A DNA stretch of 64,000 nucleotides, taken from Haliotis asinina. Lineage: Eukaryota > Mollusca > Gastropoda > Lepetellida > Haliotidae. Made by a program: the position numbers and the translations under genes. The stretch is from NCBI RefSeq assembly GCF_037392515.1, contig NC_090291.1:43827001-43891000 (forward strand). The letters run 5' to 3'. The notes under the pieces are model-generated. The model was not told the DNA's origin. It was given only the letters and a program-made list of their open reading frames with translations, and did not search any database. Shown piece by piece: positions 1 to 64,000 of this stretch; the first letter of the stretch is position 1, and every line of letters begins with the position of its first letter.

Positions 1-977
1 ATAACAATGGAAAATGTTCAAACCCGAGTAGGATTTTCTTTGTGGTGGATTAGTATCTCTGTGGCACATCCCTCTGTGGCTTGTGAGATATTAATTGATC
101 TAGATGCTTTTTTTCCGCTGTGGCCTATGGTCGTTTTGTGTGTCCCCGAGTGTCTGAAGTATTCTCGGAATTCCTCACATTTGGATACAGCTGGCGTCAC
201 TGATGAAAATGCTTCAAATCCCATCAGAACACGTGATACTGGTATAAAGGCAGGTCCGATGAACGCACGAAACTACTTCAGTGCATCAATGGCGGCCCAG
301 TACACTCTGGATAATCTCAACCCTTGTAACTTTCTCCAAAGTGAAACAGGCAAGCAAAAGAGATTACCACTATACTATCAGGAACGATTTAACAAGCAAT
401 TAATCATAGCCCGTTAACACCTAATTAATTAAGCACTAATAAATCTGACCCATTCACGCCTCTTTAATTAAAGCTATTCATTTTCCCACCGTGAAATTAG
501 AGATGTGTGACAGTTTCAAGTACTACAGAGCAAAGTTACCCATCGTTATACGCATATACAGAAAAGTACAATATTCACAATGATAAAAACAAAGGTGTTT
601 CTTCAACAATCCCTGTGATTATTATTTAAAAGGTTGAAATAAATAAATTTTGGTTGTTATACTTGCTGTTAATTTGAAACGTGTGTGTGTGTGTTTATGT
701 GCACATTTTTTTTCATTTCAAAAATAGATTGTAAACGCGTCATATACGGTGATAGTATTAAATACATTTACGTAAAAAGTCACTCTACTGAGATTTCATC
801 ACAAGATCGAGAACACTCTATCCAAAAGTCTGGATTTCGCCGGCGGTTAACCGCTGGGGTTTTCTGTGCACTCCGCATTGCGTCTCTCAGTCCCAGCTTT
901 TAAACTTTTATTTTTATGCGGAACTATTATATGTAGGGGAGGTCACTCTAAATAATTTACTATTGTGAGGAGTAATA
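1..977. other. Sequence upstream of the SMIM13-like gene
   Basis: No gene is supported here. A 136-codon open frame at 7-417 has no recognisable domain and no splice partner. A short GT run lies at 679-694. The more GC-rich stretch at about 835-905, just before the SMIM13-like start codon, may be promoter or 5' UTR, but no TATA box is seen. Confidence 0.4.
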
Positions 978-1838
978 ATGGATCTCATCATCCCAGTGTT
1001 TACATTTATTGCATCGTTGATGTTTGTTATTCTTTTCATAGGTCTAGGTAATGTTTAGATTCTGATATCATCATCTTAATGTTATGGATCCCTGCATTCG
1101 AATGTTTCCCTGATCAGGATTGTTCAGACGTCGAAAAAGGCGATAATTAACTTGATCACCCTCACGGATCGGCTTCTTGAAATATTGCATGAAAGACAAA
1201 ATCGTATGTTAATGACTGATGAATGAATGTGCGCATACATGCATCCTGACAAATGCATATAACAGTTTGCACAAAAGGGTTTGAAGAAAACTGAAGTTTA
1301 GAGTTTGGACATTTTACCCAGAAAAAGCCCGAAATTCATTTTAGCTTTAATCAGTGGATCACCCTTAAAAGGAAATATGTGTAGCAACACTTTTCTATTG
1401 ACTTTACGGGAAGCTAATGCATAAAAAGCACCTTGCAATGACAGCAGGTGTCAATTAATCGTTGTCGTGAAGCAAAGAACTCCCTCTGATGGTTTGTACT
1501 ACATATGACCAACCTTGTGTGTATCAACTGCTTGTCCTTTGGACAATGATGTAGCCTAGTGGTTGAAGCATTTGCTCGTCACACTGAAGACCCAGGTTCT
1601 ATTCCCCATTTGGATACAATGTGTTATTGTTATAACCATGATCAAGTTTCTCAAACAATAATTTGCTGTTCGTGTTGAATATATATTTTCTTTCTTTCTT
1701 TTCTCAGGATGGTACATTGTATGGAAGCTGTTCCTAAGTAAGTTCAAGTTTGTACGGGAATTGCTTGGACAGAATGGCTCAGAATCAGCTGATGATCAAA
1801 CTGCTCAACGTCAAAGGGTGAAAAAGAGGCGGGATTAG
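978..1838 (+). CDS. SMIM13: Small integral membrane protein 13 (SMIM13) homologue, two exons
   Basis: Exons 978-1047 and 1708-1838 join in phase 1 (donor G|GTAATG, acceptor TTCTCAG|GA) to give 66 residues ending in TAG. Residues about 4-27 are a single hydrophobic membrane segment. It is followed by WYIVWKLFLSKFKFVRELLG, which nearly matches the WYFVWHLFLSKFKFLRELVG that I recall from vertebrate SMIM13. The tail is short, polar and ends in a basic cluster (KKRRD). Human SMIM13 is about 91 residues, so this copy has a shorter cytosolic tail. The family is a one-pass membrane protein of unknown function, so no role is claimed. The start is the only ATG that precedes the hydrophobic segment in frame. 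Identity rests on remembered family sequence, and the conserved block makes it fairly secure. Confidence 0.88.
1048..1707 (+). other. Intron of the SMIM13-like gene
   Basis: A 660-bp intron with a GTAATG donor and a pyrimidine-rich TTTCTTTCTTTTCTCAG acceptor. It contains a truncated SINE-A head at about 1549-1624 and nothing else that I recognise. Confidence 0.8.
1549..1624 (+). repeat. SINE-A, 5' part only
   Basis: The tRNA-like head (GTAGCCTAGTGGTTGAAGC, then GGTTCTATTCCCC as B box) matches the intact copy at 17054-17220 but stops after the sequence corresponding to its first half. It lies in the SMIM13-like intron. Confidence 0.75.
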
Positions 1839-2539
1839 AAAATATGGACTAGATTTACAATTTTTCATTTTTTTTTATCAGAGAGCTGTTTCATTATACT
1901 CATTCAAAATGTGAAAATGTGTTCATTTTCTTACCAGTGATGTTATGCCGAATTCACTGATGATGTGTGACCTAGTTGATGAGTGATAGGCAATGAGCTC
2001 GAGGACACTGACAAGGATGTCCTGTGATTGACAGCAATGAACAAGATCCCCTTGAAAACTCAGGCACGACTCTTAACTTTATGATATTTTTTATATAATG
2101 TCCTACATTGTCGGGCATGATCATAGTGCTGAATGAAGGATCATTAAGATAAAGGATTATTGTCAATGAATATTAGTTTGATTATGGCAAGATGACGTTA
2201 TTGACATTTTAACTGACTCTGAAGAAAACGTGCAGAGTGAAAAGTTGACTTTTCTAACTGCTGATACCTGAAGATTAGACTTGCGTTTGTTCTCTGCCAT
2301 TTGCACTGGATTGGATAGGCTTCAGCCATGAAATGAGATACCGGAGTATGAATTGATACAATATTCCATCGCTCCGTGCAACTACCCTGGTATGATATAT
2401 TCTGAAGATGCAGGAAACACACAAATCTGTGACAAATGGAATATGGCAGTGATAATGATAGATCAATGATAAAATGGTTACAAATATGATGATGAATATG
2501 GATGTTAAACAATACTGTATGGATATTTCTATCATGACT

Positions 2540-2735
2540 GTGAGGTGTCTGAAGGATGGTAGAGAATCCCAAATATGGCAGACAATTCCAAGGATGGTGG
2601 GGAATGCCATTGACAGTAGAGAGTTCCTAGGATGGTAACAGGTTCCCAAAATGGTACAAGTTCCATGGATGGTAAAGGATGGTAAAAGGATTATTGGATG
2701 GTAAAGAGTTCAAGGATGGTAAAGGAGAGCAGAAG
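2540..2735 (+). repeat. Degenerate GGATGGTAA-rich tandem repeat
   Basis: Variants of (A)GGATGGTAAAGAGTTC recur about eight times with irregular spacing of roughly 15-40 bp. It is too diverged for a clear unit length. Open frames crossing it on the minus strand are considered spurious. Confidence 0.6.
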
Positions 2736-4120
2736 AAACCACAGGAATATTTCAAGCAGCTTCCTTAATGACCGAACATTAATCTGATTTCATGACTGGA
2801 AAAATATTGCTCAAGTATTTGCAACATCAGTCAGCATGATCAGGATGATATCATTCTGAATAATGTTGCACTTTGAATGCAAACACACTGTGAATATATG
2901 CTTATTGTTTAAATAGTGAGTGATGGAGACTATTTCAGGTGTTTTACTAATCAAAAATAAATCAGATGTTGCATTTAACCCACATTACAATTCTGGTCAG
3001 GAACAAAGTGCGAGTGTCAACATGGTCAGTGGTAGATTTTCTATTGAAGTATGCTTGGTGATATGATGTTATCAATAAATGTTTTGGCAGATGAGTGAAG
3101 CATACCAGGTGTTAGCTGCATGGAAACCCTGTGTTCAAAGCTTTTATTTATCATGATTATGGGTGAAATATTGCCGTTAAATTTCAACTCCCTCACATTC
3201 ACTCATGGCTTTTACCCCCATAATTAAACCTGATAGTTCCCAGGACTCAAAATAAATCGAACCTTGCAAACCTCTGCATATATATGTACTACTCAAAAGG
3301 ACGATCTGTTTGTTTGCCATTTTAGAAGTTGAAGAATAATAGAAACAGTAACAACAATAGTAACAACTTCTTTATTTCTATCATGCAACATTTCAGTATA
3401 ACTTCTTATGGCATTATCGAGCAAGAGTGAGCTACCAGAGCGTGAACTGATACAATGCTTGATAACGGTGTAAGAAGCCATATTGAAACATCGCATCAGC
3501 TGAAAGACACTTTCACTGGAAGGTTCTCATTCCTGTGTTTTGAAGGTAAATACATGTAAGTAATGCTGACTCACCTTGGACAATATAACTCTAACTTACA
3601 TCATAATGATCATCTTGCACAGGTCTGTGCCCTTTTGAAAACATATAGGTTGTGCTTGTGCAACATGTGATTTTATGGCAATTTTAATCTCTGGCTTTAA
3701 TGAAAGAATATACACCAGATTAAGTAAGTGACGGTGGTGATGCTATTTTTTTATCATGGTACTAATCTCTCATCATCAGATTTTTAAAATGTAATTTTTT
3801 TAATTAGATCTAGCAACTGCAATTTGCAAAAGAGTCCCAATCTACAAAGCATCCGTGTGTGCTTTATCATTGACTGTAATGATGTAGTGCTACAAATGCT
3901 TTGTGGATTGGAGCCCTGAATATTATTCTTCCTGCTGCTATGCTAAAATAGAGACTTCATTGCAATACAAGTGTGTGGTTGATATACATACATATGCATA
4001 AAATTATTCAAATCCAAACTGTCACATCTTACCTCCATTGTCATTGTTAATGACACATGCTGTAAACAAATAGTAAATCATCTTTGATTTCTCATGACTG
4101 TTCATTTATTCCAAGTCACA

Positions 4121-4240
4121 GGCAGTGTGGTAGCTCAGTGGTTTAAGTGTTAGTTCATCATGGCCATGGCGCAGGTTTCATTCAATGTGTGGGTACAATG
4201 TGTTGAGCTCATTTTTCATGTTTCCCATCATATTGATGTA
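4121..4240 (+). repeat. SINE-A, diverged copy
   Basis: GTGTGGTAGCTCAGTGGTTTAAG followed by a decayed B-box region and GGGTACAATGTG. The 3' tail is missing or unrecognisable, so this is probably an old copy. Confidence 0.65.
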
Positions 4241-4824
4241 GCTGACATATTGGTAAGCATGTTTTAAGTGGATTTTTAAACAATTTCTTTGTGTCTTCCT
4301 GGAATATTTAAGACAGTTGTGCCTGGAATAGTTTTTGTGATGAAATTTCTGTTTCACGACTTTGAAACAGGATATGATTCTGATAATTATTAAGAAACTA
4401 GAAATTTGAACACAAGAGATATGATCATGATAAACATATTTTTTCTAAAAAATTGGGAATTTGAACACATAAACATTTTTCAGGTTTGAAAGATATTGTC
4501 TCTGTTGTATATTTCTCATTAGTCCTCAGTTGCAGTCAAATCAGTTCTCACTAACACAATTAAGTCAACCTTTTCTTAAATGCATGGCCATTAGTAGAAA
4601 CACTTATCACACATAATCACCACTATCAATTCCTCGCAAAGATACAAATGTGTAGAGAGCATTCCCCATTGATACATGCCTGGACTACTGTTGGTTTAAA
4701 CTCCCATGTGGCATTAAGGATATTTTGCAGGGCAGTATTACGTATACACAATGCCATTAAGAAAGTGCTCAAATGTAACACGTCATATTTGCCTCTCTCA
4801 GTAAAGAAATTCATTCTATTCATA

Positions 4825-4987
4825 GTGGCAGTGGTATAGCCAAGTGGTTAAAGCATTTGCTCATCTTGCCAAAGACCCGGGTTCTATTCTCCACATGGGT
4901 ATAAAGTAATTCTGGTGTTCCCAGAAGTGATCAATATTGCTAGAATATTTCTGAAAGCAGCGTAAACCTAAACTCTGTCACTCACCC
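4825..4987 (+). repeat. SINE-A, nearly full length
   Basis: Head GTGGTATAGCCAAGTGGTTA, B box GGTTCTATTC, body TTCTGGTGTTCCCAG and tail CAATATTGCTAGAATATT...CTGTCACTCACC are all in the order seen at 17054-17220. Confidence 0.8.
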
Positions 4988-5560
4988 CGTCTGACATATT
5001 CCTTTGAAATGTCAAGCAGTAAGCAATTTATTGGAAAATATTATCAGAAACATCAGAAGCTGGATGTTGAAAATTGTTTGTATATGGCTTTGATAAAGAT
5101 TGTAATGTTCAGGTCACAATGCAGTCATACTGTGTGTTTCATGTATGTCCTTATGTGAAATATTTTTCTGCAGTTTACATGAAATGACTTCTTCCCTACT
5201 GGCATTTTGAATTGTGTGTGTCTGGATAGAGTGGCGTCAGGGACCATATTGATGAAATGAATGTAAAAATACATGTATGCATGATTTATGTAATAAAAAC
5301 ATTTTATTTTTGCTGGTGTTAAGTGTTTTGTTTTCACATCACAAGCTAGTCTTTTCGCTTATAATGTTAAGTGAATTTAAAAACAATCAGTATTTCATTG
5401 TAGTGGCTATTTATTATGCTAAATCAGGGATAATTGATATATAGTCTCCCTGGTTAAATGATGAGAAACATTTGTAATAGCAACTATTGATTTAAATAAG
5501 TTAAATGATGAGGAAACATGCAGCATGCAGTTCCTAATAGTAACTGTTCATTAAATAAGA

Positions 5561-5807
5561 GTGAGTGAGTTTAGTTTTACACCGCAATCAGCAATATTTC
5601 ATCTATATGGCGGCAGTCTGTAAATAATCGAGTCTGGACCAGACAATCCAGTGATCAACAACAGGAGCATCAATCTGCGCAATTGGGTACATGTGTCAAC
5701 CAAGTCAGCGAGCCTGACCACCTGATCCCGTTAGTCGCCTCTTACGACAAACACAGTCGCCTTTTATGCAAACATGGGTTGCTGAAGGCCTATTGTACCC
5801 CGGGACC
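5561..5807 (-). repeat. SINE-B, near-complete, with 15-bp target-site duplication
   Basis: The plus strand reads GTGAGTGAGTTTAGTTTTAC first, so the element's (ACTC)n tail end lies at 5561 and the element runs on the minus strand. It is bounded by a perfect 15-bp direct repeat, GTTCATTAAATAAGA, at 5546-5560 and 5808-5822. Such a duplication is expected of LINE-mediated insertion. The perfect duplication suggests that this is one of the younger copies in the window. Confidence 0.9.
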
Positions 5808-5862
5808 GTTCATTAAATAAGAAAGGTATAATGGACATACGATATTACTGTCGTTAAAAGCT

Positions 5863-5895
5863 TGAATGAATGAATGAATGAATGAATGAATGAAT
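5863..5895 (+). repeat. (GAAT)n microsatellite
   Basis: Eight or so uninterrupted GAAT units. Confidence 0.9.
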
Positions 5896-6400
5896 CGTCT
5901 TTCATTCGAACTTTATGCTTCGATCACTCAGAGCCAGAGGCGAACATGAAATTGCTTCTTTTTTTTCATTATCAGCAGACCATAGGTGTACTTATCATTG
6001 ATATCGTACTGGACAAGAACAAAAACAATAACGAAGAAAAACAACATGATTTGTAAATTTGAAAGTAAAACAATCAAGTGTTACAAACGTGTATTAATCT
6101 GAGCATCATTCAAGCTCCGACACACGCACACTGTTAGCGAGTAATTGTCTCCCATGACTGTTATTTGTTTATAGACGGCGTTGAGATAATCACCGAAGCA
6201 CATGGTTCATGCTCTCAACAGCGACGTTGAGTTCCCTGCGATGTCCTGTTGATATTGCAACACATCGCAACATGCGTTGGAATGGAGCTTAAACAAGTTG
6301 CTAAAAATAGATCAATACAACTTGCGAACGTTCTCGACGACAGGCAGTAAAAACACGTCAGTTCTTCTGTATTGCACAACTATTGCTCAGGTTAGCTGCA

Positions 6401-6408
6401 TATAAAAG
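6401..6408 (+). promoter_or_regulatory. TATA box of the CHORD-like gene
   Basis: TATAAAAG lies 366 bp before the start codon of the next gene, and a start site about 30 bp downstream would give a 5' UTR of roughly 335 bp. The position relative to the gene supports it, but no initiator or transcript evidence is available. Confidence 0.55.
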
Positions 6409-6766
6409 GGAAACGGGAAGCTGTCTGATCAAAGCCCGTCAGCCACAAGCAGTGACATTTGTTTTGACACGAGCATCGTTTATGATATTGCAAATCGGCA
6501 ACCGTGAGGTGCATTTGACTGATTGAGCTGGTCTCCTGTTCTCCAATACTTTTTGGACGGCAGATCTAGTTACTATTATATGATTTCTTTTAACTAATGT
6601 TGCATTAGATAATATTTAGAATTGTTTTCTAATCGTTAGCTATGACCAAAAACTGAAAATGTTTTAAGTAATATTTGATTATTCGTCTAAATGTAAGCGT
6701 TTTGAAAACTGTAATCCTTTGAAAACGAGTAATTATAGTAAGTGAAAGTAGACTAATCACTCGAGG

Positions 6767-6908
6767 ATGCCGAGTTGCATATATCACAGTGATAAGGTCA
6801 AATTTGAGAATGCGAGGAAAGATCTGCAGAAACTTCAGATCTTACCCAAGAAATATGGACCTCGACTGGCAATGGCTGTGTGCTCCTGTCGAAAGAATGC
6901 CAAGAAAG
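6767..6908 (+). CDS. CHORD-like gene, exon 1
   Basis: The ATG opens 47 codons and one base, ending AAAG|GTGAGT. It contains CxC and a basic end (CSCRKNAKK). No earlier in-frame ATG is found in the region after the TATA box. Confidence 0.8.
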
Positions 6909-9900
6909 GTGAGTTCAGAGTTGGTCGTCAAACGTTGATTGATTGTAATGCATTCTCCGTAATAAATTATTGACAAATGTGGGTGTTTACTAAAACCAGA
7001 GATTAGGTAATATGATCTGTTATATGGTCTCTGCCGAAACAATATGCAATAGAAATGTTTTTAGTTAAAGCATTCTTGAACAAACCATCTTTTTTCATTT
7101 TGATGATCTTCATTCTTTGCATGTGAGTACACTCACCTATAGAGATTGCTTACACACTGGCCACACACGGGGCATCGTGTTAAAAATGCTGGGTTATCTA
7201 ATACATTTCTGCTGGCAGCCTAGAAATCTGATAACATAGGAAAGATCACACTCTAAAGGTTTTTAAATTCAAAGACTCGATGGGCCTAATTGTTGAATTC
7301 ATTCTTAGCTTCATAACAGTGTACACATGATTCTATGCAGTGAACATGAAGATGTTATCCCTGAAGATGTTATCCCTGAAGTTGTTATCCCTGAAGTTGT
7401 TATCCATAACGTCACATGCTTCCTTATTGACTTCCCAATTTCTAGAAGACTGATAGAAATCATTTGATGGTGTGTGAGCATTTTATTTAAGGAACTATGT
7501 GGTTCTCTATTGTTACAATGAGATTGGACTTTTTTACCAACCATGCTTGTCATAGAAGGTGATTCTGCTTGTCATATGAAGCAATTTATGAGATCGGGTG
7601 GTCATTCTTGCTGACTTAGTTGACACATGTCATCGGTTCCCAGTTGCGCAGATCGATGCTCATGTTGTTGATCACTGGATTGTCTGGTCCAGACTCGATT
7701 ATTTACAGACCACCGCTATATAGCTGGAATATTGCTGAGTGCGGCATAAAACTAAACTCACCCGTCAACACATAAGATCTCCTTTGACATTGATAATGAT
7801 TTGTATGTTTGTGAAATATAAACTTAGGTTCTTATGGTTTAATGAGGATCTGTTTGTGAGTGATTTAGTTTAGAGTTTTACGCCACACACAGCAGTATTC
7901 CAGTTATGTGGCGGCTGCCTGTACATAATCGAGTCTGGACCAGACAATCCAGTTGCCATGACCATCAATCTACACAAATCTTCATTAGCTTTCAATGAAA
8001 AATGTACATCTCAAACATGGTACTGCCATTAGACTTGCAGTGCAGAGATATCATAGTATTGTGACATGATCAAAACTTTATGACATCAATCACTTGTGAT
8101 GGCATCAGGATTTTTATATCCCAGCTTTGTCATTTCATATAGCTGATGTTGTCAGGGCATTGTACAAAATCTACTGTCAAAATAATATATCCTTGGAGAT
8201 TTCGTTTGATTTCACACAAACAATATCTCCAACAGAACACTGTTCTGGATGATAAATATGAAATCGGTATGTTTTATATATGTTTACAGGTGATTATGAT
8301 GTGGACAGCATTGAAGTAACAAATGAAGATTTTAACAGATTATACTTGGAATTAGAACTCCCTAAGTGGGATACTTACCCCCAAACTAAAGACTTCGTTA
8401 ATGAAGTACAAGCTATTAGCTTGTGTAACCCAAGTGTGAAGAAGTTGCTCTATGTTCTAGCACGGGCTTTAGATAAAAATTATACTTTCCTTGAGCAAGA
8501 AATGAGATTGATACCAATCAACATCAAACAACAGAAAACATCTCCCTCAGCTATTCCTCACATCATCAGGAAAAGAAAAAAGTCATGTTCCATCAAGACT
8601 GACATCATCCTTCCACTGTTTGGAGGGAATAGCAAATCCCTTGAAACAACTACTGGCAAAGGTTTTTGTGACATAAATAGGAAGTTTGACTGTGTGGTTC
8701 AGTTTGATGGAGAGAAGACAAAGGCATTTATGGACAAAGAGAAACAGAAGACAGTAGTGACTGTTTGGTGCAAGTCACGGGAAAGTCTCACAGACATCAC
8801 TCTGTGTTTGACAGCAGCTGCTGAGAAGATTCAGTCTGAGGCTTCCCGAAGACATCAACGGGAAAAAGAAAGAAGGGTATTTAGATATTTCTATTTATTG
8901 TCAACAGTCGTAGGGGAGTTGGGTAGCCTAGTGGTTAAGGCATTTGTTAGTCATTCTGAAGATCAAGGTTCAAATTCCCTCATGAGTAATATTCATGACA
9001 CCAATTTCTGGTGACCCCTACCATGATATTACTTGAATAATGCCCAAAGTGACATAAAAGTAAACTCACTCGCTGTTTCTTGGTGTTGGCATTATAAATT
9101 TTCTGGTATGTCTACTCACACCATCTAATTTCTGTTGTATTTTAAGTATTCTTGAATGTCATTGTGCATATGGTTACCTAGTAGAGTTTGCACTTACAGA
9201 TTTAAACAGCATTAACTAAAGACTACCAAGAGAGGTGACAGTATCATGATATTGGTGAACCAATGCCTCAGTGCATTGTGGGGTTTCATGCAATGATATG
9301 AATACCGATGCATGTTTTTCTGTATCGATACAAGACAAAACAACAATATGTGCACCAATATTATACAAAATGCATTATTTTCTGTATCATTACAACACAA
9401 TACAACAATAGGATGTGAAATACATTATTATTTGTATCCACACAAAAGGCACAAGGCAAGTGACTTCAAGAAAGTTACACTTGTACTGACTAATTTTACA
9501 CTTGCCCTGATTTTATGACACAATGTTTAATGTTAATGTTTACTGTACTATTTATCAAAGAGTGATAGATTTCGAAGAACAATGGTTCTAAATTATTATT
9601 ATTGAGAAATGTAATAACTGCATTACACGCAGATATGAAATGAAATCCAAGATTATTTGCAGTTTGAAACCATAAGTGGAAATTATCTAGTAGCCCATGG
9701 ACAAGTAAGATACCATTATTTGATGGCCCGAAATGAAAATTGACTTGTCCCAGGCATCCGGCAATGGAATTTTTGAAGCCCTGATACAGGATAATACAAT
9801 GTGTGGAGTGATACAATACACAATGCATTCTGTATTGTATCGATACAAGGCAATGTGATGTGTGCAATAATATGGTCCACTTGGCATTTTTTTGTCTTGT

Positions 9901-12900
9901 ATCAAGACACGACAAAACACTTCCTTAAATACTTACAACTTACTAATGATTCTTCCCATCTCATATTTTATCCAAGAGAAATATCACACAATGACTTGTT
10001 ATCAGTGTTTCTAGTTTACTACAAAAACATGCCACAAACTTGTCTACAGCTGGCTTTTTCTTTGAAATATGTGCTGAAATGTTTCAGTCGTTGTATCTGT
10101 GTATCATAATGATCTTGGTGATGCACAGTTCGTCATGTCCTGTTCTTGTTTTAAGGTTTCATGTTTACAAGTCATCCATGTTATATTGTTTGTTTTTGCC
10201 TTCAGGATGTAGCCAAAGCAAACTCAAGGTTCTTTAGCGAGAAATCTAGTTCTGATGTCAAAACAGCTTATAATTTCGAAATGGGTGAGTTTTCTGTAGT
10301 ACCAATCACTCCTTTAAGGGTTCAAGGATTAAGAATTAAGGTTTGACGTCGGCCATTATTGGTGAACATCATAGACATGTTTACGAGACATGGTTATACT
10401 GGATTGTTTTATTTTCTGCCTATGATTGGTAAATCTACATTGCTTATTTTTTTATATATAAAATCTGGTTAACAGAAGGATGCAGAAATTAGAATAACAT
10501 CCTTCTCAGGATCACAGAGTGTCTGTCTCATGAAAGAATTTTGAATGCCTACCAAGGTTTGGGACAGTTAAATGTTTATTTTGTTTTCTAATGATGTATT
10601 CTGTTCTGCAGATCGGAAGGAGATATTGTCTTGTGACTTTGAAAAGAAAGTATTGAAAGAAGATAAACAGTACGTATTTTTATAACTTATGAACAAGTGG
10701 GTAAATGTTGTTGAACACCACAATCAGCAATATTCACGCAGTGAATGTGTGTTATCTTGACAGGAAATCTAGATGCTTACAAGCCATAGTGTTGTAGCCA
10801 ACCAAATCAGTCAATAGGGGCTGTAAGTCGCACAAGGCACTACTTCTGATACAGCTGGTTCTCAGGTCCCTTTGTGCCTACCTTGCAGTATGACAGATTT
10901 CCGGTGACATTTGAGTGAGTGAGTGAGTTTAGTTTTACACTCAGCAATATTCCAACTGTATGGAGCAGTCTGTAAATAATCGAGTCTGGACCAGACAATC
11001 CAGTGATGAACATAATGAGCATTGATCTGTGCAATTGGGAACTGATGACATGTGTCAACCAAGTCAGCGAGTCAGACCACCCGATCCCTCTAGTTGCCTC
11101 TTATGACAAGCATAGTCGCCTATTATGGCAAGCGTAGGTTGCTGAAGGCCTATTCTACCCCGGACCTTCACGGGTCCCGGAGACAAGCATATGGTCAAGA
11201 ACCAGTTCAGGTTCCAAACTGTGTGACCTCAAAATATGACTTTACTAGACCAGACCACGTATATAGCCTTGTTTTGGTGTCACACGGTTGAATTAGTTGT
11301 CTAATTTGTGGATGGTTAGGTCAGAATCTAGTTTTGGATGCATGTGTAACCTTTTCAGATTTGATTTTCATTTTTTCAGGAAGAGGTACCAACCTACTGG
11401 CAAGGAAAAGGTGGACCCCTTGATAGGCGGTCACTGCATGAATTGCCTCAAGATGTACGACTCCCTGAAGTCCAGTGATGAAACGTGTCGTTACCATGAA
11501 GGCTATATCTGTAAGTAGTGAAGAAGTTGTGACTTAGCGCTGTTGTCAGGTTGTTAGGGTGTTCATTGATCAAACCCGGGTGCTTTAAGACCCTGGTGCA
11601 CCCAAGTGAGATCAGTCCTTTAAGTTTGATAGATAGAGGAACAGAGCATTTTATATTCTTCAACTTTGGTTGGGTGGTGTTTAGAAAATAGTTTTTATGA
11701 AATGTTACCAAGAAAAGGCATTCTCATATTTGTTTTTACAGAAAGATAGAAGAACTATCTATCCACAAAATGCTTACGAAAAACATTTATTTTGCTCATA
11801 ATTTGTTTTGCAGTATTTTAGTAATATCAAGGTTGGGTTCACCAGAAAGTGGCCTCACACATTGTATCTTTTTGTGTGGAATCAAACATAGGTCTTCGGT
11901 ACGATGAGCGAACTCTTTAACCACTAGACTACCCATCTGCTTCTGCAACGTTTAAACTTGGGGACAGTTGGCCGTCTGAAGTGACATTCTGGTCATTCTC
12001 AGAGAGCAGTTGGGTGGCTTGCCATGCCAAAGACCCAGGTTTGAATCGCCACAGGGGTACAGTGTGTGAAGCCCATTTCTGTTGTTCCCCACCATGATGT
12101 TTGGTGGAATATTGCTGAAAGCAACGTGAAAGCCAAACCTAGTTAGTCAGCCAGAGAGCATTTGAAACAGAATTTACTGTTGAGAAAGTTATCTCCCTTG
12201 TGCTGTACTCAAACCATGTAACGCAGATTGTCACGGTTGTGATATGAGCAAAATAAAGAAATAACATTAGATATATTTTGAAAATATTTTGGACATTGAT
12301 GTTTTTAAAAATATGAAACTGATATCACTGATGCACAAATTATGAGATCATAATCAATCATCAGATCCAGGATTCATTCATTTTTGTGAAAATGTCCTCC
12401 TCTTTATTGCTTGGTCTCACATTTTGGTAAACCGTTACTATTCCTGGAACCAGTCCCGTTATTCTTGTGATTGCAAATAACCTGCCCTTTGTTTTTTCAC
12501 ATTTTACCAATCGGCGATAAGTAGACTTATGTGTAGGGTTAAGGAAGGTAACTTATATCACCGAGAAACACCAAAACCACTGCCGCTGTTTATGGACATG
12601 AACAAACACTGCCCATCAAAAAGAATTTTTAGTCCTTTATTTCAAGTGTCAGTCAGTTTTCCCATATTGCAGCCCCCAAAGATTGACCAAAACCAGCGAG
12701 ACTGCCCACCATGTTGTTTATATCACCATTCAACATTCAGGCTGGTTTGTAGCTCTCATTTTGATTGGTATGCTAGATCTGGCAGCACGGCCAATCAAAT
12801 GTTGAGTTTGTAAGGACCCCAGGAATGGATCCAGGGGTTTACTGAAATGAGCAGTCTGGAGATACAGAGGATCTTTCACTTCTGAACTAATTTACTAGTC

Positions 12901-15224
12901 TGAAGCCCAAGTCTAGTAACATTCTGAGTGGGCAAGTGAGCTTGGATGATGATAGATCATATATTTACTAAAACTTTTATTGAACTGAAGTGTAGGCTCA
13001 TAAAACCATTGTCAGGCCATATAAAAATGTTGTTTCGGTTCCAATTACATCTCTTTGAAATTTGATGACTGATGTCTGTTGGTGCCAGTGAGGACAAAAC
13101 AATGATATTTGAGAGCTTATTTTATTCATACTGCCAAGGCTGAAAAAGAATAGGGCCTGCACCAGAATTCAAGGGTTAGTCGGGTAAACCGAACGACTAC
13201 TTATTTTTCAGGCCTCAGCTAAAATTGTTCAGTGGGAAGTGCTGAAAGATTTGTAGTATTGAAACTTCTGTGTTGATTTACAACAATATTGGAACATAGT
13301 TTTGATAATAATATTTATTTGTCCAGGCACCACCCCCCACCGCACCCAATTTGAAAATCAGGATTATGAGTCCCAGGAACACTCAAATATAGGACTCAAG
13401 TAAATTCCTGCTGATGTACATAATTTGATATAATTTCATTTTTTGCAATTCAACAGGTCTGCAGTGCCATTTAAAAGAACAGACAGTGTAACGTCAGAAT
13501 TACAAGGACATAAATCTTGAATAGCTTCAAACATGATCTTTATAATGATATGATGAACAATGCACACAATGGATCAGTGATTAGCCCTAATGTGTATAGA
13601 CTGTAACTAACCTACTGGCTCGATGACCTATTTATGTACATTTTATGTCAAATTTTCAACTGCAGTAAAGTAATATGGTGGAACTGAGTTATGGGATGTT
13701 TAATGCTTGATTTAAATTTTTGAGAATGAGGTAGTAATGGAAAGCCTGTTACTTTACATGCAACTCAAGTACTGCTGTTTTATTCCAGCCTACAATGCTG
13801 TCGGTAAATACCACTTCTGGACCTGTTGTAATAACTCTTCATGTTACCTCAAGCCCACCCACGAGGAACACTCCAGTCACGGGTAAGTGATTCTCCTGTT
13901 ATACCACCCTGTTGTGGGCCCCATTCTACAAACTGAATGCAGAGCTCCACATAAGCAATTGGGTATTTACTCGCATGTTTGTTTATGTGTGAGTTGTATA
14001 ATTGCAGTTTTTGAGGAGTAACGAGCATTTTATATACTCCCCCTAGTTTAAAGAATCGAGTACTTTTACACAGAGTTTCTCATCCTTATTGGGTAATTAA
14101 CTCTCCTACATATATAAATATATGTGCTTTTCAGTGGACTGAAAGTTGTTATTAATTGTTATATTGTAAATTATTTGCAGTCATTTTTAAATGGTAAAGA
14201 TGGAAGTCATGTGACTATTGTATTAAACGCTACAGTTATAACTGTATATTTATGGGCTTTGCCTACCACTTGCTAATGTTGTAGAGTTTTTGAGCGCCAT
14301 GACAAATCATACGCAAGCCAATTTAGTTAATTGAGTAAAGTATGCGAGGTATTATAGACATATTTTAAGTGATTCTTACTCTTGCGTTTTTGGTACTCCC
14401 AAATTTGTAGTTAATTGAGTAAATGTGAGTAAATTGAGTAAAATACGCAAATATGCGCCTTATCTGGAGCTCTGTGAATGTAGGCCTAAATGATTTTCCT
14501 CCCAGTCACAGCACATTTACCATTTTGTGGAACATATGATATTGTGGAACAGAAATTAATCTGTTCTGTTATCCTCACATGTGAGGGGTAGAATCAGTCT
14601 TCAGCAAACCATACTTGTCATAAGGAGTTACTGACAGAATTGAGTGGTCACACTTGCTGACGGTTGGCATATCATCATATCCCAATTGCGTAGCTGAATG
14701 TTCATGATGTTGATCACTTGATTGTCTGGTTCAGACTTGACTGTTTACAAATAACTAGAATATTTCTTAGTTTTGGATGAAACCAACAAAGAATATATTC
14801 TGTCATCCTCACTTTCCCAGATATTTGTCCATAGCCTCATTCAAGTGTTATCTACAGTCATATCATTGTTATCAGGACAGGGTCATAAAACATATGCTAA
14901 GTATTTTGGGAAGGGATGAAAACAGTGTAGAAGGACAGGGTGAAGGCCACCTTAAACGTGACAAGCTTTAGAGGGGGGTCCCTATTTTTAGTACATTGAA
15001 ACATTTTTATATACCCAAATTTTTGTATCTGCTAAAATTTACTGCAAGGGAAAATGTTTGGACACTTACTCTGCATCATATTATTGGAAACATTTCTTTG
15101 GGTATCTCATTTTTTCAGGTGCAAAGAAGGACGACATGTATGGCGTCCTCACTTGAAGGCATCAAGGGGAGACAAATCTGAACACAAACACTGGACCAAG
15201 GTTTTCAGTCGCTATAAGCATTGA
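6767..15224 (+). CDS. Uncharacterised 398-aa protein with CHORD-like zinc-binding C-terminus, seven exons
   Basis: Exons 6767-6908, 8290-8876, 10206-10284, 10612-10669, 11380-11510, 13789-13882 and 15119-15224 join without frame conflict into 398 residues. I do not recognise the protein as a named gene. Residues 1-243 are mixed polar with no domain that I can place; about 225-243 are basic and helical-looking (RRHQREKERR). The C-terminal 100 residues hold C308-x2-C311, C325-x2-H328, W343-T-C345-C346 and G364-C365-x3-R-H370. This is the order and spacing style of CHORD domains (C...C, CxYHpG, WSCC, GCTxGxH), which bind two zinc ions and act in HSP90 co-chaperone proteins such as CHORDC1. A CHORDC1-type protein would have two CHORDs plus a CS domain; here there is one and no CS domain. 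A co-chaperone role is therefore not claimed. The extra C351, H357, H360 and H363 are unusual. Confidence 0.8.
7342..7396 (+). repeat. 15-bp tandem repeat, about four units
   Basis: GAAGATGTTATCCCT and its GAAGTTGTTATCCCT variant occur head to tail. Confidence 0.85.
7530..7764 (+). repeat. SINE-B, plus orientation
   Basis: It runs from the 'accatgcttgtcataga' head region through GATCACTGGATTGTCTGG to the shared tail GGAATATTGCTGAGTGCGGC and AAACTAAACTCAC. Confidence 0.85.
7860..7975 (-). repeat. SINE-B, tail half
   Basis: TTTAGTTTAGAGTTTTACGC ... GAGTCTGGACCAGACAATCC, then lost. It is inverted relative to the copy about 100 bp to its left. Confidence 0.8.
8290..8876 (+). CDS. CHORD-like gene, exon 2 (largest)
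   Basis: 196 codons joined in phase 1 (acceptor TTTACAG|GTGATTATGATG) and ending AGA AGG|GTATTT in phase 0. The frame stays open past the donor into a SINE-A (8913), which is read-through and not coding. No domain is recognised. The exon has a Lys-rich core (KRKKS) and a helical basic end. Confidence 0.8.
8913..9074 (+). repeat. SINE-A, full length, diverged
   Basis: GGGTAGCCTAGTGGTTAAGG head, GGTTCAAATTCC B box, TTCTGGTGACCCC body and AAACTCACTCG tail. Confidence 0.85.
9255..9920. repeat. Degenerate repeats around TGTATCGATACAA
   Basis: The palindromic core GTATCGATAC with flanking AAGACAAAACAACAATATG or AAGGCAATGTGATGTG recurs in two clusters (about 9255-9430 and 9780-9920), in partly inverted form, separated by unrelated sequence. 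I cannot assign a family. Confidence 0.5.
10206..10284 (+). CDS. CHORD-like gene, exon 3
   Basis: Encodes DVAKANSRFFSEKSSSDVKT and six more residues; enters in phase 0 after TTGCCTTCAG and leaves in phase 1 at ATGG|GTGAGT. Confidence 0.75.
10612..10669 (+). CDS. CHORD-like gene, exon 4
   Basis: 58 bp. The acceptor is CTGTTCTGCAG, and the donor is best placed at ACA|GTACGT. Encodes DRKEILSCDFEKKVLKEDK with a final split codon. Confidence 0.7.
10913..11178 (-). repeat. SINE-B, full length
   Basis: Starts (GAGT)n GAGTTTAGTTTTACACTC and ends CTACCCCGGACCTTCACGGG, the complete element in reverse. It sits in intron 4 of the CHORD-like gene. Confidence 0.88.
11380..11510 (+). CDS. CHORD-like gene, exon 5 (first half of the zinc domain)
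   Basis: After a TTTTTTCAG acceptor it encodes the C308-x2-C311 and C325-x2-H328 ligands. It leaves in phase 1 at ATCT|GTAAGT, a near-consensus donor. Confidence 0.85.
11810..11945 (-). repeat. SINE-A, minus orientation
   Basis: The reverse complement reads GGGTAGTCTAGTGGTTAAAG, a decayed B box and TTTCTGGTGAACCC, then AATATTAC/AATACTGC of the tail. Confidence 0.8.
12007..12150 (+). repeat. SINE-A with internal deletion in the head
   Basis: CAGTTGGGTGGC jumps to GCCAAAGACCCAGGTTTGAA, lacking the A-box-to-anticodon region. Body and tail (GAATATTGCTGAAAGCAACG) are retained. Confidence 0.75.
13789..13882 (+). CDS. CHORD-like gene, exon 6 (second half of the zinc domain)
   Basis: Encodes the WTCC core (W343, C345, C346), C351 and H357/H360/H363, then a split Gly before C365. 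The acceptor is TTTTATTCCAG and the donor CACGG|GTAAGT. Confidence 0.85.
14588..14772 (+). repeat. SINE-B, old copy
   Basis: Diverged head (GCAAACCATACTTGTCATAA), GTTGATCACTTGATTGTCTGG core and a truncated tail. It lies in intron 6 of the CHORD-like gene. Confidence 0.7.
15119..15224 (+). CDS. CHORD-like gene, last exon
   Basis: Acceptor TTTTTTCAG. Encodes CKEGRHVWRPHLKASRGDKS followed by a basic, His-rich end and TGA. C365 and H370 complete the zinc motif. Confidence 0.85.
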
Positions 15225-15870
15225 AAAAACTCAGAACTTCAATGAACAATTTCTTTAACCACACAATGGTATATCCCTGCCACTTTCAAAATGGAGAGTA
15301 GCCAGCTGTTGGTGGCAGTCCTGCGTAGTTATGTGTGGAGTAAAATTTACTGTCAGAGTTCCATGTTCCAGCAATACATGACCATGTACCTTATTTTACA
15401 GATCCTCTCAACAAGCTTGTTCATTCTTTTGAAGTTGACTTTTTTAGATAAATGTGTGTCATGAAATGGTTGACATATATTGAGATGATGTCGAAACAAT
15501 CATGCACTAATTCCATTTACATATTACATTTACATAACTTCTTTTTACGGTGATTACAAGTACATCGTTTGATGTAATCAAAGCCAGAGCTGGTGATGCA
15601 TGAAGGTATACTGTACGTCACTGTTCTATGACGATTACTTATTTTTGAATTTGGTGCTATGAATTTTTCTGTTCGCAAATAATAATGTAATGAATAAGTA
15701 TTCATATAAAGAAACTCATCTAAACATTGTTGTTAAAGGTCCCTTGTATTCAGATTTAGTCAATCTGCTATATGGCTGATTACAAAGGAAAACTCAACTC
15801 AACTAGTGCCATATCTATGAAATCATGCAAAACAATTATTTAAAAATGGTTGATGTGTTTTTGTCATTCC

Positions 15871-15997
15871 AAAGACTCAGATTGATGCCCCACACAGGTA
15901 CAGTAGAGGAAGCCCATTTCTAGTGTCGCCAGCTGTAATATTGCTGAAAATGTTGCTATAAGGGACATAGAAATAAACATGTCCTCTCACTCACCCA
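15871..15997 (+). repeat. SINE-A, 3' two-thirds
   Basis: CCAAAGACTCAGATTGATGC, then CCCATTTCTAGTGTCGCCAG and a tail with CTCTCACTCACCC. Confidence 0.75.
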
Positions 15998-16424
15998 GAA
16001 TACTCATGGATATTTATGCATATTGAGAGGTGGCACTTGTGTGATATTGCCGGTGTCCAGTCATTTAATTTTAGATAAATGGATAGTGACCAACACTTTA
16101 CAATCTTAGACAATCATCTTTCAGAATTTGGATGTGTCATCTGGGGTGCCACAGTTTGCTCTGCTCCATGTGTGTCGCTGTTTGTTGGTTTTATCAAAGT
16201 TGCCTCTTGAAACAGTTTTTCTTCATTGTATACTGTCATGCATTGATATATGACCCTCGTGCTATTCAAAGTGGTGTTAAAAGTGTCCTGATCACCAACA
16301 GATGGATCTTTTTGTGTTTCATGTTGAATGACTGTTACATCTACATGTGTTATTGTTAATTGTTGTTAATACATGAATGAAAATTGTATGTGAATGAGTT
16401 TTCAAGCGATGAAATTCATGTACA

Positions 16425-16430
16425 AATAAA
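16425..16430 (+). terminator. Candidate poly(A) signal, CHORD-like gene
   Basis: AATAAA followed within 40 bp by TTTTTGTT and GTTTGTACGTTTGT. Confidence 0.5.
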
Positions 16431-16997
16431 ACTTTTTGTTACAGAATTTAGAGTTTGTACGTTTGTACATTGTATGTACAGGGGATAGATACTGCACGCC
16501 CGGTGATGGAGGGTTTCCGGGATTGCCCATATTTAAGCCCTGGGGCTTAGTAATGGAAAATGACCCCTCTTGTTAACAAACATAAGCCTCATAATAAAGC
16601 CCTTGCCTTTGGAAATGCTTGTATCAGAAGAAAGTGATTCTGGGACACAGTAAAATGGAATAAACTTTACTGCAAACGGATAAATACCGAACACTGGAAC
16701 CATAAAAATAAGTGAAAGCAAATTTTTAAACTTTCAGTTATTGTTATACATGAAAACCTGATAAATTTGATATCTTAATTTGGGCCTATGGGCTTAATAA
16801 CGGGAAAATATCCCGTTTTAGTGCACACTACAATACAGCACATTTCTAGTATTCTTTTCATCATACTATGTTGAAGAATTGTAACATTCTTTATAAATAC
16901 TTCTCATAAAATATGTAAGTGACGCATAAGATTTTCTTTGGTTAGAATTGTCTTCATCAACCAATGTTTATCGTTATCACGCCTCTCGAAAGAAAGG

Positions 16998-17316
16998 GGT
17001 CAGGTGGCCTGGATCGTTTACGTGTCGCATGTCATCGTTTCCTTATTGCCTAGGGGGCGGTGGGGTAGCCTAGTGGTTAAAGCGTTCGCTCGTCACGCCG
17101 AAGACCCGGGTTCGATTCCCCACATGGGTACGATGTGTGAAGCCCATTTTCTGGTGTCCCCCGCCGTGATATTGCTGGAATATTTCTAAAAGCGGTGTAA
17201 AACTAAACTCACTCACTCACTCCTTATTGCCTAGAGCGATGCTCATCATGTCAGTCACTGGATTATCAGGTCCAGACTAGACTATTCACAGACCGCCACT
17301 ATATAGCTGGAATAAC
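16998..17316 (+). repeat. SINE-B, split by a SINE-A insertion
   Basis: The left part (16998-17040) matches the SINE-B middle (GGTCAGGTGGCCTGG...CGCATGTCATCG). The right part (17222-17316) resumes at GCGATGCTCATCATGTC and runs to ATATAGCTGGAATAAC. A SINE-A with its target duplication fills the gap. Confidence 0.85.
17054..17220 (+). repeat. SINE-A, intact reference copy with 14-bp target duplication
   Basis: 167 bp flanked by TCCTTATTGCCTAG at 17040-17053 and 17221-17234. The tRNA-like promoter boxes are TAGCCTAGTGG (17066-17076, A box) and GGTTCGATTCC (17109-17119, B box). The 3' end is GATATTGCTGGAATATTTCT, then AAACTAAACTCACTCACTCA. This is the best copy of the family in the window. Confidence 0.93.
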
Positions 17317-18097
17317 AATGAGCACAGCGTTACAACATCAATTATAGGGCAGCCAGACAAACAACTACGAATTCTTTTCTTGCCGGGCACAGGCAGTTGT
17401 TTAACTACATTAATCAAGATGTTACATATAGTCAGTATAGTTGGACGTTTGAGAAGGAACACGCTCTGACACTGAACAGCCCGACCTATCCTAAATTCCA
17501 ACTTTTATAACCAAAGGATTCCTCTCAATTTTTCATCTTGAGCATCCTTGCAAGTGCTTTCTTCATTACCTGGTTTAATGCCCCCTCAGACGCGGCCATG
17601 ATGCACTGACGAGAATAACTGCTGGAAACGTACAACCTAGTCTACTAATATTACCTCAAAACAAAGGTAGTGATGTTGACTTTGAAATCCCCGTCATTTT
17701 GATTTCCTTATATTCGATATTATTGACTCCGCTTGTCTCGAATAACTGATATTAACAAGCCAGGTAACTTGGTCCAACCATGACAACAATCCGCGTATTC
17801 GTCCAAATCAGACACAACTCTTGTCTAGAAATGCAGATAACCTGATTTCCATAGATGTGTAACTTAATCGTTATGAAAGTATTATATATACTTCGATATT
17901 TTACTCGAATGAAGGTTGACTCCACAATTAAAACTTAGTCCGTACAAGATCACGTTGATCTGATGAAAGTAGAATGCTTGTCTCGTGATATGGAAAATTC
18001 GACTGGTAAAGACGACGCAACATAATCTTTGTAGAAACATTTTCGACATTTTGGTCGAATTCTGACACTCCGATGTTCTCGAAATGTTCACTTGAAA

Positions 18098-18352
18098 TAA
18101 CGTTGGTTGGTTTGTTGTTTTACGTCGCATCCAGTAGTATTTCAGGTATATGGTGGTAGTCTGTAAATATTGAAAACTGGACCAACCCATCCACTGATCA
18201 ACAGTATGAGCATCAATCTACGCAAGTGGTATGTGATTACATGCGTCAACCAAATCAACGAGTCTGACTACCGAATCCCATTGTTCGCCTCTTACAACAA
18301 GCATGGGTCGCTGAAGATTGATTCTATCCAGGATCTTCACGGGTCGTTGATC
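18098..18352 (-). repeat. SINE-B, full length, diverged
   Basis: From TTGTTTTACGTCGCATCCAG to GGATCTTCACGGGTCG; all internal blocks are present in reverse. Confidence 0.8.
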
Positions 18353-18726
18353 TGACAAAGCAGTAGGTTTGTCTCATGACACGGATAATTCGATAGATAA
18401 ATATGATTTAACTTAGTTGTCCAACTCACTCACTCATCCTCTTGTTCAGAGTTCCGCAGGTTCCATGCTGCCTCCCGCTGACTCGTTTACCATTGCCTCC
18501 CGCCATCGTTACCATGCTCTGTTCTGCTGCTGTCTTGACAGCCTCCTAGTAAAGACACACTTCTCGCTCTGCTATCAATGGCACTGGTGGTTCTGTCGAG
18601 CAAACTAACGCCGTTCAGTAACCATGCAAATACTGTTATGTCGAGGTTGATCTCGCGGACCTACAGAAATACTTCGAGTAATCCGACGTTCGAAACAATC
18701 GAAGGAAGGATAACGAAAGGGAAGTG

Positions 18727-18784
18727 AGAGAGTTTAGTTTTACGGCGCGTTTAGCAATATTCCAGCAATATCACGTTGATGATG

Positions 18785-18816
<32 letters not shown>

Positions 18817-18820
18817 GATG
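18727..18820 (-). repeat. SINE-A tail followed by (GAT)n microsatellite
   Basis: GAGAGAGTTTAGTTTTACGG...CAGCAATATCAC (18727-18773) is the reversed SINE-A 3' end, and (GAT)n fills 18776-18820. The 104-codon minus-strand frame here is a by-product. Confidence 0.8.
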
Positions 18821-19100
18821 GCAATTGTGTGTCCTGCGTATTGTGAAGGGATCCAACTTGCAGATACACCAAACGCAACCCCACCCCATACCTGAGTCAC
18901 CACTAACGGGTCCAGCTGCATAGATAATCTCATGGCAATACGTCTCGTTCGAACGTCTCCATCTCGGCCGTCGGGATGGTGTAGATTATAGCAATTTTCA
19001 TCAGACCAATGAATCCTAAGCCATGTCCTCAAGTTCCGATCTTCTGTCTGCCTACACCACGTCACCTGCTTCTGTCTGTCTGTCTGTCTGTCGGGATGAG

Positions 19101-19435
19101 GGGCGATGGGGCAGCTTGATGGTTAAACCGTCGACCCGTCACGCTTGCCTGGTGTGTTCGACATTTGTATACCGTCGATATCTAGTTCGCCATCTCAATT
19201 GCTCAAGGGCGCTTTGTGTTTCCCCCGATAATGGATGTCCATCTCAACGGCACATCGTATTTTCAATCTCAACTCCCTGGGGATCATACAACTCTTGCTC
19301 GTCAAGATTTCACTCGTCAAGCTGAATGCCCATTTACGATTTTCCATATGGGTGTAATGTGTGAACCCCATATCTGGTGTCCCCTCGTGCTTTTGCTGGA
19401 ATATTGCTAAAGGCAACAAAACTCACACTCACTTT
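19101..19435 (+). repeat. SINE-A in two pieces
   Basis: Head at about 19101-19150 (GGGGCAGCTTGATGGTTAAA) and body plus tail at about 19297-19435 (CATATCTGGTGTCCCCTCG ... GAATATTGCTAAAGGC), with about 150 bp of other sequence between. It could be one interrupted copy or two fragments. Confidence 0.6.
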
Positions 19436-19504
19436 GACGAAGTTCCGACAGACCAGTAGCCCGCAGCCTCCCCCTACTGGTGCTGATCAGCCTCTAACTC
19501 TCCA

Positions 19505-19640
19505 TCACCCAGTGGTCTAGCGGATAAGGTGTTTGTTCGAGGATGGGAAGGGCGGTGGTTCGATCCCCTGGTCAACTGGCAAAATGTATTGAAGGTCTGT
19601 ACTTGTTCTTACCTTACCTGGAACCCTTCATAAAGAGGAT
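19505..19640 (+). repeat. Different tRNA-derived SINE-like sequence
   Basis: CCAGTGGTCTAGCGGATAAG and GGTGGTTCGATCCCC form A and B boxes unlike those of SINE-A, and the sequence that follows is unrelated. There is no acceptor-stem pairing, so it is not a tRNA gene. The 3' limit is uncertain. Confidence 0.5.
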
Positions 19641-19827
19641 GAAACAAGGACTGCTCGGGTCGATGTGTCTGTGATCTGCGTCTAGGAAGGATATCACAGT
19701 GACAATAGCATGGCGTGATAGTGGGCTACCATTCACACACAAATTCGTACACGCACCCCCACACATACGCTCAGTGCAATAATCTTGACTTTGGTTCGGT
19801 TGCATGGCCAGTATTCCTGCAGTATGT

Positions 19828-19926
19828 ACTTTACTCGAGTCTGGACCAGACAGTCAATCTAGACAATTAGGATGCGATGACGTGTCAACCAAGTCGGTGA
19901 GCCTAACCACCTGATCTCGTTAGTCC
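19828..19926 (-). repeat. SINE-B fragment
   Basis: GAGTCTGGACCAGACAGTC through GTCAACCAAGTCGGTGAGCC to CTCGTTAGTCC, with an internal deletion. Confidence 0.75.
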
Positions 19927-20374
19927 AAAGATTTTGAACCTTACGTTAAATCTTATTTTACCGTCCCCGCTCCCCTCACATACATCAAACCCTCCCCAAG
20001 GCACTTGTACACATACCAGCTTGTATTCTGTTTTCATTTGTGTCTCACCTGGCGAGCGTTATTATACTCATTTGGACCGAACGCCTCACAAATATCACTC
20101 CCGAGGAAATGCCAGCACACTATTTCAGTAAGAGAGACCACATTTCCAAGTTGAGCATACAGGCACCGTCCTACAAGCTGCCACTGCGGCTAAACTTGCC
20201 CTGTTTGCAAACTACTGTTTGTATGAGGCGTAAAGTAACACTGGAATTATGGACAGTAGATCCACAAAAACATGCAAAGGTTTACTATCACGTGGCTGAT
20301 ATTCTGATTTTTCCCCCATTGTAGCGTTTAGATGAAATCTCCATTATTTATACTAGTATTCTCGTTGGAGTGGA

Positions 20375-20612
20375 CCTGGGCCTCCTTTCAAAAATCACTC
20401 AGGTCATCGTAAGGCACTAAGATAGCCTTAGTACAATGTTAAACAATGGGAGTTAACCGAAGTAAAGGTTGCTGAGTGAAAGGAACTTCAGAGCTTCCTT
20501 TCAAAAAGCATTGAGGTGATCTTGAGGCTTTAAGATAACTTTAGTACGTTGTTAAAGAATGTGAGTTAAGGTTAACCTTAGTAAGTGTTGTTTCGTGAAA
20601 AGAGTCCCTGGT
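20375..20612. mobile_element. Two tandem copies of a TIR-type (MITE-like) element
   Basis: Each copy begins CTCCTTTCAAAAA or TTCCTTTCAAAAA, continues GTAAGGCACTAAGATAGCCT-like, and ends in a reversed end (GTTGCTGAGTGAAAGGAAC, GTTGTTTCGTGAAAAGAG). The copies span about 20375-20487 and 20490-20612. Pieces of the same family lie at 31625 and 39508. No transposase is present. Confidence 0.6.
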
Positions 20613-21045
20613 TAATATGGACAACTCCCAAATGAGTTTTGTTGTTTAAAATGTCTACATGCGTACTTTAAAGTGTACAAATTCGTTAACACCATAATGT
20701 TTGTTTATTTGCGTTTTGTTGTTCTCTCCGATTGTTATTTTTTCTTGTTTATTTATCTCTATATGGAAAGGAAATATATCAATTACCATTTTACATGGTA
20801 CAATCCAGATTAAAGAGATGTCACTGTAGATAAATTCAGCATTAATTCAACGAAACTCGGTTAAATGAAAAAGGTTGTGACACATTCAAATTAAAGAGTT
20901 GTCTAAGACGGACAGCTACGAAAAGCTGCACCAATATCAGCATCTGGACTAGTGGATGCACTGGTTTGTAAATTCACCCTACATTTGCTGACATAGAGGA
21001 AAATGTTCCAAATACGTTCTGTCCCCGATATGCTCGTTGATACGG

Positions 21046-21105
<60 letters not shown>

Positions 21106-21107
21106 AC

Positions 21108-21171
<64 letters not shown>
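21046..21171 (+). repeat. (CT)n microsatellite
   Basis: About 126 bp of CT interrupted once by CACTCACTCACT. Ser/Leu and Arg/Glu open frames over it are artefacts. Confidence 0.95.
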
Positions 21172-21175
<4 letters not shown>

Positions 21176-22504
21176 TAACATTACTGCTGCCTAATCGCAT
21201 TAAGTTCAGCATCGACTGAATGTCGTTTCTTTGAAAAATAATCCAACAATAATTATTAGGCACTTATAACTGTTAGGCACCTAATCTGTGTCTTTAGTAT
21301 TCTTTTAACTAAGCCTATCAAGTACTTCATACACCCCCCCGCCCCCAATCCCCACTCCCTTTCTCTCTCTCTCTCTCTCACACACACACGGTTACTAAGG
21401 AAGAACATTACTAAAATACCATTACTATTACCCTTGTTCTATTTTGTTTTTCCAAGAAGAAAGGCAGGTCCACCAAAAGTATACGTTCATTTGTCTCTAC
21501 TGTGTATCAGTTATTACATTTTATGAGTGAAAAGGTGTTCTCAGTTGAATAAAATACCTGCAGTTTTAAATGTTATCGTTTTTGCAAGTGATCCTGTTCT
21601 CAACATCGTGACAGTTTAATGACAAGACTATCAAGTGGTATATGTCACATTGTTTCTTCCCGGTATATCAGGTTACAGCCTCCGAGACATCCACCTTGGC
21701 ACCATGTTGGATGGTAACTGCTCAGTGGTGCTGTGTGTCACTGTGGCACCAGTATGGTAAACGGCCGCTCACGTTCTGCAGTCTTGCATTTTGTTGGAAC
21801 CAATGCGCTTGTGAGAGAATACTGCACACCAGTACATGTATACACACTGTAAGCAACAACTGCCGTTACCCACCCCCTCCTGAAATATCCGTCCTTGACG
21901 CGGGCTTGCTTCGCCATTTATAGGCAGGTGAGAAACACACTTGAAGAATCCGCCGCTGAGAACCATTATGGCAGCGAGGGGTGTTAGGTCACTATCGAGT
22001 GCTCCATATCAGCGGACTGTTAAAACCAAATCATACAAACATTTTTTGCTCATTTTTTGTTTTTAAATGTCGTGCAGTCATCAGAGCAAACTTATGGGTG
22101 TCTGGGTTTAAAATATTGTTTTTGAGTTAAATTTGATATTTTTAACCTTCTTCCCCTTAAGGTGGACTGGTCCCACATGACGGTATATTCGACTGTAGTC
22201 TAAGGTTGTACACTGCCTGTTACTTCCCCTCCAGTCCTCCTAAGCTGTAACTTTGGTCGTGGATTTTCGATCTATTTCGAAGTAGGCGACCTAGAAAAGT
22301 AAGTATTATTCCTATTCTTCTTATATTCCACAGTTATTTCATGTATGAAATACACGGGTAATGATAACGGTACGAATTGCCGACTAAGCGTTATTTATTT
22401 ACATTAATATGCAAATGAGGAATATTGGATTTACCTGAAATACGGACATCTTTTACCTGGATCACCTGAGCAGGTATCGACCGACAATCTTGACGCAGGA
22501 ATCG

Positions 22505-22518
22505 GTAACCATGGAAAG
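22505..22518 (+). promoter_or_regulatory. Near-match to RFX X-box upstream of first exon a
   Basis: GTAACCATGGAAAG matches GTHNYYATRRNAAC at all but the last base, about 300 bp before the start codon at 22815. Confidence 0.3.
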
Positions 22519-22814
22519 GTCGTGATATTTCCACGGGTTTGCTATGCCAGATGTAATAGAAACTTGAGTCCACATCTCAGTACTGGGCACCGCGCATGTA
22601 CGTAAGACCATAGGCTAGCTCATGTGTGCCATACTAAGAAAAACCCTGTCCGTAAGCTAGCTTTATAGGAGAATCATTTTTAGCAAGTCTTCACTGTCGT
22701 GGGAGACGTGGACTCAGCTATAGTGTAGAACTACTCTTATCTCTTCCATCAGCCTCCTTTCGTTTTAGATTCTCACGACAGTGATAAGTAGATAAAGTTA
22801 AAAAACATTTAAAA

Positions 22815-22916
22815 ATGAAGCTCTCTCCGGTCTGGCAGAACTATGCGTATTTGAAGAACCAGCAGACTGTTCAGAAAGTTGCAGTTCAAACTGCCCTTGA
22901 AGAGGCTGAGGAGAGG
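22815..22916 (+). CDS. Large gene, first exon a
   Basis: ATG plus 33 codons (MKLSPVWQNYAYLKNQQTVQ then a charged helical end, EEAEER) to a phase-0 donor AGG|GTAGGT. The frame is closed upstream, so this is a true start exon if used. Confidence 0.7.
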
Positions 22917-25900
22917 GTAGGTCGTGTGATACCGTAGTTATATCAGAGTTAGCCATCTTGAATTTGATTCAAACTTGCGCAATCGTGATCCCAAATCCGA
23001 GTGTAATATTTCAAGACAACGATGCGGCAAAGTTTGTTAAAGAGATGCTATTCTTAGAATCCCGACCCGATCTGGTTGACTTTTTCACCTTCAGTCATTG
23101 TTTATGTTCCAAAAGGGAATGTGTTTTGATGGAATGGTCCAGCACGGATGGGTGTTATGGCGTAGTGGCGGGAGCTTTCCAAACATTACTCTTAAAAGAA
23201 AAGGTTAAGAAAATGGTTTCTTCAACCATCCTTTTCTTGGAATGGTTTTCACGATTGGTGCAAGTTTGACACACCTGTGCAACCAGACAATAGCATTTCC
23301 TCCGTGGGCATAGATAAGGTTGCGTGTGCCTTGATGATTCACAGTAATGCCATTGTCTGGTGCGTCTACCACTACCGTTCCGATTTGCAACTCGGACACA
23401 GTGACCAGTTTGTCTGGTCGTATCCGTCCTTTATAGTAGGAAGTAGAACATTTCGTCATAGATCAAAAGGAATATTTATTTCATTCTATATGGTTTCCAA
23501 GATAGAATTCGTTTAGTTTGGCATTTCCCCTGCGCTGACTCAGCGGAGGATTCTTGGAAGGCCACCAGATTTCGTAGGAGAAGCAAGTGTTTGTTTTTGT
23601 CTCCAAATTTTTGGCACAAGCAGGGATAAACAAGATATCTCCGGTAAAACAGGTCAGGCTATCGCATGTAACTCATCTTGTAAATCTTCGTCAAATTTGG
23701 AGGAAATAAGTTTTTTAAAATATTAATATAAAATCTTTTAGTGGTGAAGGGGCCATTGGAATAGCTGATCATTAATACTTAATAGCGAACGCTTGAACAT
23801 GTACATGGTCGTGTTCACAATGGTCGCTTGTGTTCCGATTTGCAAACATGGATCAAATTAAGAATGCATTCATGCAATTAATTAATGGTTTTAAACGACG
23901 AACAGGTGAGGCTCAGCGGGTAGCTATGACTAAGAGGAGGTTCTTCGCCCCCGGCTACTCAGTGGTAAGATTCACAACTTTCAACTAACACTCGGCGACC
24001 GTCATTTTGTTTCGCCAGACGACAGTTGGCAGCCATATTGGAATTTTTGACAACTTCTTTCTTAGAAACTCCAAAAATGACAAATGCCTTGCTTTAACGC
24101 TCTGGACGTCCAACATCGAGACATGACATATTTTCTATTTTTTGGAGTGATGATATCAGGTTGTCAAATGTTCCAAAATGTTTATATTGCTCTGCAGCTT
24201 CATGCAGGGCGGTTTGGTAGCCCAACGGTTAAAGCGTTTGCTCGTTACACCGAAGGCGCGGGTTCGGTTTCCCACAAGGGGACAAATGTGTGAAGCTCAT
24301 TTCAGGTCTCGTCATAGTGCTGGAATATTATTAAATGCGGCGTCAAACACAACCTATTCATCAGCTTCGTGGACCTTCGTTTGAAGCCGAACCCTGTCGC
24401 TGCGTCAAGCTTTACATATTCAATGAATAGGGCATTGTTCCATTCACTAATCTTTGTGCTATTTTTTTCTCTCGCTTCTTGTAACATAGACTTGCGACTA
24501 TCGTGGTAGAAAGAGAATATTATGGGAAGAAGCCCTATCTCCTTTTTTGTCACACTACACATGCATGGTGTCAAATGGTTCTTTGAGAACTGATATTGAC
24601 GGAATGTTGTAATGGTAACTGTTTATGTACAGACGGTTCCTTGCTGGATTTACTAAAATCTTCCACTACATGTTTCCCAGTTTGCTAAAAGACTAACACA
24701 TATCAAACACGTGGTTTCTCTAGCAGATGTTACTTTAAGGAGGCGGTGGTGTAGCCTAGTGGCTAAAGCGTTCGCTAGTCCCGCCAGAGTGGCAGGTTCA
24801 ATTCACCATATTTGGTACAATGAAGCCCGTCGTGATATTGCTGGAATATTGCTAAATGTGGCGTACAATCATACTCATTCGCTCCCTTGGTTATTTCTTC
24901 AGAATATGTCAGCTTGGAGTGTCACGTACTTTTAGCACCCGGTGACATCCCTGATTTTCATCCATGAATTTATTAATATTTTACCTTTTACGTCCAATAG
25001 AATCAGATTGGGCGGATATTCGAGGCAGGTTACTCCCGGCTTAAACGTTTTTCAATTATTGTACTGTACTTATTGTATAACAGAAGAGGAACTGAGTGCT
25101 TCCTAAACAAGGTACATCTGCAAAACTAGTCCCTACATAGCTTTCTCGCTCTCGTAATAAGGTATGCTAATGGGTGTTATTACGTAGTTCAACGGTTGAA
25201 ATATCTGGCGCTGACAAATGCCGTTTGTTCGACAGAACCAAGATCGATTCCCACTTGTTCGACAGAACCAAGATTGAACCCCACGTGTTTAACAGACATA
25301 AGATTGATCCCCACTTGTTTGACAGAACTAAGACCGATTCTCTTTTGTTTGACAGAACTAGGTTCGATTCTCACATGTGTTCACCAAGTGATGCTAGCTA
25401 TATGTTGTACAACCACACTCCTTCACTGAAGTAGGAAAATGACCCGTAATTCCATGTTATTCCTCAATTACAGCTTAGTGTTGAGAAACAACTCGTTTGT
25501 TTGTCAGACATCTTTCTCGGCTTTGTTCCTCATCGGTTCTAGCTCTCTTTACAGAAGGAACTGCATTCCCCAGCATTTTCCCCCATCACACTCCCGCCCA
25601 TATTTGAAAACGCGCCTGTTGTGTCAGCGACCTCTGCCAAGAGTGCCAAATACCTACAATGCAAGTACCAAGTTGCCATGGAAACTTATGAGGATAGCGT
25701 TCTAGATATTCCATCCTGTTTTCGCAAGATACGCCAAAGATAACAAAGGCAAAGATCACACCGCAAAGCTTGGTGCATTTTGTTGCATATTCGTGCACTT
25801 GGATTAAACTATAAAACTTGGGCGCCAAAATCTGGTTTTATCTGGATGGATCCGAATGTTCATCCTCTCTGATATGATTACGTGGGTGTGTTTGCGAGAA

Positions 25901-28900
25901 TCTCAGTGACTCAGGATTGCTACTTCGCTACCTGTAGACGCACTGTTCCGTTATGTAGAAACTATATCTTTATATAGGTTGTGTGTGGGGGTGGGGGTAT
26001 CTGGTAATGCCAGGATAACCTTGTACTAACGGATGCACATGAAATGTATTAAATAGAGTTGAACCGCCGACAGTGATATCAAAAGGCGACCTTTGCACTT
26101 TGACTAAATATAGTACATATTTTTAAATGTGACACAAACGTAAAAAATATTAACGGATTGAGTTACATTCACGTGTATTTTCAATTTCATTGATTAAACT
26201 TTAAACTCATTTAGTCATAATCAGCTCTAAATAAAGTATGAAATTATATGAAGTTATTGCAAAGGATCTTTTCCGTAGATAACTATATTTGTTCCTGTGA
26301 ACACTATTGCTGTTTGAAGTACGTCTTCTGTGTCACGTGTTAATTAAGGTCTTCCAGCCTACTGGTATGAATCGATGTTTATCTTTAAGGTATCTGACTT
26401 ATTACCTCCCACCCACATCTCACGGACTGATAAGTTGCAATGTTATTTAACGCAGTGATAAATCCACTCACTTACCCACTTTGTACTATCAGAGTGAACT
26501 GTGAAAAGTCGTTTGGCGTCTTTCAACGACGGTCTGGTCTGGTCGTAATAGAGACCCGGGTCGACTCCCCATATGAGTACAATGTGTGAAGCCTGCTTCT
26601 GGTGACCCCCATCATGATATTGCTAGACTATTGCTATAAGCAGCCCGAAATCCTCTCTCACCAAATGCCTTTCACCTTTAAGACATAAAACATATGTATT
26701 TCATAAACAACCCAATATCACGTACATTGAAACAGAGGTTCTCTGCAGTATCCTAAACTGTAGTCTGTCGCACAGACCCCGACATAAATATAACCACGAA
26801 AACCCATGCAAGTTGGGAATATGTGGCAAGTCTAGATTTCAATAGTTTTAGAAAATGGGCTCCTTTCATCGCATTTGGAAAATATTCAGTTCAAATATAT
26901 GTAAACAATTCTGTCAAATATGTATTTCAGAGACTTGATGCTAGTTTACCTAAACTAACCGCCCTAGCTGGAGCCGGGGCCTATCAACCCACGTGGTTGT
27001 TTATGAGCCGAATAGTTCCTGTGTATCTCTTCGAGCCTACGTCAGTACAGCGAGGAGAATTGCTCTCGGTCGAGGCTATGCCTATATATACCTATCCCTT
27101 CTTCACTCATGTTGAGAGCCAGCCGATGCCAGAATGTTGACTCGCAACAGATACATGCACTGCAAGACGCATATATCTGTCACTTCAGCATTCACTGTCT
27201 CATAGTGCAGCATTTATTCTTTGCCAAGGACGAACACAGGTATGCAGGTTTTGCACTTGGGGTATGTAAGGAAACGCGGAAACAGCTGGGTGGACAAATC
27301 ACAGCCAGTGTATATAAACGGTAACAGAACGCGTCCCTTGAAACCAAACAGAACCTGCAGCAAAGGGCTTTTTATGCATTGCAATAGATAGTCAAATTCT
27401 AGTCAATTCACCTTACATGAGAATATTGAGGCACTCAATCTCTACTTTAACGGGGTTCGGGTCAAAACCGTTGAAAATCATAAACATTTGGGATTAACGT
27501 TTTCAAAAGATTGTAAATGGTCTGACCACATTGATAATATTGTAAAAACAACATCAAAAATGATTTCTTCTCTACGTAAACTCAAATGATTATTACCGCG
27601 CTGTGTATTGAATAGAATTTATGTAATGTTCATAAGACCCCATTTCGAATATGCGTGTGAGGTATGGGATGGGTGTGCTCAATACCAAGCAAATAGATTA
27701 GAACAACTGCAATTAGAAGCAGCAAGAATTGTAACAGGTTTACCCAAATATACACATCATGAACATCTGTATTATGAAACTGGTTGGGAATCTTTAGCAG
27801 AGCGTAGGAGAAAGCGAAAACTTTGTCTTTTCTACAAAATACAGCATAATATGGCACCATCGTACCTTAATGATCTTGTTCCTGGGAAGGTAGCGTCAAA
27901 AAGTAGCTATAATCTTCGTAACTCTGACGATATCTCGCTTCCCTTCTCCCGATTGAAGTTTACTTATAATTCGTATTTTCCATCCACAATTAGAATGTGG
28001 AATGAATTTCCAGTTGAAGTTAGAAAAAGCGTGTCACTGAATTCTTTTAAATCAAATATTGTTGTAACACAAAACACAGCTCCCAAATATACTTTGATTT
28101 TGGACCGAGAATCACTAATATCACCCTTACAAAACTATGTTATATGTGTAGTCAACTGAATTACGATCTATTCCGTGCTGGCATAATAGATAACCCTAAA
28201 TGTTCTTGTGGATATATTTGTGAAAACTCTTATAATTGCCTATTTGACTGTCAACTATATACTCAACAGAGATCTGCCATGATGGCTAATTTACGCAGTG
28301 TTACCAATGTTACTATAAACTCTGATTTACTGTTACGTGGCAATGCAGATCTGACTGATGATGCAAATCAAAACATATTTAAAATTGTTCAAACATACAT
28401 TTGTCAATCATTTGTCAATGTTCTTAATTATTGCAATTGCCCCAATCTTTCTCATCTTTCTGTTCTTGTCTGTCCATCTTGTATAATGAATGTAAATAAT
28501 ATTATGAAAATACTACGGAGAAGGTGTTCTAAGTTGTATAACTTGTACCCAATCCTTTTCTCACGAATAAAATATGTTTAAAACTAAAAAAAAGTGTCGG
28601 AGGTGATTAAGGCGGCTGATTAATGATCTAGTCTAAACTTGAGCTGACACGAGTTTTCTCAATAACCCACTATGACGGTACTCATCACATAACGGTAGGG
28701 GGAACAAGGCAGATAAATATACTCGTCTCGTCGGTCTGCTCAAACCATTTTACTGACGGAGAAAATACATTAAAAGACGTATAGGAAAACCACGATAGAG
28801 TCAGGATGGTATCTTCCAGTCTTTCTGGCTGCTGGCGGTGGGTGGCCAATGATTAAAGTTTTTACTAGTCGCAGAGACGACACTGAACCAATTCCTCACA

Positions 28901-29917
28901 TACGGAGTTCATTCCTCCTATATCCGCAAAACTGTCAGTGGGAATTGGCGCGGCGTAAAATCACACTCACTGACCCTGTTTGTGAGTCATCCCTGTCACA
29001 CTGTTTCTCATCGCTTGTAGGAAACAGCTTTTATATGACATGTTTCCTCTTCTTAGCGAGTCTTATCTTGACGTGCAATCAATTAACATGGAGCTAAACA
29101 AAATTGCACCAACTGCATATTTCTTTAAATAGCTAGCATTCCATTTGTCTGATAAAACTCGACATTCCCTCCCCAAGAGCTCAGAACGGTGTCGGCCTCG
29201 TATGGTGTGCACAGGGAAGGTAAAAACATGGATACTAGCACTTCCGATCCGAGGGACTTGAGACTGAAAAAGGTACGTCTTGCAAATATGCGTGCACGTG
29301 TCCTGACAAATCTCATTCGTCAACGCTCGGTGTTTTCCGTTTATTGCAACGGACGTGTCCGATTGTCACAACGACATGCTTCAAACCTACAGCACCTTTG
29401 AAATTAGTTGTGAGTGTATCTCGTCGCTGATACTGACTCAGGCTTGATTTTCTAGATCGTTCATGACGTGAAATTGCTACCGGAACTGTTTACCTTAAAA
29501 GGTAACCGGCTGATGGGTCTTTGGAATAAATAAATAGCATTGACATAACAGTAGCTGTGGTCAAGAAATCAAGAGCAGTGTTTCCAAGAATATTTCATTT
29601 GTTGAGTAAGAACTTGGAGAAAAACCCTGCCTCTACTCAGTTACTCAGTATCAACGCATGGGGAAAAAGATAGATATTTAAATGGCTAAGCCGCTTCTAC
29701 AGATAGATGGGGGACCATATACACACTGCACACGGTGAACGCACTGTACATTGGTATTGCCCTAGAAGATGGCGTTCAAGACGAAACTTTCGGAGTAATA
29801 TGACACAGATTAATTTATACACAGATTAATATATGGCCGTCGAACGGAAACCACTTCATTATTACTGCAGGAAATAATGGCCATAAACCAAACGAAAACA
29901 AAACACAACATACGCAG

Positions 29918-29995
<78 letters not shown>

Positions 29996-32900
29996 CAAAC
30001 GCATACATATTAAAACTTACCCAAACACCTTGTGCTAACGGCAATATTGTTTAAAGCGTCGGTAACCAAGCTCACTTACTCACTCTTCTTAGTATATCAC
30101 CCATGTGGGTAAAACATGTGAAGTCTACTTCCGGTGTTTCTTGATATTGCTGGAGTATTGCCAAAAGGGGCATAAAACCATATTGACTCACTCACTCACC
30201 TCTTCACTCTTTTTTGGCAATTCCAAATCGAAAATGGGCGAAAATATTACGGTTCGAAAAACTAATGACATTAATTCATCGGCCTGGGTGTTTGTAGTGT
30301 TGACTCAAAAAATGCAAAGATGTTACTGTCAGCAGAAGATGATGAGCCGTACATGTTTTTCTGACGGAGCTATACCCATGTTCCATCTGTGTGTGTTATC
30401 ACAAGGATATCAGGTTATGGCAATCAACTGCACTGCTAAGACTGGTCCTGTGCTGCTGTCTGTTTGCCAAGGTGTTGATCTCATTAAGTCATTAACAGTC
30501 GCCAGGATTGACTGGTACGTTTATTACAAAAGTATACACATGCGTGTTGTTATGTGGGGTAAACATGTATACATGTGTGGACCTATTTAAGGGTGAAAGT
30601 CAAAGATGTATGTTTAGTACGTTGTCATCTGCTGTTTGGGTTAATCTTCTTTTGTGATATTGTTCTCCGGTTACCGATTCTGCATGCTAAATTGGCATTA
30701 AGTGACATCAGTTTGCAGCAGTTTGTGTTTTTCTTAAGAAAAGGAAACGGATGTATTGTCTCAGATTCATCTTGTCATACAGTAAGAGCCATCCGAACAA
30801 CTATGCTCTTAAATCTCGCGTTCTGAAGCGTAAAGGATTGTACGGTAGCCCAATGGCTAAAGCGTTCGCTAGTCACCTTGAACGTCTTCGTTTGACTCCC
30901 TACGAAAGTACAATGTGTCGAGGTCATTTCTAGTGTTCCCGATGTAAGAGGATCGGGGTTATACGTTGTCTCCGGCAACTCATGTTTGTGGTAAGAGGCG
31001 ACTGACGGATACTACATATGATACGATGTTGGCAATGATCATCACTACTTTGGTACAATTTCTTTACACATTGACGTGTCACGTGATGTAGACCAAATAA
31101 AGACCTCAAAGAGCTGTTTAGATTGTGATGAACTGAGTTCAGGTAAAATGATTTACTGCGCAGTTTGGCTCCGCTGAGTAGGTGACCAGTTGTTCACGTC
31201 AGAGCTACACGAAACAGACCCTCACACACAAGTCTGTGTCTGTCTGCACAGCTCATCAACGTCGGCTAGGGCAGCCAATCCGAGCAACAGGTGCCCGCTC
31301 GCCCCCAGCCAGCCCGGCAGTGGGAGCTCTGGAGAAGATACATACATCCAGCCACATCAGCAATGTTGTGTTGTTTTCAGTATAAATGTACTTAAACTTG
31401 ACACTGAATTGCTTGTGCAGATACATATGTAATTTCCTGTTTGGTGCTTTAATTTAGCCTGAAAACATCACTGTCTCTACGTTCTAAATCTTCCTCCCGG
31501 CTGATGTTCTTGGCCATTTCTGATCTGACTACCATCTTTGTATTAAACTTCCGATCCTGCTGTCTTCAGTTGTTCAGTGAACTATGCATGAAGTTTCATT
31601 TCATAAGTTACTGATGTTTAAAATTACAATACAAGATAACTTTAGTGCTATGTTAAAGCATATGGCAGTTAAGGTTAACCTTAGTAAAGGTTGCTTCGTG
31701 AAAGGAGCCTAGGTATTGCCACTAAGAAGCTGTTGCTCAGCTTCGACATGTGTTGTTTACAATATTCGCGAAGAAAGTGTTCCATTTAATCTTCGTTTTG
31801 ACGTGATTTGAAACATAGATATATTTAACGTCATCCTCTCCATACTTACTAAGGTTTCCATAACAAAGTTCAACCAAGGTTCGTTGGATTCTTTTCAAGT
31901 AAGTGATCTTTACAAATTATGCTGACGTTTGCAGTTTGCTCTTTGTCGGACTTTGTTAACGGAACATAGCTTTAACTACACAGCGTGAATACAGATAGGG
32001 ATTAAGTAACGCTTTTCACTATTTTTCAATAATTGGTCAACAGTCCTTCCCTTATGCAGTTGGTGTCTGACTTGTGACAAGTACAGGAATACTGCGTTAG
32101 AACATGATTTTAAGTGGTCATTAGGGTCTACGCTGATGTTTTGGTTGAACTTCAGTTTCTTTTGGCGAGCTGTAATTTGGCAGCATTGTCCACATTGTCC
32201 TCGAAATTGTTTCTGGTCCGGATTTGTCGGGGTTTTTTATGCAGTAGATTAGCGAAATTGTTAGAGCTGCTTTCCCCAATATGCTCCTGGACATCCCCCG
32301 CCTTCACAAGATTGGAATATTCCTGAAATTCGAGTGAGATCACCCCTTCACTCTCTGTTTTTCTAATGCGTTATGAACCTTTAACACATCCCATTGTAGT
32401 GAATAGTTAGGGTATTGAGAGTACAGATTGAAATGCCACCTTGTAATGGACGAAATGAGAACCGGCATCCCTGGGTTCTTGGCATCAGAGATGTACATCA
32501 CAATGGGACAACCGCGTCTTGTAATGAAGAAGGGTTCCATCTAGGCAGTTTGGCAAACTTACCGGTGCCTCTTTGACCTGTATAAAAAAACGAAAGCTGA
32601 TGTTTTGATGGTCTTGGACCTTGAGAAGTCCTTGAGAATATAAGCAATGTATAGAGTTTTATTCATGAGTTTCAAGTTCTTCTCGGTAGTGTTCAGGTAG
32701 ATTATGCCCTATCTCTGCCTATAATGAAGATCTATATTTAGCTTCTGCACTGCATGTCTGTATTTGTGACTGGTTCTGTTGGGGAAGCTCGGAGTCCGAG
32801 CTTGAAACCAGATACATGTGGGCTACGTGTATCATGTAAAGATGGTTATTCATATAGCTGCAAAGCTTGGTGTTAAGAGGAAACAAGTTGTTGTCATGGA

Positions 32901-35900
32901 AACTCTATCATCTCTATCGAGTAACTGTTTGAAGATTACAAGATTGTTATTGTTTGGTTAAATCAGTTAAATTATTTGTGGAATGATGTTATTCATGTTA
33001 AGAACAAATTGAAACAGTTATACGTTGAAGCATATATTCAAATGGTAACACCCTTTCATAGTGTTCAGTCGACACAGAACTTGCAACTAATTAGATATTA
33101 CGTATTGTATATGACAATGCACTTGGAATGTCGTAAATAATGAAGATAAACATCGAATGAGTAATCAGATTATAGGACCAGGTGCCGTTGTGCAAAGCAA
33201 CTTAGCGCCACACCAGACGCAAGTCTATATTAGGGTCCTGGAGTTACGGTCACCTTAGCGCCACACCAGACGTAGGTCCGTGTTATGGTATTGGAGTTAC
33301 GATCACCGTAGCACTAAATTGGCTTTGTAACGCGGCACCAGGTATGACACTCGTGTATGGCAAGGCGCTGTATAAATACGACACAATGTGTAATTGTAAA
33401 TATTCTGATGAACATTCTAATTTTAAACTGTAAATTCTAGTCTAACTTTAATAGGTGGTACCAAATGCTTGACTGTAATATCACTGTCATACAATCACAA
33501 CATTGTCTTAACCCTTTGTCATGGTTCCAAGGGCTGTTCAGTGACAACTGGATTTGTTCATTTGCCAGAATGGGTTCATTGTGTAGAGGCAGTCTATATA
33601 CAATACCTGGTTGGTGCCATGTAGAGGCAGCCAGTTCTTATCAGTGAAGCATACACTGGGCATACATCAATGATAACTGTAACCTATAAGTCATAATACA
33701 CATGGCATGTTGAAATATTCCCCTGGCAAGTGCCGTCACAGAGCACCCCGCTGACAAACAGGGATACTGCAACAACTGTTGCTGCTGGCGGATTTCCAAA
33801 CTGATGAGGAGCAGTTTGTAGTCAAGGTTTCCTGCTTGATCAACACGATTGGGATAAAGTTTCAAGATTTGGAGATAACCGATTCAACAGTTTAGATTTA
33901 GACGTAGTTCTTTAGACGTAGACACAGCCTAGAGCGCCATGTGATGATAATGTTTTAACTGCATCATCAAAGAACATCTGGGCGTTAGATTGTCAAACAT
34001 CTAGGAGTCACAGCTACACTAACACACAACTAGGAGGTTTAGTATCAGAACATCTAAGCGTTACACTATCAAGCATCCAAGATGTTTAGTATCAAACATC
34101 TAGGGGCTACACTATCAAACATCTAGGTGTTATAGTATCAGACATCTAGATGTTACTGTGTCAAACACATATGAGTTAGTAACAAAGATAGAGGTGTTAG
34201 TAGCAAACATATATTAGTTAGTAAGAGTTACACTATCAAACCACCAAGAGGTTTAGTGTCAAACTTCTAGGAGCTTCACTATCAGATATCTGGGAGTTAC
34301 AGAGCCAAACATCGAGCAGTAATAGTATCAGACATCTAGGAGTTACACTATCAAACAGCTAAGAGTCATAGTGTCAGACATCTAGCAGCTACACTTCCAA
34401 ACATCTAGGAGTCATAGTGTCAGACATCCAGGAGCTACAATTCCAAACATCTAAGAGTCATAGTGTCAGACATCTAGGAGTTACACTATCAAACATCTAA
34501 GAGTCATAGTGTCAGACATCTAGCAGCTACACTTCCAAACATCTAAGAGTCATGGTGTCAGACATCTAGGAGCTACAATTCCAAACATCTAAGAGTCATA
34601 GTGTCAGACATCTAGGAGCTACAATTCCAAACATCTAGGAGTCATAGTGTCAGACATCTAGGAGCTACAATTCCAAACATCTAAGAGTCATGGTGTCAGA
34701 CATCTAGGAGCTACAATTCCAAACATCTAGGAGTCATAGTGTCAGACATCTAGCAGCTACAATTCCAAACATCTAGGAGTCATAGTGTCAGACATCTAGG
34801 AGCTACAATTCCAAACATCTAAGAGTCATAGTGTCAGACATCTAGGAGTTACACTATCAAACATCTAGGAGTCATGGTGTCAGACATCTAGGAGTTACAC
34901 TATCAAACATCTAAAAGTCATAGTGTCAGACATCTAGGAATTACGCTATCAAACATCTAAGAGTCATGGTGTCAGACATCTAGGAGTTACACTATCAAAC
35001 ATCTAAGAGTCATAGAGTCAGACATCTAGGAGTTACACTATCAAACATCTAAGAGTCATGGTGTCAGACATCTAGGAGTTACACTATCAAACATCTAAAA
35101 GTCATAGTGTCAGACATCTAGGAATTACGCTATCAAACATCTAAGAGTCATGGTGTCAGACATCTAGGAGTTACGCTATCAAACATCTAGGAGTCATAGT
35201 GTCAGACATCTAGGAGTTACGCTATCAAACATCTAAGAGTCATGGTGTCAGACATCTAGGAGTTACGCTATCAAACATCTAAAAGTCATACTGTCAGTCA
35301 TCTAGAAGTTACGTTATCAAACATCTAGGAGTCAGTAACAAATATTGTGTGATATTGAGTGTCACTTTTGGACTTATTTACCATCCGATAACAACTGACC
35401 TCAAATACCACACGGTTGCTTTCTATCTGAGTAGTATCAAAGAAGATACTTACAGATTCGTTTCCGATATCGTTACATGCTTATTTACTTTGAAGAACAT
35501 CTTCCGCCAAAATAAGTTAAATGATCCATGTCTAAATACCAGCTAACTGGCGATATTGCTGCAGTGGCAGCAGATATGTTTATAGTGCATCTGCCGCAAC
35601 CTGTAATTAATGGTGCATGTTGATAGTCTAAGTAAACATCAAATTGTTGTTTACCCTCTAAGCAAATATCGCACATCGAACATGCAACTGGTGGAATGAG
35701 ATAAACCATGGCACTCTAAGGTTACCGTGACTGTCTGAATAAATAAGTACCATCCAGGACACGGTGTAACAATGCATATGAACTATATAGCTGATATGCT
35801 GTTCAAAAGAAATCAGGGAACAGTCAAGTCTTCTAAAGTACAGATCAAGCAATGTGAAAGAATCGGATGTTCTCCAAGTTTTATTAAGCTGTCTGTATGA

Positions 35901-38900
35901 ATTTTGTTGCAGAGTAATAAGAACAAATTTACATAACAAAACAGCCCCTATGCTCACGAAACAGTACTGACGTACGTACGCCAAGTGTTTGACCTTGGTA
36001 AAGTCGCAGACGAAATGCAAACATATTCTGACAGGTTTTTGAAACTTTTCATAAACCATCCCTTCATCAAAACAACGACACTTCTGAAACATGAAAATTT
36101 GTTATTAAGCTGTTATTACGTATAGGCGCGTAATCTTAAATGGCGCTTGTTGATGCCCCGTGACCCGTGACTTTTTTACACAAACTGTTTCAATTGCATC
36201 ATTAAAATATTTTGAAACGAAAACTAATGTGATAATCTTGAGACACATGAAAATATATAGAAATATTCTTACGTATTGGCTGTTATTCCTAAGTTTCTTG
36301 TTAATGACCCGTCAAGGTACATTAGAACTGTTCTTGGAGAAATCATGCTTTGAATGGGCGACATATATCGCCGCCATATAACCAATATAGTGTTGAGTGC
36401 AATAGACCCGAAAGAAACAATTTAGTGAGAACATGTGCTTCACCTGTATTCCATCCTTAGTTCGCCAGATATCTCTGGATCAGCTCTTGTTTAAACATTC
36501 CATTATCACCACGAGCCGTGTTATATGTTTATGTTTCTAACTGCACCTACACTGTCGGGTTTTACTGATGATCCAATGCAAAAGGTGATGCTCCTCTGCA
36601 AACACGCACGTGAAATCATTCTTCACTCTGGCCATCGTTAATTAATTCATAATAGATAAGTGTTATAAGGTGCAGGTTCTACCTAACATTCCAGCTATAA
36701 GCCAAAGGGTACACAAGCCTATCAGTTTCATTCACGATGCTAACATGTAATTTTGTAAGTACCTCTCCGACCAGAGACGCTGCACTCTATGATGCAGATG
36801 TTGGTGCCGAAACATTTAGTCGTTCCTGCAAACATTTACCAGAAAGGTTACAAAAGCTGAGGATGTAACTACACAAACATGTCCATATACTTTTTACGAA
36901 CGGAAGACACCTTTGATTCTCAGAACTGTGTTAGTTTACCTACGTATTTCAAGTCTGGTGTATTAAAGGTTACCAATTTCTCATGCCTGATCGTCTGAGA
37001 TCTACCACTGTCTGTAGGTCACGGAGATAGTGTGTGCCGCAATGCTGTAGAGTTACTTTAGCCCCTAGATCATCCATAGAAGTAGAATCGTCCAAGGACG
37101 AGAACAGTTAATGGCCTCAGCTGCCCCTTCTCTTGTGATAATAATTAAAGCAAGCCGTTGCCAAGTCCTTGTATTCTCTTTTCCATCTAGACACCAAACT
37201 GATAGTGTGTTTCAAAGGGTAGTTTACAGGAATGTGTTTTAAAGAACATCTATGAGAGTATCATTTCCACGATATTACATAAGCTCTTCGGAGGGAGCGA
37301 CAGGTGTTTTTGTGGATTGGCAGTCTGCCCAGACGACTTGCGACAGGGGTTGTAAGGGAGACCTGTGTCATTTCCGACATAGTCGGACGTGATTGGTCTG
37401 CCAGTTGCAAGTCAATCTTGATTCTCTGCCAATGCCAGCTGGGTCCGATGCAGGATAATGTCAGCTGCAGTAGGTTATTGGAATATTATAAACTAGAGGC
37501 GGACCTTACCCCCGGGAGCTGGATCTTAAACCATCCTCTCCAGCTCCGCAACGTACTTAACCATCCGCTTTTGCGTAGTAGATTACTCACAAAGAAACTG
37601 TTGTGCCTTGCAACAAGGAGGTGTTTTCGTCCTTCCAAGGTGGATTATCAGTTTTGAACTTCATTAAGGTAATTACAACATGTTTGCTAATATTCTAATC
37701 AGATAAGATTATATTTTAAAACTTGATTATGTTCTAAATTTTTTGTTGAAGTAGTTGTTATTAACTGTTATCTCCGTAAGGGCCTCCCAGCTTTAGTAGC
37801 TGATATTCCCAAAAATCTTGTTGTTAAGAAATAAAATATATTATTTAATTATATAATCCGATTTTAAAAAAAAATGTTATATTTAACATATGGTATGTTT
37901 GGAATTATACTTTCTTAGTAAAGCAGTAAAGCAGTAAAGTAGATTTTTGTGCTTTTATTATTATCATTTTTATTTTACATAATATCCAGACTGTTTTAAT
38001 CCTAAAATAAGGGGAAAATGCGTTTATGTGAATTTAATCATTTCAAGACATATTTGACATCATATCTCGCAATCAGAATTTTTGTCTTGACGTATGGTAA
38101 AAATATGAAATATGAAATTTGCATTGAATATATATGAATTATGTGAAATTTTAACATGATTGGAATAATAGCTAGCCATGCTAAGCATTGCATCAGAAAT
38201 AAAAATGCAGATCATAGATGTTTTTCATTTGAGTCAATGGTTAAAAGTACCTAACAAATCGACCCCAAGTGAAAAGTTAGCGGCAGGATATTTGCAGGAG
38301 AAATAACCAGGGCCCCATTTCACAAAACTCTCGTAAGGTGTCGTAACTTTTCTCGTAGCATTTGTACCTGGCATACTGTTACATAGGAGGTGCAAAGGCT
38401 ACGAGAAAAGTTACGACACCTTAGCCTTACGAGAGTTTTGTGAAACGGGGCCCTGGACATTATTTAAATTCCATTTCTTCTGTCTCGCACCTTGATGTTG
38501 CTGGAATACTGCAAACTGCAACGGCGTAAAACCATTTTCATTCGCTTACTCATAAACACAATGGTTTCATCTGTGAAAACAAAGCAGCTTTAGAAAAATA
38601 CCTGCTCCCCTTGCTCTGATTCTTTCAGAAGACGCAGATGGCCATTGACCTTTAAAGCGCCATCTGCCGCCGTCTCTGACGTCAGTGTAGGCGTCACTAG
38701 TCAGAACATCTGATACATGACATTTACTGACAATGCCTGCTTGGTGGGGGGCTTCAGTTTTCAGGGACCTCGAGGTATATGATACGAAATGTAAGTAATG
38801 GAGATTAGTTTTTCTCATAATTGTGAATCTGTATCCGATGTAGTGTTTACGGTAATCAGCCAAGAACAAATTCATATTAGGTTCTGTTTCTGTTTGTTTC

Positions 38901-41900
38901 TTTCTTGCGGTTATGATTTAGTTCGAATTATCATATTCATCCTGGTAATGGTTGCTCTGTGTGGTCATTCCCATTCTTTTGGGCTTCTGCGTTTTTTGGT
39001 CACGTTCTACAACACGTGTCACAATGTTCTACAACACGTGTCACAATGTGATTTCTTCTTATTCAAGGGTCTACTTCCCAAGGCTATGTACACTGATATG
39101 TTCAGTAACCATTCCATCGATCACTTGGCAATCATTTGGATACAGGATCAGCGCTGTGGTCGTATATCGTCGACACAGGGCAAGTTCTTCTCAGCTGGCA
39201 AGTGCGGATACTGAGAATGATTCACCAGGTGGAGCTGTACAAGGCTTTGAAAAACTAACTTACAGATACTTAGAGTATTTAGAGCCTGAGTCAGTTGGAC
39301 CTAATTATCACACACGAAGGAGATGATATTCAGCTTCTTGGGTCATAGGCTGATGTCTAGTCTCTAAAAATATTTAATTATTTATCGAAACAAAACAACC
39401 GTGAAATGAAAAAGGAGTCATGGAAAGGTCGGAGTACCTGAACATGTTCAAAATCTAGAGCTGGACGTCAGTGAAAATAATGTTTCAGGCACTGTGAGTC
39501 AGAATTATCAGGAGCCTGGGTCTCCTGTAATAAAGCACTAAGGTGATCGTAAGTCACTAAGGCAGCCTTACTGCAATGTTAAAGACTGGAAGTTAATGTT
39601 AACCCGAATAAAAGGGGACTGTTCCCGTTTTACCACACACCTAACGTGCAGTACAATACAAAACTGGTCAGATTAGAGGGTAAAGCGAGGACCGGGTTTG
39701 AACCCCAAACCCCAAACGTTGAGGCCCTCCCCACCTTCCCCATTGCTGCTCCCTTGTATGTAATTAAGCATTTGGTAAAAGGAGTTCAAAACCTGTAGCC
39801 ATTCTCATATTTGGCGACGTTCTCAGCCTTGCCTGAACATGACATCGTGGAAAGTATATATATATTTTTAACTTACTCTGCACTGTTATGGAGACACTTT
39901 GGACTTCATTTTTGCCACAGTGAAATATCTGAGCGATAGAAACAGTTGACGTCACACTACATCCCCCACCGTGAAGACAGTTTAATTTTAGCCGTTTACT
40001 CAGTGTGCCAAAACTGTTTCATTTGTCGACTGGTGAGGCCCACGGCAGTTGCAGCAAGAGCACCAGCATGAAGAGCGTGGATATATTTATACCTGGTGAT
40101 TAACTAGACATGGCACTAGGGGGAAACAATGTTGCATCGACATTTAGTTCCTTGCAAGCCGACTGTCTTAGATATGGTTAACAACAGTCTTGCTCCAAGG
40201 CTGTACTGAAAGCTAAGCTTCTATTCATTTTGGAATTTTATCCTTTAAAGAGACACGTATCGATAAATGGGGCAGAGCACCTACTGACGCCAGTCTGTTA
40301 AACGGACAATCTGATAATTGTGTGTGTATGTGTGTGCACGTGTGTGTGTGCGTGTGTGTCTATTCAGTAATTATTCAGGGCAGTGTCTGTCCACAACAAC
40401 AAACTGGACAGGGTCGTTGGATATTGATGACGTCATTGCTGCTGACGACGGAACAGCCCTTATAATATCAATCACTGGTTTGGTTAATTTAAAACCAAAT
40501 GTATGTAGACTGCAGTCCCATGGCTATAATATTGTTGTTTCAATGCTAAACACAGACCAAACAATATTATCCAACGAAAACACAAGTTACGTTAAAAGAA
40601 CCTACAATATATTTGATACAAACCTATATTACCTGAAGAAAGCACCAAAACTAATTAATAAATTAATTTCATTAATTATAGTTCAGGACCCCAGACCCAT
40701 TGAAATAGGTTCTTCATATATCAGCATATATTTGCCATTGTAGTTCGGAAAATACCGCTTCCGAGAACTTCTTCCAAATTTAGCATTAGATGTTACGGAG
40801 CATTCCTTTGCATATTTCACAATCTCATCTGGTTGTCGTTATTTCTTAATAACGAAGTCCGACTTAACGAAGTTTAAATGTACACAATGCTCGCTCTGTC
40901 ATTCCAAAGAAACAACACGGCCTTGGCATATTTCTTTGGAACTTGCTACAGTATACTCTGTAATACATCATGTTCCGCTTGTTCCTGCATTTTGTGTGGG
41001 TGATTTACTGATATGTCTGTGGTCTGTCCATGTTATTGTTCTCGTTCTTCTCTATCGTGGTGCCTGCAAGTCTGAGGGGTTAATAATAGCGCCTTCTTAT
41101 TATGTACACGTAGGTGTTTCTCCAATGCTTTATATGTACATTGTTCGCTGCTGAACTCAGCCTCGTAGAATGTTACAAGCTAACCCTGGAACTAAAAATT
41201 CCGGATGGGCACAGATGTCCCAAGTCATTAACTTAGTCTTTTGCAACAATACAGAGTCGCAATGAGTTTCCTATTTCAGTCTTTCAGTGGTATATTTCTG
41301 TTATACAGACCCTAAAATATATATATCCAATACACCCGACCCAAGGCCATATTACTTGGCAATGAAGTGGTGTTCCTTTATATTAGTTGTTTGGGTAATT
41401 GAAGAAATGTTTCTTTCTGTAAAATGATTTCTTTTAAGAGATTTGATGTTAGGGTTCATCATCTCAGGCAACTGGGAATATTAAACACAATTTAACCGAT
41501 GCTGAAGAATTCATCACTCGATTAGAAATGACTTGCAGTTCATGTTACGACCAATGTCTCATGACTTTATCCCATAAAGATATCGCAGTACTGTTATATG
41601 TCTATAGATGTCATTTTTACGAAACTAGAAATGCCTGTTGCGTCTAAGGACATATCAATATGTCTATGCTGTTATCACAACAATCACGCCATGGACACAA
41701 AGGATAACTGTATCGTTATAAACATTAAGAGTATTAGAAGATAAGCATCACTGAAATAGCTGTGCAATAGAGACGTTATCTCTCTCTTACGTGGAGGTAT
41801 TTTACAAGTCTACGTCAGACGTCCTCTCTGGGACGGTCTTGCTTTATCTACCTATCCGTTTCCATGGCAACCTTACAAGCACGCGTTCGTGGAGCTCTTC

Positions 41901-44900
41901 TCCTATTTATCACTGTATTGAGATGAGCGCAGCTAAATTAGGCCCTTCCTGTATGGATGCCGTGTTTCTGGGAGGAATGTGGCGTGTGTCAGTAGGTATC
42001 GGGTTTCACCCCTCTTCTGCTTCACAAGTGGATCTTCCCACATTCTGACCGATTCTGGAATGGCGGTTCTGTATTGAAAAACCGGTTTTAGACGCCCAGC
42101 TATAACTTGGAAGTGCAAGTTTATTGTAGCGGAACGAATGCATTTGAAGAAATAATTATATAGTTCATTGTCCCTTCATTCCAGAGTTGACATATGTTTT
42201 ACATTCATGTCTGTGACGAAATTATATGTGATGTCATATCACATTTTGTAGTCCAGACAATTCAACAAAATATGGTATTTAAATATGCTACCTTTTAACT
42301 AATCGGGTGTTTACTGTCAGCGATGCATATATTTTAGTGTAATGTCTCCACTTTGTAATGTGTGCCATGTTATCGGTGAAATCTTTGTGTGAAGCCTAAG
42401 CAAAAAAATATCGGAAGATCTCAAACAATGTTTTAGCAGATAGTACTTGAGAATATGGGACAAGTTTTATTTTTAACAGAGAATTCCTATGGCTTTAGAA
42501 AGGCTTCCGTCTCTTGGCAATTCCTTAGGAAGCCTTACATGCCCTCGTACATGCAGACGCAGACGCAGACGCAGACGCACACGCACACATGCTTACGCAT
42601 ACAAACACATTTTTCTTGAAGCAATATATGACAATGACAAATATCAACGATAGTCTTTTAAAAACCACGAAGCCCATTTTTGGTGACACACGCACTAAGA
42701 CTGCTGGAATGTTGCCAAAGTTGCCATCAAAACCTACTCACTCACTCATTCACTCACCCGCCCACTCACTCACTCACTCACTCACACATTCTAACTTCGG
42801 CTTCTCACGAATCCTGCACATCTGCACGGCAAAGTGCATGGCTGCACAATCTGCTACGTCAACGCATTCGGCTGCAGTGACAGAAATTCCAGTGATGCAT
42901 TTGCCCTTCTGCAGACCATTTATTCCGGTTGCCGGTTGCGGAAGTAATGTTTTGTTGGAAAACTGAAGCATGAAAATACTGTATACTGTATGTTTGTTGT
43001 CTTGGGTCCTTTTTCCTGTTGCTAAATATATCGCCTGGAGGGGTCTATAGGGCGAGATGGGACTATGGATGAGATAAATATTGTGGATTATTTTGAAAAA
43101 GATATTGTGTGTCCTGATTTTTCTCCGAACGTAGTAAAATATTCTCTGCAGACTTTTCAAACAAATTTGTGAAAACATTGTGCAATATTTCGAACTGTCC
43201 TCACAGAAGAAAAACTCCTTGTTTTGAAGCAGTGACATAGACAATAGCCTGTCTTTAAACAGTGTGAAAGGGAATCCAGTTTCCTTTCCCACTGTATGTT
43301 AAATACTTCAGGACCCAAAAGACTTAAATACTGAATATTAATATTCATTGTCGTTAACAACCCCTCCTTGTGGTGTTAATGGGATATAGCCATTAACATT
43401 CACTTTGGTCTTGATAACATTGCATGCATTTGATAATTAACACAAGCACTTCGAGAAGAAACTGGTTTTATTAACATGATTACACTAATATCACTTTGCA
43501 AGAAATTTCCCATAAAAGACTGGTTATTTAGTAGTTAATGTTTGAATTCTACAATAACGCTTCAGTTATGTTCTCAGAATATCAGTCATGTTTTAGAGTA
43601 AACATCCTCTGTATTACCCGTGTCAGATGTAACATGCGTGTACTATAACCCCTGTATTTCCCGTGTCAGAATAAACACACCTGTACTACAACCCCTGTAT
43701 TACCCGTGTCAGAGTACACACACGTGTACTGTGATCCCTATATTACACATGTGTCGAAGTAAAGACAGGTGTACTATAACCCCTATATTACCTACGTTAG
43801 AGTAAACATACCTATACGATTATTCCTATATTGCCCGTGTACACAATGTACCATAACACTCTAATGCTGTTATCTGCAGCTGTACTTTAACCCCTGTATT
43901 ACATGTTCCCGTACAGCACCCTTCCTAACACCAAGTATTGCCTGTTTCAGAGCACAAGGGGCCACTCCGTTCTGCGCAGAGGGACGTACGGTGCCAGCCC
44001 TAGACGAGTGTTCGGCGACGCCTTTGCCCCCGAGTATATACCTCGAAGGATCGGATACGGTAACTGCCTCTTTCCACTATCATAAGATATATCTGCATAA
44101 AGCACAAATTGAGCCTGTTTTCCACATTAATTTAAAGACCGTTGTGGGTACATGGGCAACTAAATACACAAAAGCTCTATACCATCAGGGGATCGGTGGG
44201 AGGAGCAGCAAACAGTAGAACAAAGATGAATACCCCACTCAGACACGTTATGCTAACTCAGAGACGACCAGTCTTTGTCGTGCTCATTAATGCCGAGCGT
44301 TAGGCAGGGACCAACAAGTACCACAGTGCAACGTCTTTTGGCACGACGCAGACGGATATAGAACCCATGACCTTCTCCGGACGTGCGCTCTAAGCACTAC
44401 AACATAGAGTCGGTCCTTAACGTGTGCAGTGTCTCATTCCTGTTTGGACACTTTTAAGGATGGGCGATTCATCTTGACTGTCGTTCTTATTGGTACAGCG
44501 TTCCATGTATGATTTACTCATTTTATAAATTTCTGCATGAAATAGCCATGCAGCGTTTGCTACAATCTTCGGGATATCTTGTCGAATGTCGAACACTGGC
44601 AGACGTCAACGTGTTGCTGTTGATATGTTCAATGTGTCACTGTTTGTGATTAACAGAATCTGGAACAGATACCATGAAGTTGTTTCAAAGGCATGAAATT
44701 CTCACAGGAGGGTCAATCCCGTTCGGGGTTTTCCAGGTCGTCATCACGAACACACTATCTATCTGAAATAAGGCTTTAGGAAAACGACCTGAAACGCCAA
44801 ATGAAATGGCTTCATACTTTGATCTGGCCAGTGGAGTACAGGTTGTTGATATTAAGATATCTATGTGCATCCTATCTCCGCATCTCAAACATTCGTCAGT

Positions 44901-47900
44901 AATATAAACGGCGTATAATGTAAAGCTTTGGTAAACGTCAATCGACACATGTCTTGCTTTACTATGAGTTTCAGTCATTGTGCACAACCGTGTTAGGTGT
45001 CTGATGCATTAGAAATGAACGTCAAGCTGTTGTAGAGATCTCATGACATATTTGGTGGTGGATAGTTAATAGTGTGGAATGACACCACTATAAATGAGTA
45101 AACCACACTCTATAATGTTCAGGGTAGGGTCATACATTGACATGCGTCAACCAAGTCAGAGAGTCTCGCCACCCGATCCCGTTCGTCGCCTCTAACCATT
45201 ATGTATGATTTGCTGATGACCCGGATCTTCATGGGCTCCACACGGGTCTAGCTCTGAATATACCCAAGAAAACTTATGCGTTAACATCATGGGCCGCCAA
45301 CCATGTTAGCAGAACTTGGCAAGGCGCTGCAAGAAGAGTCGGGATGGCTCGATGAAATCGCTACTGAAAGACATACCCAGAATGCCCCCTCGACTGAATG
45401 AAGATTTGGCAGGTCTTGGTGGTACATCATCATTACCCATCTTACACCGGGTCACCCTTCAAGATCGTCGGAAGTCATAACATCTGCTCTTTTCCCTTTT
45501 ACAACAAAGAAAGAAATTTTTTACCAACTAGTCCGGGTATCCCTATATGTGGAGAGTATTACTCAAAAACCATGAAAACATTTTGAAAAATAACAGTTTT
45601 TGCTCGCAATTATCATATCATGAACAATGACTACAATTCAACACTCCGAAAGTGTGTTGTACTACAAATGTATATTATAGAATTCCATTTTGAACTAGTA
45701 CACATGACTATCACATGGCACTATCAAATTTAGCATCAGTTGAGATACTCGCAATCTTCTTGCTCAGTATCAAAATAATTTGTATGTGATAGGTTTTTCG
45801 TAACATTGACCATCGTGTTGTCAGAGCTTGCGATGTTTTCACGTCCTGCAGACGGATTGCAGTGGTTATGCTTGGGAACTGTGTAGTAACGGAATGAGCC
45901 GAGTGGATCTGAATGGTATAGGGCTTTTTTCATTCGTCATTACTCGTTCTTTTCCGTAACCTTCAAAAAGTTCGTTATTCGGTAGTCCCGGAAGAACCCT
46001 TGTGGGTCACGAATGTCTTTTCCCCTAAAACATATCAACAACTATGGCTCTGAAATAAAACTCTCTGTTTTCAGAATCAACTGCAGAGGAGTACGCTCTT
46101 GACAGTGCCATCACCAACGCTACATCCTATTCTGACGCTTCCCTGTTCGACACCTACGACACTGCCAGCAAGTCACGAGGGCGGGACCAGGCACTTCTGC
46201 AAAACGCCACAGCAGCCATCGTGAGTTACCTCTCTTTATCCGCCATTTTACTGTCAGTTTTCAACATTTTGAAAAAAAGCAGTATTCCACTATGTTGCTT
46301 TTAGGTTAAGACTGTTCGAACTGGGTTGAAGAGAACATAGCACGTTGCCCTTTCTTAATAGCGATACGCTACTGAACAGCTGGGTTTCCATGGCCCTAGA
46401 AAATATTACCCTCAAGTGTTTGGACACTAAAGAACATCCGTTGTTTTCTCGATTATCCCATATACATATCACTAACTTATAAATGAAAACTTTATCCTAA
46501 ACACAAGCCATCAATCGAGAGTTGACAACGTGTGTGTGAGACACACTACTTTTCATTACAGTCCGAAGGAGCACTGACGTCCGATAATCTATGACGTCCG
46601 AAAAAGTATGATCCAATGAAAAGATGGTTCGAGGTTAATGTACAAGAACACTTTATTTCTGTATCATAATACGGATTTTGATTCGAAAGGTTATGCAACA
46701 TCGGTAAACATGAAAAAATACGAATAAAAACCGAAAATGGCTTGCATGTCCGTTGAAATAGTTGACAATATTTTTTTAATTTGAATTTTAATTTCATATT
46801 CCAAAAGGAGTCTTGAAGCTTGTCGGTTTACCATTCATGTCTATTTCATTTTTAGAACCTTGTAGCATATGAAATTATTCTGAATCCATTGTCCAAAGTT
46901 TGTAATTTGTAAGTCTAATGCACCATGACATTTTATTGGATTGTGCCCATTTGATGTGTTTATGCAGTGAATCTTCACTTGCATTTGTGAAACTTTATTC
47001 CTGAAAATTAACTATCGTTTTTATCCTTCAATCATCAATGGCAACAATCTGGAGTATAGAGGAACCAGGTAATTGCCGTGAAGGCGAAGTGAAGTTATAT
47101 TTTGATAGTCAGTCAGTAACACGGAGAATGGTTGTTAATCTTAATCACATAGTATCAGAAGACGTGTGTGCGTGTGTATGCGTGTGATCCTATGACTCCC
47201 TAAATAATTATCCTCATAACATTCCGTTTCAGATATATACTTTTTATTCCACATTTTTAAAACTATTTTTAGTAATGATTAAACATGCAACTGTATACAT
47301 AAGAGGTATATATCGTTTTAACAGTTTTTATTTAAGGTTCGTGTTGTGAAATATATATGTTAAGTCGCTGTAAAATGTTGTAGTTAGATGTATAGTGGAT
47401 ATTACGATGTTGTCTGTAAATATCTTGAATGATCTGAAACGAAATTTATAACAAAATGCACAGTCCCTATTCCAATAGCACATATACTGGACATTCATCA
47501 TATTCTGGTTTGTCCATATAATTTACTGCATGGCCTTTGTGTTTTGATAGTAAAATCAAAATGAATAGCGATTACTATTAGAATTGGAGTATTTGCAGAA
47601 ACGGATTTAAAAAGTATTTCGTTTTAATCAGAAATACCTTTCAACCAATATTGTTGCAGAATGCAATGGGGGTTATAAATACAAAATGTAAAAGCCAGAG
47701 ACAAATATGTTTTGATTTCTGCTGAAACAAATTCTATTGGACTTAGAATCAAAACGACGGTGGAAATGGATCTCTGAAACTCAGGGATTAGTATTCAGTA
47801 AATGATAAGCATGTTTTGATCAAAGCCTACCTGCGTTTCTGCAAATGAAACCCGAAGGGTCTGAAAGATTGAATATATCGTCTGTCTGTTTCTGCAAATT

Positions 47901-50900
47901 CTCCAGGCATATTCCGGATGACATTCATCATCTTTAACATCGTCAACAGTCAATAGGCACTGGCGAACACGCATTCACAAACGTCATTTTTACCGTCATG
48001 TGTTACAAGATCATGCCATTCTGGGACCAGGTAACTGTTCCATACATGTAGCCCGTCCTGTAGCCTTTTGTAACCTCATTAGTTCCTACAACCTACAACC
48101 TACAACCCAATGCTTCTCATATTTTGTTTTTAGAGATAGTAATTTTTCTTTGATTTGCCCTTAGACCCTCTAGCTTCATCAACAAGACCATACGTTCCAT
48201 CAGTTTAGACCAGAGCAAATATCTAAGGTGTCCCTTCACTGTTCATGCAGCCCCCGTCGACATACTCTCCGCTGATGGCCTCGCCTAGCCGGACAGCCAG
48301 CGCCCTTCCCGGGAGGCGTTTTCTGTCACAACCGTTCACTCGTTCCTTCTCCCCCGACATCGATGACACACCGGTGTCATCGAGTAAGACAAGTTACTCT
48401 CTCCCCACCTCACACCTTCAAGCCAGCGCACCTCCTCGACCAAATATAACTCCCACAGTCAGTAAATACAGCAGGAGCCCTAGTTTAGGCCAAACTGCCA
48501 GTAGGATAGCGTCTCTCAAAAGAACTTACGATAATGGTTCTTCAGATGTTTTGCCAGAGAGTTCAACCACTCGGCTTCTAGGAGGGTACATTCCTCGCAC
48601 TCTCTACCGTTCTGGATCTCCACTTCGTAGCGGCACGGCCTCTCCCCTTTATGAATCGCCATATCTTGGCCCGAATAGGCCGACCTACAAATTAGTATAT
48701 GACAGTGGATCTACTACACCCACATACAGACCATCAGAATATACAGAGACCACAAGGCTTCTCGGGGGTTATGTGCCTCCTAGGCTTGCCTACAGAGGTG
48801 TCAGTGTGTCTCCATATGCCAGTGGCACAGCTTCCCCTGTGTACCCGTCCTACAGGTCCAGAACTGGAACCAGGTTACTAAGTGGGTACATCCCCTCCAG
48901 ACGTCTGGCGCTGTCACCGTCAGTGTCCCCTTATGGTAGCGGCACCCAGACGCCGGTCACATACACGACCGGCGCCCCTCAGACTACATATGACAATTAT
49001 TATGTGAATGAACCTGTATATCCAGAAGTGACCATCGCGAAACGTCGGCCAAAGGTCTTGGGGACCAAGATGCGAGTTGGCAACTACATGGACAGACTTA
49101 GAAAAAAGCGGGCAGGGCAAAAGGGATCATCAAAGTACTGGCCTTACTATAATGTGGACGACATCACGTCAGAGGTAGGTGATGTTCTCAGCGAGACGGA
49201 CTCAATACCAGAATACTATACTACAGATAATGCCAGCCACTGGGACGACGAAGGAGCTGTTGGTGGAATGTACACAAGCTACGGGGATAATGGGGACAGG
49301 TTTCAGGATAGTTACATGGACGAACCTGATGAGTACGTACCCTTCAGACCCAGACGACGGCTTGAGTCGCCCGGTGTTCTAGAACTGGCCCCCTATGATG
49401 ATACTCCCCCCGCACCAGACCTCCCTCTTGTGTCCAAAATCCCATATGTTCCCAAAATCAGCTCAGATTATGGTTCAAAGGCAAGTGACTTGTACTTAAA
49501 TTCCATTGTGTCGTCATCCGCTTCTCGTGCAAGGACCGCTTTCAAAAACAATGGCTTTGGGAACTATGACAATGCGAGCTTAGTGCTAAGCGTAGAAGGA
49601 GATGTGGTCTCCCCCGATACTGGTGGCAGATATGGATTTAAATACTACCACCCTCCAGTTCCGCTTGTTGGCTCAGGACTGGGATCAAGCGTACTTGGCC
49701 TACCCTCGCCAAGTTCCTCAACAGGGGACAGTTTCCTTGGGACCTATTTGAACAAGCTGCGCGATATTCGTGCAGATTTCCGCGATAGACTTGAAAGCAG
49801 TGTTTCACCAAGAAGAACGGTGCCATCTGCATACAGAGAGATCGGAACTTACACTCCTAGCAAGCCGACAGATAACTTCCTCCCATACACATCCTTCAGA
49901 AAACGCCTTCAGGGGGGCGCAACGCAACGTGTTGACGTCATTGAGCTTCCTGTCAGCGAGCGTGTGTTGCCCTCGGAGACGCTGTCTCTCACTCTCCCTG
50001 AAACGGCTTCTGCGCATGACAAGGACAAACGTGACAGTTATAAGCTTACTGTTCTTGATAAAATCAAAATCAAGGTAATGTGTTCTGCCCGTAGTCTAGC
50101 CAAGCCTATGGACATGCTCTGTCTCCCCATCTGCTCCTAGTGATTGGCTGGCTGATGCTTCACCCAATGTAGTGGCTACTCCGGTTCTGTCTATCACTTG
50201 CTAGCTCCTGTGTATGACTGGCTGTTCAGTGGATGCTAACGGTTATAACCTTCTAGATAGAGGAGAGCTGCGCGCATTACATCTCCCCTCAGACAGGTGT
50301 GTTGCTAACTAGGAATAAACCAACTAACTAGGCTTATATTCTTTCCTTCCTACTCACAAGCACTTACATCAGTAGAAAGGCTGGTCTGGCACTTAATGAC
50401 GGTGGGTTGCCTGAATGCTGACTAGATATCACTTAAGAACATGAAGGAACACCACTGATGAACATCGGTTTCATCAGAAAACAAATTCTGAAAAAAATAA
50501 GTCCAATGTCCCAAGCTTCACTAGGTTTGTAGATTGTGTAGACCATCTTTAATTTGCAGCTCTTGTGTTGTTCCACTCCTTCCATGATTTTTGTGCCCTC
50601 CCTTCCTCGCAGGTTTCCAGTGAGGCATACGCTACACCCAAGACTTCTGTCGCAGCGAGAAGGGTTGCACGAAAAGCCAACCAACAATCTGTGCAACCGC
50701 AAGCCAAACCTATCCCAACCCGGACTGAGGTAGCTAGCTATCCTTATGCCTACTATCCCGCCTACTATTCGCCTAGACCTAGAGTCGTCCTTGTTCAAGG
50801 GCCAGGGAGAGGGTATTATGTAATACCCGTAGGCCCCCGAGTGCGTGCCCCACAGTACGTTGCTGACAGTGTGCCACTCTCTGTGATTGTCCCTAAAGAG

Positions 50901-53900
50901 AACAAGGGACAGCCTGTAGTTGTACAGGAGCGGCAAGTGGTTCGCTCCACTTACACATATATTTCAACACCAAAACGCGCGAACGTTCCTCCTCGCTATC
51001 GACTCCGCTCTCTGCGGTCTGCATATGCCACTTATAGAAATCCAAGAAGAGCAAAGGTGATGTGTAGTTCCTGTTTGGCTGTTTCTTAGTTCAGTTGGTT
51101 CGCTGTTGGGTTATCTTTGGCAAGCATATTTGAGTTCATGCTATCACTGGTTCCCGTAGTTTCCTCGGAACGTCAAAACCCTATTCCAAATTTGTCCACA
51201 AGAAAACCCTTGCTCTTTTTACACGGCTTCCCGTAGCGACATAACCGCTTCCGCTTTTGTCACTATAATGGTTCAGCATCAGCCCAATAACAAATATTCG
51301 CATTTGTTGGCTTTACTTACAACATGTTGATGCTTCATCTTGCATTCTTCAAGGGTTAAACTATTGAAAAGCCAGTGGCATATGTTGCTCTTTCTCTACT
51401 AATGCCACGTGGCATGCGACGATTGGCTAAACTGTTACTGTCCTTCATGTTCTTAATATTACAGCCAGACTTGGATTTGTTCACGCTAATGCTTGATCCT
51501 TTTTACAGTTACATTGTTTTCAGCGTAGTAATCGATTTACCCAGCATGCCACTTTCAGGATGGCCGCCGTTTTTACTTACAGCATTGTTGGCATGTGGAG
51601 CGGACATAGGAAGAACGCATGGGCATTACGTTACAAGTCAGGTGACCCATGAAGGGTGGCTGACTTCTCGGACGGACCAGTCGTTGACCCCAAAACTCAC
51701 ATTTAATTCTAATTCTGGTGTTAAACGGTACCACTAAACATCTACTGATATGTTCACACTGAGTCGACGAGAGAAGTCTGCATGCTCCCATAGGCACTTT
51801 CTTGTGGCATGACATGTCGAGTGAAAAGCGTTACTCGTGTTGTATAACACCGTTAGTCTGGGTACATGCCTCACCCGCCTGATCACTAACATACATCAGC
51901 CAGCCTTTGTCAGAATGCTTCTGTACGTTTTATGTTCATTGCATTTGTTTTAGTATCGTGGTATATGCATACGTACATATAATGATTGTGGTTATATTTA
52001 AAGTCTACATAAGCATAAAGAAGAAATACAAATTCCATTGCAATGATTTTATGATTTAAAGTATTTATTGCTCTTATGTTTAACGTTGTTTTATTATGTT
52101 GTTGACTAAATCATTTTTAACGATCTTAAAAGAAAATATACCATTTAACAAAGTGTGCATACCTTAATTTTTCTTCACCGGGTGAGGCATTTCCTTGTAG
52201 ACTGTGGGCCACAGTAAAACGAAGTAAACTTGTCCATCGGCAGTCACCAGGTGTCAGTACGTTGATACGTGTATATATAATAATTCTGTTATTGTGGATT
52301 AACAGAAAGAGTGCCATATATGGAATCATGGGCGGCTCCCCATATTCTGTAATACAATCCGTGAATATTAATGTGATAATGAGTCCAGTCGCCGATCATC
52401 AGTTACGTCAATGTCTATTCGTTCAACATTAAAGGTAAAAATTCAGAACATACTGAAACTGATATCCATCAACATCAAATTTTACCTTTGCCGCTTAATC
52501 CTTTTTAGCTATTGAGACAATCTACCTGTACATTTTAATAATCATTCCACGTGTTACCCAACGTTTGCTAAGGATCGTGTACTAGGGTAAAGTGACTACC
52601 CTGACACTGTACATGTTCCATGTATACTATTCAACGTTTGATAGGGGTCGTGTACTAATGACTTTGCATATGTAAAATGTATCTGCCTATCACAAGTTGA
52701 GCAGTATACATGTGATCATGTCTGTGACTCCGTCCTGGTATCAAGTTTTCAATTCATCTGTGGCCCACTTTATCCTGCCCTCGAATTTCATCCGTTTGCT
52801 TTTCACACAGGCCGCAATTGTTGCAAGCAAAGTTGAAGTTGAGCCCAGGAGGAAACGGCCACGTTCTAAGTTCGCCGCAGAAAAATTGCGAACTACTCGT
52901 GCAAGAGGCGAGGTAAAAACCCGTCCATTTGTAAGTGTGACCTTGGACGCCGGCGACCTTGGAGCCGAAAGGTCACGTGATGCATGGTCTTTGACTCGAT
53001 TGGTTGAAGGAACTGCCAGTAGATCATAGACGTTTCTATTCTTATTTGATACGCATATTGAAATGAGTAAATAAGAATAGAAATGGCGTGTATTTGTGTT
53101 ACACGTTACGTGAGTTGTCTTAATAAGCGACGCAATATGTTAGTGAAATATCTCCATTTAATTATGTCAGATGCGATTTGTTTTTAAAGCGAAAACCCTT
53201 CAGTCCAAACATGCATGTTCCTAATGTGTCTGTTTTTGCCAGTTGGCTTCTTCACTTCTTGGTGTGACACTGCACAGCACAAACATGAAAAACAAAGATT
53301 TTTTAAAGAGATCCTCTCGAATGTGAAAGCCATGACTGAAAACAAATCACGTCACATTTATATATCCCTTTCAGTACGAAATGGAAAACAATTCAGTTTG
53401 GAGGAAAACAGAAATAGCAAAAACTATTAAGGATAAATGATATATGCCCAAGAGTAGTGTAGTTAGGCTGCTTTCTTTAATTATTTGGTTTACGGATCTG
53501 TCTGCCTCAGTTCCGCATACGAGAAATTTCTTCATTTACTTTCAACATGTTAACTAATTTTTTGCAGTAGGGAAATGGGTAAATAATTTCAGTCACCTAT
53601 TCATTGCTTCTTCTCTTCTCTTCTCTTTTGAGATCACTTATATAGATTGTCATTTGAAAACGGTTATGGTAAATGTCTGTAAACCAAGAATTAAAGCAAG
53701 GCATTGCATTCTAGCAATAGCAGTAGCAGTAGTAGTATATTGACGCTTGTGCTTTAGCGGAATCCTTAATTTATCTTAATATCTTGATTTCAACAGTTAC
53801 CTCAATTAGAACTGGGGGAAGGTTCAAACAAAGTGGATCCTTCTTTAGATCTCCCCCAATTGAGGCGATCATTGTTACTGCAGGTATGTTTAAACAAATA

Positions 53901-56900
53901 TAAGGCATGTCCCATGTACCACTTCCATAGACACCGATCAGCACGTGACACGATCACCTGAAGAATAGTACTCCTAGTCTTCCGCATCTGCCTTCAAGCA
54001 CCAATTAATGACCTTCAAAGTAGATCACCGAACACCCAGTGTGATAATAACACACCTTGTATGGAACCTTCTACTGATAAGATCCCACCCAGTAACACTT
54101 CTTCTCTCTTCTGTCTCACGAATCATATCTTCGAGAACAAGCTCAAAACAAGCACTGAACAAGCCAAATATTAGATGACCAATAAAACAATGTTGGCGTT
54201 ATTCATTTCACTGTTGGGTTTTCAGGAGAAACGTTTGAAATGACAGCAACAAAGCTGTTTCCGTAAATATCGGAGACCTCTTCTAAAACCAGGGTCCATT
54301 TTTTTATATGAAACTGCATGACTTGAAGAAACGGTTTTTCATAATGAATGAATTCAGAAAACATAAGTCTGTCTTTTTCTTCTGCACATGATCATTAGTT
54401 GTCACGATGTTCATTTCATTCACATCTTCATTCTTGTCAGTCAGTATATACAATCCTACAGGCAGTTCCTTCTCAATCATTATGTCTGTATTCGTATGGT
54501 CACGTGAATGCATACCGTCATTTCGCTGAGTCAGCACATACGCACCGACTGCATTATGTTTCAGGAAAATGTGTACACCCAGCCCACCTCTGGACTCACC
54601 GCATCCAGACCACCCGTGGTAGGTCATTTTTAATGTGTACGTCAGTTTAAGATGAAATATACCATTCCAAAATAGTAGGGGATATTCCATCTTGCGAGCA
54701 TACCACCAGCCAATGTCAGTAAAGTAAAGTAATATATACAGATGAAACAGTTTCCCTTAATTTCTCTTCAGCATCTGTTTCGTCCTTGGCTGCATCATCT
54801 GCATTTTATAAATCTTGTAAATTCAATATCCCCTAATTTTTAATGGTATATAATGTCACCATTTATTATTTTAAAAAATCAACGTATATTTCTTTAGGTT
54901 AATCGCCATAGAGCAACATCGTCAATAGTGCAGCTATTCATGGCTACTCTTTTAAGAGAAATGTTTAATTCTGAAACTTAAATGATGGTGTAAGTGATTT
55001 TACGAGCGTATCAAGTTAAACCTATGTTGCATTCGGATTTCTAATTATCTGTACTTACATCGGATCTTAGAAATAAAGAAATGATTTTGTGGCATATTTT
55101 CGATAATTATCATTACCCATGATGTTTGATTCATCTGTTTTAAATGATTATCGTGGTATTTAAGCATCATAGTAACACTTGTCTTTCAGATAAATACATT
55201 CAGTTCTACACGATCTATAAAATATTAACTTAAATGTCGTGCACAGTTCTATAACAATCAAAATACACATCTTACTCAATCAATTACACACAATGTAAAC
55301 AATTTAGCGCTTCCTAATAACACAAACCTACACGTACTGCAGACCATTGCTTGTGTTTCTGTGAGTCATTCGTAACTACTTGTATCATTCCGGCAACCCG
55401 GATGGCGTCATGTACCACTCTCGGGGCCATGTTTACGACTGGGTTTTGTCTAAGCGCAAACGGGCATGGAGATGAAAACAATCTAGTATCATTAACAAGG
55501 AAAGATAACTCTGAATGTCCAAACATGGCTCTAAAAACAATACGGCCATTCTCTTTGCAAATATGTTTCCGTGTTGAAGGTTGTTCATCCTTTAGCTCAC
55601 AGTTTAAATTGTGTTTGCTATAGTTAAGTGAAGTTTCGAAGTTCAGTGGTCCCGCCATTTTCATGTTTTGAAATACGTATTACTACGCGTCATTTAATTG
55701 GTTTGCCACGATTCTTGGCAAAAATGGCGTACGAGAGGGGAACGAGTTTCTTGTAGGTCACGGAAAGAGATGAGTAGTTACGAATCTCTGTGAGTATATA
55801 CGTATGTAAGGGACTTTTGTGTCTCTGGTCTACTTGCATCTCAGAAGTATCAGCCGATCTTGATGTGGCTCAACACTTTTCAGAAATACGATGACCTGGC
55901 ACAGGTGGTGAGGAAAAATAGCGATATAGAGTATGACCTAGGCTTGACGTGGATACCAGTTTGATCTTTGGCATATTTGACATAAATATTAGGTACAGAG
56001 CATTTTATATTCTGTTTGAGACAAAAGGCACGTTTCAGTAATCTCTTCGAAATATAAAAATTCTCGGAATGTAAACATTTGGAGTTTTGGAAAAGAACAT
56101 CATTTTCAGGACTTTTTTATAGAATATGAAATGTTCACTCCTTACATGACATCGGTGGAAATATTGACCGAACTGGGATGAGATTTTACCTATTCCTTCA
56201 ATTCTATAGGTGAAATCCCATACTCAGTCGAGTATCCACCGTCATGTATTGTCAAATCTTCCTCCTCCTTCCCATGTTGCCAAACATAGCTGTTTGTTCC
56301 TCAGTACCCGCTAGACAACCTGAGATGGGCCTTCAAAGACCCGTTTTACTTTAACTCCAAATTGTATACGTAACCAAACGTTCAACTGATTCGCTCTCTC
56401 ACAAGTCGCAGCATACCATTGTGATGACCCCAAGTTTCAAATAACCAAGGTTTATTCGTTGCTTCCCTGTTCAATCACAATGGGTTGTGATCTACCCTGC
56501 ATTTGTGGACGTTCGTTTCAAGGCTAATACGGGTTATGGTGGCCCCGAATATGGATCTTGATCAGGTTATGTCTTTTTCAGCGCACCCCGAGGGCATTGG
56601 TAGGTATTGGCGTTCTGAGCAATAATAAGCACAAACTCAGCATCTTGGTTCTACGTTTATACTCAAAATGCACGGTCTACAGGTGTCCTACGATGTCTCG
56701 CTGCATGGGGACCGTACAACATCAAGTGAAGACGATTTAAGAATTTATATCTTCCCAAAGAACCTGTATCAGCACCGAGATCTGTGGATCTGATTATCCT
56801 AGGATGTGTCTTCAATCAATGTTTTCATATACGTTTCAATAAAGATTTAGTTCAGATATATTTATGCCAAAGAGCCAAGACTGAGGCTTCGTTGGTCCTT

Positions 56901-59900
56901 CGATTTTATATTATATACATGATGTATATCTTTTCACAGCAGTATTTTGAGAAATATTTAAATACAATTAGAATTAATGTTAATCAGCCAGTGTGCAAGG
57001 ACGAGAACGGAATATGTAACGGATCTGATGAGACGTAACGGTAACAAGATGGCGACCATACCACGACACGTGGATGACGACATTGAACAAATGAGACAAA
57101 TCGACACCGTGCATTTTGAGTGTGCGCCTGGCGTTGGTATTTCTGAGCAGCACTGTCCATTGGGGCATCGTCCTTTCTTGTTCTACTCATCTTGTTTATT
57201 TACTCATGTATGTCGCTTAGCAACGCTCTTTCTTCAGCGCTTCTTTGTTGTTGAAAATTGCATTAAGGTGAGGTAACAAACAAACATGTTACGACAATTA
57301 CAAACAATCACTTCTGCATTGACGTCTTTAAGGAAATTGTGCTGTACGAACTAGGTACAATTCTCCCATTTTCAGGACGTGCTGTACGTGTCTGACGTAA
57401 TCATTTCTATCATCACGTGATTATAACAATATGTTACATGTTCCTGTCTGAAATCTTCTTTGCTAATAACCCTTACAAACAACAAATTAAACCTCACGTA
57501 TTTTTGAGAAAGAAGAAGTTACAAGTATTTTTGTCACCGGAAGAAGTAAGTAATATTTGGGCTATTGATTAAGTCATGTTTTTTTAACATAAACTCAAAA
57601 CACCATGTGTTGTAATTCTAATCCTTCTCTCAGCTTCCATCTGGAACGGTAATCCTTACTGGATGGTTGCATGAAGCAAAGAGCCCTTTAAATGTATCAA
57701 AATTTTAGAAAAAACACTCTTCCCAATAATCCACCAAAATCTTCAAACACCTTCAAACCATAAAACATGAACATGTCACACAAACACATCACTAACACGC
57801 TCGTGCTAAGCGAGGTACATACTCGAAATACTCGTGAGCCGAATGTATTTACCGTCTTCCTCCTCCCACCAGCCCCTCCCATCAGACAGGCGAGCTATTC
57901 GAGATGTGGAGGGATTCACCAAACCTAGGAATCTACTGTCCTGGCAGGTGCGTCAGTTCGTATATCGTCTTCAGATGTTCATGATGTCAATCTTTGGTTC
58001 GGAGTGTGCATGGGATCGTCTCCACGCAACCCTGGGAGGATGGGGCTAGTATAGGAACAAGGACATTATCATTTCGTCATGCTGACTTGGGGCAACCAAT
58101 TTCAAACTTTAAAAGTTGTAGCCAATTCTTTATAAATTTTGGGACATTCTTAGGAATCAGTTCAAATTAAATAAACTTTTTTCTTAAAAGCCTAGGTAAA
58201 AAATGTTCAATATGGGAAGCGTTATTCTTGTCAAAGCAATTTTTTATAAATTAAACACGATTTTAGTAATTTTATGAATTCACACGCTACTTGTTTTGAC
58301 CTCAAACCAATCTGAAAATCTACTACCAAAACATCCAAGCTTCATTCTATCAGGTTTGTGTGGATAGTTTGAAAATATCAAATCACGCCTCTCTGTGACA
58401 TCCTAATAATAACAAATAAGACACATTTTTTCTAAGGCATTTTGGTCCTTTCTGGGCAAAAATGCACACTTCTTATCGAGTGCTGTCTAGTATAGTTTTG
58501 ACCATTGATTTACACAGACGTATTATTTTGTCATCAAATCATACCTTATGTCCGCATCAAAGCCTTACCACTTATGATTTGCTCATACACTGTAGGCTGT
58601 TTTTCTTTGTACAACATGAACAAGACACATAACAAGTAACATCGCTTCTGCGCTCATCTAACACATCTACCTGCGCTCAGCATATTAACTATAGATGCTT
58701 CGTTATGTTCAGCTTTACTCATCACGTTTACTGTTATATTTGTTTCAGCAAATTACACTGTTAATAACATCATGCTCGGCCACATGTTATGTTATTTTGT
58801 TAATGTCTTGGACGTTATGTTTACCATTGATGTTATTTCGTTAAACATTGGTTACTTGCATGAATATTGTCTATTGCATGACGGAAGCACTGAGAAGTAA
58901 GATCGGTTACAGCAGAACATCGTAATCTCGAGCCGGCTTTATCTTGAATGTACAGATATTTCGAACCTATTATCCGGTCATGACTGCTTCTCACTACGAG
59001 TATGTAAACATTCAAATGTACATGCATAGTGCCAGCCCGAAACTTGGACTCGGTTCCAACTTGATTCTACTAGAGTTTGACCTTTACGAAACCATTTTAC
59101 AAATAAAATCCGTTTGTAAATTATACAACGCAGTTTGGATGAATATTCACAGGCCTGATAATATTACGGTAGATGGTCTTAAGGAGTTCCTTCTAACAGA
59201 AATCAATCACATTTCCACGCTGTATTGTGCAGAGGGACTGAAGTCTTTAATCTACCTCCATAAATACAGCCGAATGGCGACAAATCAAGTGAATGTCATA
59301 ATCTACCAATATCCTTTGCGATAGTTAATACATACCAAGCCCGCGGTAAGGTGGTGGGACAGTCACGCGGTTAACACATTCGATCGTCTCGTCGAAGATC
59401 CAGGTTCGATTCCCGAATTAAGTTCAATATCTGGAGACCATTCTAGGTGTTGTGACGTTGCCCCATATTACAAAACGCGAGCTCACTGTATTCGCTCAAT
59501 TGTGCAAGGAGATCGTGTATTGGTAGCTGGTCGTGAAGTTAATATCGTTACACAAGTTCACAGATGACACTGGGACTTGCTGAAGTATTGGTAAGATAAG
59601 ATGGACTGCTTCCTGGGATATTCGACAGTACTAACATAGAACAAACACTCCCCGGTGTGAAAAGTATTAGTCATCCCATGAATACCCTTGTCAGTGTTAG
59701 AGTTGTATGTGTCCCATACCCTAGAGAATATATTAAAAAGGAGTCCAGCTCAGTTCTTGATAGATAAGGCAGTCTAGACTGCTCAGCTTGGAAAGTAAGA
59801 ACTGTTTTGGATCCTTTGAGATAACAGGTATGTATTCCCTTTAAGAATATATGCTTTCAAATCATATAATTAGAAGCGACAAAACCCTTTCCTCGTCTAG

Positions 59901-62900
59901 AACTTTATGCCTTTGATTAAACTTTAGTATCGTGTATTAGCTCCTGTGTAAGAATGTATATGGACTCGAAGGTTCGCCCTCTAACTAGTGAAAGCCATAT
60001 TCCACTCCCTTCCGAGCATGATTCTTGCATGTAATGTAACTAACTGCCTTGGATTTTTTCTCCGTTTATTTTCCTGACATCTGTATATTTCAGTTATCGG
60101 GTTTGTTGAAACGTTTTGAAAGTACAGATGTAAAAGTTTTAATAAAATTAATGAAACATGAAAACGTACGATTATATTTCATAACGTCAAGATTGCTAAA
60201 CAGTAAGACTATCAACCGGTCACAAAAGACTTCAATTATTGTTAAAAAGTATCAGTTCAAGGTCATATTGTGTTGGATGTTACGAATTGTTAAGATGTGC
60301 TCAGGATACAGGAAGTAGTCATGCAAGAGACTTTTAGCAGAAATAATACTTATGGAGTTGATTTTGTAACTTATTAATTTGCCAAAAATCTCCACAGTAC
60401 CGTCTGGACTCCCGTATGGACCCCGCTGATCTTATCTACAAGCCAGGATCATTCTCGCGCATGCGCGAGCAGGTGCGTGAGGCCCATGACAAGATGGACC
60501 GCCACCGTCAAATGCTTGACCGCTACTTGACCGAGAGTGGCCAGCCCCGTGACATACAGGGAAGTGTTCAGCGCAAGATGGAGGAGCTGGAGCGTCGTGA
60601 CCCGTATGTACCCACTACGTCACTTCCTGCCCACATTCCAGTTAGAGTTACCTCCCTTGCAGTTTGGTTTCATGTTGAACTGAGAGACGTTATATTCAAT
60701 ATGAAGCCTGTGGTGCGTTTTTCCTTTGAATATTGATCTGAACTGATTATGAATTTCTATTTATATTTGTATTCGAAATTATTATACTAAATGAAGAAAC
60801 GAAGATGCCACATTCAAGGGAGACAACTGTGATATTATAGTGTTTAGCCACACGAGTTTCGAATGCATATTTGGAACTTTAAGTATTTCAAATCCTAAAG
60901 AGAAATATCCTTTTCTGAAATCAAATTATAATTTATGGAAAGAAAGTTTTGATAATTCCTATCAAGATGTCAGATGAAGAAATTCGTTTGTATAAACCAA
61001 ATGCATGCACGTGTCTGATTTTTCTGTCGACTTTCCTCGTGAATTGTGCATGTTCTATCTTTTTTTTTGGTATTTTTTATTCTATTTTTTAAGTCGGAAA
61101 TATAAAATTACTATTGCAAATTCAATTAAATACTTTACAGTGGAATGCATGTGTGAGAGGAAAATAATGTAAAATTTATGACCAGGTATTGGAAATTTAC
61201 TAAAGCCTTTGACCCACAAAAGTAGCATGCAATCTCTTACCCATTTTCTATTTAGAGAATATATTCTTCTCTTCCCTTTTCTATATATCATGCACAAGCT
61301 CCCACATTTTGGTTTCACTTGTTTCAGTTCAAGGCTAGTGATAGCGTTATTGTTTTGTTTACTTCTTTATTCATAACTCACACTAGAAAACTTTCTTCAC
61401 CTTCACATTACTAACACTTAATTACTACCTAAACGATGTTAAACTTGTACTAAGTATTTATTAATTGTTATTTGTTATGAGATTAAACAGTGTTATTTGT
61501 TACGAGATTAAACTTGTTTATCGTTTACTATGTCGAGCTTTTCATGTTTCTCCTAGCAGACTTAAACGCTTTTACAAACATGTTCACAACTCACCTTGAA
61601 CTAGAACAGTGACTAGCGACTTAAACGCAGCCGTTGACTACAAGTTGCTTTGCAACTTAACCGGCTCTTTGTTTCCCTTTGCTGTGTGCTTAACCTATAC
61701 TTACGCTGAGAGCTTAAGTGTTTCAGAAGAAAACGTTGCTTATTAGAAAAGCGAGTCTAACTCTCGGCGGCATACAGTGATGAGGTCGTATGGCAATGGT
61801 GCATCGTGCTATCGAAATGTTTTAATTTTTTCTGACTTTTAAAGTTCTTACAGAGGCCCGGTGAGTGTGAGCGGCGATCGCCTGTCGGTATACAAACCCT
61901 CTCCCCGTGTGGTCGTAAGTTTTGCTTCTAGTTCAACTAACCCGGCACACTAAACACTGAAGACAGAAAAAACTCGTTAATCCGGACAAAACCTCATTTG
62001 GATTTAGGAATTTCTAGATAAACGAATCACAGATACGTAATAATATACTTGGTAGTTTACCGCCCTTGCACTGATTGTCCAGAGCTTGTATTTCCAGATT
62101 GACAGGGTTCGGAAAAGAAAGGTTCACAGTATCTCAGTTTGCTTTATTGAAATATACATATGTATCAACAAATTTCTTTCCATCACATATTACTTTATTA
62201 GATATTTTGGGGATAATATTGGAGACACACTTCATAGTAATAGTAAAATTAGACTTAATTTCACATAGTTTTGAAATTAGTAAATGAATGTTCAATACAA
62301 TAGTATGTTTAAACGTTATGCATTTATATGTAGTATTTGCATTGAGACGAGGTAAGGAATGCATGTGATTCTGTAACGGCGTGTGCGGATTAACAATTGG
62401 TAGTGACATCCTTTCACTTAATCCATAATCCTAACGTTCTGAAAAATTATGGATACTCACCAACGCACAAAACAAATAAAGGTCAAATATGTTATTGATG
62501 CACAAAACCGTACACATCCCCCAACCCATGTCAGTATTTACCTACATATACCGATGTCCATAGTAGACGCCTTCCCTGTAATAAACAATGCTTGTCATGG
62601 AAATAACTGCAATTTAGAAGAGAATCGTAATTTTATTAAAGTGTATTGACATTATGCAATAATCACCAGTCGTGATTAGGAAGCGGGTGGCCAAGAGGTA
62701 ATAGCACTGCTAAGAGTCCTGGTTCGATTCGCAAAATGACACATGAAACCAGTTCTTGATATTCTGGGAGGAATTTTAAGGGAGTTTTAATTATGATTAT
62801 TTCCTTTTTAAATTTAAATGCTTATGAGTTTCTTATCTTAACTGGAAGGGGGTTCGGTGGGGTAGATCTGTGTGCATTGTAAAGTCACCTTGGCGATAAA

Positions 62901-63874
62901 TGTCGCTTTACATCGCGATTGCCATGACAAGTATTGTATTAGATACACACTGTCCTGTTTGCAGTGGGGCGTGGCACCACTTTTGTATGTATGTATGTAT
63001 GTATGTATGTATGTATGTATGTATGTATGTATGTATGTATGTATGTATGTATGTATGTATGTATGTATGTTCGTTTGCGTGCGTGCATACGTGCGTGAGT
63101 GAGTGCTTCCCTTCGTATGTAAACATATATCGCTTGAAATGTATAATGGAATATACACAATATATCGGTATGTAGTTTGAAATTAGTTTTAGCACTAAGG
63201 ATACTGTACATAGATATAGATTTGCACTTCCATCTACGTTGAATAATCGTCATTTGAAAAGAAGTAAACTTCATTAAGTACTTTGTGTAAGACGTTATCT
63301 ACAATCAAACTTATTGCATGTTGTGGATTCATGCCAGTTTTTTAAAATGCTTTAAATATTATACTGTTTTCCTAACGAGTTCATTCCATAGTATTGTTAA
63401 AGTAACATTCTTCACTGTTTAACCGTTGTTGCTTCATGAGTTCAGCCCAGTTTTTGCACTAACGTCAGCTTTCTGCATTAAAATAAGTCAACGAGAATAT
63501 ATCGAATATGTCAGGGACCTGGGCACAGCAGGAGTTTCCAGAAACTACCGTCATCCATTGTCATTTCAAGAACGTTTCATGTTACACGGTAAAGCCTTTA
63601 CAACACCGGTAGTGTGATTTGTAAAACATATTTTTGATGACTTGGCATCTTGGTCAGACACACGACCTTGACACTGACAGTTGATTTCCGAGTTTCTGGA
63701 ACTAGCAATGTCATGACGTCACCCAAAGCATATGACGTCACCTATTGTGCTATACCTTGACAGAGCCAATACGGTATGCCCCCAAAACAGCCCGTCTCCG
63801 AACTGAGGAGGAGATTGAGGCGCACCGTGTGTAGGAGCCGAGGCGATCCCAACTATTACAGGGACCGGGAGTAA
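22815..63874 (+). CDS. Large unnamed Ser/Pro/Tyr-rich protein, about 1,098 aa, at least 13 coding exons with alternative starts
   Basis: Model: 22815-22916, 43951-44059, 46075-46220, 48251-50074, 50613-51056, 52811-52912, 53797-53883, 55884-55907, 56582-56599, 57873-57947, 60398-60618, 61854-61914, 63791-63874. The frame is continuous to TAA. Nearly all junctions are phase 0; the exceptions are phase 1 between exons 2 and 3 and phase 2 between 11 and 12. I do not recognise the protein. It has no signal peptide or membrane segment. Features: three RLLGGY-type repeats (about residues 226-350), a basic block (about 381-424), a Tyr/Asp-rich stretch, a Tyr/Pro-rich stretch (PYAYYPAYYSP), RRKRPRSK, and a helical charged stretch in exon 11 (about 998-1045). 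Composition suggests a flexible cytoskeletal or scaffold protein, which is inference only. The microexons and the exon 11-12 junction are the least certain parts. Confidence 0.72.
22917..23847 (+). other. Intron between first exons a and b
   Basis: No repeat is recognised. Open frames occur on both strands at 22958-23269, 23277-23516 and (minus) 23205-23459. None has a recognisable domain. Confidence 0.5.
23848..23964 (+). CDS. Large gene, alternative first exon b
   Basis: ATG opens 39 codons (MDQIKNAFMQLINGFKRRTG ... FFAPGYSV) up to a phase-0 donor GTG|GTAAGA. It has the same exit phase as exons a and c, so each can splice to 43951. Confidence 0.65.
24206..24352 (+). repeat. SINE-A, full length
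   Basis: GGTTTGGTAGCCCAACGGTT head, GGTTCGGTTTCCC B box and GGAATATTATTAAATGCGGC tail. Confidence 0.85.
24741..24889 (+). repeat. SINE-A, full length with short internal deletion
   Basis: GGTGGTGTAGCCTAGTGGCT head, GGTTCAATTCACC B box and CGTGATATTGCTGGAATATT tail; the middle body is shortened. Confidence 0.85.
25178..25390 (+). repeat. Five-unit 30-bp tandem repeat built on a tRNA-like B box
   Basis: Units at 25232-25381 read TGTTCGACAGAACCAAGATC plus GATTCCCACT with drift. The last unit carries a canonical B box (GGTTCGATTC). The sequence before it (about 25178) resembles a SINE-A head (GTAGTTCAACGGTTGAAATA), and CACATGTG follows it. The 86-codon frame across it (repeating LFDRTK) is a by-product of a 30-bp unit being divisible by three. 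Confidence 0.75.
25672..25685 (+). promoter_or_regulatory. Exact RFX X-box match
   Basis: GTTGCCATGGAAAC fits GTHNYYATRRNAAC. The surrounding 25550-25700 sequence (CTCCCGCCC, GAAAACGCGCC) is richer in C and CpG than its surroundings and could be a promoter, but no first exon that splices in phase was found. Confidence 0.45.
26547..26668 (+). repeat. SINE-A, 3' two-thirds
   Basis: GACCCGGGTCGACTCCCCAT, then TTCTGGTGACCCCCATCATG and a tail ending CTCTCTCACC. Confidence 0.8.
27395..28600 (+). mobile_element. 5'-truncated LINE (non-LTR retrotransposon), 3' part of the reverse transcriptase ORF
   Basis: About 1.2 kb. It encodes the post-catalytic region typical of Jockey/CR1-like LINEs: KHLGLTFSKDCKWSDHIDNI, then VMFIRPHFEYACEVWD, QLEAARIVTG, ETGWESLAERRRKRKLCLFY, and a Cys/His end (PKCSCGYICENSYNCLFDC). 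The catalytic domain and endonuclease are absent. There is an in-frame TGA near 27587 and a frame change near 28120-28150, so it is inactive. The 3' end is an A-rich run at about 28583-28595. The exact clade is not determined. It lies in the intron between first exons b and c. Confidence 0.88.
28834..28975 (+). repeat. SINE-A, strongly diverged
   Basis: GGCGGTGGGTGGCCAATGAT head and GGCGCGGCGTAAAATCACAC tail, with the middle poorly conserved. Confidence 0.6.
29228..29272 (+). CDS. Large gene, alternative first exon c
   Basis: ATG plus 14 codons (MDTSTSDPRDLRLKK) to a phase-0 donor AAG|GTACGT. It is short, so chance is possible, but the donor is strong and the phase agrees with exons a and b. 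TTTAAATAG about 110 bp upstream could serve as a TATA-like element. Confidence 0.55.
29920..29994 (+). repeat. (CT)n(CA)n compound microsatellite
   Basis: About 40 bp of CT followed by about 36 bp of CA. Confidence 0.95.
30090..30208 (+). repeat. SINE-A, 3' half
   Basis: CACCCATGTGGGTAAAACATG, TTCCGGTGTTTCTTGATATTG and a (CACT)n tail. Confidence 0.75.
30838..31015 (+). repeat. SINE-A 5' half followed by SINE-B head fragment
   Basis: The SINE-A part at 30838-30945 reads ACGGTAGCCCAATGGCTAAA to TTTCTAGTGTTCCCGATG. From about 30957 the sequence matches the SINE-B head (CTCATGTTTGTGGTAAGAGG, CGACTGACGGAT). The junction may be a chimera or two decayed insertions. Confidence 0.6.
31625..31712. 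mobile_element. MITE-like element, partial
   Basis: AAGATAACTTTAGTGC...GGTTAACCTTAGTAAAGG...CGTGAAAGGAGCC matches one end of the 20375-20612 family. Confidence 0.6.
32890..32903 (+). promoter_or_regulatory. Exact RFX X-box match
   Basis: GTTGTCATGGAAAC fits GTHNYYATRRNAAC. No first exon is seen directly downstream. Confidence 0.35.
33201..33306 (+). repeat. 53-bp tandem duplication
   Basis: Two units starting CTTAGCGCCACACCAGACG and ending GAGTTACGGTCAC or GAGTTACGATCAC. Confidence 0.85.
33970..35336 (+). repeat. Minisatellite, 46-bp unit made of two 23-bp halves, about 30 units
   Basis: Half-units TCTAAGAGTCATAGTGTCAG(ACA) and TCTAGGAGTTACACTATCAA(ACA) alternate. Early units (33970-34330) are diverged and shuffled, while later units (34400-35300) are near-identical in groups, the usual edge-decay pattern of tandem arrays. 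The spacers are not unique, so this is not a CRISPR array. Confidence 0.93.
38307..38456. mobile_element. Foldback MITE with CAGGG ends
   Basis: Two arms of about 55-60 bp form a near-perfect inverted repeat around a loop of about 35 bp. The outer ends read CCAGGGCCCC and GGGGCCCTGG. CAGGG termini suggest the hAT superfamily, but no clear 8-bp target duplication is visible. The right arm has six extra bases. There is no coding capacity. Confidence 0.8.
38482..38553 (+). repeat. SINE-A, 3' tail
   Basis: TCTCGCACCTTGATGTTGCTGG through CGGCGTAAAACCATTTTCATTCGC. Confidence 0.7.
38677..38684. promoter_or_regulatory. CRE palindrome
   Basis: TGACGTCA in a locally GC-richer patch with CATCTG and CCGCCGTC. 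Confidence 0.3.
39003..39049 (+). repeat. 24-bp tandem duplication
   Basis: GTTCTACAACACGTGTCACAAT occurs twice in succession. Confidence 0.85.
39508..39610. mobile_element. MITE-like element, partial
   Basis: AAGCACTAAGGTGATCGTAAG and GGCAGCCTTACTGCAATGTT match the 20375-20612 family; the right end is lost. Confidence 0.55.
41858..41871 (+). promoter_or_regulatory. Exact RFX X-box match before candidate first exon d
   Basis: GTTTCCATGGCAAC lies 52 bp before ATG 41923. X-boxes of ciliary genes usually lie within a few hundred bases upstream of the start. Confidence 0.5.
41923..41991 (+). CDS. Large gene, candidate alternative first exon d
   Basis: ATG plus 22 codons (MSAAKLGPSCMDAVFLGGMW, RVS) to a phase-0 donor TCA|GTAGGT, the same exit phase as first exons a-c. 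The X-box just upstream adds support, but coding bias in 23 codons is not decisive. Confidence 0.4.
42665..42786 (+). repeat. SINE-A, 3' part with expanded (CACT)n tail
   Basis: GAAGCCCATTTTTGGTGACAC, GACTGCTGGAATGTTGCC, then about 55 bp of CACT units. A (CAGACG)n run lies just before it at about 42552-42575. Confidence 0.75.
43570..43866 (+). repeat. 43-bp degenerate tandem repeat, about six units
   Basis: The unit begins GTATTACCCGTGTCAGA and ends TGTACTATAACCCCT, with point drift and small indels. A remnant (TTTAACCCCTGTATTACATG) reaches to within 50 bp of the exon 2 acceptor. Confidence 0.8.
43951..44059 (+). CDS. Large gene, common exon 2
   Basis: Acceptor TGTTTCAG|AGC in phase 0 and donor TACG|GTAACT in phase 1. 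Encodes STRGHSVLRRGTYGASPRRV and an FGDAFAPEYIPRR continuation. The frame is also open upstream to ATG 43903, so transcription starting in the intron could give yet another N-terminus. Confidence 0.78.
44060..46074 (+). other. Intron 2 of the large gene
   Basis: It contains a SINE-B fragment (45118-45250) and otherwise nothing recognised. Confidence 0.65.
45118..45250 (-). repeat. SINE-B, head half
   Basis: CATGCGTCAACCAAGTCAGA, CCACCCGATCCCGTTCGTCG and CGGATCTTCATGGGC in reverse order of the element. Confidence 0.75.
46075..46220 (+). CDS. Large gene, exon 3
   Basis: Acceptor TCTGTTTTCAG in phase 1 and donor ATC|GTGAGT in phase 0. Encodes 49 residues rich in Ala, Asp, Thr and Ser (STAEEYALDSAITNATSYSD). 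Confidence 0.8.
46221..48250 (+). other. Intron 3 of the large gene
   Basis: 2.0 kb of AT-rich sequence with no repeat or exon that I can support. Confidence 0.65.
48251..50074 (+). CDS. Large gene, exon 4 (608 codons)
   Basis: Acceptor GTTCATGCAG|CCC and donor AAG|GTAATG, both phase 0. The ATG at 48245 lies in the acceptor region and need not be a start. Codon use is clearly coding. Three internal repeats start RLLGGYIPR (codon at 48572), RLLGGYVPP (48755) and RLLSGYIPS (48872), each followed within about 15-25 residues by SGTASP or SGTQTP. A basic segment (KRRPKVLGTKMRVGNYMDRL, near 49040) is followed by an acidic Tyr-rich segment. Read-through past the donor ends after 22 codons. No known domain is recognised. 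Confidence 0.88.
50075..50612 (+). other. Intron 4 of the large gene
   Basis: 538 bp with no repeat recognised. The minus-strand frame at 50433-50936 is a shadow of exon 5. Confidence 0.7.
50613..51056 (+). CDS. Large gene, exon 5
   Basis: 148 codons, phase 0 on both sides (TTCCTCGCAG|GTT, AAG|GTGATG). Starts VSSEAYATPKTSVAARRVAR. It has a Tyr/Pro-rich centre (SYPYAYYPAYYSPRPRVVLV) and a basic end (RYRLRSLRSAYATYRNPRRA). Confidence 0.85.
51057..52810 (+). other. Intron 5 of the large gene
   Basis: No repeats or exons are supported. The 120-codon frame at 51375-51737 is hydrophobic but has no homologue that I recognise. Confidence 0.6.
52811..52912 (+). CDS. Large gene, exon 6
   Basis: 34 codons, phase 0/0 (TTTTCACACAG|GCC, GAG|GTAAAA). 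Very basic, with RRKRPRSK, which could be a nuclear-localisation-like or polyanion-binding patch. It can be skipped without changing frame. Confidence 0.75.
53797..53883 (+). CDS. Large gene, exon 7
   Basis: 29 codons, phase 0/0 (TTTCAACAG|TTA, CAG|GTATGT). Begins LPQLELGEG and repeats LPQL near its end. Confidence 0.7.
53884..55883 (+). other. Intron 7 of the large gene
   Basis: 2.0 kb. A minus-strand open frame at 55314-55664 is listed separately. No repeats are recognised. Confidence 0.55.
55314..55664 (-). CDS. Possible small minus-strand gene, 116 codons, unknown
   Basis: Complete frame from an ATG (MKMAGPLNFETSLNY...) to TAG. The second ATG has a strong context (AAAATGGCGG). Composition is mixed and protein-like, without low complexity. 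No domain is recognised. A CCAAT-type ATTGG lies about 35 bp upstream on the other strand. It may equally be a chance frame or one exon of a longer gene. Confidence 0.3.
   Translation of the reverse strand: MKMAGPLNFETSLNYSKHNLNCELKDEQPSTRKHICKENGRIVFRAMFGHSELSFLVNDTRLFSSPCPFALRQNPVVNMAPRVVHDAIRVAGMIQVVTNDSQKHKQWSAVRVGLCY
55884..55907 (+). CDS. Large gene, microexon 8 (24 bp)
   Basis: CTTTTCAG|AAA TAC GAT GAC CTG GCA CAG GTG|GTGAGG gives KYDDLAQV in phase 0/0. A 21-bp version ending at CAG|GTGGTG is also possible. Confidence 0.5.
56305..56373 (+). CDS. Candidate alternative terminal exon of the large gene
   Basis: After a good acceptor (GTTTGTTCCTCAG) the phase-0 frame reads YPLDNLRWAFKDPFYFNSKL, then YT and TAA. 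The only GT donors (TT|GTATAC, AC|GTAACC) leave in phase 2 and would put later exons out of frame. The simplest reading is an alternative C-terminus after KYDDLAQV, with AATAAA at 56838-56843 as its poly(A) signal. Confidence 0.42.
   Translation, partial: YPLDNLRWAFKDPFYFNSKLYT
56582..56599 (+). CDS. Large gene, microexon 9 (18 bp)
   Basis: TCTTTTTCAG|CGC ACC CCG AGG GCA TTG|GTAGGT gives RTPRAL in phase 0/0. Both splice sites are good, but at six codons this rests on them alone. Confidence 0.4.
56838..56843 (+). terminator. Candidate poly(A) signal for the alternative 3' end
   Basis: AATAAA followed by TTTAGTTCAGATATATTTAT, 465 bp after the TAA at 56373. Confidence 0.35.
57873..57947 (+). 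CDS. Large gene, exon 10
   Basis: 25 codons, phase 0/0 (CCTCCCACCAG|CCC, CAG|GTGCGT), encoding PLPSDRRAIRDVEGFTKPRN, LLSWQ. A second frame is also open but would lead to an early stop in exon 11. Confidence 0.72.
57948..60397 (+). other. Intron 10 of the large gene
   Basis: 2.4 kb with one diverged SINE-A (59348). The 126-codon frame at 58944-59324 is not supported by splice sites or domains. A possible small exon at about 60094-60129 (LSGLLKRFESTD) is too weak to call. Confidence 0.55.
59348..59495 (+). repeat. SINE-A, full length, diverged
   Basis: GGTGGTGGGACAGTCACGCGG head, GGTTCGATTCCC B box, and a decayed tail. Confidence 0.7.
60398..60618 (+). CDS. Large gene, exon 11 (charged helical segment)
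   Basis: Acceptor AATCTCCACAG|TAC in phase 0. Encodes YRLDSRMDPADLIYKPGSFS, then a highly charged helix (REQVREAHDKMDRHRQMLDR, later QRKMEELERRD) that looks coiled-coil-prone. The end is uncertain. AC|GTCACT at 60618 gives the phase 2 needed by exon 12, but it is a weak donor. Read-through would end at 60734-60736. Confidence 0.7.
60619..61853 (+). other. Intron 11 of the large gene
   Basis: 1.2 kb of AT-rich sequence. No repeat or further exon is supported. Confidence 0.6.
61854..61914 (+). CDS. Large gene, exon 12
   Basis: Acceptor TTCTTACAG in phase 2 and donor GTC|GTAAGT in phase 0. Encodes GPVSVSGDRLSVYKPSPRVV after a split Thr. Confidence 0.65.
62682..62775 (+). repeat. SINE-A-like fragment
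   Basis: GGGTGGCCAAGAGGTAATAG and GGTTCGATTCGC; tail not recognisable. Confidence 0.55.
62985..63070 (+). repeat. (TATG)n microsatellite
   Basis: About 21 uninterrupted units. Repetitive Tyr-Val-Cys-Met and Thr-Tyr-Ile-His frames on both strands are artefacts. Confidence 0.97.
63714..63740. promoter_or_regulatory. Pair of CRE palindromes
   Basis: TGACGTCA at 63714-63721 and 63733-63740, each in the context ATGACGTCACC and 19 bp apart start to start. They end 50 bp before the last exon. Confidence 0.45.
63791..63874 (+). CDS. Large gene, last exon
   Basis: Acceptor CCCCAAAACAG|CCC in phase 0. Encodes PVSELRRRLRRTVCRSRGDP, NYYRDRE and TAA. Arg-rich, with an RGD. A donor-like GTGTGT at 63827 could instead splice on to exons beyond this window, but the frame to TAA reads like coding sequence. 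The acceptor has a weak pyrimidine tract. Confidence 0.58.
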   Translation, partial: PVSELRRRLRRTVCRSRGDPNYYRDRE

Positions 63875-64000
63875 AGCCACGTGCAACACACGTGTCTAGT
63901 CCCTTCGGGAGGGTAGGTATCCATAGCAACGGACGGGCTTGCAGTGAAACACCTTACAGTGATGCTCCGAATACACAAACCTTACATCCTACCGGATTCC
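63875..64000 (+). other. Sequence after the large gene's stop codon
   Basis: No poly(A) signal is reached before the window ends. An exact X-box (63917-63930) lies here. Confidence 0.5.
63917..63930 (+). promoter_or_regulatory. Exact RFX X-box match after the last exon
   Basis: GTATCCATAGCAAC fits GTHNYYATRRNAAC. It may belong to the next gene downstream or to a downstream promoter of this one. Confidence 0.4.

Follow-up and report, generated by a model that had tools for sequence, protein, structure and literature searches.

An abalone gene with a frame-coherent exon chain, three candidate first exons and a layout that would permit several forms of a probably mostly unstructured protein

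Does a 41-kb stretch of the abalone genome hold a single gene that makes many forms of one protein, by choosing among first exons and by skipping internal ones? An earlier note on a 64,000-nucleotide stretch of Haliotis asinina DNA (contig NC_090291.1, positions 43,827,001 to 43,891,000; hereafter the window) had proposed such a gene, reading several alternative first exons into one phase-0 junction, followed by a chain of skippable phase-0 exons. The body of the gene, at 43951-63874 on the forward strand, is real: twelve exons (exons 2-13) with GT-AG sites join in a single open frame that runs to a stop at 63874. The chain, its frame, its phases and its layout can be read directly from the DNA; with one first exon included, the junction phases are 0,1,0,0,0,0,0,0,0,0,2,0.

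Exon 2 (43951-44059; acceptor 7.7, donor 6.4), the common acceptor of the first exons, enters in phase 0 and leaves in phase 1, and exon 3 (46075-46220) enters in phase 1 and leaves in phase 0. Seven exons with phase 0 at both ends follow: exon 4 (48251-50074), with 608 codons inside a 637-residue open frame; the Tyr/Pro/Arg-rich exon 5 (50613-51056; 148 codons, acceptor 12.2); exon 6 (52811-52912; 34 codons), with a basic patch; exon 7 (53797-53883; 29 codons, donor 9.9, acceptor 5.3); the micro-exon 8, which starts at 55884 and ends at 55904 or 55907, because its donors stand in tandem three bases apart (6.1 and 9.1 bits) and give 7 or 8 codons; the micro-exon 9 (56582-56599), whose 6 codons read RTPRAL and which is probably the six-codon exon of the earlier note; and exon 10 (57873-57947; 25 codons, acceptor 9.5, donor 10.3). 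The charged helical exon 11 (60398-60603) enters in phase 0 and leaves in phase 2, exon 12 (61854-61914; acceptor 6.5, weak donor of 4.9 bits) returns from phase 2 to phase 0, and exon 13 (63764-63874), the last coding exon, ends in TAA. Since the donor of exon 11 is weak (3.5 bits) and the frame stays open beyond it, intron retention would give another C-terminus; reading through (60604-60736, forward strand) adds 44 codons before a stop at 60736. In the flank directly downstream of the window, AATAAA occurs about 730 nt past exon 13 (L003:603) and ATTAAA at L003:460, hexamers of a kind that is present in the introns as well.

We trained a codon model on exons 4 and 5 of this gene and tried it on nine other body exons, taking 2000 random open intron fragments as the null. 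The scores of exons 2, 3, 11 and 12 were each reached by none of the 2000 fragments, and those of exons 13, 6 and 10 by 0.05%, 0.2% and 3.3%, respectively. The 7-codon form of exon 8 has a score reached by 8% of fragments, and that of exon 7 is not distinctive (19%). Codon scores back seven of the nine exons tried, and exons 7 and 8 rest on their splice sites. Splice sites and coding content were also scored jointly in a scan of 41.8 kb on both strands, in which the best phase-0/0 exon of the reverse strand reached 16.1 (16.5 with all three symmetric phases counted). Exons 4, 5, 6 (24.7), 8 (18.4), 9 (17.3) and 10 exceed 16.1, as do two further candidates at 54565-54618 and 60473-60712, and exon 7 falls below it, scoring 9.9 in its own frame and higher, 16.3, in a phase-1 reading. 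The two micro-exons stand above simulated chance: among 300 simulated intron sets, 2 attained the score of exon 8 and 7 that of exon 9. The nulls are first-order Markov sequences, which may flatter real sequence, and simple models were used for splice sites, starts and background.

Can the exons of the middle be skipped? As had been claimed, exons 4-10 are all in phase 0 at both ends, from 608 codons down to 6, and any of them could be left out without loss of frame, as expected for a cassette-spliced gene. Ten of the twelve junctions are phase 0. If phase 0 is assumed to occur at a rate of 0.42-0.55, the chance of this count is 0.4-4%; without the two micro-exons the count is eight of ten, with a chance of 2-10% at the same assumed rates. 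Symmetric phases permit skipping and are by themselves weak evidence that it happens; the excess is modest. Three starts and seven frame-neutral exons would allow up to 384 forms in principle, and on the sequence isoform diversity of this gene is plausible. Near exons 4-10, six splicing motifs showed no clear enrichment, TGCATG occurring 4 times against 2.5 expected and the other five being no clearer.

Both further candidates of the scan lie on the forward strand and would enter and leave in phase 0. The one at 54565-54618 (ENVYTQPTSGLTASRPPV; score 24.2, which none of the 300 simulated intron sets attained) is an uncertain additional cassette exon that the earlier note had not listed, and the one at 60473-60712 (score 18.4) would be an alternative form of exon 11. 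A 150-residue antisense frame (54304-54756, reverse strand) overlaps 54565-54618. Itself included, this frame has at least 148 genome matches at E <= 1 (the best 150 of 356 candidates were scored); among the matches listed, nearly all lie within its first 40-50 residues, which form a repeat whose end adjoins 54565-54618, and a few run across the candidate exon.

The first exons are a harder matter. ATG-to-phase-0-donor stretches on the forward strand within 22-43.9 kb were ranked by their start context, by a codon score whose model was built on exons 2-6 and 11, and by donor strength, and the best three coincide with the start exons named in the earlier note: firstly, 1c (29228-29272; 15 codons, MDTSTSDPRDLRLKK; donor 9.5 bits), with a score of 15.8; secondly, 1b (23848-23964; 39 codons, ending RFFAPGYSV; donor 8.3 bits), which was ranked from an inner ATG at 23926 that leaves 13 codons and scores 13.5; thirdly, 1a (22815-22916; 34 codons, MKLSPVWQNYAYLKNQQTVQKVAVQTALEEAEER; donor 8.4 bits), with 11.4. 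At the same donor threshold the next candidate scores 0.1; lowering the threshold brings a fourth forward candidate at 27851 (9.6), and over a wider range of 5-43.95 kb 1a-1c remain on top, followed by 13841 at 9.6, with a reverse-strand best of 10.1. In five control scans, run in the other phases and on the reverse strand, no candidate exceeded 10.6, and in 200 first-order Markov sequences the third-best score was never reached and the best score once. As features of the DNA, more than one candidate first exon carries a strong in-phase donor to one acceptor, and a single gene in which three plausible alternative first exons lead into a common phase-0 junction fits these statistics.

Taken singly, the start exons are less distinctive: random open fragments reach the codon score of 1a in 8.7%, of 1b in 15.8% and of 1c in 2.6% of cases, so that only 29228 (1c) falls under the 5% level among the starts. 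Two more starts that had been proposed did not stand out above chance and were rejected, namely a first exon at 41923 (ranked 13th at the lowered threshold, with a donor of 3.2 bits and a codon score reached by 34% of fragments) and an intronic ATG at 43903 (codon score reached by 28%). All five have an in-frame stop upstream, 12-168 bases away (27 nt for 1a), and within 500 nt TATA[AT]A was seen only near 1b, at -121. Searched against the genome, the peptides of 1a-1c found only their own places, the 15-residue 1c being near the limit of the search (E 8.7). Between 1b and 1c, forward open frames at 27590-28581 resemble, as judged by eye, the terminal part of a retrotransposon reverse transcriptase; they gave no Pfam match.

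A simpler account would have one promoter and constitutive splicing: one start exon would be used, the others being chance or 5' untranslated sequence, and the phase-0 run would reflect a general excess of that phase. Plain counts of distinct phase-0 donors after an ATG lend it something, for at thresholds of 6, 8 and 8.3 bits the forward-to-reverse counts are 8:4, 4:3 and 3:1, respectively, with no clear forward excess, and the modest size of the phase-0 excess points the same way. This account does not sit well, however, with the finding that the top three candidates of all six strand and phase scans are forward and in phase 0, nor with a third-best start score absent from every simulation, and we regard it as possible but doubtful. 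That two or more genes are present, with 1a and 1b in another gene and the body starting at 29228 or at exon 2, is very unlikely: introns of 20-21 kb between 1a/1b and exon 2 and an acceptor-like site inside 1a, which would begin an exon at 22839 (score 15.6), speak for it, but from 1b to exon 2 no phase-0/0 candidate rises above the reverse-strand best of 16.1 (a scan of equal-phase exons only), and 1b ends in FAPGYS while exon 2 holds FAPEYI.

What would a gene of three promoters encode? Assembled from start 1a and without exon 9, the protein has 1095 residues, a pI of 9.8 and a GRAVY of -0.73. Its body is rich in Ser (12%), Pro (9.8%) and Tyr (7.2%), as had been noted, and in Arg (10.5%) too, and it has one Cys. 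By charge and hydropathy it falls just on the disordered side, by a small margin (0.419 vs 0.430), and is probably mostly unstructured. Over 11-residue stretches the start exons reach a hydropathy of 0.7 at most, and they therefore hold no signal-peptide-like stretch; their peptides have pI values of 6.0, 11.5 and 8.3. Short motifs recur in the body: RLL[GS]GY[IV]P occurs three times in exon 4, confirming the triplicated RLLGGY-type motif, where none of 20000 shuffles held even one, and SG[TS]x[ST]P occurs four times, a number equalled or exceeded in 0 of 20000 shuffles. The basic patch of exon 6, PRRKRPRSK, resembles what we take to be the consensus of a nuclear localisation signal. In exon 11 the charged helix holds up as a prediction, AlphaFold2 run on the single sequence placing helices at residues 18-47 and 53-67 with a mean pLDDT of 75.

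The earlier reader had recognised no family in this product, and that verdict stands so far for the parts searched, with no Pfam match and no significant PDB match. The Pfam scan covered exons 4 and 5, the 1095-residue protein with 1a as its start, and the C-terminal part, and found no family; at E up to 10 the 1095-residue protein still gave none, in a search whose filters drop most matches above E 0.1. Sequence searches of the PDB gave no match for exon 4 or exon 5 and, for exons 7-13 without exon 9, two matches at E 0.54 and 2.5, neither significant. An ankyrin match of 1a with exons 2 and 3 (E 1.2) was taken as chance. In the 1.14-Gb genome exon 4 found no place but its own at E <= 0.001, exon 5 had one other match (E 4.4, 27% identity) and the C-terminal exons one other (E 0.65); for the parts searched, namely the starts, exons 4 and 5 and the C-terminal exons, the genome holds no clear paralogue. 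With exon 4 as the query, viral contigs gave 5 pattern matches and bacterial contigs 16, of which none was confirmed, and tRNA and Rfam searches found nothing. Literature searches returned nothing on RLLGGY or a repeat string of this protein and nothing on alternative first exons in abalone, and among the papers listed on mollusc, abalone or Haliotis promoters and splicing, or on alternative first exons of disordered proteins, none was about this gene, as judged by titles and the openings of abstracts.

Genes of this layout are common among animals, and the architecture is therefore not new. Isoforms of 4.1 proteins differ in an unstructured N-terminal domain, and these proteins carry a FERM domain; Pfam also holds an NHS model. 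The protein described here, assembled with 1a as its start, gave no Pfam domain, unlike 4.1R and 4.1G, and no match to a model of the Nance-Horan syndrome (NHS) family. NHSL3, which is disordered over most of its length, is reported to have three start sites that give alternative first exons, and one of its isoforms, a short one, is without two internal exons (PMC11696792). Protein 4.1R/4.1G is reported to occur as isoforms and to have an N-terminal domain that is unstructured (PMC3166722). The likeness to NHSL3 and the Nance-Horan family is one of layout only, a parallel in working that does not imply descent.

As to how the layout is used, we infer, and consider reasonably probable, that promoter choice sets the N-terminus of a disordered scaffold and that cassette splicing trims its middle. 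The gene would encode a basic, Ser/Arg/Pro/Tyr-rich, largely disordered intracellular scaffold; three promoters would supply N-termini of different charge, each spliced to exon 2; and some of the phase-0 exons, chiefly exon 6 with its basic patch and the two micro-exons, may be cassettes by which the central part of the protein is adjusted, with exon 4, the largest, and exon 11, which carries the helices, being presumably constitutive. Since neither Pfam nor the PDB offers a family for it, the protein is a candidate lineage-specific scaffold of an abalone-like gastropod. A stronger version, in which it would represent an undescribed molluscan or lophotrochozoan family of disordered scaffolds that vary charge and cell location by promoter choice and exon 6 skipping, strikes us as unlikely; if it were true, start exons spanning pI 6 to 11.5 and the NLS-like patch of exon 6 would set charge and location. 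The interest of the locus lies in the unplaced protein, its layout being ordinary, and exons as small and starts as distant as these can escape automatic annotation.

Several other features were seen in the window, its surroundings and the genome. A 250-residue open frame at 8262-9014 (forward strand) gave no Pfam match; on the same contig, at a distance of about 0.5 Mb, lies a diverged relative (31% identity, E 1.3e-10), and among the best 150 of 3184 candidates scored at least six more match its last 40-80 residues more weakly. On the minus strand of L002, open frames at about 5.9-7.0 kb and 8.1-8.3 kb look by eye like a proteasome beta-5-like subunit. Directly downstream of the window, two mutually related forward frames (L003:4422-4838 and L003:8167-8598; 26% identity over 129 residues, pairwise E 4e-11) are helix-rich by eye, and the helix of exon 11 showed no relation to a downstream helical frame. 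Elsewhere in the genome, hemocyanin sequences make an abalone-like vetigastropod, close to Haliotis, the likely source: 16 matches to PF14830, the molluscan hemocyanin model, form two clusters of eight on one contig (G000:C2 96.255-96.318 Mb), the pattern that a tandem pair of hemocyanin genes with eight units each would give; 14 control genomes had none. One hemocyanin functional-unit segment, compared by eye with PDB entry 3j32, presumably from Haliotis diversicolor, differs at 9 of 100 residues.
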